This document shows positions 1 to 64,000 of a DNA stretch of 64,000 nt, in pieces. The translations under genes were made by a program, and so were the position numbers. Position 1 is the first letter of the stretch, and each line of letters begins with the position of its first letter. Under the pieces are notes generated by a model that was not told where the DNA came from, did not search any database, and saw nothing but the letters and a program-made list of their open reading frames with translations. Source of the stretch: Atriophallophorus winterbourni (lineage: Eukaryota; Platyhelminthes; Trematoda; Plagiorchiida; Microphallidae); contig JACCGJ010016189.1 in assembly GCA_013407085.1 (NCBI GenBank), positions 29,369-93,368 of the forward strand, in the 5' to 3' direction.

Positions 1-2189
1 GATGGGATTGTGTCACGATTTCACTGTGTCTGTGAATCTTCTCGGATTGTACCAACAATTCTCAGTGGCGTTTTACGCGATTGCGAAAAGAAAAGGAAAT
101 TAAGTTTAAAATTTATATAAGATTGATTTGTTTGTTCATATGTACACGCGAGTTCAGTCATATACCACATATATGCGTTCTCAGCTACCAGTTTGTTATC
201 CGGAGCAGAATAATGAAGTGGTTGTTTGAAAAGACAGAAGCTTGGGCTGCCTATAAGATTTATGGTATTAATGTATCTCGAATGTGGTTCTGCAGAGGAT
301 GGAATAATGCTCAGTCACTTGACAGAGAACGCAAAATATAATAAAAGTGACAATTGCATCGTAACATCGTAACCTATGACTTTTTAGATAATTGATCAAA
401 TGTGGAATCCGAAGTCAGCTGCGTACAATTCACCTACGGATTTGCTTAAGAAACTGCCGAATCTCTAGCTGATTTTTATTTATTCGTTTATGAACCTAAT
501 GCGTTGTATCAAAAACTTGTTTAACCGATATCATCACAATTGGATTCATTGAGTTGAGTGATTATCGAAGATGTTATGGTTAAGCCAAGACTTAGAAACC
601 CAAACGCAAAGGAGTCTCCTGCAGCATTCAGCATTACTCCACAGTTGTTACATTCCAGTGAAAGCTCTTCTAATCTCAGCCTGCAAGAGGAAGGTGGGGT
701 TGATTACCCCTGTTTACAAGGTTGTACAATCAATTGATACAAAATATTGACCTGCAATGTTTCGTAGAGTTGTTTTTGACTTCGTGGAGCGCATGTGAGA
801 GCACCTGGAATGTCAAATCATTTTGACTTTAGCGCAGCACGTTTTTCGGGACATCCGAATCTGTATGACTGACCCTCTTACTAGTTCTGAGAATTTTTCA
901 AAGATTACAGTGATCATATACTGGTTTCCTACATGGATACTTACCATAATTTCAACAGAATCAATGGCGAGCTCCTTGATTGTACGCTTGAAGCTCATAA
1001 AAAGGGAATATTTTGTGATGGGATGAGAAACCACGTTACTCACAGATACTTATAATTTCGTTTGTGCTGCATCAACACATGATGGCTCTGTGCCGAGACT
1101 TCTCAATATAAATGATATAGTAGAAGTATTCTGCTGTAAATTTATATTGTTTGAGTACGATATTGAAGCATGAAATCAACAGGGGTCACTAAGAGACCAA
1201 GTCACGTTTTATTATACCGTTGGTCACCAGTAACTGAGAAGCCTTTCAACCAACAAAAATATAAAATGGTGCAGCTTTAAAATTCTTGCGTCACACTGAT
1301 CAGCTTGGTATGGAAGTTCTCATATGGACTAAGAAAAGTCGAGTTACCTTGTCACACAGTTTATTATAACCCAAATTCCCACCAATCTCGTTTACAAATA
1401 GTACAAACAATAGTTAATAAAATAATTGCGACAGTCTATAACTCTCTACAGTAAGTGAAATGACATAATCTATATCGCTTCGTGTTACAATGTTTTCTTC
1501 TGCAAAATAAAAGATGGAGGTGATCAATATCGAACATAAAACATGAATCAATATCATGTGACATTGTTTTACCTGGTTCAGTAGATATTGTTATCGATCA
1601 AAGTCATGAGAGATTATGAACAATCGCTTTTGGACGCATACCATCGGTCTGAATAATTTGGCGGCTATCGCACTAGCTTTCATTGAAAAGCCCCAATCAA
1701 ATTCTCGTGGCATGCTATGAGGAACTGTGTAAATGATTCAGAGTTCACCATAAGGTTTCACGTAGTGAACCATGTCATTAGATGGGTTGGAATCGAAATT
1801 TCCGCAATCATAAAACCAAGTTCGTTTAACTCACTCTATTAGTGTTCATAAACTTGCTTCTTTCTGGTTCCGACATTAATGGATAAGCACACCATAGGAG
1901 CAGGTGAATTGATAATTGAACATTAAACTGACGTATAAATTATTATTTAATCTGCTGCCTAAGTAACGGCAATTTAATATCTATATTCTTACTTATCTAG
2001 AGGTGAAATTCATTTTGGGATTTGTTTTATCAAGAGCTTAGAGGGTAGCAAGAGAGGGTTTTCTTAAATGAAACTGAATGCAATGAGTTTTTTAATACTG
2101 TTCTTCCGATAAACCATAATTAAAAAACCATTTCTACTGAGAAATTTTCTCAAGATCAATATGTGAACAGGTTTTGCATCAAGGTTATC
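1..2189. other. No gene recognised
   Basis: Short open frames only (longest 86 codons), none with a known motif or splice support. Confidence 0.6.
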
Positions 2190-2310
2190 CACTGTTTCAA
2201 GGCTCACTGATCCTAATCTTACTGTCTCCACCTGATGACGGCAAACAGTCAGAAACCGGTAGTGGTGTGTAATTTCGTGGGGTTGGGGGGAGCAACACAT
2301 CACTTAGGTT
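2190..2310 (+). repeat. Hammerhead repeat, family B
   Basis: Shares tttcaaggctcactgatcct, the hammerhead core and gtggtgtgtaa with the copies at 18.3, 34.3, 49.7, 50.0 and 52.9 kb. Confidence 0.8.
2228..2265 (+). ncRNA. Hammerhead ribozyme-like motif (family B)
   Basis: Stem I CCAC pairs with GTGG; CTGATGA; stem II GGC-AAACA-GTC with an unpaired C and A at its base; GAAA; ACCGGT; cleavage expected after the following A. All invariant core positions (C3, U4, G5, A6, G8, A9, G12, A13, A14) are present. The mismatch at the bottom of stem II would weaken activity. Confidence 0.7.
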
Positions 2311-2699
2311 CTGCTTGATCTTATTCACATTGACACTGCATTCCTGAAGGATATATACTACCAAGCCCATATTAGTTTTATAAAGATTTCTTCTTGTCGT
2401 CTTGTCTGTAAAATTTGCAGGACACCTAACCAATTACTGTTTTCATTTTTTAACTAGAAAAGAAGAGAATAATATACTAATAGTTGTCACTTTCCATATT
2501 GCAACAAAAATGTATCGTCCATATATCGTACATGTATAATGAGTTAATAATTATGGAATGCGATGGTCATTGCTCAAGACGAGCTATATAAATATCCACC
2601 AGTAAATTTTATAAATGGAAGCCATATACACTTCATACTTTTAACCATAAACTTTGCCAGCAAATGAAATTGTACATTTATTGTATAACATAAATTTAA

Positions 2700-3060
2700 A
2701 TCAATAATGCTCATTTGCATGCATTTCCGTCACATACTCCCCAGGACCGTGTTCGTGCTATTTACACTCTTCTAATAGGACTAATAAGATCAGGATCCGC
2801 ATGTGCTTGAATCAGTAGAAGAATGGAAACACGTTGCGCTTGTATGCCGCTGTTGTATAAGGTTTGGCACGACCAACAAGTACAATTATGTTTAAACCCA
2901 TGATCATGCACAGAATGCTCATTTACATGCATTTTCATCACACACGCCTACGATTTTTGTTCATGATAATGGGGTTTTCCCTAACTACATGTGGTTGTGC
3001 ACAGGTTGACCATACCAATCTTATCGGACAATGGATTACAAACGCACCTTTTTTAAATGA
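2700..3060. repeat. Hammerhead repeat, family A, inverted pair
   Basis: 2700-2955 matches family A on the minus strand (gcatgcatttcc, atcaggatccgcatg, gaccaaca) and 2960-3060 matches it on the plus strand (cacaggttgaccataccaat), so two units are fused head to head. The frame 2864-3088 in it is not coding. Confidence 0.7.
2739..2778 (-). ncRNA. Degenerate hammerhead-like motif (family A)
   Basis: The stem II hairpin GTGT-AAATA-GCAC is kept, but the boxes have decayed (TTAGAAGA, GAACA), so it is inactive. Confidence 0.5.
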
Positions 3061-4187
3061 AAACTTTCATCCTAATTTGAAACTTTGATGCTGAACATTT
3101 CACAAACATTCGGATCAGAGCACATTCCAACATTTCCAATCACAGGTGCAATGGTAATGGAAGAAGAATCATATTTTGGTGTATCATAGTTTATTTAACT
3201 GGTCAATAAACGAGAAAAAATCCAGGAAGCTATATTTTAATGATTCATTGCTATTCGTATTTAGTAAATGGCACCACCACTTTGATAGTCGTTGATATGG
3301 TAAATGAAATGTTCAAAAAACCGACAACATTAGTGGGTTTGCTGTGTAGCCTAGAATGTCGAATTTGATATTTCTGAAAAACATTTTTGATTTTTCTTAG
3401 TTCTTTTCATTCGAATTCATTTCGACATATTATCATAAAAACAATATTATATAGAAAATTATCGCTGAGAATGTCAACATCTGATATTTTAAATTCCATC
3501 GCATTGCGCGGAGTAGAAAATAATAACATTTATTGGAAATTGTTCTCGTAAAACGCAGGTTTAAATCAAGTCAACTTGCTGCGCGCAATCCACCACTTCC
3601 TGTTCGGACTAACTCCACTTTCACTCGATTTGTCGAGAATTTCGCGAAAAGTGAAGCACGTTCACCAACTGCAGTTAGAGACTGAAATTTCCGCAAAACG
3701 TTCTCATATTTTTCTCCAAATTGAAACGGAGCCAGCAGCGTTCGCAGCGGTAATGAAATTACCAGATTGGTTTCAATTATTCATGTGTCTCATTTTCCAA
3801 ATGATTGTGGAATTATGCCTTGCGAAATTTTGCGTCTCAGTTTCTAGAAGCAGCCGGGTTATTGAAAATCGATTGCATTTGACTTTCTCTATTCTTGTTT
3901 TTCATTTGAATTTCTCCTAAATTTAAGCTGTTAGATAATGCTTTCGTATACAAAGGAACCTTTGCGGTTGAAGTCGGAGACTGGAAATTAATGTCATCAA
4001 AATTATAGAATATTCGAACCACGTGAAAATTCTAATACACCTTGTAATTCAACAGCAGATAGATTGATGTAACGCAATCAAACCAGGGTACATGTTTTTT
4101 TAAGATTTTGACACAGTTCTGCATAAAACAAATCTTATGCTTTTGTGTCAATAAAATTTATAAATTACTATCCAAATTTAACCAGTT
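3061..4187. other. No gene recognised
   Basis: A 114-codon plus-strand frame (3576-3920) has no known motif and low complexity; I see no exon signals. Confidence 0.55.
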
Positions 4188-4385
4188 TCAAGGGAATTCA
4201 ATGTAATTCGAGGTTTTTAATGGTCTAGAAAGCAACAAGCTTAACAACAACCATATGATGGTAAAAATTGAAATGTACGTGTATAAACAAGATAAGGAAT
4301 TAGAATAAGCAGTATATAAGTGTTCAGGAAATGAATAATGCAATAAATATTCGTCTAATTTCGTTTTAAATTCTAATCTCCTATA
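4188..4385 (-). mobile_element. CR1-like LINE copy 6, 3' fragment
   Basis: This encodes FKTKLDEYLLHYSFPEHLYT and the following 3' region; it is highly similar to 6300-6475 (shared aaagcaacaagcttaacaac). The tail lies on its left at about 4188 (cgaattacattgaattcc on the minus strand). It is 5'-truncated at about 4385. Confidence 0.8.
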
Positions 4386-5404
4386 AGCGCTAAACAAGTC
4401 TCTAGCTGGAGTAACAAGTAATAAATCAAAATGTTTGAAGCCACATAACCAAAATCTAACACCATAAAAAATCACTAGGAAATCGAACAAACCTCGTTTT
4501 TAAAAATATCTAGCTAACCAAAAATCTAAAATGAATCTGAATTTCAAACCTACCTATAGACGAATAATACCGCTTTAATAATTTGTAAGTTTCACGTCTA
4601 TCAATTTAAGGTCTACGCGAGTATAAAGTCGGTTTTCAGAATGTGCCTTCCTCCTCATTGGGTCTCGACTGGTTCCACAAGCAATGTGAATCTAATTAGT
4701 TGGACGTAAATCGACTACGTGACAAAACACCTGTCTGGACAGCAGGTTTTGATTACCCGGGTCGATTTAGAGATTAATTTGTTTTCGGAGGAACCGATCC
4801 CAAGGAGGAAATTACGGATGAGCAATCAATCTCAAGTTTACAGCTATAATTAAACAACTGCTGGTTACTAGATGATTGTCTGAGATGAAGTTTTGTTATG
4901 TTGAATTTTATTGTAACCTACTGCAAGTCAAAAATTATTCAAAGAAATCACATGCAGGGGGATATGAAACAATATATCGAAACCTTATTCATTGATGATG
5001 AACGAACATTAATTTATCAATAAATCAATTCCATTCTCTGTTTGTTTTCATTAGATTTAAATTTGGATCGACCCATCTCTAAAATGCTAAACGAATATGG
5101 AATTTGGGAGCCAATATCAGGTGAAATTTCTATGGATAAATTTAATATTCAATTCTTGAAACCACAAACATGTCAAAACCTGAACAACTTGTGCTTTTAA
5201 GTCCTTGTTGGATGAGGGTGGCAAGACCAGCATGTTTAATAACATGTGCCCACTCACATACAGACAGTGTCATACCCATTAACTTGAAGGAAAAATCCAA
5301 GAACGGTTTCGTAGTACTTGAACTCATCAAATTGAAATGCAGCTGATGGATATGCATGCATGTACGATTTTCCGTTCATGCCAATAATCTTGATAACGCG
5401 ATCA

Positions 5405-5444
5405 CTAACTGATGGGTGCAAACAGCACGAAACCAGTCGTGTGG
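5405..5444 (+). ncRNA. Hammerhead-like motif (family A)
   Basis: CTGATGG (A9 has become G), perfect stem II GTGC-AAACA-GCAC, intact GAAA, ACCAGTC. It is the family A copy with the best GAAA side, but the A9 change should abolish cleavage. Confidence 0.65.
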
Positions 5445-5610
5445 TGCATCTCATCGAAATGTTTGCAAATACGTATTTTTCGTTCAAGACAATAGGTTTA
5501 ACCTCATGTGCGTCAGTGTGGGCACATTTGATTCAATGGTGGCTTAAAACCTTAACCTGTTTATAATTTTTCCATTGTGTCAAGCGATGCGTATCCTGAT
5601 AATACTCTCA

Positions 5611-5650
5611 CTACCTGATGAGTGCAAACAGCATTAAACCACTCGTGTGG
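5611..5650 (+). ncRNA. Hammerhead-like motif (family A, G12T)
   Basis: CTAC, CTGATGA, stem II GTGC-AAACA-GCAT, TAAA in place of GAAA, then ACCACTC and GTGTGG. Loss of catalytic G12. Confidence 0.6.
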
Positions 5651-6309
5651 TGTGCGCGAAGAAAATGCATGCATTTGGATGTTTGACAAAAGCCATTTCA
5701 GAAATAATCACAAGGCTCGATTTGCTTTTGTATTTTTAAACTTTTCTGTTAATCGCATTCAATATAATATGATGATCACTCCTGAATTCCTTGATAAAAT
5801 TATGGTTTATTACCTCAGTTTATTATGATGACTATAAATGAAGTTATGCAGAAAATCCCTCAACGAAATGTACATTACAATCAAACGTTTGGTGAAAAAT
5901 GTTAATTGAGTGAAGAAGAGTCCGTTAAATAAATTTTGGCAATTACTGGTCTTGTCAGGCTCAGTCGCAAAAGCGAAATTCCACCGTGCCCATAATCGAA
6001 ATTTCTAATCAGTTCTGATTTCTTCTAGATAGATGCTCCTTATCAGTTGATTTTCGAACCATAGGTCCAACACATATTGGAAGCATCCACAATCGATATT
6101 TTGCGCAAATATTTTCAGCAAAAATGCTTTTTCAAATACTTTTGAGTCACAGTTCGGTATGTAAACGTTCGTTTTCAAATATTTTGCGAACAACGGTTTA
6201 ACATAAATATGATTTTATTCGTTTTTGAACGGTTGCGTGGAATTTCTAATATGCAATATAATTAACTTCTGAGGTGGCATTTCATGATATTATTCAAGAT
6301 AATTCAAGG

Positions 6310-6985
6310 TTTTAATGGTCTAAAAAGCAACAAGCTTAACAACAACATAGGATGGTATAAGTTGAAATATAAGTGTATAAACAAGATAAGGAATCAGAAT
6401 AAGAAGTATGTAAGTGTTGGGGAAACGAATAATTCAATAAGAATTCGTCTAATTTCGTTTTAAATTCATGCAAGCTAGTGAAGTGATCAACAGTAGAAGG
6501 TAAACGGTTCCAAGTAAAACAGACATGGGTCCGATAATTTCTAGTATTCCTTCGTGTGAATAAATCATGTAAGAGGTGTTTCAGGGTAAATAATGCTTTC
6601 TAAAGTAACAAAAGTTCTCCTCTGATTCGTCGATAGGGAAATTCGAACAGATTCAATTGAGCTATCCTTTCTTTGTAAGGCTTGTTTCCAATGCTGACAA
6701 CTAGTTTTGTTGACCGGTGAAAGATTCGAGGCATAAGTTCAACATCCTTCTTGAACCACGAAGATAATGACTGCACACTGTATTCCATGACTGGTCCCAA
6801 GTATGTATTCATGATCCTTTGGAATATCTTGGTCGAAAATTTCCAAAATACCCGTTTGAGTAGATTGATGACAGGTGTTGCTTTTTCTTAATGCAGCGTT
6901 AGTTTGAAGTAAGGTTTTGAAAATGGAACGTTTTGTTTCCGAGACATTGTGCGTTGGTGTAGATGCATTTATTGGGATATTTTTC
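6310..6985 (-). pseudogene. RT C-terminal region of LINE copy 5
   Basis: Motifs are LLKRVFW, MNTYLGPVMEYSVQSL, SSWFKKDVELMPRIFHRSTK and LNLFEFPYRRIRGEL, followed by FKTKLDEF-like residues near 6450. These match the equivalent part of the copy-3 element (MEHASQAWTPWLKKD and so on). Two frames are needed, with a shift at about 6800. Confidence 0.8.
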
Positions 6986-7226
6986 ACAACAAGGATGGGG
7001 TGTGGGGAAGGAGGCTAGTGGAGTGCAGAATATCTCTTAGGCCGACTCTTCCAGGGTCGGCATTTGAAGATTTTTTGCTTGCAAGGATGACTGGTCATTT
7101 GAGGTTGTAATGTTGGAAAACATTGATCTATAGTGTCGGCTGCGTTTGTTTCTAACACGTCAACTACTGATTGATTGGTTATGTTTCTATTGGACTTTAG
7201 GTTGCATCTATCTGTCCAATATGAAG

Positions 7227-7694
7227 TTATGATCCGCTTAGTCTAATTTCTCGTGACATTAGTCTGCGGCCATTTTCCCACAGAGTTTTGACCGTGTTCA
7301 ACATATATTTACGCAAGAACGTAGATTTGTCGATGCGGAACGTGTCCGTCACAGCTACATCATGTAAGCCAAGTATATCACTGAGGAATCTCCATTGTAA
7401 CTGATCATGTTGGCGCTGCACTGCTTTATCAGTTGCTTCATCAACTTCTTGGACCCCCAAAAGTTTTAAACTTCGATCACCACTCTGCTTCGTTTGGTCT
7501 TGTTGCTGGGAGTTCCGGACCCATTCCCACCAGGGTACATCAGCGAAGATCCTTGCAGTGAAGCTGGCGTTTACTATTACGGATCTGAATTCTGAAAGCA
7601 AGATTGTTTGAAGCTGGCATTTATTTTTTATATCAGTCAACATTGATGCACCGGGGCTATTCGCAACACAACTAAACAAGACGCATTTCGTCAT
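7227..7694 (-). pseudogene. Probable LINE ORF1 fragment (upstream of the EN domain)
   Basis: The 155-codon minus-strand frame contains DVPWWEWVRNS, DRSLKLLGVQE, and WRFLSDILGLHDVAVTDTFR followed by Lys-rich sequence. This layout (W-rich block, then an RRM-like DRSL-x-L fold with VTDTFR) is, as far as I recall, that of the segment preceding the endonuclease in CR1-like LINEs of trematodes. Its position, just 5' of a LINE endonuclease start and in the same orientation, supports this. After the stop at 7227 a degraded frame (NQSVVDVLETNA) leads into the endonuclease. It is not a host gene on present evidence. Confidence 0.55.
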
Positions 7695-7700
7695 AATTTC

Positions 7701-10079
7701 GAGATGGTCTTCGAAAGCGTGAAACAGAGAAGCTGTTTAGTGCTATTGAGTATTATAATGTCAGGGGTGATGCTTACTTTTAGTATTAGCGAAAATGACG
7801 AGGAAATATTGGGTTAGGTACATCAAGATAGAATAAGCAGCACCATCTGGGACTATGCACGCCTTTCCGTCGTTAATTTATAAATAATTTTCACAAAGAG
7901 AAACAAATGCATAACGTTTCTTGGAAGCATCCTAGCTCAAAAACATTTGCATCGAGTTGATGATACTATTTAAGGTGCAAAATAATGAAAATCACATTAT
8001 GCACAAAATCCAATCGTAGCGCTAAGTGCGGCACAAACCCGTCATCGATGTGTGTGAAACCAAAACATCAATATTTCAAAGTTGACTGATAACTCAAGGT
8101 TTGACGTCCGTCGTATGTGAAAACTCTTGATGATGTGCAATTTGAGCAAACATTCACAACCGAATTCAGCAAGACATGTTCAGCAGAAACATCATTAATA
8201 AACATAGTATGTAAATAAGCCGGTCGCCCTCACCACATATCGTCCATAAAATCGAGAACAAGCGAATGGTTCGAAGCTATATCTTTTTTGAAAACTACCT
8301 TTCTTAACGACAAAAGGTACCATTCGCCACACTTTGAACATATCATGGATGGATAAAGCAAAAGATGTAGATATGCTCTGTAAAGAATTTCTAATTAGCA
8401 TGTTCACTTTACTGTGAGTGTTTCACCTAGGCTGGCTGGATTATCTATATCGAATTGAAAACGGTCGCATGGATTCAAAATCAGAAGGACAACCTTTGGT
8501 TACGTCACACTTGCGATAGAGATTCTTTGTAAGAGAGATGTGAAAACGCTTGACTGCACATTTTGATGCACTTGGTAAAGCGTCACCTTATCCTGAGGTA
8601 AAACTGGTACTGCCTTCGTGTGCTGAGGTCTAATCACATTGACTGCATGGAAATGCCGGTAATCGACCAAGCACGGTTTCATCATTGTGAAACCTGTGAG
8701 AGATTGTTACTCCCGAATCACACTTTGTATTCAATTTGGACTGTATGAAGTAGGAAATAAATATTCGCTTGTGTTCGACACTGAACATATATATATATAT
8801 ATATATTTCAATATTTGAAAATCACAAGAGCATATTTTCCCTACTCCACACCACCCAAGCTGATTGTACAGTCCGATTCGGCAATAGCGATCTCTCGCTG
8901 CGATGAGCCGTATTCAGTCAATGTTTCATAATTGCAAGAACAAAATGTATATATGCAATATATTTACGCATCATTCTGAAACATTTGAGATTTCATTAAT
9001 CCAAGATCTGAAATTAAGCTGATCCTTTGACGACAGACGGATCAGATATTGAATGATTCTCCTTTTAATTTTTCACAAAAACTCGTTTATAAACCCGATA
9101 TTTTTACGAATAACATAATCACAGTAAATCTGGACAAATTATATTGGCTTTGCTTTACATTTTAACAAGTTTTGCATTCAGTTTACTGCAAATGAGCTCA
9201 ACAAATTAAAATGTTCTCAACCACAAAACAATCAATTTTAATAAAACAAATATTATTTTCATAACAGAATCACACTATTGACATACAACTTTTGAAAGAT
9301 AAAAATATTCTCATTTTAATTTCATTCATTTGTTTTAAACAATTTGATTGAAATGTAACATTTAGGTGATCACCTTTGATTAATTTCTTCTGTCATCAAC
9401 ACTGTCACTAAATTGTTCAACTGGAGGATACAAAACACGATTTCGTTCACAATACATTTGATTGTCATTCAATGCTAACGTGTTGCCCTCACAAGCGTCG
9501 CAGTAGTCATGGCTACCAAATCTGTAGATCTATTAAATAGCTTTAATATTAACATGTCTCCGCGCCACACATGGCAATGGACCAGATTCTTGAGGTTTGT
9601 GCTCATCAGGTTGAGCAAATATAAACTGAGAACTAGCGACACATTTAATGAAAAAAGAAATGAATGATTTAATAGTTGATGTGTATTGTTATTAGCCCCA
9701 CCATGGGTTTACATCAGATTTCCAAAGATAAAACCAAGTATTTCACCAACACTTTTATTCAAAGAAATGAGGCTATTCCAAAACACTGCCATCTCACACG
9801 ATTTACGATGCAAACAAAGATAGCCATATTCTTAACTACTTTGTTCAACAACGTCGCTAGTTACACGATCTACATAAATAGCTAAATTTGCATGAAAACG
9901 TGGCGGATATAGTTGCAACATTCAATTTGCCTTTATGTATCAAGCATGAATATTCTGTCTAGTAATCTCGAAAATGCACACTTGATACTTACTCCTCGAA
10001 AAATTAACTAATTGTGTCACATGAATATTAGGTGTGAATCCAATGCCGAATTACTCTATCCTACAAGGTTTGTATTCTT
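7701..10079. other. No gene recognised; AT-rich
   Basis: Contains only the AT microsatellite at 8786. Downstream exons of the Ig gene could lie here but I see none. Confidence 0.55.
8786..8806. repeat. AT dinucleotide microsatellite
   Basis: About ten uninterrupted AT units. Confidence 0.9.
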
Positions 10080-10490
10080 AAACCAGTGATGGATAACGTT
10101 GGTACGACCAGCCTGTTCAATCTCAAGTTCATACACTCATGTAGACAGGGTTTGAAAGAATGACCATGAACAAAAATCCGCATTTGCATGCATTTCGATC
10201 ACGCACACACTTCACTACCAGTTTCATACTGCGAGCACTTGTCAGGTATAGAAAGCAATTCAAAGATTTGCATGCCGGTGAAGAAAAGGTAAACCATATA
10301 TGAGCTTCAGAGCCACTGTTCAAGCTCATATGTTTAACACAATCTCATGTTTGTGGACACATGTGATTGAACAGGTGGCTTAAACGCTCATACATTGCTT
10401 ACCGTTGCTCCACTGTTTCAAGGCCTAGGGATCCCTAATTCTACTGTGTCTACGTGATAATTGCAAACAAATGATGAGTATCTGACACTA
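10080..10490. repeat. Hammerhead repeat, family A, inverted pair
   Basis: 10085-10250 is minus-strand (ggtacgaccagcctgttc, gcatgcatttcgatca) and 10330-10490 plus-strand (catgtgattgaacaggtgg, cactgtttcaaggc). The plus unit keeps only a remnant core (gtgataattgcaaaca). Confidence 0.7.
10213..10249 (-). ncRNA. Hammerhead-like motif (family A)
   Basis: CTGACAA (G8 changed), stem II GTGC-TCGCA-GTAT with wobbles, intact GAAA, ACTGGTA, GTG. Confidence 0.5.
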
Positions 10491-13400
10491 TCATACGTTG
10501 AAAACTTATAATGTAACTTTTCACCTTAATTATTCCTATATTGAATAATAGGTTTCAAATGAAATATTTAGTGGTTGCGTTAATTTGTTTGTAGATCCTA
10601 AGTATATGGAACAAATGGATAAAACAAACTAGGATATCTTGGATGATATGATTTAATGTTTTTGTGCACAAAGCAGAAATTAAAAAAGCTTATTATAATT
10701 TGTGTGTACATACATAAACATATATATTTCTTTCAATAATTCATTTCATAGGAACAAATCTCCGACCTAGTTCTTACTCTTAGTTTTCTATAATGCTGAA
10801 TTAAAAATTTTCAAATCATTTTCTCATTCTCACTGAAATCTCTATTTCAACAAAAAGTGGCTTCGATTTCTCCCGCAATCGATTTAATGTGCATAACTTT
10901 AATTAATTCGTTGTTGTAATTACTTCGTTGCTTTTTAATTTGTCTACTGGCTGCGAGTGTCTGATACAATGCACTGATTTGCATATACATTACGGTAGTG
11001 CTTTTTGAAACCCATTGGATTGTTGCTTGATTTCTCATCAAAATAAAGACATGTAGCTCAATGCAGAACAATACTTCTCAAAGAAAAAAACAACAACAAC
11101 TTAATGTTATAAAATTTCTTTTGCTAGGTAGTTTTGCTAAATCGTCAAATGTTCATGAATAAGAATTAATGTTCGACGGCAGCTGAAGGTTATGGTTGTT
11201 GATGTTTATTTGGTAGAATTGATGCAGTTAGCCAAGAAAATCATTCCTTATGTTGTAATAAGTAAATGTGGAATGAAAGGATTTATTTGAAAAATGTTAA
11301 CTTTAATCTCTACCTTAAAGTATAATAAAACTATATGCGATTTTTGAGTTTTAACAACAAAATTCAATATGCAGAATATTACTGAGATGAGTATTTGCTC
11401 AATTATTCATCAGCAGCATTTTGCTGTTTATTTTTTATATCACGAATCGTAGATTCAAGATTCAAGAATTTATGTTATTAAACAACACCATATGATTTTC
11501 GTATGAGGATAAAAAATAAAAAAATGGTGTGTTGAGAAGATCGACAATTTTTGTAGCTAGAAAGTTGTCTTGTATTGTCTCAGTAAGATGAAAATATATT
11601 CGTTTGGATAATTAATTAATTTTATTAATTGGAATTAACAAACTGTATAGAACGGTCGTAATTTTGGCACGATGTTAGAGTGTACAATATGCTATCTGAT
11701 TAGAACCAATTATTTGCTGAGACAAAATAATAGCTTCATTGAGCCTTCAAATCATATTATTCTTCACCGCTTTTCCATTGTTTAATAAGTCAATGTCAAC
11801 TATGCTTTCTGTTCCCTCTACGTGCAAAAAACCCGTAACCGGTATTGATTTGTTAGCGCATGGGGGATTTGTTGGGCATAAACTGTGCACATTTTACATT
11901 TACTGCGGGGATCATTGAATGTTAAAACCGTTTCAGTACCATTTGATAATTGATTTAAAGTAATCAGTGTCAGCTGTATCAACTTTGCTGAGAAATCTTG
12001 CATTGAATATATTCGCAGATCGCCCATATTTATATAGTTGATAAACGAATCAAATGTAATTCCAAATCAAGTTTTGCCATCTCGAAATTGCGATGGGGCA
12101 CATATATCGTATAATCCTCTTCGGTCTAATCAATAGAATTAAAAACATCAAAAGTTTACCATAAAGTTCAATTGTGAAAAAAGATGGAATTTAAACAGCA
12201 CTTATCAGTGATAGATTTTCGGTAAAAAATTTCTATACATTTCACTTAATTATCTAGAAATTTCTTCAATATGATAAAAATATCATAGTCAAGTTCACTT
12301 AAATGTTTATTTTCCGTTCATCATTGCCAACATTTCTTGAGCACGTAGCATCAATTAAGAAGCATAATTTATTTCCAACAGAGTTTTGAATTTATTTAAT
12401 ATACACTGCCTATGAAAATTATCTTGGAAAATTTTACATCCATAACCTATCCCTATTTTACAACATCATGCAGAGATATTTGGTGAATCATCATCACAAA
12501 CAGCATTACACCGGTATCACGTACCGAATGCTTAACTGCCACACAACCATGCGAATGTAAAATCCTCAAAGAGGGGGAAGGGTGAGACTTAAATAGCTAC
12601 GGATTTGATAGAAGAGTAAGCACAAACAAACTAGGTAGAGGTGCCTACACATCGAATGGAACATGCATTCAAACAAACAAGTTTCGTGAACGAGTAGAGT
12701 GACATCAGCATGGCAGATTCCTCGCGGCTTTCACTGTCATGCATCATCATATAAATTTGGTGAATAATATACATTGATGAATCAACCAGGTAAGTAAATA
12801 TGTCTGTTGCAAATTTTAGTTGCGATTGCATCTTATTCCAAAGGCAAATATTATTTTGCTTGAGTTTTCGCTGCAAACTTCACTTTTATTTAGTTCTCGT
12901 GCTTCCTTTGAAAATCATTTCTATCAGAAATGGTCTGGTCATGAAGTGAACATATATTCTCAACAAATGTTGGAAGATTTTATGATGATTAATTTTGCAT
13001 TGGCACTGTTAACTTTTATATTGATTCCAAGATGCACATATTCTCTCGAAAGAACGGCTTTTGTGATAATATTCTCCCTGTTTATTCCATACCATTGCAT
13101 ATGTTGCATTTTTTGACTCTCTCACCGAAATGCATGGGCCAAAATTTAAACCCACAACTTTTAGAATTTCTCTACATATAACACGTGGTATTGTTTTCAC
13201 AAATGGTTTTTTCATTACATATATGGCGTGCTATATTTTTATGAATTTTACACTGGAATTGCTCAGTTGCATCTCTTGTGTTTCCCTCGAATAAAATTTC
13301 CCGATAAATATGTATCGTATTTAACAGGTTCATGGCTACATATTTTTCGTGAGTTTGTCCCAAAACGTTTTCTACAATATCAAAGAAGACCTGTTTTTCT

Positions 13401-14159
13401 ATTAAGAAATATTGTCTGTATTCAATAATAAAAATACAGAAACAATAATAAAATCTGTACAAGTTGAAAAAAGTAATTCTGACAAGTGGCTTCACTGTTA
13501 GTCAATGAAATGCGTTTTACATTTGGAAGCCGCCTTGGTAGCAATAAACCTGAAATCGAAATTTTTGAAAAATAATTTTCTCTGAAAACTTTTGTTGAGA
13601 TTGCATGGTGAAACGTTTGTAATCGACCTAATTTCACATCTATCTTCCATAAATCATTTGAAATTTATCAACCTTAGGAGGGTCAATATCAACGGTTGGT
13701 ACTGAAGGAATTTGTTGCTGCCGGCCTTAGACGTTTGATATCGACCGTGGGTTTTCATGTCAGGTGCGTGCCGGTTTGATGCTCCTTAGCGTTTCAAAGG
13801 ACTAAGCAATTCGATTCGGGGGAACCATATATCCCACAGTGCTTAAAGATATAGACAATACTCGGACGATCAGAAAAATTGCATATGAGATGTACGATCA
13901 GCAGTCAAGGGCAGTATCTGCTTTACTCCAGAATGCAAATGACGCATTACACCGTGCATCTAAATTTAGGGAATGATAGCAAGTTCTTTACAATTAGTGG
14001 CTCAAAGCAATAGCTTTCATTTCCCTTTTACAAGAGTCTACGCGCGCAAGTGCTGCTTGTCAAATGGTCAACACTCCATTGAGTAGATATTTTGCATTAT
14101 GACTATTTTCCATTGTCTACACATGACCCAATCGAAGTAGTTAGTGTTATCGTAGTAGG
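10491..14159. other. No gene recognised
   Basis: Contains one possible LINE tail (11455). Overlapping frames on both strands at 12.6-13.6 kb are about 70-107 codons long and match nothing I know. 13680-13970 has higher GC than its surroundings and may be an old repeat. Confidence 0.5.
11455..11530 (-). mobile_element. Possible LINE 3' terminus fragment (copy-3 tail type)
   Basis: The sequence gattcaagattcaagaattt followed by atg and an A-rich stretch resembles the terminal 60 bp of the LINE at 45.4 kb. It is too short for certainty; it could be a chance repeat. Confidence 0.35.
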
Positions 14160-14460
14160 GTGAATATGCTGCTCAGACTAGCTTTAACAAACACTTATAA
14201 GTGTGCTATTTATTCATCAACACTGGGTTTATTATTCGACGGATGCTGCCTGATTGGGAATCACTCAGCTTCGGTTTGAGCATTGCCTGGCTAGTGTAGG
14301 TTTCGTTGCCATACCGTAAACCATTTAGGATGCAAGCACTTTATGACATTATTTTCATCTTCACGGTCAGCTTGTGTTTGTCCCAGGCACAAGAGTTTCA
14401 ACGGGACAAGTGGGTATTTGCTTTGCCAATTGGTTTAACGTCTAGCTAGGAGTTATAGCA
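14160..14460 (-). mobile_element. RTE-like LINE fragment, RT C-terminal part
   Basis: Minus strand. Reads a degraded LDVKPIGKANTHLSR, WDKHKLTVKMKIM, ACILNGLRYGNETYTSQ and RRIINP. This matches the RTE pattern also seen at 16.9 kb (IDKWIGRAGSI, KSTVKTNVMVYGACVLNALP, YGSENW). There are several stops. Confidence 0.65.
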
Positions 14461-16078
14461 CTTGTTGAACAAAGATATGTGAAATATTCATTCGCATGCT
14501 TTTCCGTCACAAAGATATGTGAAATTATGTTTTGGTTCAAGCTAACAGTATTCAACAGTGATGATTGGAGGCGATACAGTCCATTTGAGTTCATATCATA
14601 CCTAGGCCAATCTGGATTAGACTCGAATCATCAAAAAGACATACACTTGTGAAATCTGCCGCGTCAAATATTTTCCCAACAATTTGAGTCGTTAAAATAT
14701 GACACCGATTGAAGTAACATAATTTGAAATCAGCTAAGCGAGGTCTATTGGTACAGTCGTGGTTAAATTTACCTCAATTTTCTAATTAACTTGACGTACC
14801 CATTATTCCATCTCAAGAGAAATACATAAAAATGCCATTGCAAAATATCACTCCAATTTGGAATTACTACGAATGTTGATGCTGAAACATCAAGCGTTTA
14901 CAAACAAGTTTTAATTGACAAGAGAAGATGAGGAACAGGAGTGGTAATGCACATAATACAACTAGTCGCATGTTAATTGAAACGATTACTATCGTGTATG
15001 GTGCCATGAGAAATGTTGAACGTTGAAAACAAGACTTACAGGAAAATTGTTTGATAATTTCTTACAATTTTTCGATTAAATCGATCAGGCTTACAAGAAT
15101 GAATATAGGTTTTAACACGCTCACGCTGTTTCCAAATATATAACACCACGGCAATTAAATCTGACCGTTAATTTTATTGTGAATTTCCGCCTTACTACTG
15201 TCGCGGTCTCTGTCTGCAAAAAGGCGGATAGATACATTTTACGTTACAATGAGCTTAATGGCATACCTCCTTTGCCAATTTCATAACCTGGTTTTCCGGT
15301 GTGCCCCGGAAGTTTCACGTTTCCGTCGTTTTGGGCGTATTGCTCATGAGTTTCGAAAGAATTTTGTACAAATAATCCCCAGTGTTTTGCTAGCTGTAGA
15401 GCCAAATGGTCCATTCGTGTCAAAATACGCGAAGGTTTGTATGGAAACGGTTTGTGTACTAAAACAAAAAATATATCAGCTATCGTTTAGATACAATCTC
15501 AAGATAAATGAAATAATAATCAGGTCAGAAATTATGAGCAGTTGTTTGATTTAACAATATTCTGCATATACTTTGGCCTTAAGTTAAGATACTTTTTACA
15601 GCAATGTCATTGGTTATACACAACTCAATAACGTATTACTCAATCCTCACAACTTAGTAATAGAAAAATTTAATGGTACTAATTATTCCAATGAGTATCA
15701 TACAAATACACATAATTATAAAGATATTCTTTTCATAAATACTGACTTACGTAAGCAAGTTGAACATGTAAGCCACTGTTACGGTGAGCATGAATAACCT
15801 GTTCAACCGAATGTGTACAACCAAATGTTGCTGGTGTTTAACTCATGTTTATGAGCAAAAATCCTCATCCTTATCCTGCGCACCATTGTGCTTAACGAAT
15901 TTTTATCCATCTTTCAGCAATCGTTCGCTAACCAAGTAAAAACCTATCAATAAAAATTGCATGACTGCAATGAGCGCTAAATTTAAATTTCGGCTATCGA
16001 GCACCATAACGCGCTCGTGAAACAATTTTATATTTCTCAATTCAAAATCATAGCATAATTGCCGTTAAATGTACTTAC
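14461..16078. other. Downstream intron or flank of the Ig gene
   Basis: Begins with the donor after Ig domain 2. The next exon should start in phase 1, but none is convincing. Apart from the possible hammerhead-repeat remnant at 15.8 kb I see nothing. Confidence 0.5.
15770..15880 (-). repeat. Possible remnant of a family A hammerhead repeat
   Basis: Resembles the reverse of the family A body (cactgttacggtgagcatg, cctgttcaaccgaatg, atgagcaaaaatcc), without a ribozyme core. Confidence 0.35.
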
Positions 16079-16546
16079 CATGGATATTTGTTATGGCTCT
16101 ATCCAAAATTATCTCAGTCCCGAATTCCCTGGGTTCGTACACTCTACATTCGTACAACCCCGCGTCAAATTGTGTGGCGTTTGCTGAGAACAAAACCACG
16201 TCGCTCCAATATGAATTCGTGGCTTTTGACCTAGTTTGCTTGTAAATATTCGTTCTGTACATCGATTGGCCAACAAGTTGCACGAAGGAATTTGCTAGCC
16301 AGTGAACGATCTCTGAATCAGCGTTGATAGTGTCCAGCACAGAAAGAGATTCGGAATTTGCCAGTAATTTCCAGCGTCGTTTCATCGTAGTTTTGAGACT
16401 AGATGATTGAATTAATCCGTCGTAGCTGTTTTCCGGGCGAAACCAGTCAACCACCGTTCGAGCAGTGTCAGTTGGCTTAACTCGAATTGAACAAGTTAAA
16501 TTGAAGCTCTGGCCCAAACGAATCATCGGTGTCATGGAGATGTGGA
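16079..16546 (-). CDS. Exon encoding second Ig domain of a dpr/DIP-like cell-surface protein (partial gene)
   Basis: This exon encodes a complete immunoglobulin domain of about 156 residues, presumably extracellular. Visible hallmarks are the B-strand cysteine in FNLTC, a C-strand tryptophan in VVDWF, and the F-strand motif DAGLYECRVY. NLT and NAT are possible N-glycosylation sites. The acceptor is a pyrimidine-rich stretch ending ttgttcag at 16547; the donor is atg|gtaagtac at 16078. The exon enters and leaves in phase 1. The entry phase is exactly what the 30986-31298 exon supplies: its final G plus TC gives Val, leading into a linker before the cysteine. The open frame runs on upstream into intron, so the ATG at 16649 is not a real start. 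The C-F loop region is longer than in a typical I-set domain. An RTE-LINE remnant lies just upstream in the intron. The Ig call is secure; dpr/DIP membership is inferred from the order and spacing of both domains. Confidence 0.82.
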
Positions 16547-16699
16547 CTGAACAAAAATAAGTTTGTGGTTGTAATCCTAGACATATGCTGATTTTAGTTG
16601 AATGTATACATCTCATTATTTTTGAATAAATTTTGAGCTTTTTGTCCACTATTAGATTACGAAACCGATCACAAAATTTGTTCAGGATAATTGGTACGC

Positions 16700-17620
16700 T
16701 AAAATGTTATCAATTGTTGTATCTGCGTACGGACTATAGTCAATTACACTCAGGTATTGATTTTTATCTTTCGAAATTACACGCGGATTATACTCTAGGT
16801 CGTGGAACTGTATCACCTCACATCATCATCGATGAAAACTTTAAGGTGAAAACAGTACATCTTTTATCATCATTGTGGATAACCTATTGTTAGACACCGA
16901 GATTGATAAGTGGATTGGTAGAGCAGGTTCCATCTTATTCAATTTGAAACATCATGTCTGGGGCAACCGCAAGTCGACTGTAAAAACAAATGTGATGGTA
17001 TACGGCGCGTGCGTTCTAAATGCTTTACCGTATGGCAGCGAAAACTGGATCATCAACACAAGACACGAATGGAAGCTGAATGCTTTCATTTAAGGAGCAA
17101 CCGCCATATCGTGAACAGATAATTGATGAACAAATTAAACAAGGCCGAATTACTTTCTAAAGCAGGTTTATAGAGCATGTTGACTCTACTACAGCCACAT
17201 CGCATTCGCTGGCTGGGTCATCTTTACAAAATGGGGAATAATCGATCAACTTCATGAAGAGTTGAAATCAGGAAGTTGACCTTTGAGAAGTTAGCACTTG
17301 CGGTACAATGACGTTTTCAACAGATATATGAAAGAGCTTGGCATTGACCCTACAATTCGGAAAGATTTGGCCCTTGACAGCACACGTTAGATGCACTGTT
17401 TATATCTTCATCTCCAACCTAGCAAAGGAAAGAAACTGCATTAGGCTGAGTACTGTAAATCACGCAATCAGTGTGCAATTTCTCAAAACGGTCGATTACT
17501 GCCTTTCGCCGTGGACAGATGTTTCCTCCCGAATATGACTGTGCTTGCATAGCATGAATTCGACATGCATTGTGATTTACACCCTTTTTTGACATGGCCC
17601 GAAGGAGACCTACAACAACT
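16700..17620 (+). mobile_element. RTE-like LINE fragment, RT C terminus and zinc-knuckle end
   Basis: Plus strand. IIIDENFKV near 16830, then LDTEIDKWIGRAGSILFNL, NRKSTVKTNVMVYGACVLNA, YGSENWIINTRHEWKLNAF, then a stop, LLQPHRIRWLGHLYKMGN, and a decayed Cys/His segment near 17500-17560 (SPWTDVSSRI, then HS). This is the usual order at the end of RTE polyproteins (RIRWLGH followed by a C-terminal zinc motif). It is 5'-truncated and lies antisense in the Ig-gene intron, directly next to the Ig domain 2 exon. Confidence 0.8.
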
Positions 17621-17771
17621 GCATTTTGCTTCAATTGGGCTGTATGAAATAACACAATTGTCTGTCGGTGAAGTAGTGTTCCGAAAACCTAATTACTAAA
17701 ATCAATGATTTAAGATGCTTAGAAGAATGAAAGCAGGGAACGTGATTGTAAGTACATAGTTCATTCACCTG

Positions 17772-17797
17772 AATTGAATTGAATTGAATTGAAGGCT
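17772..17797. repeat. GAATT microsatellite
   Basis: gaattgaattgaattgaatt. The same unit forms the 3' tail of LINE copy 1, so it may be an orphan LINE tail, but no LINE 3' sequence is attached. Confidence 0.7.
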
Positions 17798-18164
17798 GAA
17801 TGTAAATCCGAGTTAACAAAATATTAATATGCTTGCTGACTAAACAAGTTTCTGGATTTAAGATAGATAACAGCATTCACCAAAGTTATATGTGAAGAAT
17901 TCATCATAAATATTTGACCAAAGATGCTACTGTTCAGTGATTTCCACAACCTTATAAGCAAAATGTCGAACACGTGCAATATAATATTGAGACAAATTGT
18001 CTAGTGTGTGAGGGATTTTTTTCTCTATCAGAATATAGGTTTTATATTTGTGATTACGTTTGTGCCAGGCAGTAAAAGTGCGAAAGTCGTCATTGGACAA
18101 GGTCATGGCCTGGGGTAGTCAATTTTTCGAATGTTAGTGATGCTTAAACAAGGTTATACTTGTA

Positions 18165-18390
18165 TGCCAACTGTTATATAGGGTTCGTACAACGAACCAC
18201 GATGTTCAGACACGGAATCACAAAGTGATTCTTGGTCAAGCACTCGAGGCGCTTATGGATGACCAAAGTAATGTGTTGCTCACATCCCCATCCCTTACAT
18301 CTTACTGTCTCCACCTGACGATGGCAAACAGCCTGAAACCGGTAGTGGTGGGTAAGGGTTGGGGATGTGAGCAACACATTACTTTAGTGA
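18165..18390 (+). repeat. Hammerhead repeat, family B, with long foldback
   Basis: 18265-18298 and 18352-18385 are 34-bp inverted arms differing at one base. The 53-bp loop contains the ribozyme motif. The upstream part (18165-18265) is shared, inverted, with 27545-27680 (gttcgtacaacgaaccac versus gtggttcgttgtatgaacc). Confidence 0.85.
18311..18348 (+). ncRNA. Hammerhead ribozyme motif (family B, complete core)
   Basis: CCAC/GTGG stem I (4 bp, extendable), CTGACGA (position 7 is free to vary), stem II GGC-AAACA-GCC with a T-T mismatch at its base, GAAA, ACCGGT, cleavage site A. All invariant bases are present. The surrounding 34-bp arms would bring the stem I strands together. Confidence 0.75.
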
Positions 18391-19189
18391 TGCTTATTTG
18401 TAAAACTAGGAACAGTGGGGATATGTGGTGGAACAATTTTTTAAATGCGCAACATTTTTCGGATTATATCCTTGTGATAATTCATGGAAGAAGTGAATCT
18501 AAACAACTTTACTCTTTGCCTGTGACTAAAGAGAATAAAATAATGGCTGAAAATTGATGTCAAAATGCTGACCAACTTCATTGGCTCATGCTACATAAAA
18601 CTTCATCTCAAATTTCGACAGAAATTTTGCTGCTAACACGCAAATTTCACACACAAAAATAACTCTCCGAAATAAATATCTTCTAGAAGGTTTGTTTGCA
18701 TTGACCTACACAAATTAATTGAAGCACTATGTCGCTGCCACTTTAAATGCAACGATGTTTTTAAACTATCCGAGGGGACGCAATCTGATAAAATTTTAAT
18801 CATATTGTGAATGTGCGAGGTGCATTAGCGATGAGCGCGAATCATGAGCTTTCGAATAATATACAGAATTACACCCTCTGGCACAACACGAGAGTAAGAA
18901 GCGCCGAGAATACCAACGACAACAATGGCAAAGTAGTAATATTTCGGATTTCGGATTGATTGCATTCGAACGGTTCGGGCGACAACATCTTCGGAATTAT
19001 GAGATGATCAAAGTCAGCCGCAATCGAACGATATGCAATTCGTCAATGTCGGTCAAACGAGCCCTGCGTGGCGAGGGCTTGAATTGTACTGGTTGCCACG
19101 AAATCGACTGACAAATCAGATCGAAGTGACAACCTGGGCAGACATGTTGATGATCACCGATGTGATAATTTTTTGCCTATATGCGATAA

Positions 19190-19507
19190 GCGTGTGTTTC
19201 ATTCAATCAATTGGAATATGTTTGGAACCGATCGTGTATTCATAATGCAAGGAAATTTGAGTGCAATCGGTTAGAGTAGTTTTTGGGTAACGTTTCACTT
19301 CTGACACAGAAGCTTCGTCAGACCAAGGGTGATAGTCAGGACAGGGAACATGTTTAAGTAGTAGTCAACCCACCACCACTTATTTGACCTTACCGCTAAA
19401 CAGCCCGTAGTACGCCTACAGTGTGTCACGTCTCGTGGGAATGCTCGGGATCAGTGGTCCACTTTCACAGTGTGTATCCAAATAAATCTGATAAAAGTGA
19501 ACACAAG
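19190..19507 (+). repeat. Repeat X, left part (interrupted by LINE copy 1)
   Basis: About 90% identical by eye to the reverse complement of 24010-24330. It contains a conserved self-complementary core, ttctgacacagaagcttcg, at about 19301. The repeat resumes at 22514-22575 after the LINE with ggtcagttgacacagc, matching 23940-24003 inverted. It is non-coding as far as I can see. Confidence 0.8.
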
Positions 19508-22500
19508 TGAATACAAATGAACAGTCCTTGCTGTCAACATCGACCGTCAAATTTTTGTATACGAATGCCCAATGCTTGACAAACTACACGAATTGATTAA
19601 ACTAACTACAACACACTCACCAGACGTGATTGCCGTAACTGAGACATGGTTTCATCCAAAATTAACTGACAATGAATTTGTCATTGAAGGTATGTCTCTA
19701 CTTCGCGCAATCGCCTGACTCGAGGAGGTTGTGTTGCGCTTTACTACATTTCGAGACTGCTCTGCCAAGAGATCACTGATGACGACTTACAACTGCAAGA
19801 CAAATTAAGGTGTTCGCTGAATGTAACAGCAGGGAAAAAATGCATAGTGGGTGTGATTTACCGTTCGCCCTCAGCCGACGAAGCCTACAATTCAGCATTA
19901 CTTGCAAATATACGCTTAGCGGCTACCAGATACCGCGGCAGACTTATTCTGATCGGAGACTTCAATCTGCCGAACTTCAAGGGAAATTCAGTTCATCCAG
20001 AAAATTCTTTAAATGCTTTATATCAACAGTTGCTGGAAGAAATTACACTCTACAACCATATTTTCAACAATACCCGATTTCGTGGTACTGATACGCCGTC
20101 TATCTTGGACTTGATACTGACAAATGAGGAGCACGTGATTGAAAGTTTCACTTATGAAGCTCCGTTAGGAATCAGTGACCAGTTAGTTATCACGTTTGGT
20201 TATATTTGCCAGGCAATCCGAGCAAGTGACATCAACAAGGTGATTAGAAAAATTGACTTTTCACAACTTAAAACTACTCTTAAGAACGCCAAAGACCCGG
20301 GTCTTAAGTCCGACAACGTGCACGATCAGTGGCAGTGGATGATAAACGAACTTAAGTTCGCCGTTGAAATGCACTCTCATCTTCTTCCAAAGGTGCGAAA
20401 AATGAATATACATTTAAGCTGAGAAGCCGATAACGAAACTGGTTGACCTTGCGAAATGCTGTATTGCGGGCTCATCGACATGATACCACTGTTGAGAGTT
20501 GGGAGACATTCTGTTTTCTGATAAATAAAGTAAACAAACTTGTTGTTGATGACAAACTGAATTATCAAAAGCATTTACTCAACAAAATGGAATCAAACCC
20601 CAGAATTCTCTACCAGAACATAAATAACCGGTCAAGCGTGAAACCAGGAGTTGCCGCTCTAAAGACACGTGATGGAACAACAACCATCGCAATCTGCCGA
20701 AGTTCTACCTCATTTCTTCTCCACTTTTTTCAGCCCACGAAACACCGTTACCTGTCCCTTAACTCCCGTCATCTCACCCGAAAATGTTTTACAACGACTA
20801 ACTATTACCTCGGAAAGTGTCCTCCACACGTTGCTAAATCTCAACACGAGAAAATCTCCGAAGCTAACGAAATTACCCCGTTGTTTCTTAAAATCTGTGC
20901 TTATACTTTGTGTACGCCTCTCACCTACTTGTTTAACCTCTCTTTAACCCAAAAGTTCGTTCCCTGTGATTGGAAGAATGGCATCATTACCCCCATCCAC
21001 AAAGGAGGAAACTGTTACGAAGTATCCAACTATCGACCAGTAACACTACAACCGGTGATTTCTAAAGTGATGGAGCGCCTCGTAGCAAACAGCGTCACAA
21101 AACATCTGGAAGACAATTGCTTGCTCGCAGTCGAACAACACGGCTTCAGAAAAAGACTCTTGCCTTTCAAAATTTCTGCTCGCCCTCGATGACTGGACTC
21201 AAGCTGTAGACAAAGGTCTTACCGTACACGCTTGTTATCTTGATATGTCGAAAGAATTCGATCGTGTCAACTACAGTCTGTTACTACAAAAGATGGAGCT
21301 ATGTGGAATCAAGGGTTCATTACAAGCCTGGTTTGAGGATTATCTCCGCGACCGTGTCATTCGAGTAAGGGTTGATGGTGCTTTGTCATGACCTATTGCA
21401 GTAACGAGTGGGGTGCCGCAGGGATCAGTGCTTGGACCAATTCTTTTCCTGATGTATGTCAACGACTTACCTAAACTTGCTCGCTGCAAAATCCTGTTAT
21501 TTGCGGATGACATCAAGCTGTGAACACAAGTACGCACAACTGAGGATTGCAGACAGCTTCAGCTGGACCTCGCTGCCTTACAAGACTGGTCAGTTAGAAA
21601 TGAACTACCTTTCAATGTCAGAAAATGCAAGGTATTGACTGTTAGAAGACATTTCAAGTTCTCTTACACTCTTGGTTCCAATATTCTCGAAAGCACCTAC
21701 AATGAGAAGGACTTGGGTGTGTGGGTGAGCAGCACTTTGAAACCGTCACATAACGCCACAGCTGTCTATGAAAAGACGTAACGAGTACTGCTTCTGCTAA
21801 AACGAGTGTTCGGGAGTTTCACGAAGCAAACCGTTCATCGAATAATTAATACGTACTTGAGGCCAACCATGGAGTATGCGGTTCAGGCTTGGTCACCCTG
21901 GCTACAGAAGGATATCAGCCTCTTGCAGAGAACATATCATCGGACCACCAAGCTCGTACGCGTTTTGAAGCACAAATAATACGAAGATCGCATTGCAAGT
22001 CTCAATCTCTTCGACTCTTGCTACTTCCGTCTTAGAGGTGATTTGATTCTTATGTTCAATATACTGCATACCCCCAACCATCTCGTAAATAAACTATTCA
22101 CGCGCCTACCACCCAGAACCAGCCGGAGTCACGACTATACAGTACTTATTCCCGACTCGAGACTAAACTGTCGAAGGTATTTAATTATGTACGTGTAGGC
22201 TTTACCTGGAACTCCCTACCCTGTAATGTTGCACATTCACCCAACTTGGATATACTCAAATCGAATTTGGACAATTTCATGTTGACCAATCCAAACTTTG
22301 AAACTATAAATTTTACACCATAAAAGCTTTGAACTTTGAAAACAGTTTCTTTCCAATGGATTTTTACTTGATTCCTGAAGTGCTCAGTAAGCAAACAAAT
22401 CCCGTTTTTCTACTTATGTTATTCGTAATTCCAATATTATTCTGTGGTTTTTGTTAAGCTATATGCTTTTCAGACCATCAAAATTGAATTGAATTGAAAT

Positions 22501-22513
22501 GAATTGAAATCGG
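19508..22513 (+). mobile_element. CR1-like LINE copy 1, nearly full EN-RT, inactive, nested in repeat X
   Basis: The element reads on the plus strand from an AP-endonuclease N terminus (LYTNAQCL near 19550) to a 3' tail of AATTG/TTGAA repeats at 22484-22510. The upstream ORF1 seen in the 7.2-7.7 kb relative is absent, so it is probably 5'-truncated at the start of the endonuclease. The two ends fall exactly where a second copy of the surrounding repeat (inverted at 23.6-24.3 kb) is continuous, which defines both borders to within about 10 bp. In orientation it is antisense to the Ig gene. Confidence 0.85.
19543..22322 (+). pseudogene. Endonuclease-reverse transcriptase pseudogene of LINE copy 1
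   Basis: Domains in order: endonuclease with YTNAQCL, VIAVTETWFHPKL, GVIYRSPS, LIGDFNLP and SILDLILTNE; a linker with SSVKPG; then RT with [41 protein letters not shown] and LLFADDIKL; then thumb/C-terminal motifs. Lesions include frameshifts around 19560, 19700, 20425, 20690-20900 and 21165, and stop codons near 21391 and 21522 (the latter just after the FADD motif). The final endonuclease motif reads ISDQL where the sister copy at 47.7 kb has QSDH, so the catalytic His is Gln. The last recognisable codons (NLDNFMLTN) end near 22320. Confidence 0.85.
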
Positions 22514-22575
22514 CGAAGGTCAGTTGACACAGCTCCCCACATAAGTAAAAGTACATAACTAACGGGGCTAAGGCT
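22514..22575 (+). repeat. Repeat X, continuation after LINE copy 1
   Basis: The sequence ggtcagttgacacagctccc followed by cacataagtaaaagtacataact matches the reverse complement of 23940-24003, directly continuing the portion that ends at 19507. It diverges after about 22575. Confidence 0.75.
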
Positions 22576-22639
22576 ATTTTTGAAGAAAAACAAAAAAATC
22601 TAATTAACTAGTAGGTATAAGGTGAATAAAAACTATTTG

Positions 22640-22935
22640 CTTTCGCATCAGTGCCGAGCGCCAGATTGTGTAGATTTCTGCCTCATCCACCTTATTGACC
22701 GCCAGTCGACCTGCCTTGGCAATTTCGCCCGCCTCCGCATGTAGGCGTTTGCTATACGGTTAGCTTTACCGCGTCTCAATATTGCCACATTGTCTAGATC
22801 GACGCTGTGGCCTGGATCTAAAACGAGCTCCGCCAAGGCGGAATCACGAATAAGGGATTGATATTCCCTCGCATCTTGGGTCTGTCTCCGGACACGCGTT
22901 CAGTGTTCTTCGATTCTGGTGTGAATGTCCCTGGA
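22640..22935 (-). mobile_element. Penelope-like element, GIY-YIG endonuclease region fragment
   Basis: Minus strand. QTSRDIHTRIEEH near 22925-22885 matches the GETGR-x-x-x-R-x-x-EH signature of Penelope endonucleases, and SALAELVLDPGHSVDLDN (about 22835-22780) matches the downstream SAxAEH...GH-x-D block, then VAILRRGKANRIANAY. One or two frameshifts. The GIY and YIG motifs themselves are not preserved. Confidence 0.65.
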
Positions 22936-23584
22936 AGTCTGCAGTGTGTTTCATTATTTGTTCTGTGCTTAATAAACGCATTTAACCAATCGGATACTCT
23001 TGTGTTGTGTGATTCCTGGGTTAACGCGCTTAGAGTTGGCAGGTTGACCTCAGGATGAAGCGAGACACAATCGATGTGCGTGCGTGCAACGCGGGTGGTT
23101 AATTTTGGACCGATAAACCGAAATGTAATAAGTGGTCACGTGTGTGCCACCTGCCATGTGTAGACCTGAAATCACCTGACGCTATCATCTCCGGCTTCTC
23201 TCTACCTCCAAACGCTACAATATTATTGCTGTATGCGAGACAGCTCAGTTTTGTCTATTTCTAATTCGCAAATAATTTGGTTTAGCACAAAGTCAGATCA
23301 GCGTCCGAATATCAGGTCACGGATACGTATACCTGATGAGTGGCAACAACCGCGAGCCCGATCGTGTGCTTCCGTCCTGCTTTTCGAACGTCATATAATA
23401 CTTGTAAATAAAAATATGGCTTCAAACGAAAATGTAAGATCTGTCTCACAAAACTTTATCAAATATGATCTGTTTGCTGTTGAACTAGCGTTTTAAATGC
23501 AAATTAATGATAATCTTGTGGTCAAGAACGTCTCATTCTAATTAAGAGTAACAAGTCCGTAGCTATCAAATGCTGAATAATCTT

Positions 23585-24330
23585 GCAATGAAATTTGAGT
23601 GCAATCAGTTAGAGCAGTTTTTGGGTAACGTTTCACTTCTGACACAGAAGCTTCGTCATTATCTAACAACCAATATTCTAGTGTTTGGAATTTATCTAAT
23701 CGGCAACTTTCGCAAGCTGAGCAAAGATTGTTGGAGAAGGGCTCGAATTTCTGCATAATTAAGCGCTTGATGAAGGCTGAAGAGGGATCATTAAATGCAC
23801 TTCCCAATGAAAAGGCAGACGCGGCAAGAAACTTTATCGCTGGTGTCATTAAAAACCAGGAACAAGGTGGTGCAAAACCTCGATTCACACGAAAGAAAAG
23901 CACTTCTTACGCTTAAGCAAGATACGAATATAGCCATTACTAAGGCTGAAATTTGCCCCTTTAGTTATGTACTTTAACTCATGTGGGACGCTGTGTCAAC
24001 TGATCTTGACCGTGTTCACTTGTATTAGATTGATGTGGATACACACTAGCAGGAAAATCGACCACTGATCCTGGTAATTCCCACGAGACGTGACACTGCG
24101 TAGGCGTACTATAGGCTGTTTAGCGGTAAGGTCAAATCAGTGGTGGTGGGTTGACTACTACTTAATCATGTTGCCTGTCCTGACTGTCACCCTTGGTCTG
24201 ACGAAGCTTCTGTGTCAGAAGTGAAATGTTACCCAAAACTGCTCTAACCGATTGCACTCAAATTTCTTTGCATTATGAATACACGATCGGTCCCAAACAT
24301 ATTCCAATCGATTGCTCAATAATCTTGTTT
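23585..24330 (-). mobile_element. Repeat X, uninterrupted copy with internal terminal inverted repeats
   Basis: The left end (23587-23664) and right end (24205-24275) are inverted copies of one about 70-bp segment containing gaaatttgagtgcaatc, tgggtaacgtttcac and ttctgacacagaagcttcg. Both ends plus a unique centre make it look like a non-autonomous DNA transposon, though target duplications were not resolved. A 121-codon minus-strand frame (23538-23903) lies inside. It matches no family I know, and part of it is simply the inverted repeat read through, so I do not call it a gene. Confidence 0.6.
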
Positions 24331-24777
24331 CAACCGAATCCAAATCTCCCCAGAGAAGCTGGATTGAGACAAGTGCGCTCATGAAAAATATCGCGATTTG
24401 CTAAATCAGGTTCTGGGTATGAGGCTCATGCCGTTTCATAAATATTAGTGGGCACTGCGCTCGAATAGTTCGTAACAGTTCCGTTCCATATAAGATCACA
24501 TTCTGAATGCAAACATCACGAAAGTTGGCACTATTTTGGAAACACGCCCAGATATTTTGTGTGTTGACAGCTGCTGAAAAGATACACAATTTATCAAATA
24601 CTCGCTTTTCCAAATATTAAGCCTCTTACCGAAGTTTGAGCTCTCTTATTTTCTAACTCAATCAAAAACGATTGTTATCACCTTGAAATTTCACATCTTG
24701 AAATACCTTTTTGATCAAAACAATGTAAGAAATATTTACAAAGCTTTAGTTTCCTTTTATAATGGATGTTTTGCGAC

Positions 24778-26505
24778 TTGAATTCAATTCAGAACTCAGA
24801 ACTCAGAACTCAGAAACTTTTATGGTAGAAAAAGCATTATGCTTAACAATAACCATAGGATGACAAGGTTTATGGAATATATAAAAAAATATAAAAAATA
24901 TCTCAAAAATCATTAAGGACACTCACATACGGCATGGTTCGTCATAAACTCATCGAGTTTTAAAGCGAAAACCTCAACAGATTCTGATCGTGTGATTTCT
25001 TCAGGCGAATAGTTCCAAGTGAAACAAATTCTTACCAAGAAAAAATTACGACGTATATCCAATCGAGAATGCGGAATGCTTAAAGCCTTTGAATGTGTTC
25101 GTGTTCGAGTAAGGTCATGGAGCATTAGCAAGTGTTTAGGGGATGGTTTAGAGAATGCAGGATTTTGAATTTCAACATAAGGTCACTACGTATCCGCCGT
25201 TGGGTAAAATCGTGTAGGTTCAGTTTAAACATTCGCTTTGTGAAACGCAAATTTCTGTACCGGGAGACCAACTTTGTAGCACGATGATAAATCCTGTCGA
25301 GTAATTCTATATCCTTCCTCAGCCATGGTGCCCAGGCTTGGATGGAATATTCCATAACAGGACGTATATACGTGTTAATTACTCGGGGTAGGGTTTCGGG
25401 CGTCGAATATTCTTTTGAGAAGACTCAAGATACGCTTTATTGTACACCATCCGGCAATGATGTCCATGCCGAATAGATCATTTTCTGCTGTGGTCCACAC
25501 AAGATCTTGCGTGCCAAGCTTATACGTGTGGTGCAGAGATTTTCCAAGCTGCAGCATTTTACATTTCGCAGGGTTAAATGGTAACTCATTTAACTGGGAC
25601 CAACGAAATAAGATGCTCAGATCCGTTGTAATGCCATACAGTCATTAACAGAGCCGTTTTAATATCATCGGCAAATAGGCATCCAATATTCTCTACTATA
25701 TCTCACCAAGTAGACGAGCCTTGCGGAACTCCACTCGTGACGTCTATTTTTCTAGATAAGGTGCTGCCAACGCGAACTTGGACGTGTCTATCAGTAAGAT
25801 AGTCCCTTATCCAATTCAGCAATATTCCCGTTATTCCATAGGATTCGAGCTTTTTAATTAAGATGTCATGGTTTACTCTATCGAAAGCTTTGGAAATATC
25901 GATGTAGCATGCATGTACAGCCTTACCTTCGTCTAGTGCCTTGGTCCAATCCTCGAACGTTGTAACAAGGCTAGATAAACAGGAACGATCTCTTCGAAAA
26001 CCGTGTTGTGCTGCGGTCAAAATATTTTGGTTTTCAAAATGTTCTCTTATGCGCGCAGTCACAATGCGTTCCATTAATTTAGAGTTCACCGGAAGTAACG
26101 TTACCTGTCTATAGTTTGCAGTGTCTGAACGGCTATCGCCTTTATAAATAGGAGTTATCATCCCTGCTTTCCATTGCCGTGGTATTTTTCCTTCATTTAA
26201 GCTGAGATTGAATATGCGAGTGAGAGGAGCAGTCAAAGCAACGCGACACCGGCGAAGTATGGCGGGGGTAATTTTGTCTGCGCCTGGGGACTTCTTTTCG
26301 TTTAGTTGACAAAGTTCACGAAAAAACATGTATTCGTTGATAGTCATTTCACTTAGTAATTAGAAATGTGGTGAATTCGGTGAAACTTGATGTGGGATAC
26401 ATCGCTTGGGATTGAAGACGAATGAGTAAAACGTTGCTAAAGCATCGGCGGTATCTTGGGCAGTGTGGGTCAATCCATTAGGATTAATCCATTGAGATTA
26501 TTAAT
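24778..26505 (-). mobile_element. CR1-like LINE copy 2, 5'-truncated RT with internal deletion
   Basis: Minus strand. From 26505 it reads a pre-RT linker (DTADALATFY), then SPGADKITP, TPIYKGD, NYRQVTLLPV, QHGFRRDRSC, YIDISKAFDRVNHD and TSGVPQGS. The sequence then jumps to LFADDIK near 25670, so the segment linking the two motifs is rearranged or deleted and contains stops. The C-terminal motifs MEYSIQAWAPWLRKDIELLD and FKLNLHDF follow, with a frameshift near 25130, then ITRSESVEVF. The 3' tail on the minus strand is a tandem of CTGAGTT (24786-24815). The 5' break lies beside an ACT microsatellite. It lies in sense orientation in the large Ig-gene intron. Confidence 0.85.
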
Positions 26506-26506
26506 A

Positions 26507-26528
26507 TTTACTACTACTACTACTACTA
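26507..26528. repeat. ACT trinucleotide microsatellite at the 5' edge of LINE copy 2
   Basis: Seven tandem copies of act/tac lie directly at the LINE truncation point. Confidence 0.85.
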
Positions 26529-26924
26529 TTTAATGCCTTCTACATTGAAATGTAAGCCCATGTTTTGGCCAGCGACACGGAACTCCAAACGTGATTCATT
26601 GCTTAAAATGGTCTCTATGACTACTTCGTTACAATTTCGGAAACGCGACTTACATTACATCCACCGAACCTATCCTCATAATTCAATCCTGATAACATCT
26701 GTGTTAATCGGTCGTTAATCGATAATTGCATGATAATTAATTATAAACTGTACGCTGAAATGTCTGCGAATTCTATCAGAAGCATTGCAGAAAAGCAATA
26801 AGGACAATGACAATGAGGACATTCGTAATCAATATGCAGATAAGACGTGCTATTGTAACAATATAATTACTAAATATATTTAAACAAATTCGACTTACTC
26901 CGACTTCTTTTATTGTAGATAATC

Positions 26925-27200
26925 AAGGGTTTGATGACTGTGAAAATTAAAAAAACCACAGATTAACAGATGACAATCATAATAATAAGTTTGAACATTT
27001 CGGAGGACGGAGCGTTGCAGATAAGACGTGTGGCTAACAATATCTACTAAGTTCTGCTAATATTATAATTGCTTGCAATAAAACTGTGGATTAACAGATG
27101 AGTTTGAACATTTCGGAGGACGGAGCGTAATTATCATTGTGGCTTACGGTATCTAAGAAAGTTGACGAATGCTTTAATATTATAATTGCTTGCAGATAAA
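26925..27200. repeat. Tandem repeat of about 110-130 bp, two copies
   Basis: gattaacagatga, gtttgaacatttcggaggac ggagcg, and taatattataattgcttgca occur in the same order twice (26960-27075 and 27080-27195). Part of the unit (gcagataagacgtg) also appears at 26837. It has no coding potential. Confidence 0.8.
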
Positions 27201-27539
27201 ACTTTAGGTGAGGCGACTCAAATCAACAAAAACAATCTCCTGAATATCTACGCATACCATCCGCTACCAGTAAGTACATTCAGTCGGTAGTGGAGTGGTT
27301 ATGCAAAATTTTAATGATCGTTAAAACAATACAAAATGCAAAACGAATAAAATAGATTTTGGTAGTCAGCGAAATAACATTTTATTATTATTTTGAGACA
27401 TTCTTGTTTCAATCCAAGAAGTTTTTGCACATTTGGGACAATAAGCCCAAGACTTAATCCTCATAATGTAATATGTTAAATTAGCATTAAAAATGGGTTA
27501 CTTATTTGGGACTTAAACTTATGGCGATCATTTTAGTGA

Positions 27540-27760
27540 TGGCAACTAGTGCGAGGGATGTGAGTAACAAAAAACGTTGGTCCTCCACGAGCGCATCGAG
27601 CGATTGACTAGGAAACACTATGTGATTGTGTGTTTGAACACTGTGGTTCGTTGTATGAACCATATTAAACAGTGACTCTAAAGTCTAAGTTTGATTACCA
27701 TTTTCCACTATTACAAAGCTGACTGAACCTAATCCTAATGTCTTCACCTGACGATCCTGT
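27540..27760. repeat. Hammerhead repeat, family B, inverted fragments, ribozyme truncated
   Basis: 27545-27680 is the body in reverse. 27716-27758 reads forward (gactgaacctaatcctaatg, then cacctgacga) and stops just after the CTGACGA box. Confidence 0.6.
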
Positions 27761-27773
27761 GACCTAGGTCCAG

Positions 27774-28430
27774 AATTATTCGGAAAAACTTGTTAACTAT
27801 CTAGGCGTCGCAATTCTCGAAAACAACTTGGACATAACGTCTAATCTTTCAATTACAGAACAAGTTCGTTTCATGCGCACAGCGTCCGGTATATTTACAT
27901 TGTTCCATAAAAGATTTTTCACTGTTTCCTCTCTATTATCTCTCATCATCTAATATACAGTTCTCACAAAATAGTTTCATGTATTTTAGTCAAATAATGT
28001 TGTGATTGTAAAACGGTGTATCAAAGTTAGTTCAGTTGCTAGTTCGACCAATTAAAAATGACTGAAATCCTTCTGTGACAAATATTTTATTATTATATGA
28101 TCGATTTATCAATATTATCCATATCCAATCTATATTTATACATGCTATCACTCGAACTGTCATTAAGTCAGTCCCCTCAGAGAAAGAGTTGCTGCGATTA
28201 TTCAGTTCGACTTATGAAATACTAGGTAATTATGACTTGCTGCCAACAAGGCTGAAAGCAAACTGCGTTTCTTCAAACGAGCTCTTGGTTCGTTTGACAC
28301 AAAAATAATCTGCACGTCGATTTCAACCCACCATCGTCCCCGTATCAAATATACAAGCACGGAATCTTTGGTTTGAATATGATATTCACTTATTAGAATC
28401 TCCACCGCGTAGAGCGACAAAGCTTACTAT
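27774..28430 (+). mobile_element. Possible LINE RT thumb remnant
   Basis: One frame (27774-27950) reads LVNYLGVAILENNLDIT and RTASGIFTLFHKRFF, like the thumb region of CR1-like RTs (YLGV then a Leu/Arg-rich helix). Further on, QARNLWFEYDIHLLESPP could be the usual C-terminal LWN-L-P motif. It is heavily decayed, with no catalytic motif, so this is a weak call. Confidence 0.35.
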
Positions 28431-30284
28431 TGGAAATTTTAATCATTCGTGTGAAATGTGTCTCAGAATTGTATTCAGCCCATAGTGGAGCATAAAATGT
28501 TATTTGGACAGCACTTACACAAACAACATATCCTTGCAGATATCTATTATGTTTCTCTCATTATTTCTGAAAATTCGTGTACACGAAAAAAGTCATTTTC
28601 TTCCTTCGCTTCTGCTTAGACACATCTAAGCGTTCAACTGTTTAATCTCTATTATCAGTATGCAGGTTGAACTGCTAGGGATGCGATTTTTCTCTACACA
28701 CTGTACATTTTTGCAGTTCTTGTGAAGCCTAACTTTATTTACCTGCATATCGTCATAGCTGAATTCTAGATAAATCTATAAATGCATAAAAGTGTGATAT
28801 GTTCTACATTGTCAACTGCCATAAGAACCCTCTTTCGAGTATATCATAATAAAGCTTATCATACTTCTTCACTTTGTATCACTGTTTCACCTACATACGA
28901 AATCACATTCTAGACAGCGACAATGGATTGATAATCATATTAGCTGTTTGATGGAGGCCGCCATTAACTGATGTTGTGAAGCCAACTGGTGATTGTCTTG
29001 GAATTAATTCTGTTCTATCGCATCGTGATTAATACCACTATTAAACAGATCACTTGAGATCGCGCATTTCCATCTTGATGTGACACGGCTAACAATGTAC
29101 ATTCCGCTTTGTATGTTTTAATTCGTTGGTATTAACGGATGGTCCACCAAAAGTGTAGCCTTGCATGTAGACAACTTATTGCAATTGAATGTGTGTCTAT
29201 TTGTTTACTGAAACCTTGAAATGTTTGTTCAAACAATCCACATAGACAACCCAAAATCTTAAATCGTATGCTAATAATATTGGACGAAAAAATGTTACTT
29301 TTTTCTAGCTAGTCAATTCCTTGAGTCGTGTGAAACGGTGGGTAGTGAAGCGATTCAACTCGATCGAAATGATGTTGTCGTTTAATCAGAAGAATTATTG
29401 ATCTGTCGTCCGTACAATTCCAGCTCCACATAGGTTATGAGAGTTTACATAAAATATGGACGCAATAAAATGATACAATCTTTAATCAGCTTCTAATGAT
29501 AGAACGCCGCTTGTATTTCTTGCATTGACCTACCGCGTGTCCCGCTGCTAGAAGTGTGTTGCACTCCCATATTCTACGTTCTTCATTGATTAGTTTAAGA
29601 TTCTTCAATAACCATTAAAATGTATTTATGTATTTCAGCCAGTTTTACAATCCTTGCATTCTTTTTCTATCTGATTCATTGTACCTGATTGTGCATGAAG
29701 AAGGTCTAGCGGGGAAGTAATGCTTCAAAAGCTTGATTCTATGCTGAATGCACCATTTTGATTAAACATTACGCTCCAGGAATCGTAAACACTAATTCTC
29801 TGACCGCTATTTTGTAACAAGGGCGATTAGGCTGACAAGATTTAGTTCACCGGGAGCTAATTTAGCTCCCGTCAAGATAGCACCATTTATCTTAATGAAC
29901 GCTCTGGGTTGAAGTCCGCGGAGAATATTTAGCCAAAATTAACTGAAATAAAATATGTTAATTAGAACTGTTATACGGCAAAGGAATTTCGATGTTGTTT
30001 AACTTTTAGGAAAGGTAAACTATAATTGTCCGGAATAAATTTCCATGTAAGCGAGTACAGTTTACGTGGAGCGTTTTACCATAAAATTAAATTTTATTCC
30101 AGTCAATATTCGTATACAAAACACCAGTTCATATGTTATATGCGGTAACGGAAATAAGTAATAATCAAATAATGGCCTCTAGAGGCACGTGTAGTCTCTG
30201 ATGATTTAGAAGGCTATCGCCTCAGATGACCTCGAAATGCTCCATCCAAATTCTAGTTACCAAACGTGGGGAATCTTAGGAACG
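28431..30284. other. No gene recognised (within the large Ig-gene intron)
   Basis: AT-rich, no frame over 60 codons with recognisable content. Confidence 0.55.
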
Positions 30285-30318
30285 AAAATGAGTGCAAACA
30301 GCAGGAAACCGGTCGTGG
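30285..30318 (+). ncRNA. Partial hammerhead-like motif (family A)
   Basis: The CTGATGA box is cut to AAAATGA by the truncation. GTGC-AAACA-GCAG, GAAA, ACCGGTC and GTGG are intact. Confidence 0.5.
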
Positions 30319-30450
30319 TGTGTGTGTGTGATGGAAATGCATGCAAATGAGCTTTTTTGTCCATCCAATTTGTTTGAACAAAAATGTTCTAGGATCGTCA
30401 ACATTTCAGGCCAAGCTCACATGGTTCACAGGCATCATCGAGTGAAACCC
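30285..30450 (+). repeat. Hammerhead repeat, family A, 5'-truncated
   Basis: It begins within the core, then follows the family body: gatggaaatgcatgcaaatg and gagctttttt. A GT microsatellite follows the cleavage region. Confidence 0.7.
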
Positions 30451-30985
30451 GAGGTGGCTTCCTCTGTCACTTTTTCGGTTCTACAAAAAATTTAACGAAT
30501 ACGTGACTGAAAAAATTAAGGGAATACCGAGGCAATTGGCTTTAAAATCTTTAGACAGATCTCGTGCCTTCAACGATAAATGATTTGTGATCTCTTTTAG
30601 TCAATCCCATATATGCAGAATCATGTAATATTTGTTCAAGGTTAGATGCAGATCACATTTATATTTCCCTTCTTTCATGCATGTATTTCAGAGCTTGCTT
30701 TGAAATACCGGGAAACATCCGTTGTCCTGGTTCTAATTTGTGGCAAAATTGGGAAATTTTATTCGATGATAATTATTTTCAATTTTATTTTGGATATTTC
30801 GTACCTCGTAATGTCAAACTGGATTATACCCGTAGCCACATTACACGCATGCTACTATTCGGAAAATGTATAACATCTGTGTTCCGATCTATTTCGTTTC
30901 ATTTCACTTGTGGTTACATGTGCGAACTCTACCAAACAGCATCTGAGCATGGGAACGAATAGTGAAGAGGGCATTGTTGACCAAC

Positions 30986-31298
30986 CTGAAACATGAATCC
31001 GAAATTTGATCGCTTGCAATTTTATTCCAACTAGGCGACAAGTGTAGACGGATGAATCTGACGGCGTTAAAAAATCAATGACCAAATCCCACAATTGCAA
31101 GCTAGCCAGTGTGCTTTCGTTGTCCGAAATATTTCTCGTAAAAACCGAAATCTGGTTGAATGATTGCGGCCAAGTGGTGTCCGATTTTTCGGGTTCTAAT
31201 TTGAAGGAGGCGTTGGTTATTAGACGGTATCTCGGATCGTGTAAGAATTTGTCGTGTGCAACGAAAATTGGAAGGTCCTCACGTTCCCATATTATTGT
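30986..31298 (-). CDS. Exon encoding second half of Ig domain 1 of the same dpr/DIP-like gene
   Basis: The exon reads TIIWERED at its start (C-strand Trp), then HDPRYRL, an LQLWDLVIDF stretch, and SDSSVYTCRL, the classic F-strand D-x-x-x-Y-x-C. It ends FRIHVS, a G strand running into the inter-domain linker. Insect dpr proteins show the same order (W-I-R-x-R-D, D-x-R-F, W-x-L-x-I, D-S/A-G-x-Y-x-C). The acceptor is ttttatcgtag at 31299-31300 and the donor cag|gttgg at 30984-30985. Length is 313 nt, entering in phase 0 and leaving in phase 1. A long insertion with several Ser/Asn residues (NAS, NIS and NES sequons) sits between the DPR motif and the E strand. No ATG-started frame covers the whole exon, so simple ORF calling misses its first half. 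Confidence 0.8.
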
Positions 31299-34259
31299 CT
31301 ACGATAAAATAGATACAAACAATAAATGATTGGGATGGTTAATAAGAGAAATTCCGCAACGAGCAGATATTTAATTCTAATTTAATTCTATTTACTGTGT
31401 GGATTATTAATAAAGTAGTTGTTGCTAGTTCGTTGTGTTGCCCACATTTCCAGCACTTACAATATTTTGAGACCTATAGTATTTTGTATGTGGTATAAAG
31501 ATTATGTACAACATTAGATAAATACTGTGCGGATAACATTTAGATAATTCTGCAATTGTATGATCTTCTTCTTCTTTATAGAACTGGGAGTTTTTCAAGC
31601 TTTAGACAGAATTCAAAGGGTGCGACTTTTATCACATATTGAATAAATCACTGGGATATTTGACTAAACAATCATTCATTCACACAGGTTAAAAGCGATG
31701 ACTGAACTTTGCAACAAAATATTCTAGTGAGAAATGACAGCTGTGTTTATAGTGAATGTAACGATCCGTCAATCTGTTTCCAAATTTAAATTGATTATAC
31801 AAAAGTGAATGTGTTGCTTGACGTCTACGAACTATCAATAAGCTTGATGGTTTCAATGCAGTTCGTTTTTTCTGTTAACCTTCTCAAATTAACTGTTTAA
31901 ACAAGTGAAAATTGAAATGAAATATATGGGCAGTTGTTGGTAAATCGCCCTCGAAAATATAGAAAAATAATTCTTTGAATTTAATTTAAATTTGAATCTA
32001 TAAACTCTAAAATTTAGTAGCAAACAAAAAACTAATTCCTTCCATTAATCGCGAGACGCAGTGGTTTGTTAGAAATAGCTATTTTTCAGCTAACTTTCGA
32101 GTACATGATCGATTTTACCGCCTTAGTTTCAAATAATTTCGAAATTTATATCGGAATAGCGGTTTGTTTAGAATTTGAAATTTGTGACTAGTGTGAATAC
32201 TTGCATATGCATATACATATTGAGTCGAAGTTATTGTAATATTGCAATTTTCATTGACTATCATGCAGATTTTAGCCATATGCGCAAACGCGCGATTCGA
32301 AGGTAATAAATTTCTGAGTCTTCCAAGAGAAAAATTCTGATCGATGATGTTCAACTCTGATATCACGCAATGTTTGAATAACTGTTCTGCGATACCTATC
32401 TATGACAGATGATGTCAACTGGTTCCCTTACCATACAATAAAATATTTTCGTTTCAATGTTTTCCGAACTTGATGAGCTAGATCTTTAAACAATCATTCA
32501 TTCTTCATCAAGCTTTTGGCTCATAATAACACTGTCGCATATCTCAGGTGAGATTATTTGACCCACGGGACTGGATGCTAGGTGGTCGCATTTATTTTAT
32601 CAGTAGATTGGTTTGGTAGACAAACAGAGTAAGCACATTTCCACGCGGTTTTCTTTGAACTGAGTATGGCGTTTGCAAGTCGTTGATACTAACTTATTTG
32701 CACCTTCAACAATTAATAAACAATCTTAGGTGCATATTTAAAGAGACCATACACTTCATTATCATATATATTCATGAGCTTTGATAGCATCAGTAGCCAC
32801 GTATAAACCAGACAGGCAAGTTTCATGAGGAACAAGTATATACACCCGGTTTTAGACTACGCTGCCCTAGGGTCAACATCCTATTTCCTCAAAGATATTT
32901 TCTTTCTTGTTCTACTGTATCATCATGCGACTTAGGTAGTTGAATGTTTCCAAAATAAACCATAGGATGGACGACTCAGACAAATTGGTCAGAAGACTCT
33001 TTTGCAAACGAAAATGCTAGGCAACCTCATTCTCGCATTATTTAAATAATGTTTCGTACATTGTAGTCAACTTAATCCGAACTGCTAGCGGTAACGGTCG
33101 CATGTTGGATATTTCACACTGCCGAAGAGAGTCAGAAGGATTGATTCAATATTTATACGTATATTTATATTTGTATCTAACTTTGGTTGTTAGAAAGTTG
33201 AATGCTTTTTTAACCAGAAAATTTAAACCTTGAATCTCTACTTAAATGCCTCGAGATATATTTTGTTTAATGATTTAAATGAACCTCCAAATTACACGAA
33301 GATGGCTGAGAAACCGAGTTTTACTAGGCGGTTTAAGCTGATGTATGTTGCAACTGTATGTTTTCTCGTTTAAAATGTTGTTTAATTAAATATTATAGCC
33401 TATATAAAATAAAACTTATATGTTGTTAATAATGAATTTCGAAGAGCTAAAAAACGTGCAAATATTACATCAATTTTTTGAATCTAATAATTTCCACTTT
33501 GTTTGAAAACCGTCTAGATTGATTGCAATCGTTTCACACATAAATCTGAACAAGTTCGTACCAATCTCGTCCTTCGCATGACAAATTACACTCTATCCGC
33601 ATTTATCGATATGATCACCGGTCCGGATTGCAAAATGTTTCCTGTAGATAAAATCGACCATTTTCGATTTGAACACGTTCCAAACAGAATAGCGATTGGA
33701 CCACCGTTCAACAAGGTCAAAACGCTCCAATGATCTCATAAACGAAGCAGAAGTATTCTCTAATTTGAGTTATTCTGCGATAAAAAACGCTTATACGGTT
33801 CAGCGATGCAGACTCTATAGTTTGCTTGCTAACATCTTATATGGATCATTAATCGGTTTCGTTGTTGGGGCAGTAAGGATTTTTGGATAATACCAACCAC
33901 TCGTTTATTAATCGGCTCTAAATTTTATCATGTCACAATGTCATGTTCCGTTTTGTTGTCGTTTCAAGCACAATGATTTTAAAATGATGCCATTAGGGAG
34001 GGGATTGATTTACTCTTACCAAAATGCCTAAAACCCATCAATGATACTCTACTGGCACTCATTCACAAAATATTGGAACCGCAAAATTCGCTTGACGCGC
34101 ACAAACTGAGAAATTTATAGATCCAATCCATTTATTTATTCAACCTTTAGTGTTAGTAAGACAACTTTAAGTGAAAGACGGTTCCCACTGTGGCGCGCAG
34201 GTGTAAATGTGCCTATCTTACACAAAATTTAAAAAGGTTATCTTGCAAGTCCAAATAAA

Positions 34260-34375
34260 TATAAAGGCTCACTGAACCTAATCCTACTGTCTCCACCTGA
34301 TGAGGGCAAACAGCCAGAAACCGTTAGTGGTGTGTATATGTGGGGGGGTGAGCACCAAAATATAAATAAATATCA
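34260..34375 (+). repeat. Hammerhead repeat, family B
   Basis: Starts aaggctcactgaacctaatc and ends ggtgagcacc; no arms beyond these are recognisable. Confidence 0.8.
34293..34330 (+). ncRNA. Hammerhead ribozyme-like motif (family B)
   Basis: CCAC, CTGATGA, stem II GGC-AAACA-GCC with a G-A mismatch at the base, GAAA, ACCGTT instead of ACCGGT, A, GTGG. The core is intact but the stem III palindrome is broken by one change. Confidence 0.7.
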
Positions 34376-34469
34376 ATTGTAGGAATATCGGCTAAAGTAC
34401 GCTATAATCAGTGAAGACAGATTGTGAATATCTTTCCTCTAATCCACCTTACTCAACTTAAGTCAAAAC

Positions 34470-34880
34470 TTCCATCGTAGTTCGACCGCCACCGCATGTG
34501 GGCAGTCGCTATATCACGTTGATTCTGTGTCTTAGCTCTTCTCCATTGTCTAAAGCGGGCTGTAACCTATATTTATTGGGTACCCAACTAAGGTTAAAGC
34601 ACGGAGAGCGGCTTGATAATCCCTCGCAAATACGGGTTACATTTTGACACGCTTTCGGTGTTCTTTGATTGTGACAGGAAGTTCCCTGTATGTCTGCCCT
34701 TATGTAAACAACAGAGCAATTCCTACACTTGATTCTCTAGACGCAGTTCACAGTAATGAAGAAGTGTTATGCTTGAGGTGCTCTAGGGCCAAGTCGACAC
34801 TTATTTCTTCCTTATATATTACACGTATTGACAACTGTTTCAGTATTCTACATATTGCTTCAATTGTGCCTTTGACATAG
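34470..34880 (-). mobile_element. Penelope-like element, second endonuclease-region fragment
   Basis: Minus strand. IEAICRILKQLSIRVIYKEE near 34860 (RT end), then TYRELPVTIKEHRKRVK at about 34690-34640, equivalent to the R-x-EH motif of the 22.6 kb fragment; the downstream DNA also aligns (ccctcgcaaatacggg versus ccctcgcatcttggg). It has many stops. It lies 100 bp from a hammerhead motif on the opposite strand. Confidence 0.5.
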
Positions 34881-35435
34881 GCTGTGCAAACTAATATCTC
34901 CAATTTTTATCGGATTTTGATGATTTTAATCTGATTGATATTTGATATGGAATCGAGTAAGTGAGCGAGATATTTGAATTTTTGAGACAGATCGTGGAAA
35001 TATATTCATGAAATGAAAGCTTGTAATGAACTGGTCAGAACAGTTAACGGTACTATTTCGCATTATTAGACTAAACTCCCGTTGCGAAAAGGCTTAAGTT
35101 AGTTGAGGGATCCACTGGCTATGGTAGTTGCGGAGCTTATTAAGATATATAAGATCGAGATCAATTATGCCCATAGCTTTGTGAATATATGAACAACAGT
35201 TGATGAACAATTAGACAGTTTGAGCAAATCATGTTCACACTACGAGCCATGTATGTTAATTTTTTCCGCTGCAGAAACGGAGCCAGATAGTGGAGATATC
35301 GGCTCCATCCAGCATTTTGAATTTATTTCTACCAGCCTTGGTCAGCAGTAAGTGTGTAGTGATTAATATGCTATAATATATCCATAGAAATGGCATATTA
35401 CCAATTACTCATAAAATAACTGTTTACACTCTTAC

Positions 35436-35851
35436 CTCTTTTCGGAAGGCTCCGATTGTCCGACACGGTAGATACGCAAAGCTTCCTGAGCTGTAATTTA
35501 GTTCCACAATGGGATTACTCTTGAAGTCATTTGTATGCCTTTGCTTGTATTTGGTCCTCAAAAATTCCTCAGCATTCGCATCGGAAAAGAAAACTTTTGC
35601 CGTGTTTGGGTTGAGAATGCAAGGCAAATCTTGATTACCGAACCAATCAGCATGGCATTGTGGCTGCAGGGATTTGCCCGTGATCACGGATGTCCGAAAA
35701 CGCGGTGCTGATAGCTTTGTACTCGACATATTCGGTAGATGGACGTTCAAGATCTGCGGTGTCATAATATTTTGTTTCAGTGGAACCGGGTTCTTGCCAA
35801 GGGCATTATTTTGAAAATAATTGTCCCCAATCACAATTGAATGAATAGGAT
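35436..35851 (-). CDS. Exon encoding N-terminal region and first half of Ig domain 1 of the dpr/DIP-like gene
   Basis: This exon encodes about 139 residues. Roughly the first 115 form a polar segment I do not recognise, with two cysteines (QPQC and DLPC) and an NMS sequon. The last 25 residues start an Ig domain: VELNYSSGSFAYLPCRT carries the B-strand cysteine. The donor aagag|gtaag at 35434-35435 leaves the frame in phase 0, and the 31298 exon resumes in phase 0 with the C-strand Trp about 12 residues later, the expected Ig spacing. The acceptor is ctcatactcag at 35852-35853, entering in phase 1. No signal peptide is present, so at least one 5' exon lies upstream at higher coordinates. An intron inside the first Ig domain, as here, is compatible with dpr-type genes. 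The N-terminal extension is unusually long. Confidence 0.75.
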
Positions 35852-38800
35852 CTGAGTATGAGAAAAATCAATCGTGAAATTGGGATAAAAATATCTGTAA
35901 GGTTGAAATTGTTATCGAAAAAATTGTAATATAATAAGTTTATCGTCGTTGAACCTTGGTAAACTTGAAGAGATTAAGAGGAAAGCAGTAAATAGTTGTA
36001 TTCAAGTGCGAACATTTTCAGGTATCAACGTAATTTAACCGCACAAGTTTATTAAGAAATGAGGTAGAAATCTTAAATGCGTCAATCATATTTAAAACAG
36101 TTTTCGATTAGTCATCCTGATCATGTGTTAGGTAGGTAGCAAAAGAATTCACGAGTTACTGTGGTCTTTAAATTGAGATGGAATATTGGCTTAGCTTGAA
36201 GAAGGATGATCTACGGAGATAAAGACCTTGTCCAGTGAATTTGCATCATCGAATAAAATAATTGTGACAATGCGAAGCATTCACAGAAGCGTTGATCAAT
36301 GAACTTGTTTCGAATTAAATCCGCAGAAACTCAACTCAATCTTGTGATAACCTTAATGACTCTTTTTATTATCAAACATCCATTATCAGAAGACCCATTG
36401 CTAAGTAGTGTGGGATGCGTATAGAAGGTAAGGAACTATGAAGCAATAAGCACATCAGGTTAACCCGAGTAAGGACGAAACACAACAAACTTTCAATAAC
36501 CGAAGTCACGTTATCAGTCCTGTTGTCGCTTTGTGGCACTGTAACGTCAATCTATTAAAAACTATTACATTTTAATGACTGAACCATTAAATGAATCATG
36601 AGGAATTCCTCAATGAGCAGCCTAAAAATTTCGAGAAAAATTTTAAAAATGACAACCCCGTTACATTTTAGGGGATTTAAAATAAGCAATGAGAAGATTA
36701 ATTATTTTATGTAATCATTTTGTCGAGTGTACGATAGCTAGCTTTAAATTTGTGAATTTGAGTAGATGATGATAAAATCAAACGCGCTGAGATGAACATA
36801 AATCAATTATCATCCATAGAGGAAATTTAGCAGAATGCTTTATAGTAACATCAATTCAGCTTACTGCAGCTTCATCGAGTTTGTTCTGTCAACCAAGATC
36901 ACACATTCACTTTCACATGCACAAAATTGTATCAAAACTCATGATAAACAATGGTGGTTTTTGTTAGGACAGAATGAACAGGTATGCCTAATATCAATAC
37001 ATGATATATTGATCAAATTTTCAAAGTAATGTTTTAACAAATTTCGGTAGGTAACGATGTATTCGTTAGCTTTAATAGTGGTTTAACATCGGAAATGGAG
37101 TTTCAGTTTTGGTGTTTAGATGCAGCTAATAAAGCGACGATTTGAGTCATGATTCTGAAATTATTGTGATACCTAAGTTTTAGATGTTCACTTATATTAC
37201 TTTTATTATTCATTATACGTTCGGTGAAATAAAAGTTGCTTCACTCCACAGAAAACTTACCGAAGGAAAAGAAACATTCATAGTGCTTACTAAATAAATT
37301 ACTACAGACAGAAATACATTACATGATATACCACATGAGTAGATAAATTTCCTTTGATACCTGGAAGTTAGGGTAGTAAAATTGAGCGCATAGTTCTGTG
37401 ACGTTTTGTGCTATTTTCAGGTTTGAATAATTATGTGAGATTGATGATTCGACTATTTTCCCTTTAAAACGAGTCAAAATGCTCAACATGAAATAATGTT
37501 TCTATTTGCGTTATATGCACACTGTATCGAATATGAAATTTATTAGTTTGTTGAGAATAAAAAGAGAGGGTATACTCATTAAAATCATTCCTAACATCAA
37601 ACGATCTTTGAGCACATGGTATAATTGCGTTACCACGTGAAACTTAACAACAGCTATTCAATTCTTATTTTACGTCTAATCACATTTTACACATTTTGAT
37701 GAGAGATAAATTGCAATTTTTTCACACATGATCGGTTACAGAGACATCTTTCTTTGCTGAAATACCCTATCGTCTCGAAAATTTTCTTGACAAAATTGTG
37801 AGCTGTCACACACATAATTGAGCATATCGATCTCACATAATGGCGTAATTCATTAAACAATGACCTAGGTAATCGGAAAACAGATGTTTAAATCACTTTA
37901 TCAACGAATATTTCACCGGAGTCGGTCAATCGTCTTGGGTTATTTGTGCTCATACTTGTTGAGGGTCAAATACGGAATTTTCTAATAGATTAGGCTAGAT
38001 TATAAATTTTCGACTACCATTAATAATTTTTTTCAAAAATTAACATTAAGCGAATAATCGAATTCCAGATGCTCGGTTTTATGTATCCAGGTGAGCTTAA
38101 CCTAAATGATCAAGTCGTAAAATCATGGGAACATTTAATTTTCCTAGTTTTCCAATAAAATCCTTTCATACATGTATTTTCAATTACATTTTCCAGAAAA
38201 ATTTCGAAATTTCTAACTAACAGATAATTGTAACTTATTCCAGACATTTTCTCTTAATCTGTCTAGAATTTCCCACACCCAAGTTACCGTAAAATAACGC
38301 TTTAATGTAGATAAGATTAACACATTCAACATTAGTAGAGGTGCTGAATTTCAACCGAAAATGTACAGATAAATTCTCCAACCTATTACCAGTGCTGAAA
38401 GATGCTGCAAAATTCGCTGTAGTGAATTGTGGATAAGATAAGTATATAAGAATTATATTTTTCGGATTTAAAGCTCAATAACAGACGTAAATCTGCAATA
38501 CACAAGGGCTATTGATACAGCAGCTCTATTATAGCTTGCTAGGATAATACAATGGAAATACTGCCGATTTTACAAATCGCCTAATCTGAATCTCACAAAT
38601 ATTCGTTCGCGTTCATCTGTGAGGAGATTTTTCTCAATAATAAAAAATATTTTGATTAAAGTAAATGATGACAAATAAGTATTGAACATGTACAATGATC
38701 GACTGCTTTTCGGCATAATCAAAAATTGATTATCAAAATAGTAAAATTCTGGTAGGTGATTTTTAATTACCGAAATTCATTGAAACCATAGATACTGTTT

Positions 38801-41800
38801 AGTTGTCCATGATATGTGTGGTGAATAGTTACATCTTTACTAATCACACACATATTAGCTTACCAAACTTCAATATGTTTTGTAAGACGAAATCCATTTA
38901 ATGAATACGTTGCACCATTTTAAAATATTTCAAGAATGACAGCTACAAACCAATACATTTACCTGATTAGCTATAACGATAAGAATTCGATTGGTGAGCA
39001 GAATATATTAACTAAGTTTAACTTGTACTATCTCGACAACGCTTTCGTAAGACAAATATAGGATGATACAGTGCAATACGAAGGTTAGACTTGATAACAT
39101 TGCAATCATAAATATGTGGAATATGATAGAAAATTACACGTTTGACCGTGATTATATACACATTTGAGCACATCAACTACAGAGCACGCAACTAATTTAG
39201 GGATGGCTGCAAAAAAAACCGGGATTAGGATAACATATACCTAAAAATTAATTAACTAACTAATTAACTAATTAACTAATTAATAAAGTGATTGGGAAAT
39301 CTAGCACAGTCAATAGAAAATGTTTACTAGCTACTAAAGTTGACTTAGGAAAATAAACAGCTGATTGTCTATAGAATAAAAGTCAATTATTGCGTAAAAT
39401 CATGGCAAGAAAAGTTAAAAAGATCGTAAATTGCTCATCGTAAATTCAGTCAAATTAGTTTCACAACCCCGTTAGTTAAGCATTAATTTTTCCATTCCTT
39501 GTTTCAGCTTTGAAGCCAGTTTTGGTTACCGTTACTACAACCGAGTAATTTCATATATATGAAAGCACAATCCATCCACTTCGCAGGGGATGAAACATAT
39601 ATGCTTAAAAAACACCGATATTTGCACGCTATCACATTACACACAACACACAATAACAGTAGTATTAATGAAAACGAACATGTAGATAATTTTGATTATC
39701 TCATATTTTGCAACGCTCGGGTTTTAGCCTTTATGTGCAGCTGTCCAAGTCAAACAATTTCAAATGATTCCTACAATTCTTCATATTGTATATCCAATTT
39801 TGAAGATTTTAGGAATTTTAGGGTATGCGTTACATAACTAACATGCTAGTTTCACAAAGTCTATGCAACAATTGTTTTGAAAATCATTTTTCTAATCTTT
39901 GATTCTCCTTTGCATAAATTGGTAAATGGTTATTAAAAGATATTCGCACTTGTCCCAACCATTCTTATTCGTCTTTTCTTGTGCTGATGATCTTGCCTGT
40001 ATTAACATGGTTGAATTTTCAAGCTTATGCCTCGTAGTGAATTGTGTGATTGCGAGAACGAATGCCAGCGGAGTTCATCCACATTTAATATTCTGTGAAT
40101 TTATGCGTTGGATTACAGGGCTGATTTTGCGCTCAAGAACTAAGCTCGAGAGCGGTTAGACTCTTGTGGACAGCGATACATTTCGCAAAAACTTGAATTT
40201 AATTAACCTGTTCCAAGTTTCTAAGAAAATTTCGTTTGATTTTTATTTCGGTCATCTTTTTTATGTAATTTTCCCGCATATGTCTCACACTCGGCTGCAA
40301 CGCAGATGAAGTAGATCTATTGCTCCTTGAATGTTAAGAAACAAACTGGTTTTTGAACTAGGATCATATTCTCAGTGGAATAATATCAGCATTTATTTGA
40401 ATACCATTAGTATTATGCTGTAGTTTGGCAACTGCTATATCTCAGCAAACATCTTCGTAGTTTTAGTATCCCATGTCAAATTAAATTGTAAATTATTTCG
40501 AAACATTTACAAATAAAAACCAGAAATGTTGTAAACTTGAGCGCTGTAGAAATTTTATTTTGTAAGCAGTTCTGTAAGCTGAGATAGCATATGTACACTT
40601 ATTTATTTCAAGATCATAATATTCACTTATTTTATTATCAGTTTCAAGTCCACGGCTGTGATAGAATTTTTGAATCCAACAAATTCTGGTGATTTGATAG
40701 ATGGTACGACATTTTTATTTGAATCGTTCCTATGTGAAATTTACACATAAATTTTAGAATCGATAGTCCAAACGGTGAAAAATTAAATAGGAAAGACGTT
40801 AGATCTTATTTTATTGCATTTTATACGCATGGGTATATCGATGTCTACCGACTAATTATAATTTTGGTGGTATGCTATTAGTTTATTACTAATGAATTAT
40901 TGAAATTTCATTATAATTTACTACGGTCCAACTAACTTATTTTTACACAAATACAATCTTGTTGGAGATGAGCTAATTAAAAAATCAGTCACCTCTGATA
41001 CGCTTTGGAGGATCTAGGAACCATGCATTATACGTCATGTGGAAGCACTAATTCAGAAAAATTAAATTACCACGTGTTCCTGTAACTTACCAAATAAAAA
41101 TACAAAGTACTCCACATAGGTCATCCACAAGAAAGCAAATCGTTGATACATTAATCAAACTAAACTCATGTACGCTTGTAACAATCCGGAAGATGGACCG
41201 GCAGAAACATGTGTGAGGGATTAATTGCCATAAAATCCATTGTCATACACTTGGTGTGCATCGAATCGGCGATTATTACGTTTGCTACAATTTATAGCAT
41301 ATCTGTCTACTCAACTGTCCACGTGTTCGTACCACGCTCCCGAAGAGTGAGACTAGCGCTTTCTGAATAGCCCTCGTAATATAGGTCATCGGTTCAATAG
41401 AGGCTACGATTTGGTCTGGAATGTTGCTAATCAAATCTGTTAATAGGGTAGCCTTCAAAAACTCACGTAAAAGCACAATGTAAACGAAATTTTTCAATAT
41501 TTCTGCCAAATGATTTTCATCAGTTGATTTGGGGAATTTCGATAGAAAATTTCAAATTAAATCGAGAATTCAACCTGCAAGAAGAGTTCAAATATTAGAA
41601 CTTTCCAAATGATTCGGATTGGCTTATTTGCTTGTGCAAAGCTGGTAAAAAATTAAAATTTATTTTTAAGTTTTCAAAATATCTTGTTGCTTAGCGATGA
41701 CGTGTGCACGTTAATAATAAACTAGATATTTTTGTAATTGTCGTAAACCCTTAACCAGTATTCATTTTGTGAATCTCTATTTGAATTTCGTGATTCGTTT

Positions 41801-42604
41801 TACGAACCCTATTGAACAATGTCTTTCTATGTTTACATTGGCGATATATATCATAGTCTGTATTGTTATTAAAATCTGTCCATCGATAGATATTCCTGAC
41901 ACACTGGAGTGTAAATTAAGTTGTAATTTTATGTCTCCTAACTGGTCCGCCTTTTCATTTAACCATACGTTCCACATGAGGTAAGCATTCATCTCACTTC
42001 ATTTCTCATTAAACCAAAGCCACCCCGCGTGATCGTTAAACATTTCCGCAAAGTTAGAGAGAAACATGAATGGCACAGACAAGAGCTATCGATTGACGCT
42101 CAACTCATAGTTAATTTGTTAAACAAATCCTATAAAAAATACCTTGGTAAATTTCCACTGAATGTATTTTGTAAGATTTTTTACGAATATTTATTTTTGA
42201 AATACTATATCACTGGATGAACGATGTTGAATCGTTGTGGCTCTAATGTTATTTGTGCGTAGAAGAATACATAATATTAATGTATGTCGCAAAATTGGAT
42301 GCCATGGATATATATGTAACGTAAAACTACATCAACACCTGGAAAATCTACAAAAAATTCAACAACTTCTCCGTGATATTCGATTTTACTTGTGATTTCA
42401 GAGAACAAAGATTATTTATATTTCTACGCAATAATTATTTGAATTCTAGAAACGATTCATTTTTGTTCAATCAGTGATATAATTATTTAAAGTTAAACAT
42501 AGGAAGAAAAACTACAAAACTACCAAAATATAATTTGAAGTTTTCGGAGAATTTACTGAATATTCTTACTTGTATTCGAGCAAAAATGCTAATAATGTCC
42601 ACAT
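35852..42604. other. Long gene-free stretch upstream of the first identified Ig exon
   Basis: Holds only the microsatellite at 39241 and unrecognised short frames. If the Ig gene continues, the signal-peptide exon lies here or beyond. Confidence 0.55.
39241..39290. repeat. TAACTAAT-type microsatellite
   Basis: About five imperfect copies of ttaactaa. Confidence 0.85.
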
Positions 42605-42740
42605 TTAAATGTGCAGTTGGCACACAATTTCAAACATTGTTTACCACTTCTCCACTGTTTAAGGCATGTGGATCCTGATCGTAATGTTTTTTTTTATCTG
42701 ATGAGCGCAAGCGGCGCTAAAACAAGTCAACGGATAATTG
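42605..42740 (+). repeat. Hammerhead repeat, family A fragment
   Basis: The sequence ttgtttaccacttctccactg then gcatgtggatcctgatcgta leads into the core; the sequence diverges after it. Confidence 0.65.
42694..42733 (+). ncRNA. Hammerhead-like motif with compensated stem II
   Basis: CTGATGA, stem II GCGC-AAGCG-GCGC, then TAAA (G12T) and ACAAGTC. Stem II differs from GTGC/GCAC of its relatives at a paired position on both strands, so pairing is kept. Confidence 0.55.
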
Positions 42741-45394
42741 ATATACAAAACAAAGGAATAGATATATTCTTTTCTCGTAGACATGTTTCCTAAAGTATGC
42801 GAGTTGTATTGAAATAAATAATCACTTCAACCCGAATAGGCATATAAAATATTTCTCTATTTATTGTTTCATTTATTCAATTCAAGTGTACTGATTATAT
42901 TTCATATGATTTGACTCAAAAGTTGAAATCTATAGTGCCATGAAACAATGCTACACACATCAACTAAACAATGAAACTGCAATGTACCGATTCAAAATCG
43001 ATAATTCGGCGCCGCATATAATAGTAATGTCGAAGTTGACTAATGGATTTTATACAATAAATGTTTTCAGCCAATACGATACATCGTTCTGCAAAAGTAT
43101 ACTATAATTCAAACTCCGGGCTACTTTGTGTGTTAATTCAACTGTACAATGTCCAATCTGATATGTCACAACCGCTTCAATATACCAATCAATTCTGACA
43201 GCTACGGGGACATTTTTGTGAAAAGTGAATAATAGCAAACGAATAAATAGACATGCTTGGGCCACACCAGTAGTGGCATCGATCAGCTTATGGTTCATTA
43301 ATAATATTGCATGTAGTTCAGAAAATATGGATACAGTGGATAGTTTAGGATACACGTGTTTTTTTGAAATGTTGTACAGAGATTTGTGAGGCTGGATTAC
43401 TTCATATTTTAAACTGACACAAAATATCGTTACTCACAACAGTTGAATATTTTCTGTAATAAATACTTTACGAATCACAAAATAATTCCAAGTTGATCAA
43501 AAAGGTTAAAACGGACATATTCATTTATCTCTTCTCATTTTCTGTATATATATGGTTATTATTTGAATTGCTAAGTATCTGCTAAAAATATGTCACAGTT
43601 TGAATAGCAGTGAAGTTTAATGGATGGTTAGCCAATGTCTGCTCAAATGTTATGTATATTTCTGTGATATGGGAAATTTTCATACATGAGTCAAATCTGA
43701 CCTGAAGTGCTGATCTCCGATTATGAAAACAACTCAGATCTCAGAACTCAGAAAATTTTATGGTAGAAAAAGCATTAAGCTTAACAATAACCATAGGATG
43801 ACAAGGTAGATGGAACATATAAAAAATATATAAAATATCTCAAAAATCAATAGGGACACTCGCATACCGCATGGTTCGTCATAAACTCAGCGAGTTTGGA
43901 AGCGAAAACCTCAACAGATTCTGATCGTGTGATTTCTTCAGGCAAATAGTTCCAAGTGAAACAAATTCTTACCGAGAAAAAATTAAGAAAAGTTATTTTG
44001 TTAAATAAATACACTTTTAGTGCAAAAACATTAGTTAGTGCCTTTTTACGAAATTTTTTCATGCAAAAGTTTATTATAGAAATATCAGAAACCAAGTGTT
44101 GAATTTACAGTTTGTACGAAAATTGTTCTTGCCTTGAAACATGATTTTAAATGTAGAATCACAGAAATATTTTAGGTGACAATCTCATGACGCTTAATCA
44201 AACATCCATTTTTGTTTATGTTATATTCTTTGCACTTAAATTGTGCATTCGAACATTATTTATCGCTTGACGAATTCCTTTTCCCGTGGCTTAAATATCA
44301 AACATTGCATATTATTTTACTGCTATTTCGAAACGTATTCTACTTTAGCTTGTGCGGGAAGTCCAGTGCTGTCAGTCGAGTGTAATTAAGGATTACATGA
44401 ACAACACAATATATTATTAATGTATAAACTTGCTCTGCGTTTGATCTGGAACTGATTTCGGATTTTGTATTTGAAAATAGTGATTATTTTTATGAACCAT
44501 ATTGAAAAATGACGTGGAAGGCTAAATTTGTTTAGCACTTTTTCACAGTTTGAATCCCAACTGAATATAATCCGTTCAATGATAACAAAGAGCAAAATGG
44601 CATCCTGGGTTGTAGGTGAGGGATATCTGAGCACTACATTGAATTAACATTCCAGTTATAAAATTAATAGTTTAGTTGATTGTCATTGATTGATTTCATA
44701 TTTGTGCGATCATTATTTGAGCACCTTGGAATCGAGAATATTTTGAATTGGATTTTTATATGCTTCATGTATGGTCCAGCTTGAATCCGCTAAACCATGA
44801 GTAAAATTATCTGCTTTGGTATATCAGGTAAGCAATCGAATACTTTATATTATCTATTTGATATAAATAGCATTTCTTTTCAAATTCGAATAATGCGATT
44901 CCGTTATCCGCATTTTTATTTATTAATAGAAATTGAGAGCTGTTGCATATTCAGGAAACATTTTTCTTCACCGTCTAAGTCGATTTCTAACCCCTTTGTT
45001 CTGATTAGTTTGATTACACACCTCACTTGCCTTCCTGTTTGAACGGTAAAAATTGCAATTTGGCGTCAATTAAAGAGGGATCAACAATAAATCTTTGAAT
45101 CCCGCGACATTGCGTTTAATTTGGATCGATTTCCGAATAAGATTGGCCTAACTAATTCCTTCAGACACTGATAAACTTGCCTTGTCAAGATATTCAATCT
45201 AATCTACTGAAATAAACGACCCTGCTGAGGATGGAAATACCGACACTGACTGTTTAATATGGGACAGTTGTTGTAAAGGTTGGTGCTTTTGTCACCGTAA
45301 CTTCTTAAATCTTGAAACTAGAATATTGATGCACATGGTATATACAGACTAACCAGTCAAAATAGCTGGCACGCTCCGTTGCCGCTCATCAATT
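42741..45394. other. No gene recognised apart from the LINE fragment at 43.7-44.0 kb
   Basis: Frames at 43050-43355 and 44386-44634 (minus) have no known motifs or convincing splice sites. Confidence 0.5.
43728..43985 (-). mobile_element. CR1-like LINE copy 4, short 3' fragment of the copy-2 subfamily
   Basis: This encodes only the last about 45 residues (RICFTWNYLPEEITRSESVE then MTNHAVCECP), followed by the same 3' untranslated sequence and CTGAGATCTGAGTT-type tail as the element at 24.8 kb. Identity over about 250 bp is very high by eye. The 5' end is truncated at about 43985, a classic short LINE insertion. Confidence 0.85.
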
Positions 45395-48240
45395 CGATTC
45401 AAGATTCAAGATTCAAGAATTTATGGTCACAAAAAGCACATAGCTTCACAATTACCATATCATAGTAAATATTCGTTCGGGAAATAGGTATAAAATAAAC
45501 ATGTAATGTCAAAAATAGTCAAGTTGTATAGTTACCATGAGTCAATACGCAGGTGTCGTCAAATCGTTATGCAACAAATGAGTATCCAAATTTCGAATAC
45601 ACGTTTCGATGCTGGGAGAGATGACAAGAGTTTCGGGGAGGGAATTCCAAAGGAAACAGACACGTACACAATAAAAATATCGGCAACAGCTGATACGGGA
45701 GTGGGGAATTTGCAGTGTCGCTGAGTGGCTGCGTGTATGTCGAGACTCACGGTATTCGAATAAATGTTTTAAGGGTTGATGTGGGGTATTTAATATTTTG
45801 TATGTTAGTATCACATTGCTTCGAAGGCTTCTTTGAAGGGGAGTGGGAAGCCTCAGTTTTTGCAATCGTTCCTCGTACGTTAGATTCCGGAAACCTGTTA
45901 CGAGTTTGGTTGCGCGATGGTATATTTTGTCAAGCAATAGTATATCTTTTTTTAACCACGGAGTCCAAGCTTGTGATGCATGCTCCATGGTTGGAAATAT
46001 ATAGGCTTTCATGATGGTGGGCAACGTTCCAGGCGAGAAGGTTCTGAAAATCCGTCGCAGCATACCTAGAAGCTTGGAAGCACGCTTGTAGATAACCTCA
46101 CAATGCAGGCTGTTCTTCAGGCTGCCGCATACCCAGACTCCAAGATCCCTTTCCGATTCTGTCCAGCTCAAAATAGTCTGCCCAAAGTGATATTGGTATT
46201 GGAATGGCTTACCAATTTGCAACACCTTGCATTTTTGGAAATTGAATGGCAAATTATTCCGTACCGACCATTCATGTAGAGCATCTAGATCACGTTGCAG
46301 CTGTACACAGTCCGCAGTTGTTTTTATCAGCGTCCAAAGTTCAATGTCATCAGCAAAAAAGAATCACCTTGCATGCGAGCGTCTCTGGTAGGTCGTTGAC
46401 ATAAGCCAAGAAAAGTACTGGCCGGAGGACTGAACCTTGCTGGACGCCACTAGAAGCATCAATAGCCTGTGATTGTACCCCGTTGATTCGAACGATCGCC
46501 TTGCGCCCACTGAGGTAACATTCAAGCCATATGAATAGCTGTCCGCTGATACCCATCTGCTTCAGCTTTTGTGTTAATCGAAAGTGATCAACTCGGTCAA
46601 AAGCTTTAGACATATCCAGATAACAAGCGTGGATGCTAGCTCCATCGTCAACCGCTTGGGTCCAGTCATTTAAAACCGTCAACAGGTTTGTCAAGCACGA
46701 GCGAGATTTACGAAAACCATGCTGCGCTACAGATAGCATATTTTGTGAATCCACGTGATAAACTATATTTTCTGTAACTATACGCTCTAGAACTTTGGAT
46801 ATCACAGGAAGTAGGGTGACAGGACGGTAGTTTGCCGGATCTGAACGTCTACCGCCTTTGTAGATAGGTGAAATTACCCCTGTCTTCCACTCTGTTGGCA
46901 CCACTCCTTCAATTAGAGAATGTTTAAACAATTCACACAAAGGTTCACACAGCTGCTGGCACAGGATTTTAGTATAGTCGGAGTGATTCCATCCGCTCCA
47001 GGGGATTTCCTAGGGTTCATTCGACACAAATGTCGTTGTATAATCACTGGATTTATCATGATCTCAGTCAGCTGTTGCGTCACTGTTGATGGCTGTAATT
47101 CTTCAGTCGATCGAATCGCTAACGGACTAAATACTTTAGCATAAAATTGAGCGAGAGCATCAGCTGTTTCCTTTGCTGAGACTGTTAATCCATCGTCAGT
47201 AAGAACAGGAAACACCCCTGGTTTCACGCTCGATCGAGCATTGACAATCCGATAAAGCAATTTAGGATTTCCTTCCATTTTCAAAGATAGAAAGCGATGG
47301 TAATTTTGCTTGTCTTCTTTGATGAGAGTGCTCACTTTGTTGCGAATTCTGCAAAATTGTTGCCATAACGCATCAGTCTTGGTATTTCTGTGTTGAAACC
47401 AAGCAGAGTTCCTTTGCCCGATCCATTTTTTCGTGCGACTACAAAGTTTAAAGCGAAAGTCGCTTACCCTTCGTTCATTAACAAATCGCGAATTTTGATA
47501 TATGTTTGACTGAAGACTTTTTGTAAGTGTGGTGCAATGTGTTTTCGTGTTGTGATAATTAAGCATTCGCCAATTTACTAACCCAAGCGCGTCACGTAAA
47601 CTCACGTATTCGATCCTTCTGAATAGATTTGCGGGCTCACATAATCGTCTAGCGCTGCATACATTTTCAAAACCTAACACAGGATGATCACTTTGACCGA
47701 GAGGGGCAATGTAGTCAACACCTTCAACTGCTGTTGTCTCGGATGTAAGGATTAGATCCAAAACGGACGGTAACTCTGATCCTCTTCTGTGAGTAAAGTC
47801 GGACACATGGTTATGCAGTGGAATCATGTAGATCAGCTCACGGAATTTATGATCAGGTGTGTGTAGAGGGTGATCTGATCTGTTAAAAAGATGAGAAAGG
47901 TTTAAGTCTCCCATGACCAGTAATTGGGAGCTTCGCATCTCTCAAGCATATTGTAGAGCCTTTAATACTCTGTTGTTTTGAGCATACGTCGAAGATGGAG
48001 GGCGATATATTATACCAATGATGCAGTCGTCCTGTGACTCCTGTGTAAGGCTACACCAGAGGGTGTCTTCTGATTCGAGATTGGGATCGTGAATCTTCAT
48101 GCACTGAAGACGTTCGTGAAAGTACAAAGCCACACCACCACCTTTTCGTGGGCGATCGTTCCGTAATAGTATCATGTTTGGGATCGACAGTTCGCTTTCA
48201 ATCATACAAGATTCAAACCAGGTTTCAATGTGTTCAATAA
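45395..48240 (-). mobile_element. CR1-like LINE copy 3, best-preserved copy (EN-RT, 5'-truncated)
   Basis: Minus strand, 2.85 kb, beginning inside the endonuclease (IETWFES near 48220) and ending in a tail of CTTGAAT repeats (45398-45420). Only about three coding lesions are visible, fewer than in any other copy here, so this is probably the youngest insertion of the family in the window. The tail repeat differs from those of copies 1, 2 and 4, so it belongs to a distinct subfamily. Confidence 0.88.
45542..48220 (-). pseudogene. Endonuclease-RT pseudogene of LINE copy 3 (three lesions)
   Basis: Endonuclease: IETWFES, RKGGGVALYF, GIIYRPPS, LLVMGDLNLS, SVLDLILTSE and GQSDHPVLGF (catalytic SDH intact). 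Linker SSVKPGV. RT: NPRKSPGADGITPTIL, SPIYKGG, NYRPVTLLPVISKVLERIV, QHGFRKSRSC, YLDMSKAFDRVDH, GVQQGSVLRP (PQG has become QQG), then the FADD region, KDLGV-type thumb and MEHASQAWTPWLKKDILLLD. Breaks are one in-frame TGA at about 47942 between IIYRPPS and MGDLNL, a frameshift near 46930, and a frameshift in a T run at about 46364 exactly at the FADD catalytic motif, which restores the original frame. The second frameshift destroys the two adjacent active-site aspartates in frame. Confidence 0.85.
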
Positions 48241-49483
48241 AACTTGAAATGGCGTATATGTGTTTAAAAAGTACAATCGAAGTAATATTCGGAATACATT
48301 GTTACACGAGATTTCATTGTTGCGATGTTTTTAGGCAACTGCTATAATCTTTGGAAGAACAGGTTTGTGTCAACGTATACAACCATTTTGTGTATAATTG
48401 GACAATCATCAAGTTTTGATTATTGAATATTCGCATTGTTCCAAACGTGTGAAAACATTCCTTTGGGTCAAAATCAAATCCAAAAAAATTCACTCACCAG
48501 CAAGATCACAAATTTGTTTGAACATAATTTGGGATATGTATATGTTTGCGTACAGCATACGTTTAGTAAACGGAATACTGTTTATTTAAAAATTCAAAAT
48601 ATCCGGTCCGATGAACTTCACTATCAAATAAAGCATAACACGTTTATAAATTTACTAGCTAAATCAATTCGATTAACATATTCTCTGTTAAACAGGTAGT
48701 CATCTGATTATGTTGTTCCAATTGTTCTCAACCGATTGGAATTTTAGAAATTCGCCTGTCAATATCGAAATATTTTCTGTTCAATTCTAGGAAAAAATCA
48801 CCCAGGACTGCTGAAGCATCCATTAGAGAGTAAACAAGGACAACTGCCAAATTCAGCTGTCAGTTGATGTTCATTTTTCTCCGTGGTGACATCAATAACC
48901 TACGAATTCTCGTGGGAAACTTTTTTCTTTTGCTGTCCATTGTTCACATCTTGACATGATCAAACAGCATTTCTATTTCGCCGAATCTTTGCAAATCAAA
49001 GCGATACCGTGCGTATAAGTTTAGTCTTCAAAGTAAAACTTTGTCTACTACTGATATTGCTACTACTGATATCTAACTGAACATAAACTTTTCTCTTGAT
49101 GAAGCCATAATGCAGGGGACCAGCAGTGAAGTGTAAGTTCGGGAGATATGAGCAAAAAAGGCACTTTCTTAAATCGAATATGGATCAAATGGGTACTGAC
49201 ATGGAACAAAGATCAATTATCATTTTCCAATATGAGGCAAAATTTCGAAAAAACAAACACAAGAATCAATCATAACGGGCAATGTTTAAGTCATGTAATT
49301 CGTGTCGCATATCGATTTATATTTGGAATAAAAATTTCCACCAAAAGACCTGCAACACCAACAACGTTCGGCCAGTAAGCATTTGAAAACGGAAAATTAG
49401 TAGTTTATTTTTTTGGGCCATCCAAAATTTATATTTTTGATAAATGTTTTCAATTCCAAATGGACAGCCTAATTGCGTTAGCT
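48241..49483. other. No gene recognised
   Basis: Sequence beyond the 5' truncation point of LINE copy 3; AT-rich. Confidence 0.55.
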
Positions 49484-49546
49484 TGAACGGGTTGGTCGTA
49501 CTAACCTTCCCCAACAACGCATACAAGCGCAACTTGTTTACGTCAG
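49484..49546 (+). repeat. Family A hammerhead-repeat fragment without ribozyme
   Basis: gggttggtcgtactaacct, then caacgcatacaagcgcaact and tgtttac match the segment upstream of the ribozyme in other units. Confidence 0.65.
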
Positions 49547-49751
49547 CTTCACTTTTTCGGTCATTAATTTGTTCTTTGCCGTGTAAATAAATTTATTTAG
49601 TTCATCGAAATCAAATTTCTCAGCATCTCTATCACTTCGTGTGCGTACAACAAGTAAACCGTCAGGTTTTCGTTAGTTTTGAAGTACTGAACAACTGTGT
49701 TGAGTAAATAATAATGATAACACAGTAAATATTTTTCCTCAAGGCTCACTG

Positions 49752-49788
49752 CACCTGATCACGTGACACAGCCAGAAACCGGTTGTGG
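49752..49788 (+). ncRNA. Degenerate hammerhead-like motif (family B)
   Basis: CTGATCA (G8 has become C), disrupted stem II, intact GAAA, ACCGGT, GTGG. Confidence 0.5.
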
Positions 49789-49978
49789 TGTAATGGATGG
49801 GGATGTGAGCACCACAATATATGGTCTTTCATGAGCGCCTTGATTGCATAACAAGGAATTACATTGTCATTCTGTATATGAACATCGTGAATATATCTAA
49901 ACACCCTATTTAACAGTAACATTCAAGTATAACTCTGTTTAACACTATAACACTGTTTCAAGTCTCACCTTACTCTCT

Positions 49979-50016
49979 CCACATGATGACGGCCAAAAAC
50001 CAGAAACCGATAATGG
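49979..50016 (+). ncRNA. Degenerate hammerhead-like motif (family B)
   Basis: ATGATGA (C3 has become A), GGC-CAAAA-ACC, intact GAAA, ACCGAT, A, ATGG. Confidence 0.5.
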
Positions 50017-50215
50017 TGTATAAGGGATGGTGATGTGAGAACCCCAATATATAATTACCTTTCTATTTTGATGCATCAAATGACCGAATGGATCACGCAA
50101 GGCTTAAAGTTAATTAAAATATTTTATTGAAAAAAATTCTGCAAAGCATAGCAAAAAGCAAATTTAAGTCGCATTTTGGAGCTTTCTCCAAAATGTGGTT
50201 AATATGATTTAGACT

Positions 50216-50540
50216 TATAAAACACATTTGCATGCATCTCCTTCACACAAAACACCCCACGACCGGTTTAGTGCTCTTTGCACTCATCAGGTAGGGACAC
50301 TAGGATCAGGATCCGCATGCGCTTGAAACAGTGGAAGAATGGCGAAGAAGTTGCGCTTGTATGCAACTGTTGGGTAAGGTTGGTACGACCAACCTGTGTG
50401 AAGGAAATGCATGCAAATGTGTTTTATATTTATGGTCATGGGTTTTAAACCCATTCTACATGAGTGGGGGCTCATGTGATTGAACAGGTTGGTCGTACCA
50501 ACCTTACCCAACAGTGGCATACAAGCGCAACTTGATTTAG
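50216..50540. repeat. Hammerhead repeat, family A, head-to-head foldback
   Basis: The minus-strand unit occupies 50216-50400 and a plus-strand unit 50400-50540. gtgtgaaggaaatgcatgca at 50396 recurs inverted at 50226, and the segment with aggttggtacgaccaacct recurs inverted at 50482. The transcript of either strand could fold back over most of its length. Confidence 0.75.
50257..50294 (-). ncRNA. Hammerhead-like motif (family A, G12T)
   Basis: CTAC/GTGG stem I, CTGATGA, GTGC-AAAGA-GCAC, TAAA, ACCGGTC. Everything is intact except G12. Confidence 0.65.
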
Positions 50541-51414
50541 ACTGCCTTTTAATTCATTAATTAAACCAGATTTCCACGATTCAAAATATGAATTGAGGGA
50601 AGCTCGCAACTGAAACTTAATGAAAAATTAATGTGTTATGTTGCACACATCTTCCGCACTCGTGTAGGGTGATGGCGAGAATTTGAGCACAGCACAATCA
50701 AAAAGTTCATGCATTGCGAGAGCTTGACGAGGAATCAATCAACAAAATTATCATGGTCAAACTTTAGGCCATAAACCTAACCCACATGCTTTCAGCAATT
50801 CTTAATTTTCTACAAGTATGCACAAAATTTATGAACCACTACATTTGGAATCGAAATGAGTAATTTAAATCAAATTTTATTTGTCCTTCAGCTACTATAA
50901 ACCGTCTATACCCGCTGACGTCCGGTTTCAGGTATATTTCACTGAACGTTTTTGGAGAGAAAAAAACATTTGGTCATTTCTTGACGCTGCATTACTCACA
51001 CGTGCACTACTAACTCAAATCTAAACATCTAAATATACAGGCCAATATAGCGTAGGTATGTGCATACATCGCATCATGATTAGTTACAATTGTTTTAATC
51101 CAATTTTGAAATTTTTACAGTATTAGCTTAACGATACGTCCTGTAACATTCTAATGCTATTTAATCAAATCGAAACACTACACATTCGCTTGAAAACAGT
51201 AAATTTAAAATTACAGTTTTTGAGCTTGAACAATTCCTACGAACCAGAAAGGGTCAACGAATGTATTTTTTAGGTTCGACATGTATATTTAAAGTCAATT
51301 GTGAGAATTTCGGCGATAAAATATGTTTACTAACATTATCACCAAATGATTATTTCATTCTTCTTTTTTTCTATTATATGCTATTTTTATACACCAGTTC
51401 AAAATCTTTCAAAT
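50541..51414. other. No gene recognised, between two hammerhead clusters
   Basis: AT-rich, without visible repeats. Confidence 0.55.
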
Positions 51415-51515
51415 TATGCATAGGATAAGTTTGGTACAACCAACCTGTTCAATCACATGAGCACACAAAAATGAAGACAGTGTTTGAACCCATGCCCTTG
51501 AACAAAAATGCTTAT

Positions 51516-51550
51516 TTTATGATGATTGCAAACAGCACAAAACCGGTCGT
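51516..51550 (+). ncRNA. Degenerate hammerhead-like motif, unit 1 of the array
   Basis: ATGATGA, TTGC-AAACA-GCAC, AAAA for GAAA, ACCGGTC. Confidence 0.5.
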
Positions 51551-51749
51551 TTTTTTGTGTGTGATGGAAATGCATGCAAATGAGCTGTATGGTTCATGGT
51601 CATGAGTTCAAACGCTGTCTACATGAGTGCGGTTTCGTGTTTTTGAAAAGGTTGGTTGTACCAACCTTATCACACAGTGGCATACAAGTGAAACTTGTTT
51701 ACCACTCTTCCACTGTTTCAAGCACATGCGGATAATGATCATACTGTAC

Positions 51750-51788
51750 CTACCTGATGAGTGCAAACAGCACGACACCGTTCGCGTT
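51750..51788 (+). ncRNA. Hammerhead-like motif, unit 2 of the array
   Basis: CTAC, CTGATGA, GTGC-AAACA-GCAC perfect, GACA (A14 changed), ACCGTTC. Confidence 0.6.
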
Positions 51789-51983
51789 GTGTGTTTGATG
51801 GAAATGCATGCAACTGAGCTCTTTGGTTCATGGTCATTGATTCACATCCTGACGACATGCCTGTCGGCTCATATGATTGGACAGGTTGGTTGTACCAACC
51901 TTATCTAACAGTGGCATACAATCGCAATTTGTTTACCATTCTTCCACTGTTTCAAGCGCATGCGAATCCTGATCATACTATCC

Positions 51984-52022
51984 CTACCTGATGAGTGCAA
52001 ACAGCAACAAAACGCTCGTCGG
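51984..52022 (+). ncRNA. Degenerate hammerhead-like motif, unit 3 of the array
   Basis: CTAC, CTGATGA, GTGC-AAACA-GCAA, CAAA for GAAA, ACGCTC. Confidence 0.5.
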
Positions 52023-52070
52023 TTGTGTGATGGAAGTGCACCCAAATCAGCATTTTAGCAATCGGAAGGT

Positions 52071-52879
52071 TTTTAGTTGCCCACTGGTGACCATGGAGTA
52101 CGGATGATAATCCTTATCGGAGGTTGGATTTCATACGATCTTCAGGTTTGAGAAATCCAAATCCGACGCGGAATTCTTTGCAAAAAGGTTTAAGGAGATA
52201 ATTGCTAGCTGGTCAGTTATAAATGTTTGTTGGTCGCGTATATGTTATGGTTTTCGAGCATTTCATAATAGGAAGATGATGTCTTGAATTATTATTTCTG
52301 GTTCAAAGTCAGTCGCATATTAAATTGTTCACAAACATATACCATTCCGCGTCTGACACAAATGTTATTATAGTTGTATTTTTTATTTTTTAAGAAATAC
52401 ACTTATCCTGATACGATATTTTCTTCCGTTATGCATATCGGATTTGTTGATGGCGTAAACATTTTCGAGCCTCCATTCAATATCAATGCTAGAGTTCATT
52501 TGCGTTAAATATCACAGAATTTAATGAAGCATTTTAATTGGAATTTTATTTTAAAATATCCCTGTGCGTAAATTACAGTAATTATGTTATCAGGATTTAA
52601 ATTGAAAACATAAGATTATATGTAAAATATTAAAAAATATATTAAAACGATATTGTCATTGATACAATTCTATATTGATATATTACGATAAGCTGTTTGG
52701 CAAAGTAGACAGTGATAAATTTCGAGATGTTTATCTATAGAAATCGTAGTGTATTTTTACACTGATTCGGATTTATATTCTTTTTTATAGATAAGCATTT
52801 GTTCAATTTTTAAATCCGCTAATTCCACGGTGTAAACAATTAGTAAATTTGTTGTTCATTTTTAAACAAAGATTAACTA
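52071..52879. other. No gene recognised, between two hammerhead clusters
   Basis: Very AT-rich, no long frame. Confidence 0.55.
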
Positions 52880-52985
52880 ATGTATTGTGGTGCTCACGTC
52901 CCCATCCCTTACACACCACTACCGGTTTCAGGTTGTTTGCCATCGTCAGGTGGAGACAGTAAGACCAGGTTCAGTGAGCCTTGAT
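52880..52985 (-). repeat. Hammerhead repeat, family B, minus strand
   Basis: In reverse it reads aaggctcactgaacctggtc, the core, then gtggtgtgtaagggatgggg and gtgagcaccac. Confidence 0.8.
52916..52953 (-). ncRNA. Hammerhead ribozyme motif (family B, complete core)
   Basis: CCAC/GTGG, CTGACGA, stem II GGC-AAACA-ACC (one C-A mismatch), GAAA, ACCGGT, A. All invariant bases are present. Confidence 0.7.
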
Positions 52986-53803
52986 TAACTAGTTTTTAAG
53001 TCATATTTTCAAACGTCCAGGTGAAAACCAAATTATTCACGACAGAAAAATTCCTTATATTGGTGCATGAATGATTTTGTCGCATTTGCTCCAAACTACT
53101 TACAAGTATAAACTAATTCGCAATTTACTCCCACATGATTTCATGTATTATTTCGTTGTTGTGCGTAGAATTACAGATAACTGAGAAATGGTTGAAAGTC
53201 AGTTGTGCGACAATAATTCGCAGGAAAGTAGGAGGTTGAACACCCGACATAGGGAACTTGCGTATTTTGCGGTTATATTATCAGTAACGTGTCTACGAAA
53301 CTTAGCGTGAATTGCAACATTCTGCGTTCACCGATTTCAAAGCCTCGGACATCAAATGCAGTTTCTTTCAAGATGTTTCTGATAGTTAGTTTCACTCATC
53401 TGTTTTCCAGACTTTTAGGATGCATACGAGTTAGGTACGGTAATAAAGTGAGAATCACCTTGTTTTACTTTCAAATTCGTAAAATTATGAGTTGTTTCGT
53501 AAAAACCGCACATCTCTGTTGATTTTGTTTATCGTAACTTTTATCAAAAATGTTTTTAGCGTAGAGATTCATGATTTAGTAGAAACTAAACTGACTCGAA
53601 TTCTAACAGATACTCGAAAAATACGCTTGGCCTGATTGACTGTGGCGCATAAATAGTTGACGGCTGAATAGTGCATTAAGTTTCACTAGCTACATGAGTG
53701 TGAGCTCATGTATATGAACAGTTTGGTCGTATAGTGCCATACAAAAAATTGTTTACCATTCTTCCACTGTTTCAAGCACGTGCGGATCCTGATTCTACTG
53801 TCC

Positions 53804-53841
53804 CTATCTGATGAGTGCAAACAGCACTAAACCGGTCGTGG
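53804..53841 (+). ncRNA. Hammerhead-like motif, unit 1 (G12T)
   Basis: CTGATGA, perfect GTGC-AAACA-GCAC, TAAA, ACCGGTC, GTGG. G12 is the only lost core base. Confidence 0.65.
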
Positions 53842-53899
53842 GATGTGTGTGTGTGTGTGATGGAGATGCATGCAAATGAGTTTTTATTCATGGCCATGA

Positions 53900-53908
53900 G
53901 TTCAAACC
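53900..53908 (+). promoter_or_regulatory. Candidate Pol III B box in family A repeat
   Basis: gttcaaacc fits GWTCRANNC. It recurs in weaker form in other units (51606, ttcaaacgc). No convincing A box was found at the usual distance upstream, so Pol III transcription is only a suggestion. Confidence 0.3.
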
Positions 53909-54043
53909 CAGTCTACATGAGTGGGGGCTCATGTGATTGAACAGGTTGGTCGTACCAACCTTATCAAATAGTGGCATACAAGCGCAACTTGTTTACCATT
54001 CTTCCACTGTTTCAAGGGCATGTGGATCCTGATCCTACTGTCC

Positions 54044-54081
54044 CTACCTGATGTATACAACCAACAAGAAACAGGTCGTGG
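54044..54081 (+). ncRNA. Degenerate hammerhead-like motif, unit 2
   Basis: CTGATGT (A9 lost), stem II destroyed, GAAA, ACAGGTC, GTGG. Confidence 0.45.
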
Positions 54082-54168
54082 GGTGTGTGTGTTGGAGGTG
54101 CATGCAAATGAGCATTTTTTCACAAGGAACACTTATTCAGAAGCACGTGGACCGTGATCGTAATCCAT

Positions 54169-54206
54169 CTATCTGGTAAGGGCCAACAGCACTAAACCGG
54201 TGATAG
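54169..54206 (+). ncRNA. Degenerate hammerhead-like motif, unit 3
   Basis: CTGGTAA, GGCCAACAGCAC, TAAA (G12T), ACCGGTG. Confidence 0.45.
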
Positions 54207-54215
54207 AAATGCATA

Positions 54216-55659
54216 CAAGTGAGAATTTTTTATTAAGTTTTATTTTTTTATATTTAATCAATCCCGAATTTTGTTTTTAAAGTCAGACTATTTTCCAGTT
54301 ATGCCAAGTCTTCATACTGTGAAGAGAAATATATACTTGTTGAAATTCGGCAGGATCAGCAGAATGACCGTGTTGGATTTGATAGAATTTTGTTGCACCA
54401 TCCATTTTCGCATCTGCTTTCAATCGTTTCATGGAAACAGCAATTATGCCTGACTGTTGGAAATCTGTCGGTATCACCCCGATTCCTAGAAATATTCTGG
54501 TATATACCACCCGATCGCGTGCACTCATCTGTATGCCTGCTTATTACTCACTTATCACTGCGATTATATATGTAGTGTTCTAGTCAAATCCCCTGTACTT
54601 ACATACCAGAAACGGTTTCACGCTGTTTTTCTTTAATCAGGTATGAAACATTCATTTTCGTTCCAGTAAAATTTGGAAGAAAGAAATGATAGTAAACGTA
54701 TTTGAAATTTGAAAGCTTTGTTATAAACAGTTTCCCAACAAACACGGCGGTTAAATATGTATTATATAGTGATTCAGATTCGAAAATTCAAGTTGTTTCT
54801 AAAGAGTAAGAGTTGAGTTCTACATACATCCCTTGCATTGAGAAACTCAATCGCTTTCTTACTGTCTGTTTTTATTAAAGGTTTACACTGAGTTCAACTT
54901 TAGTGGCACAGGAAACAGTGCTATTATGGTTCACAAAGTGGAGCTATAGAGCGAAGGACTTCAAAGCTGATTCCATCGAAAGCCAGCTTGTTTACTTGTT
55001 GCTAATTCCTTTTACATTTTGATAAACCCTAAACAGTCAATTTCTTGTGAGGTTCACCTGTACTTATATGAGCAAAATTGTTCAAAAGGAACCTTAACTG
55101 AAACTATCCTGTTCAGCAAAGAAAGCTTATCAATTCCAGATTACTAACATACTAGAAGGAATTCGTGAAGATATTGTTTGAAGTGGTACACGCTCTTCTG
55201 TGGCATACCACCGAAAAAATCTAGACTTACGATTGGCAACTCAGCCAAAATTCGTCCGGTGAAAACACTATCTGCTATTTGAATATTTTTGCCAAGTTCA
55301 TTGCGATGATTCTTGTCAAATACAATTTACATTAGATCAATTCAAGTTGAGATGTTTGTTTCAGAGTTGGAAATTGCCACTGTTCCTCAAATTGGAATCT
55401 TAGTAATTGGAAACAAATTAGCAACAGTTCAGAGCACGCGCGTTTGATAACAATCTTAATAAGATTGAGTCTGTTAACTTTCTTTCTCTATAAATCGCAA
55501 ACAGTTAACATTTTCCCATCTGATCATATAACTTTAATTGAGCAAAAACGTTTTATGTAAACCGATATATTTCAATACTGAAAGCGTGCTGTTCTGAAAG
55601 CGTAACTGTACTTTCAGCAAACAAGCTTAAATACATAATTGTGCTGGTCCAGCTGAGAT
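54216..55659. other. No gene recognised
   Basis: Frames at 54271-54575 overlap on both strands and have no known motif. Confidence 0.5.
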
Positions 55660-57560
55660 CGCATCCTATTAATATTACTATCGTTTCGGTGTACAACCCA
55701 ACGCTATCTCCCAATTTTTATAACCAGTTTCAATCAATCGTCATATTAATTATGGCCGTCGATTGAAATGCACCTACTGTACCAACTGATGCTGCAACAA
55801 ACCGGATTTTGTCAGATTTGGTCAAGGGTAGCGATGCGAGAACGGCGACTGATTAGTTGTGCCTTCCGCCAACAATCACTTATATTTTTGCAACACAAAA
55901 TTCCAGCACACTAGGATGCACTTGGTAACATGGTATTCGAATCATTGAAGAACAGCGAATCAGATCGATTATTCATAATAATTTCCACCCACTGGATCTC
56001 CTCAGTGCTGGACTGTAATGCCTATCGCGAGGCTAATACAGGGAAAGCATCAGGTACATATCACATTCTCGTTCAGGCAAAACTCATGCTCCGTCTGCTT
56101 AACTGCTACATGAAAACCTCTACGATTCATGTTAACTCTCAAACTTAGGAATCCAGGACCAACGTAAGAAACTCACAAATAATATTGCCGAGCAGTTTGA
56201 TGGAAGTGATGCCACAATTGAACAACAGTGCTCCATAATGAAGGTCGCTACTTAGGTAACGGCACTACAAATCCTAAGCACCGTCTCTCGTCATCGAACG
56301 AGCCGGGATCTCTAAGAACCCCATTAATTTTTCTGCCCAAGTAAGAATGCTCGAACGTATGGTGCTATTGATTACCGACTTTTATGGAGAACTGCTACAC
56401 GATCGCACGCAAGGATCGTCAGCCATACTAGGCGGGAACCATATCTGAAATAGAAGCTGCAGCGAACACAAAGGACTTTGGAAGAATGTTTCGCCTAATT
56501 TAGAGAGCATCTGGAAAGCTGTAGTTTTAGCACGAACCTCAGAAATTCGTCATGACAGCTAATATTTGACATCAAAAATAAGATAGATAGTTGAGCATTT
56601 CGCCCATTTAGTGAATTGCCTGTATGATACTAGTAAAGTAATCCTGCCCCAGGGCGCAAATGCGGTTAACCAGTGAACTGAAATTATCCATCGAGTACCA
56701 TTGTTTTGCGACGAATGAAGAACGGTAGATCGCCAGGTGTGAATAAAATTTTCATTGAACTTATAAGCCTGTGCTATCACATTAATTTCTTCACTGCACA
56801 GACTGTTTTGTTCTATCTGGAAGACGGATGTTTTTCCGTCAGATTTGGTTATGACGATTATTTCGCCATGAACTAATGTCGGAGACAAATCTGTGTACGC
56901 AAACAAACGCGAAATAAGGCTCGTCATTATCGCTGCTAACCTGTTGGTGACATTACTGCTAAATCGGTTCTCCTTCTAACGTTACCTATCTACTGTCAGT
57001 CAAGATGGCTGTCGTCTCGAGATGGGATGTGTTGACCAAATATTCCCCATACGCAAGATTCTAGAGCATCATGCACAATATTAACAGTAAACGATAGCAT
57101 GATTTGCTATTACTCAGTAACCGTGGTTGTTTATGGGGCATTATGCTATCGGATGGGGTTCCCTTGAATATCGGCAAAATGAGTTGAGTGTATTACAACT
57201 GTACGAGTGTTCGGGCCAACGTCTATAGAGAAGAGTGTTGCGAATTTTGATTGCACACAGGAGTCAAGCAAGGCTATCCGTTAATTCCAATACTTTTCAT
57301 GCATGTCGTTGACTGAATTATGAAACAGTCATCAAAGGGTTCAAGTATAAACGGATCTCAGTGGATAATGTTTTGGGAGATGCCGAAAGGCTGCAAAGGC
57401 TTCTGGACAGCGTTAGTTAATTAACTGGAAAATGTGGCCTCGAAATAAAGACAGAAGAAACCAAAGCATTATTTTTACCGTATTATTAGGCGTCTAAACT
57501 AGTTATTTATAACTCCGACTGAGAACGCAGAAAATCTTTCTCTTGAAAACTTCTTGTGTA
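55660..57560 (+). mobile_element. RTE-like LINE remnant, endonuclease to RT, heavily decayed
   Basis: Plus strand. Fragments in order: VVSVYNPTLSPNFYNQFQSI (endonuclease, 55690), LIMAVD followed by a stop where GDFN is expected, a degraded middle, GTYHILVQAKLMLR, QDQRKKLTNNIAEQFDG and QQCSIMKVA (the post-endonuclease spacer), then HTGVKQGYPLIPILFMHVVD (RT motif B) near 57255, and GKCGLEIKTEETKALF (57430). The segment that should carry FADD between motif B and GLEIKTEETK is deleted. The 122-codon minus-strand frame at 56559-56927 is a shadow. Confidence 0.65.
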
Positions 57561-57639
57561 CATTTAAGACATGACAGTTAAAACGAGATATTATATAATT
57601 GGATTTTTGTACATTTTTGTGCATTGACGGGGTATGTTT

Positions 57640-59180
57640 AATGAAGAGCTAATGCCGCGAGGCATCCGAATCCCTTTTAAAGGCAACTACGAATAATCAA
57701 GCGAATAGGTACTCAAACAGCTTATTCCAGAAACTTATCACTCTTTCACTGAATAAGTGTTGCCTAATATTCAGACGATTGTGATTTTTTGCGAGCATCA
57801 ATGTATGCCCTCTTGTTGAAAAGTTGATCGATTGTGACATTAGGTTTGGACAACCTCCCTCCCCTAGTAAATTCATTTTGTGAAGGTATCCATTAGATCA
57901 CCCCGTATTTGCCGACACTGAAGTGAGAGGAGACTTAAAGAAATTAGACATTCCTCGTAGAATTTCTCAGGCATACATTTAAGCATTTGGTAGCTACACG
58001 TTGGAAAACCACTAGTAGTAATATGTCTTTTTTGAAGAAAGGGCTCCAGGTATGCGAGCATTGTTCTGAATTAGGCCCGACAATCGCCGTATGTAAGGGA
58101 ATAAACACTTCTGACGTTCTACATGTCACAACATATTTAGGCCTGAAGATTCCAACTTCAGCTCATTGTGCAGCTGAGACACATTGCACTGCCCATTTGA
58201 AGTCCGCTGTTACAACTGTACATCATTAACCCTTTGGATATATATAAATTCGATCCTACCGCTGTTTGCAGTTAATGTAATTTTGTTGCTGACAACAGAG
58301 GATATTTACTATACTTCACAGGAATATCCCAATCATGTGACCATTTAATGACTATTCAATATCTCAACATATCACCCTGATAATTGGATCCAGCGAATTC
58401 GACGTCATCTGCAATCATGTAGCAGGGACATGATAACTGAGAGAACAAATCATCGATAAAGATCACAACGAGCATTGGGTCTATTACTGAATCTTGTGGG
58501 ACGATATTTTGTAGCTTTTGCCAATTCCGTGGTAGTATCGCCTACACGGTCATGCGAGGATCTATCACGAAAACTGGTTATCCGGTCGTGAAGATTACCA
58601 GATACTCATTTGGCCGCAAGATTCCAGTTCAGGCATTTGTGGCACACCGAGTTAAAAGCCTTACTAAAGTCTAAGTAGAAAAACTTTACCCGTTCGCCTT
58701 CATGCAATAGCTTGAAACCTCTATCTGAAACGCAGTGATGATTCCAGAAACACGACCATTTCATTTAGAAAGCCATGTTGTACCGTGCCTTTTGATAAAT
58801 TGTGAACGAGGTGGCTGCACCACTGAACCCTGATAAGTCTCTTCAAGGCTTGCATGAAACACTAGTCAAGCTTACCGGTCGGAAATTTTCAACTGTGTTT
58901 GCGCAACCTCCTTTATAAATGGGTACGTCGATGTTTTACTTCCAGTCATCCGGTACGATGTCCTTGCAAAGCGATTCGTTGTATAAAATACAGAGAGGCT
59001 CTGCTAGTACGGTAACTACTTCCTTTACAATTTTTGGAAGCACGTCGTCAGGTCCGGTTAAATTATTTCCGTCTGGATTATATAGAACCCGAGCGACATT
59101 TTTCATGCAGAAAACTAATTCCCTTAGATAAGAACTCATTTCCAAACTAATTTTCGGATTGACTACATTGAGTTGTGAGA
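57640..59180 (-). mobile_element. Second CR1-like LINE family: degenerate RT fragment
   Basis: Minus strand, many stops. Recognisable in order are NNLTGPDDVLPKIV, VPDDWK, VPIYKGG, NFRPVSLTSVSCKALKRLIR, QHGFLNE, then after gaps YLGLKI, CSHTWSPFFKKDILLL, LRNSTRN, RQIRGDLMDTFTK, and the C terminus RGHTLMLAKNHNRLNIRQHL then ERVISFWNKL. These differ clearly from copies 1-6. The 5' border coincides with the end of the MULE coding region. Confidence 0.75.
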
Positions 59181-61288
59181 AGAAGCTGCCCGTCCACGAT
59201 CGTTGATCCGGCCATCGTGAACGCCTAATACCCGAACAACGTTGCCTTCCACAGCGGGAATCGTTGCTTCTTCGTCGTAACTGGCTACCGGAGACGATAT
59301 CTGACGGTTGACGTCGCTGGGCTCTATATTCAATAATGTTTCCACTGGAAGAGTGTCATAACGTAGGGACTCGAGTGGCATATTGTCAAGGTCTAATGTT
59401 AAATTGTACGGAGGCATTGGACAAGGACCAGTCGTATTTAAGAAGTTATTGAAACAACGCAGGAACAGATTGACGTATGGTGGCTCTAATTTGCGGCGCA
59501 AAAGATTTATTAATTCTTCTGCGTAAGATTGACCCGATGAGAACACGCGATTAGTTCGCCTAAGAACGTTTGCAGAAGAAAATTCTACTCGCATTACGTC
59601 ATTAGTACTCTTTAACCAGCGCTTGGAAAGCGGGAGTGACGACACATCAAAGTTTTTCAATATTGCCGCAGCAAGCACGTGCCTACATGGCAAACATTGA
59701 TCAACGAAAAATGTACATGTGCACTTCCAGTTTAAGCAGCACACCTCCCAAACCCGCGAGTCCCTAACAAGAACCATAATTTCCGTTGAGCCTACTATAG
59801 TAACTGTGGAAGCAGTTACGTTTGCGGATATGAGGTCTACGGCGTATGGCATAAGAAGATCGCACAGGGAATCTAATTCCGAGTGGTTGGGGACGCGAAC
59901 CCGCCTCATGCTATTCGAATAAATTTCGCGTTGTCGGTGCCAGATAAGATACCCAACTCCGATTTGGGATATCCGAATGGCCTCCCATATAGCGATCCTA
60001 CCACTAAGGCGATTCATTTTTAAACATTTGTGCATCGCCTCTACCATGTTCGTGTCCCCAATACCGTAAGTAGATACCTTAGGACGGCGAGCATTTGCCC
60101 ACTTACGGGAGCTGCCACAGTATTGCCCTTTGAAGTATGAAAAGAACACGGGATCCGCTCTTTGCACATTGATTAACGCAAAGGCGTATCGCCATAAACT
60201 CCTGGTACTAATTGCTACGTACACCCATTTAAGAGCTTCCCTCTGGGGGTTACGACGAGTGACATTCCGAATAATGTGCACTCGGCAAAGCAAATGTGAA
60301 GCGTTGGGAAAAACGTCTTCAACTGCATTCGCTATCGCAGGGGCTCCATCGGACATAATAGTACGAACGGCGTCCCTATCACCGACGAATTCAACGAAGG
60401 TAAGTAGGAACGTCCGAATATCCTCTGCTGTCTCCCGCCACAGAAAACCTATTGCTACAGGAAGACTCTTCCGGCAGCCATCTACGATCATCAATTGATA
60501 AAGAAAATATTTCTCACGATTGGTACGGAAGGTACCATCGATGAGAATAAAATCGGAAAAACGATTAAACAAACTTAGCATCTCCTTTGTACAGAACACG
60601 AAATGCGTCATCCTGTCGGTTTCGTCCAGCAATACCCTTGCCTTTCCATCGACGTTCAGTTCAGCTTCCATGCGACGAATATAGGCTATGAAAAATGGAT
60701 TATTATAAGTATATTCACTAATTAAAATTTCATTTAAATTGCATTTCAAAAACTATTACCGGGATTGTTTCGTCCTGCCAGAACTCGACGACGCATATTC
60801 ACAACATCGCAGCCATTAAGATTCTTCTGGAACCGAGCATTCACATAATACCGAATATTGTATGACGGGGTTCCGCTTTCAAGCAACGGCTGAATGGCAT
60901 GCAGTTCCGAAGGAGTGAGTCGTCTGTTTCGGGAGTGCCACGATCCGGCTACTAATTCATGGTTATGGACCATGTTACTAGTAGTAATCCGAAATTGCAC
61001 GCCATGGCGACCAATGTTGAAAAAAGCTTCGCAATTGGTTGCGGTGGAAGTTCGACGACGAATTCCAAGTGTAGGCCTCTGTACGGATCCTTTTCGTTGA
61101 CACTCATATTTCATGAATGTCAGCTCGCCCGCTGAATTTCTTTTCGAAGATCGTTTGGAATAGTGGGTTCCGGAAACTCGAGTGAATTCTGCCAGTATGT
61201 GGTTCAATTCCTCGAGACTTTCGAACAACCGGTTACCAATAGTATGCTGAAAAAGCTCAGTGATATCGTTAGCGCTCATTATTACCAA
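59163..61288 (-). CDS. MULE (Mutator-like) DNA transposase, two exons, apparently intact
   Basis: Joining 61288-60760 to 60685-59163 gives one 683-residue frame with no stops. Near the N terminus, C63, C86, H108 and H110 (in HNHEL) form a C2H2 zinc module like the FAR1/FLYWCH-type DNA-binding domains of MULEs. The transposase core follows: D226 in LIDGTFR, D289 in IMSDGAP followed by CRVH (C310, H313), and E392 in NMVEAMHK, a full DDE triad with the typical MULE C-x2-H. A SWIM finger lies at C498, C500, C510 and H512. The C-terminal 170 residues are unrecognised. The first ATG is used; a second lies three codons in. It abuts a LINE fragment on its 3' side with almost no untranslated sequence. 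Terminal inverted repeats were not found. It is either a recently active transposon or a domesticated gene. Confidence 0.88.
60686..60759 (-). other. 74-nt intron in the MULE transposase gene
   Basis: The exon 1 boundary atcccg|gtaatag and the exon 2 boundary ttttcatag|cctatat are good GT-AG sites. Removing 74 nt turns two overlapping open frames into one 2052-nt coding sequence (684 codons including the stop) and joins Asn-Asn-Pro to Ala-Tyr-Ile. Read through, the intron would give a stop in the first frame a few codons on. Such very short introns are known in flatworm genes. Confidence 0.75.
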
Positions 61289-61333
61289 AGTGATCCCTGA
61301 TCACTTGCGAGGAGTTTTATTTGACCCAGAATG

Positions 61334-61440
61334 AATAATTTTAGCCAATCAAATAACCGACCAATCAGATGTAGGAACGTTTTTGAGAATAATTTTAGCC
61401 AATCAAATAATCAACCAATCAGAGGTCACAACGTTTGTGA
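61334..61440 (-). promoter_or_regulatory. Tandemly duplicated double CCAAT-box module upstream of the MULE gene
   Basis: A 54-bp unit occurs twice in direct repeat. Each unit carries two CCAAT boxes in good context (gCCAATCA) 16 bp apart, at 61345, 61361, 61399 and 61415. They lie 57-131 bp upstream of the transposase ATG, inverted relative to that gene. Evenly spaced CCAAT boxes of this kind are typical NF-Y sites in animal promoters. No convincing TATA box is visible. Confidence 0.5.
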
Positions 61441-62104
61441 CAATACAACTAATCTGGGAATGGATTTCGAAATATTTCTATTCTCTAATATATATGAAAC
61501 GAAAACATCTGTGGGTGATTTTATAAGTATTAGGGTTCGTGGTTACATGCTGTTTTCGCGTGAACGGGCAAAGCAGCACACTGGTCGGAATTACCGTTTG
61601 AAGTGAGAAAACTCTTTTTCAGTCATTTCAAGGATAATTAGCAGATAGATTAAAAAAAGATATTCTTAGAACCAGTTTCTCTTGAGTAATTTCAGTCCAA
61701 AGAGTTTCTACAAATTATGTTTGTATAAGGTATCATGATCAATAATGGAATTGGGCTTCATAAGAGATAATAAGGTTTAACAGATCAAATAAAGTCTGAG
61801 AAGTGCTATTCGTTGCGTTTAGCTTATATTCAGACTTCTAATTTTTTTTCAATTTAGTTAAGATAAAGGAAGCGTGATTATCTACCTTAAGGTGCAATTT
61901 CGTGTGTGAGGAGTTTTACGAATTTTAATACGGCGAGAAATGGATGTTTCAGGATGCATATTGTATAGAATATCGTGGAACGTTAATTTTAACTTTAAGA
62001 TATTATCACAAGTTATCAGTTCCGGTATGTAACGTATAAATGAAAAGGGAATATGGAAATGTAATTGGGATCACGTACCGCATTCAAGCAAATGAAGAAT
62101 AAAA
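61441..62104. other. Non-coding stretch upstream of the MULE
   Basis: Probably contains the 5' terminal region of the MULE, but no inverted partner was found near 59160. Confidence 0.45.
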
Positions 62105-62128
62105 CATTTATTTATTTATTTATTTATT
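62105..62128. repeat. ATTT microsatellite at the edge of the LINE endonuclease fragment
   Basis: Six ttta units; it marks an abrupt end of coding homology. Confidence 0.85.
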
Positions 62129-62770
62129 CAAGAGTGGATGCAGTGCATTTATGACGAAACCGTGTAGGATCATTCACATGCTGGTTAATCGTATGATTAT
62201 GGAGCCATCCGAGTAAAGTTTCAGATTGCTGGGTGACTGCACCTTTAGGGAAATCCAATCTATGTCTGGGAGGTTGAAATCACCCGAAATAAGTACGCTG
62301 GAAGTTGAGTGAAGCAAACCGTCGAGTGTCTCAATAAACTGTGTAATCTCCTGTTGGGATGCACTGTGTGACCTAAACACAAGCGATTGCGAAAGATGAC
62401 TTATTGCAAGTCAGGATACTCGTAAGAACTTGGACGTTTCCAATGACTACTGATATACCTGTACCCATGCTGTGCAAACCATCCTCCAAGAGAAGTGCAA
62501 CGCCACCGCCTCTTCTATCGCCCGGTCTATCGCATCTTATGACGAGATACTGTTCGCTTTTTTATCGGCACCTCATCAATCACAGACAGCCAGGTCTGAG
62601 AAAGAGCTATAACCCTTAGGTGTAACTGAACCACGCGGTGAGAAAGTTCAGCCCACTTAGTTCTTATGCTGCATACATTGGCGTAAAATACTTGGGCACT
62701 GGTTATTCGTGCTTCTGAATCTAATCCTATTTGGCCCTCGGTCGAAGCACCCAAGAGAGCTGCAAGTTTT
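62105..62770 (-). mobile_element. LINE endonuclease fragment (second CR1-like family) with TAAA-repeat edge
   Basis: Minus strand. Motifs are YANVCSIRTKWAELSHRVVQ, VIALSQTWLS, CDRPGDRRGGGVALLLEDG, SVLISGDFNLPDIDW, and (after a frameshift) NQHVNDPTRFRHKCTASTLE. It stops abruptly at a TAAA microsatellite (62105-62128). Upstream of 62770 the sequence may be the matching ORF1 but is too degraded to say. It may be the 5' part of the element whose RT lies at 57.6-59.2 kb, the MULE lying between them. Confidence 0.75.
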
Positions 62771-64000
62771 CTGGCGTGCTACGTAGAGCTGAAGCATCAG
62801 TTTCGGCAGCCTCTTGCCTCAAGGTAATGGACTGTTGCCTCACACTTGAGACCGCATCTATCGTAGAGAAGCAACTACTGGAGTCACCTGCTTGTGTGCC
62901 ATCGTCATTTGCGCTAAGTCAATCAGCGTCATCTTGGCCGGACAGCAAGACTCGTGGCAAAGTGCTGTTCAATATGATTGTCTGTGACTAAATAGCGTTT
63001 TGCGCTGCATCCGGTTTAAGAATGACAGACGTTCCCACGACTAAGTTTTTTCCTATTAGAAACAGAAGACTGTTGCCTAATCCGGGAAGGAGGGTTGACG
63101 GGCTTCATCCGAAGTTTATCTAGTGTTGATTTGGCGATATACTCAGCCCTAGCCAGGAATGCATCCCGATCCGTCTGGTATTTGAATTCATCCAGGATTG
63201 GTCAATGGCGGTTACCCATCCTTCAATTTCCTACAAGGTGGACTGGCATTGTGGGAGTAGAAGGCTTGAACTCCCACATAACGAAACTGAACTGAACTGA
63301 AAAATCTGAGTGATATCTTTAGTGATCATCATTACAAGAGCAAATTATTGAAATTGGAAAAATGAACATAGCTAATCATATCACTGTTTACAGAAGCAAT
63401 CAATCGAAAGGCTGAATGAACGATCTGTATGAAAGACATTTCTCATTTAGAATACTAAAAACCAAAAGTACACAGATAATTGTATTTTTTAACGATAAAA
63501 CCACCACCAACCAGGTGATGGAACTAATGTTTACCCTGCGGCTCGGAGTCGCTCTTCTCATCTCATTTGATACCCATGCTTTATGCTTGGAATTCTGACT
63601 GCCAATTGTTGGATTATCGTTTAAATCTTTTAAATAACTGATCAATGTTTCAGGCGTGTATTTTTCTCAGATCTGCTGCGACGGTATTTGTTATTATACT
63701 TTGACGTCTGGACTAATTCTGTTGATCGCCGTTTCGAGGAGAATATTTTTTCAATTGGATTGAAGAATTATTCTTGGCGGTTTCTTTCTCATGTTTAATG
63801 TATACCTTAAGTTTCACGTAGCATGTACGGACACAAATTCCATCGCTAGTGAAGACAAGTTCACGGCATTCTAACTTCCATTTGCGATTTTAAACATTCT
63901 GCGGTTTATAAAGCAGCATTAGTAAATTTCATTACCAAAACTACCTTGTTGTTTGTCACATCTGTTGCTTGACCTTCAAATTTGAATTAGAAAATTATAT
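62771..64000. other. No gene recognised; possible degraded LINE ORF1 to about 63300
   Basis: 62770-63300 is richer in GC than the rest and sits upstream of the endonuclease fragment in LINE order, ending at an ACTGA microsatellite (63283-63300). I cannot show homology. 63300-64000 shows nothing. Confidence 0.4.

Follow-up and report, generated by a model that had tools for sequence, protein, structure and literature searches.

The window, a stretch of 64,000 nucleotides from Atriophallophorus winterbourni, carries repeats with hammerhead ribozyme (HHR)-like motifs, which fall into two families, A and B. Iterative nhmmer analysis of the window yielded 33 matches, many of them fragmentary, of which 30 were aligned. 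A covariance model trained on eight family B copies gave 36 matches up to an E-value of 5 and 19 at E<0.01, with 11 of the latter lying outside the training set; the weakest of the 19 (2921-3000) consists mainly of one arm of the outer hairpin. A preliminary description of this DNA had estimated about twenty hammerhead-like motifs on both strands, which is a fair count. The eight loci that it named and the copy at 42694 were re-read, and all nine proved hammerhead-like, those at 50257 and 52916 being on the minus strand. Among the Rfam profiles, which it suggested for a covariance-model check, no family reached its gathering score over the window. At E<=10, four of the five Rfam matches in the whole window were to hammerhead families, all far under gathering; the best scored 20.9 bits (gathering 52) and 20.2 bits (gathering 34).

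A strict hammerhead descriptor, which required GAA and a stem II that pairs right from the foot, found no sites in the window, and a relaxed one (NAA) found two, both in family B, where shuffled sequences gave a mean of 0.015 and a maximum of one (n=200). The word CTGANGA alone is mildly enriched (40 occurrences versus 27.4 expected; one of 100 shuffles reached 40). One exact pattern had no match in collections of viral and genome contigs, which are not animal-genome collections. Scans of short stretches against Rfam also returned microRNA models at 18.3-18.4 kb, together with microRNA and viral stem-loop models at 50.4-50.5 kb, which were rejected as fitting the long inverted repeats of head-to-head insertions; at 50.1-50.2 kb, a match to a bacterial leader model was put down to chance.

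Copies, tandem units and insertion boundaries

The architecture is common to both families: the type I hammerhead sits within a longer outer hairpin, a second hairpin follows, and the whole is repeated in tandem as units of 206-240 bp. In a listing of window repeats of at least 40 nt no other repeat frames the copies.

Family A is represented on the plus strand by a copy at 2185..2316, in which the core at 2228 is intact with a C.A foot of stem II and A at position H17; by a copy at 27555..27754 that comprises the 5′ half of an HHR along with the spacer and hairpin P; and by a tandem at 49745..50043 with two decayed HHRs and a unit of 228 bp (49785-50012). An insertion at 18134..18396 (C5, plus strand) is bounded by a 13-bp target-site duplication (TSD), TTAGTGATGCTTA, at 18134-18146 and 18384-18396, and its element (18147-18383) comprises an inverted spacer and an HHR with its core at 18311. 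Two insertions are short: C8 (34253..34373, plus strand) has a low-complexity 10-bp TSD, AAATAAATAT, around an element of 101 bp (34263-34363), and C15 (52871..52991, minus strand) has a 9-bp TSD, GATTAACTA, around one of 103 bp (52880-52982), the core of which is intact with a U.U foot of stem II and a broken loop-closing pair.

In family B, a minus-strand copy at 2687..2948 (HHR 2819-2706) faces a plus-strand fragment (2988-3055) head-to-head, and a decayed minus-strand piece at 5183..5361 lies head-to-head with a plus-strand tandem 3′ of it at 5374..5680, which holds two HHRs (5405 and 5611) and a unit of 206 bp (5439-5644). At 10083..10469 a minus part (10284-10083) faces a plus part running from 10333/10336 to 10469. 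The insertion C7 (30241..30368, plus strand) carries a 9-bp TSD, TCCATCCAA, and an element (30250-30359) in which an insert interrupts the core, and the plus-strand copy at 42632..42723 has a compensated stem II and is decayed beyond it. C13 (50205..50543) has an 11-bp TSD, TGATTTAGACT, and an element (50216-50532) made of two head-to-head parts, a minus one at 50397-50216 with its HHR at 50290 and a plus one from 50395. The array at 51421..52058, for which no TSD was found, joins a minus part (51508-51421) head-to-head to a plus array; the latter contains three HHRs, at 51520 (5′ end missing), 51750 and 51984, in units of 235 and 234 bp. The plus-strand array C16 (53675..54240) has a 9-bp TSD, ATTAAGTTT, and its element (53684-54231) contains HHRs at 53804 and 54044, a decayed third at about 54170, and a unit of 240 bp (53838-54077). 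A word resembling a Pol III B box was spotted by eye in the family B spacer.

The five tandem units (206, 228, 234, 235 and 240 bp) lie within the range of about 150-450 bp that defines the metazoan retrozyme class, and all five have a GC content of 0.38-0.45, under the 50% limit of the class, in a window that itself varies from 0.32 to 0.42. Head-to-head inversions occur in six of 15 clusters. For these 15 clusters in 16 boundary rows, with boundaries set by hand from BLAST edges, the C15 duplication spotted by eye beforehand, and weak pieces at 9.6, 11.8, 15.8, 23.3, 41.8, 49.1 and 54.6 kb left out, exact TSDs of 9-13 bp were found in six rows (class limit, >4 bp), compared with 6 of 300 random flank pairs that carried exact duplications of 9 bp or more (Fisher p about 5e-6); the other ten rows have no TSD of at least 9 bp. 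The duplications are AT-rich, and a head-to-head part and a TSD occur together in C5 and C13. In five of the six TSD-bounded copies the 3′ end lies 10-15 nt beyond the outer hairpin and does not coincide with the cleavage site: it is 10, 11 and 12 nt past the outer arm in family A and 15 and 15 nt in family B, the copy with its 3′ end elsewhere being C13. In family B, C7 and C16 have their 3′ ends within a T run or directly after one. A Pol III terminator was rejected as the general cause of the constant 3′ end because the three family A ends have no T run.

The hammerhead core and the conserved pairing

The core and three stems follow in the order of the type I layout, in which stem I is open and runs into the outer hairpin, and they are degenerate in most copies. 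Among the 16 readable-core copies aligned out of the 30 nhmmer-aligned matches, with the family A copies 49745 and 49966 misaligned on their 5′ side, four have an intact core, all of them from family A and each with a non-standard, non-pairing foot of stem II; the core is broken in all ten family B copies, and ACCGGT is exact in seven of the 16. Some of the re-read loci deviate from the motif given in the preliminary description: CTGATGG and ACCAGT are found at 5405, ACCGTT at 34293, GACACCGTT at 51750 and TAAA at both 53804 and 50257, and the 42694 copy has no ACCGGT. The compensated stem II reported for the latter was confirmed (GCGC/GCGC versus GTGC/GCAC). The copies at 18311 and 52916, which had been put forward for cleavage assays, both have U.U at the foot of stem II and are thus weak candidates for cleavage as monomers and no complete ribozymes. 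Most copies are dead.

The outer helix has three pairs that are changed on both sides between families A and B. At pair 67-77 of stem II, ten of the 16 aligned copies have U-A and six have G-C, and in none is the pair broken. Hairpin P reads GGTTGG-TCGTA-CCAACC in family B (53944..53960, plus strand) and GGTTCG-TTGTA-CGAACC in family A (18182..18198, minus strand), its fifth pair being compensated; the change from G-C to C-G occurs in three family A copies, and that pair is never broken. The alignment of this hairpin holds 14 of 18 matches (16 aligned), and its paired percentage is flattered because poorly pairing or incomplete copies, such as 15807 (poor pairing) and 53715 (3′ arm missing), were omitted.

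When family A copies held out of training were scored with the family B model, pairing information raised the score from 37.8 bits (sequence alone) to 62.4 for 52949 (minus strand), from 41.4 to 60.7 for 34293, from 38.9 to 52.0 for 2228, from 34.0 to 45.9 for 18311 and from 18.5 to 28.8 for 49966. Structure thus added 10-25 bits in five of six held-out A copies and 7-15 bits in the training copies, in a comparison that is not clean, the structure search having been run with filters off and the other with default filters and partial matches. The sixth copy, 49745, was not significant with the structure model (E 2.6), and three held-out B fragments (30258, 51482 and 54135) scored lower with structure than without it. 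Doubly changed pairs were no more numerous than in shuffles, either in the hammerhead alignment (8 versus 8.2) or in that of hairpin P (1 versus 1.0). Twelve isolated motif pieces (z +0.96 to -2.10) and one linear unit (z -1.14) also folded no better than shuffles. Circular folds of five units from decayed copies, examined as support for a rod-like circle, were no better than shuffles (z -1.2, -1.0, -0.7, -1.8 and +1.8). The stretch 18254-18396 folds far better than its shuffles (z -9.05), an effect due solely to its inverted-repeat nature.

Differing sequences with the same pairing in two homologous families imply that the RNA structure was kept, a conclusion reached here without any experiment. 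The compensated differences in the outer helix, in stem II and in the second hairpin, together with the bits gained in the held-out copies, support the earlier suggestion that RNA structure constrained the source elements.

Identity and mobilization of the elements

Hammerhead retroposons are already known as a class from many animals, and the copies in this window keep clear insertion marks. We consider it likely that they are mostly decayed genomic remnants of retroposons that are non-coding and non-autonomous and belong with the metazoan non-LTR retrozymes. The tandem 206-240 bp units and the TSDs fit this class better than they do a SINE. The earlier reading of the motifs as hammerhead-bearing repeat families is supported, with the change that A and B represent two branches of a single type of element; their homology extends outside the ribozyme region too.

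In Penelope elements, minimal type I hammerheads lie in tandem pseudo-LTRs, or pLTRs (PMC7761336). PMC3846280 describes head-to-head inverted pLTRs, a short tail that may be lacking, and TSDs of 8-10 bp in part of the copies; Penelope insertions terminate at internal reverse transcriptase (RT) start sites 3′ of the hammerhead (PMC11167929). The window copies resemble Penelope in their inversions, in the length of their TSDs and in the position of the 3′ end. That they are solo or tandem pLTRs, with tails, of an autonomous Penelope-like element and not a separate non-autonomous retrozyme is nonetheless rather unlikely: whole units of 206-240 bp repeat, leaving no space for a coding part between hammerheads, and Pfam recognized no RT or GIY-YIG frame or Penelope-like protein in the 20 frames scanned among 221 of at least 60 aa.

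A further reading takes the short family A copies as MITE-like DNA transposons, perhaps MULE-driven, with terminal inverted repeats that merely mimic an outer hairpin. This is very improbable, even with C8 and C15 being only 101 and 103 bp long, flanked by TSDs of 10 and 9 bp, and showing inverted GGCTCAC/GTGAGC close to their ends. MULEs make TSDs of about 9 bp, and a MULE transposase and a FAR1-like frame lie at 59-61 kb of the window. However, the inverted arms are not terminal, with 10-12 nt beyond the 3′ arm in all three TSD-bounded A copies, TSD length varies from 9 to 13 bp, and an RNA intermediate is indicated by the arrays, the head-to-head parts and a family B outer arm with other sequence but the same pairing. 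It is scarcely credible that ordinary SINE or satellite repeats came to resemble a hammerhead by chance. Mostly broken cores, the empty strict descriptor, the silence of Rfam at gathering and a shuffle-like number of doubly changed pairs would all suit such a resemblance; it does not explain two B copies that satisfy the relaxed descriptor against 0.015 per shuffle, four A copies with intact cores, or a stem II and outer helix that differ between families by compensated pairs.

For a retrozyme, the cycle would begin with transcription of a tandem locus. Judging from the sequence and the published axolotl analogue, the type I hammerhead, in which the palindromic loop CCGG caps a stem III of one pair, would cut the multimer into unit lengths (about 206-240 nt), probably through pairs of motifs joined via ACCGGU/ACCGGU; as in other members of the class, the units may be ligated into circles. 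An RT borrowed in trans would then start at a fixed internal site past the ribozyme-bearing outer hairpin (10-12 nt in A, 15 nt in B), as suggested by the fixed end observed in five copies. The inserted copy receives AT-rich 9-13 bp duplications and at times comprises several tandem units or a head-to-head inverted 5′ part.

Which enzyme mobilizes animal retrozymes is not decided by Cervera and de la Pena (2020; PMC7229834), who call Penelope-like elements a strong candidate. In the present case a Penelope-type enzyme seems more likely than the window LINE, a copy of which at 45-48 kb ends in TTGAATC-type repeats; such repeats were found at the 3′ end of none of the six TSD-bounded copies. Penelope-type mobilization would fit these copies. 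Tentatively, the HHR-bearing outer hairpin might be the cis signal for a Penelope-type RT, which would start at a fixed step beyond it (A, 10-12 nt; B, 15 nt) on multimeric or circular RNA. If so, retrozymes would be non-autonomous Penelope elements in which the hammerhead is kept for both cutting and recognition, and inserts of 101-103 bp consisting of almost only the hairpin would be accounted for. The readable ends make the mobilizer testable: the partner would be identified if duplications of 9-13 bp, head-to-head junctions and the constant 3′ end were found genome-wide and matched the ends of a resident Penelope element.

Comparison with known systems

Unlike Penelope, the unit described here has no protein-coding part. 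Penelope elements are about ten times longer than this retrozyme-like unit. The two have in common a minimal stem III, tandem and head-to-head arrangements, TSDs of 8-10 bp (PMC11167929 and PMC3846280) and inserts that end internally to the RNA, 3′ of the hammerhead (PMC11167929). In the anole Penelope element, the start of copying lies some 85-92 nt beyond the ribozyme cut (PMC11167929), as compared with 37-45 nt in four copies here.

The SM-alpha/W-elements of schistosomes are likewise hammerhead-bearing SINE- or satellite-like repeats with a very short stem III and some broken cores; SM-alpha (W36.2) is 335 bp long (PMC8490949), and the unit of 206-240 bp is set apart from it by length. A weak stem III is shared with the hammerhead satellites of newt and axolotl, which are efficient only as dimers, whereas those satellites have units of 330-350 bp and reach up to 120,000 copies in axolotl (PMC7229834).

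The closest correspondence is with the metazoan retrozymes, for which the accessible part of PMC7229834 gives a type I hammerhead, tandem units of 170-400 nt (220-240 bp in coral), GC below 50% and TSDs of >4 bp, all of which recur in the window. It also describes axolotl ribozymes, one with a one-pair helix III and palindromic tetraloop and another with U.U at the foot of helix II, both again found here. The present elements differ from the retrozymes described there in having a sequence of their own, and their head-to-head inversions and constant 3′ end past the outer hairpin go beyond the features that it describes.

Hammerhead units and their surroundings

The preliminary description had recognized hammerhead-like motifs in two families of repeats, here called A and B, and this was correctly seen: a covariance model built from eight family-B copies gives 19 matches at E<0.01 in the window, 11 of which are non-training sequences. 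A search using nhmmer with a hammerhead-type sequence revealed 33 matches in the window, many of them fragmentary; 30 were aligned. Between two successive cleavage sites, the unit begins with the 3′ strand of stem I and the 3′ arm of the outer hairpin that holds the ribozyme, followed by a spacer, a second hairpin (hairpin P; GGTTNG-TYGTA-CNAACC), a block like CAGTGGCATACAAG, the block TTCCACTGTTTCAAG and the 5′ arm that completes the outer hairpin. Next come stem I, CTGANGA, stem II (AAACA loop), GAAA, ACCGGT, and the cleavage-site nucleotide, H17. Arrays of two or three hammerheads are found at 5.4, 49.7, 51.5 and 53.8 kb, tandem units measure 206, 228, 234, 235 and 240 bp, and the homology of A with B extends beyond the ribozyme. 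An isolated weak hammerhead-like site at 23312-23386 (+) (Rfam HH9, 19.1 bits; nhmmer E 4e-4; covariance model E 0.53) is perhaps a strongly decayed B copy.

The window has a GC content of 0.32-0.42 over 64 kb and is eukaryotic in type, possessing LINE pieces (endonuclease and reverse transcriptase domains), a MULE transposase and an immunoglobulin-domain exon; ARAGORN found no tRNA genes in it. LINE copies carrying frames for endonuclease, reverse transcriptase or both lie at 45400-48300 (-), which ends in TTGAATC-type repeats, 25100-26360 (-) and 19688-21780 (+); this LINE is presumably CR1-like. The sequences at 24793-25051, with a terminal 7-bp TCAGAAC repeat, and 43731-43988 are 93-94% alike, share LINE C-terminal-like text in their frames, and are probably the 3′ ends of a single LINE family. 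The transposase (PF10551, PF21056) at 59163-61297 (-) looks like a Mutator-type transposon; it is followed by a FAR1-like frame scoring 27.5, just below the Pfam cut-off of 28.1, and adjoined at 61333-61445 by a tandem repeat of two 54-bp units containing CCAATCA words. The immunoglobulin-domain exon is at 16065-16703 (-), and a frame at 30855-31295 (-), which has no Pfam match, resembles it by eye; the two are perhaps parts of one minus-strand host gene. Repeats of a different kind, direct and inverted and 91-96% alike, occur at 19204-19466, 23584-23658 and 24053-24314.

RNA structure and ribozyme core

Across 24 pairs in 16 sequences, 78.2% of cells pair with their stated partners, versus 29-43% in slid versions. 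In the outer helix, family A has GCTCAC/GTGAGC where family B has GCATGC/GCATGC, so that three pairs differ in both partners. At pair 67-77 of stem II ten copies have U-A and six have G-C; at the fifth pair of hairpin P ten have G-C, three C-G and one G-U. Neither pair is broken in any copy. For paired cells, double-changed cells and covariation score the observed values are high: of 500 shuffles, 0, 2 and 3 reach them in the hammerhead/outer-helix alignment and 2, 24 and 3 in hairpin P. Since the variation is mostly the single difference between A and B, counting double-changed pairs or pair types shows no excess over shuffles (the observed counts are reached by 334 and 450 of 500, and by 357 and 291, respectively).

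In searches whose filters differed, and of which the one on sequence alone reports partial matches, the B-trained model scored the held-out A copies 52949m (minus strand), 34293, 2228, 18311 and 49966 at 62.4, 60.7, 52.0, 45.9 and 28.8 bits with structure, and at 37.8, 41.4, 38.9, 34.0 and 18.5 bits without. The gain in the eight training copies was 7-15 bits, and that at 18311 may be due partly to its inverted flank. The sixth A copy, 49745, fell short of significance with structure (E 2.6) and was not among the matches listed without it; the held-out B fragments 30258, 51482 and 54135 scored lower with structure than without.

Judged by their sequences, the copies as they stand are mostly not expected to be working ribozymes. 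The core is intact in four of 16 (2228, 18311, 34293, 52949m), all with a mismatched stem II foot. Among the family-A cores H17 is A in five of six, and the foot is non-standard (C.A, U.U or G.A) in every one; among the ten family-B cores H17 is C in nine and the foot a standard pair in seven, while all carry at least one core change and four have lost G12. Over 4.6 kb scanned, the Rfam hammerhead models weakly match four B copies (20.9, 20.2, 19.8 and 18.3 bits); at the gathering score there are zero hammerhead matches in the whole window. Stem III in the best copies is a single A-U pair enclosing the palindrome CCGG, a likeness to one axolotl ribozyme which, according to PMC7229834, cleaves poorly as a monomer and better as a dimer; in another axolotl ribozyme described there, helix II has a U.U mismatch at its base.

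Insertion ends

Exact direct repeats of 9-13 bp, the target-site duplications, surround six insertions (clusters C5, C7, C8, C13, C15 and C16) among 16 rows tested, versus six of 300 random flank pairs (Fisher p about 5e-6); by hand count, 14 of their 61 bases are G or C. Five of these six copies share a 3′ end defined by the structure. Counted from the outer hairpin, it lies 10, 11 and 12 nt further on in the three A copies and 15 nt further on in each of the two B copies (C7 and C16). Counted from the predicted cleavage site, the A copies end after 37, 39 and 40 nt, C7 after 45 nt and C16, which has a deletion at this point in its third motif, after 30 nt. C13 ends elsewhere. The 5′ ends of the A copies C8 and C15, both consisting of the hairpin only, agree within 1 nt (64 and 63 nt ahead of the cleavage point).

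The array units of C14 and C16 continue uninterrupted through the place of the common 3′ end, and it is therefore not merely a universal RNA stop. The simplest reading is that it is the start point of reverse transcription.

Mobilising enzyme and relation to known elements

Six of 15 clusters (C2, C3, C4, C5, C13, C14) are arranged head-to-head and none tail-to-tail. LINE twin priming likewise yields head-to-head junctions, and these thus do not decide the enzyme. The LINE at 45-48 kb ends in repeats that occur at none of the six duplication-bounded 3′ ends of the hammerhead copies, and no Penelope protein was seen in the 20 frames scanned out of 221 in the window. We therefore only infer a Penelope-type enzyme as mobiliser, with chances about even. 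The copies match Penelope elements in kind (inversion, duplications, internal 3′ end): as described in PMC3846280, the latter have head-to-head inverted pseudo-LTRs, may carry a short tail, and in some copies are flanked by duplications of 8-10 bp. According to PMC11167929, a purified Penelope enzyme prefers AT-rich sites. It initiates internally on its RNA, 111-118 nt into the ORF, which places the start downstream of the hammerhead cleavage position, 26; mutation of the hammerhead left insertion in vitro unaffected.

The hammerhead repeats in the window are of a known kind, and the value of the finding lies in their readable insertion ends. Apart from self-pairing of the unit and the absence of a primer-binding site and polypurine tract, the testable features fit a metazoan non-LTR retrozyme. 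Literature searches joining retrozymes or hammerheads with Penelope elements and with duplications or mobilisation brought up PMC7229834, the review PMC7761336, two plant-retrozyme papers and a curation guide. SM-alpha and the W-elements, as described in PMC8490949, are similar in kind to the window copies; SM-alpha differs from these in unit size.
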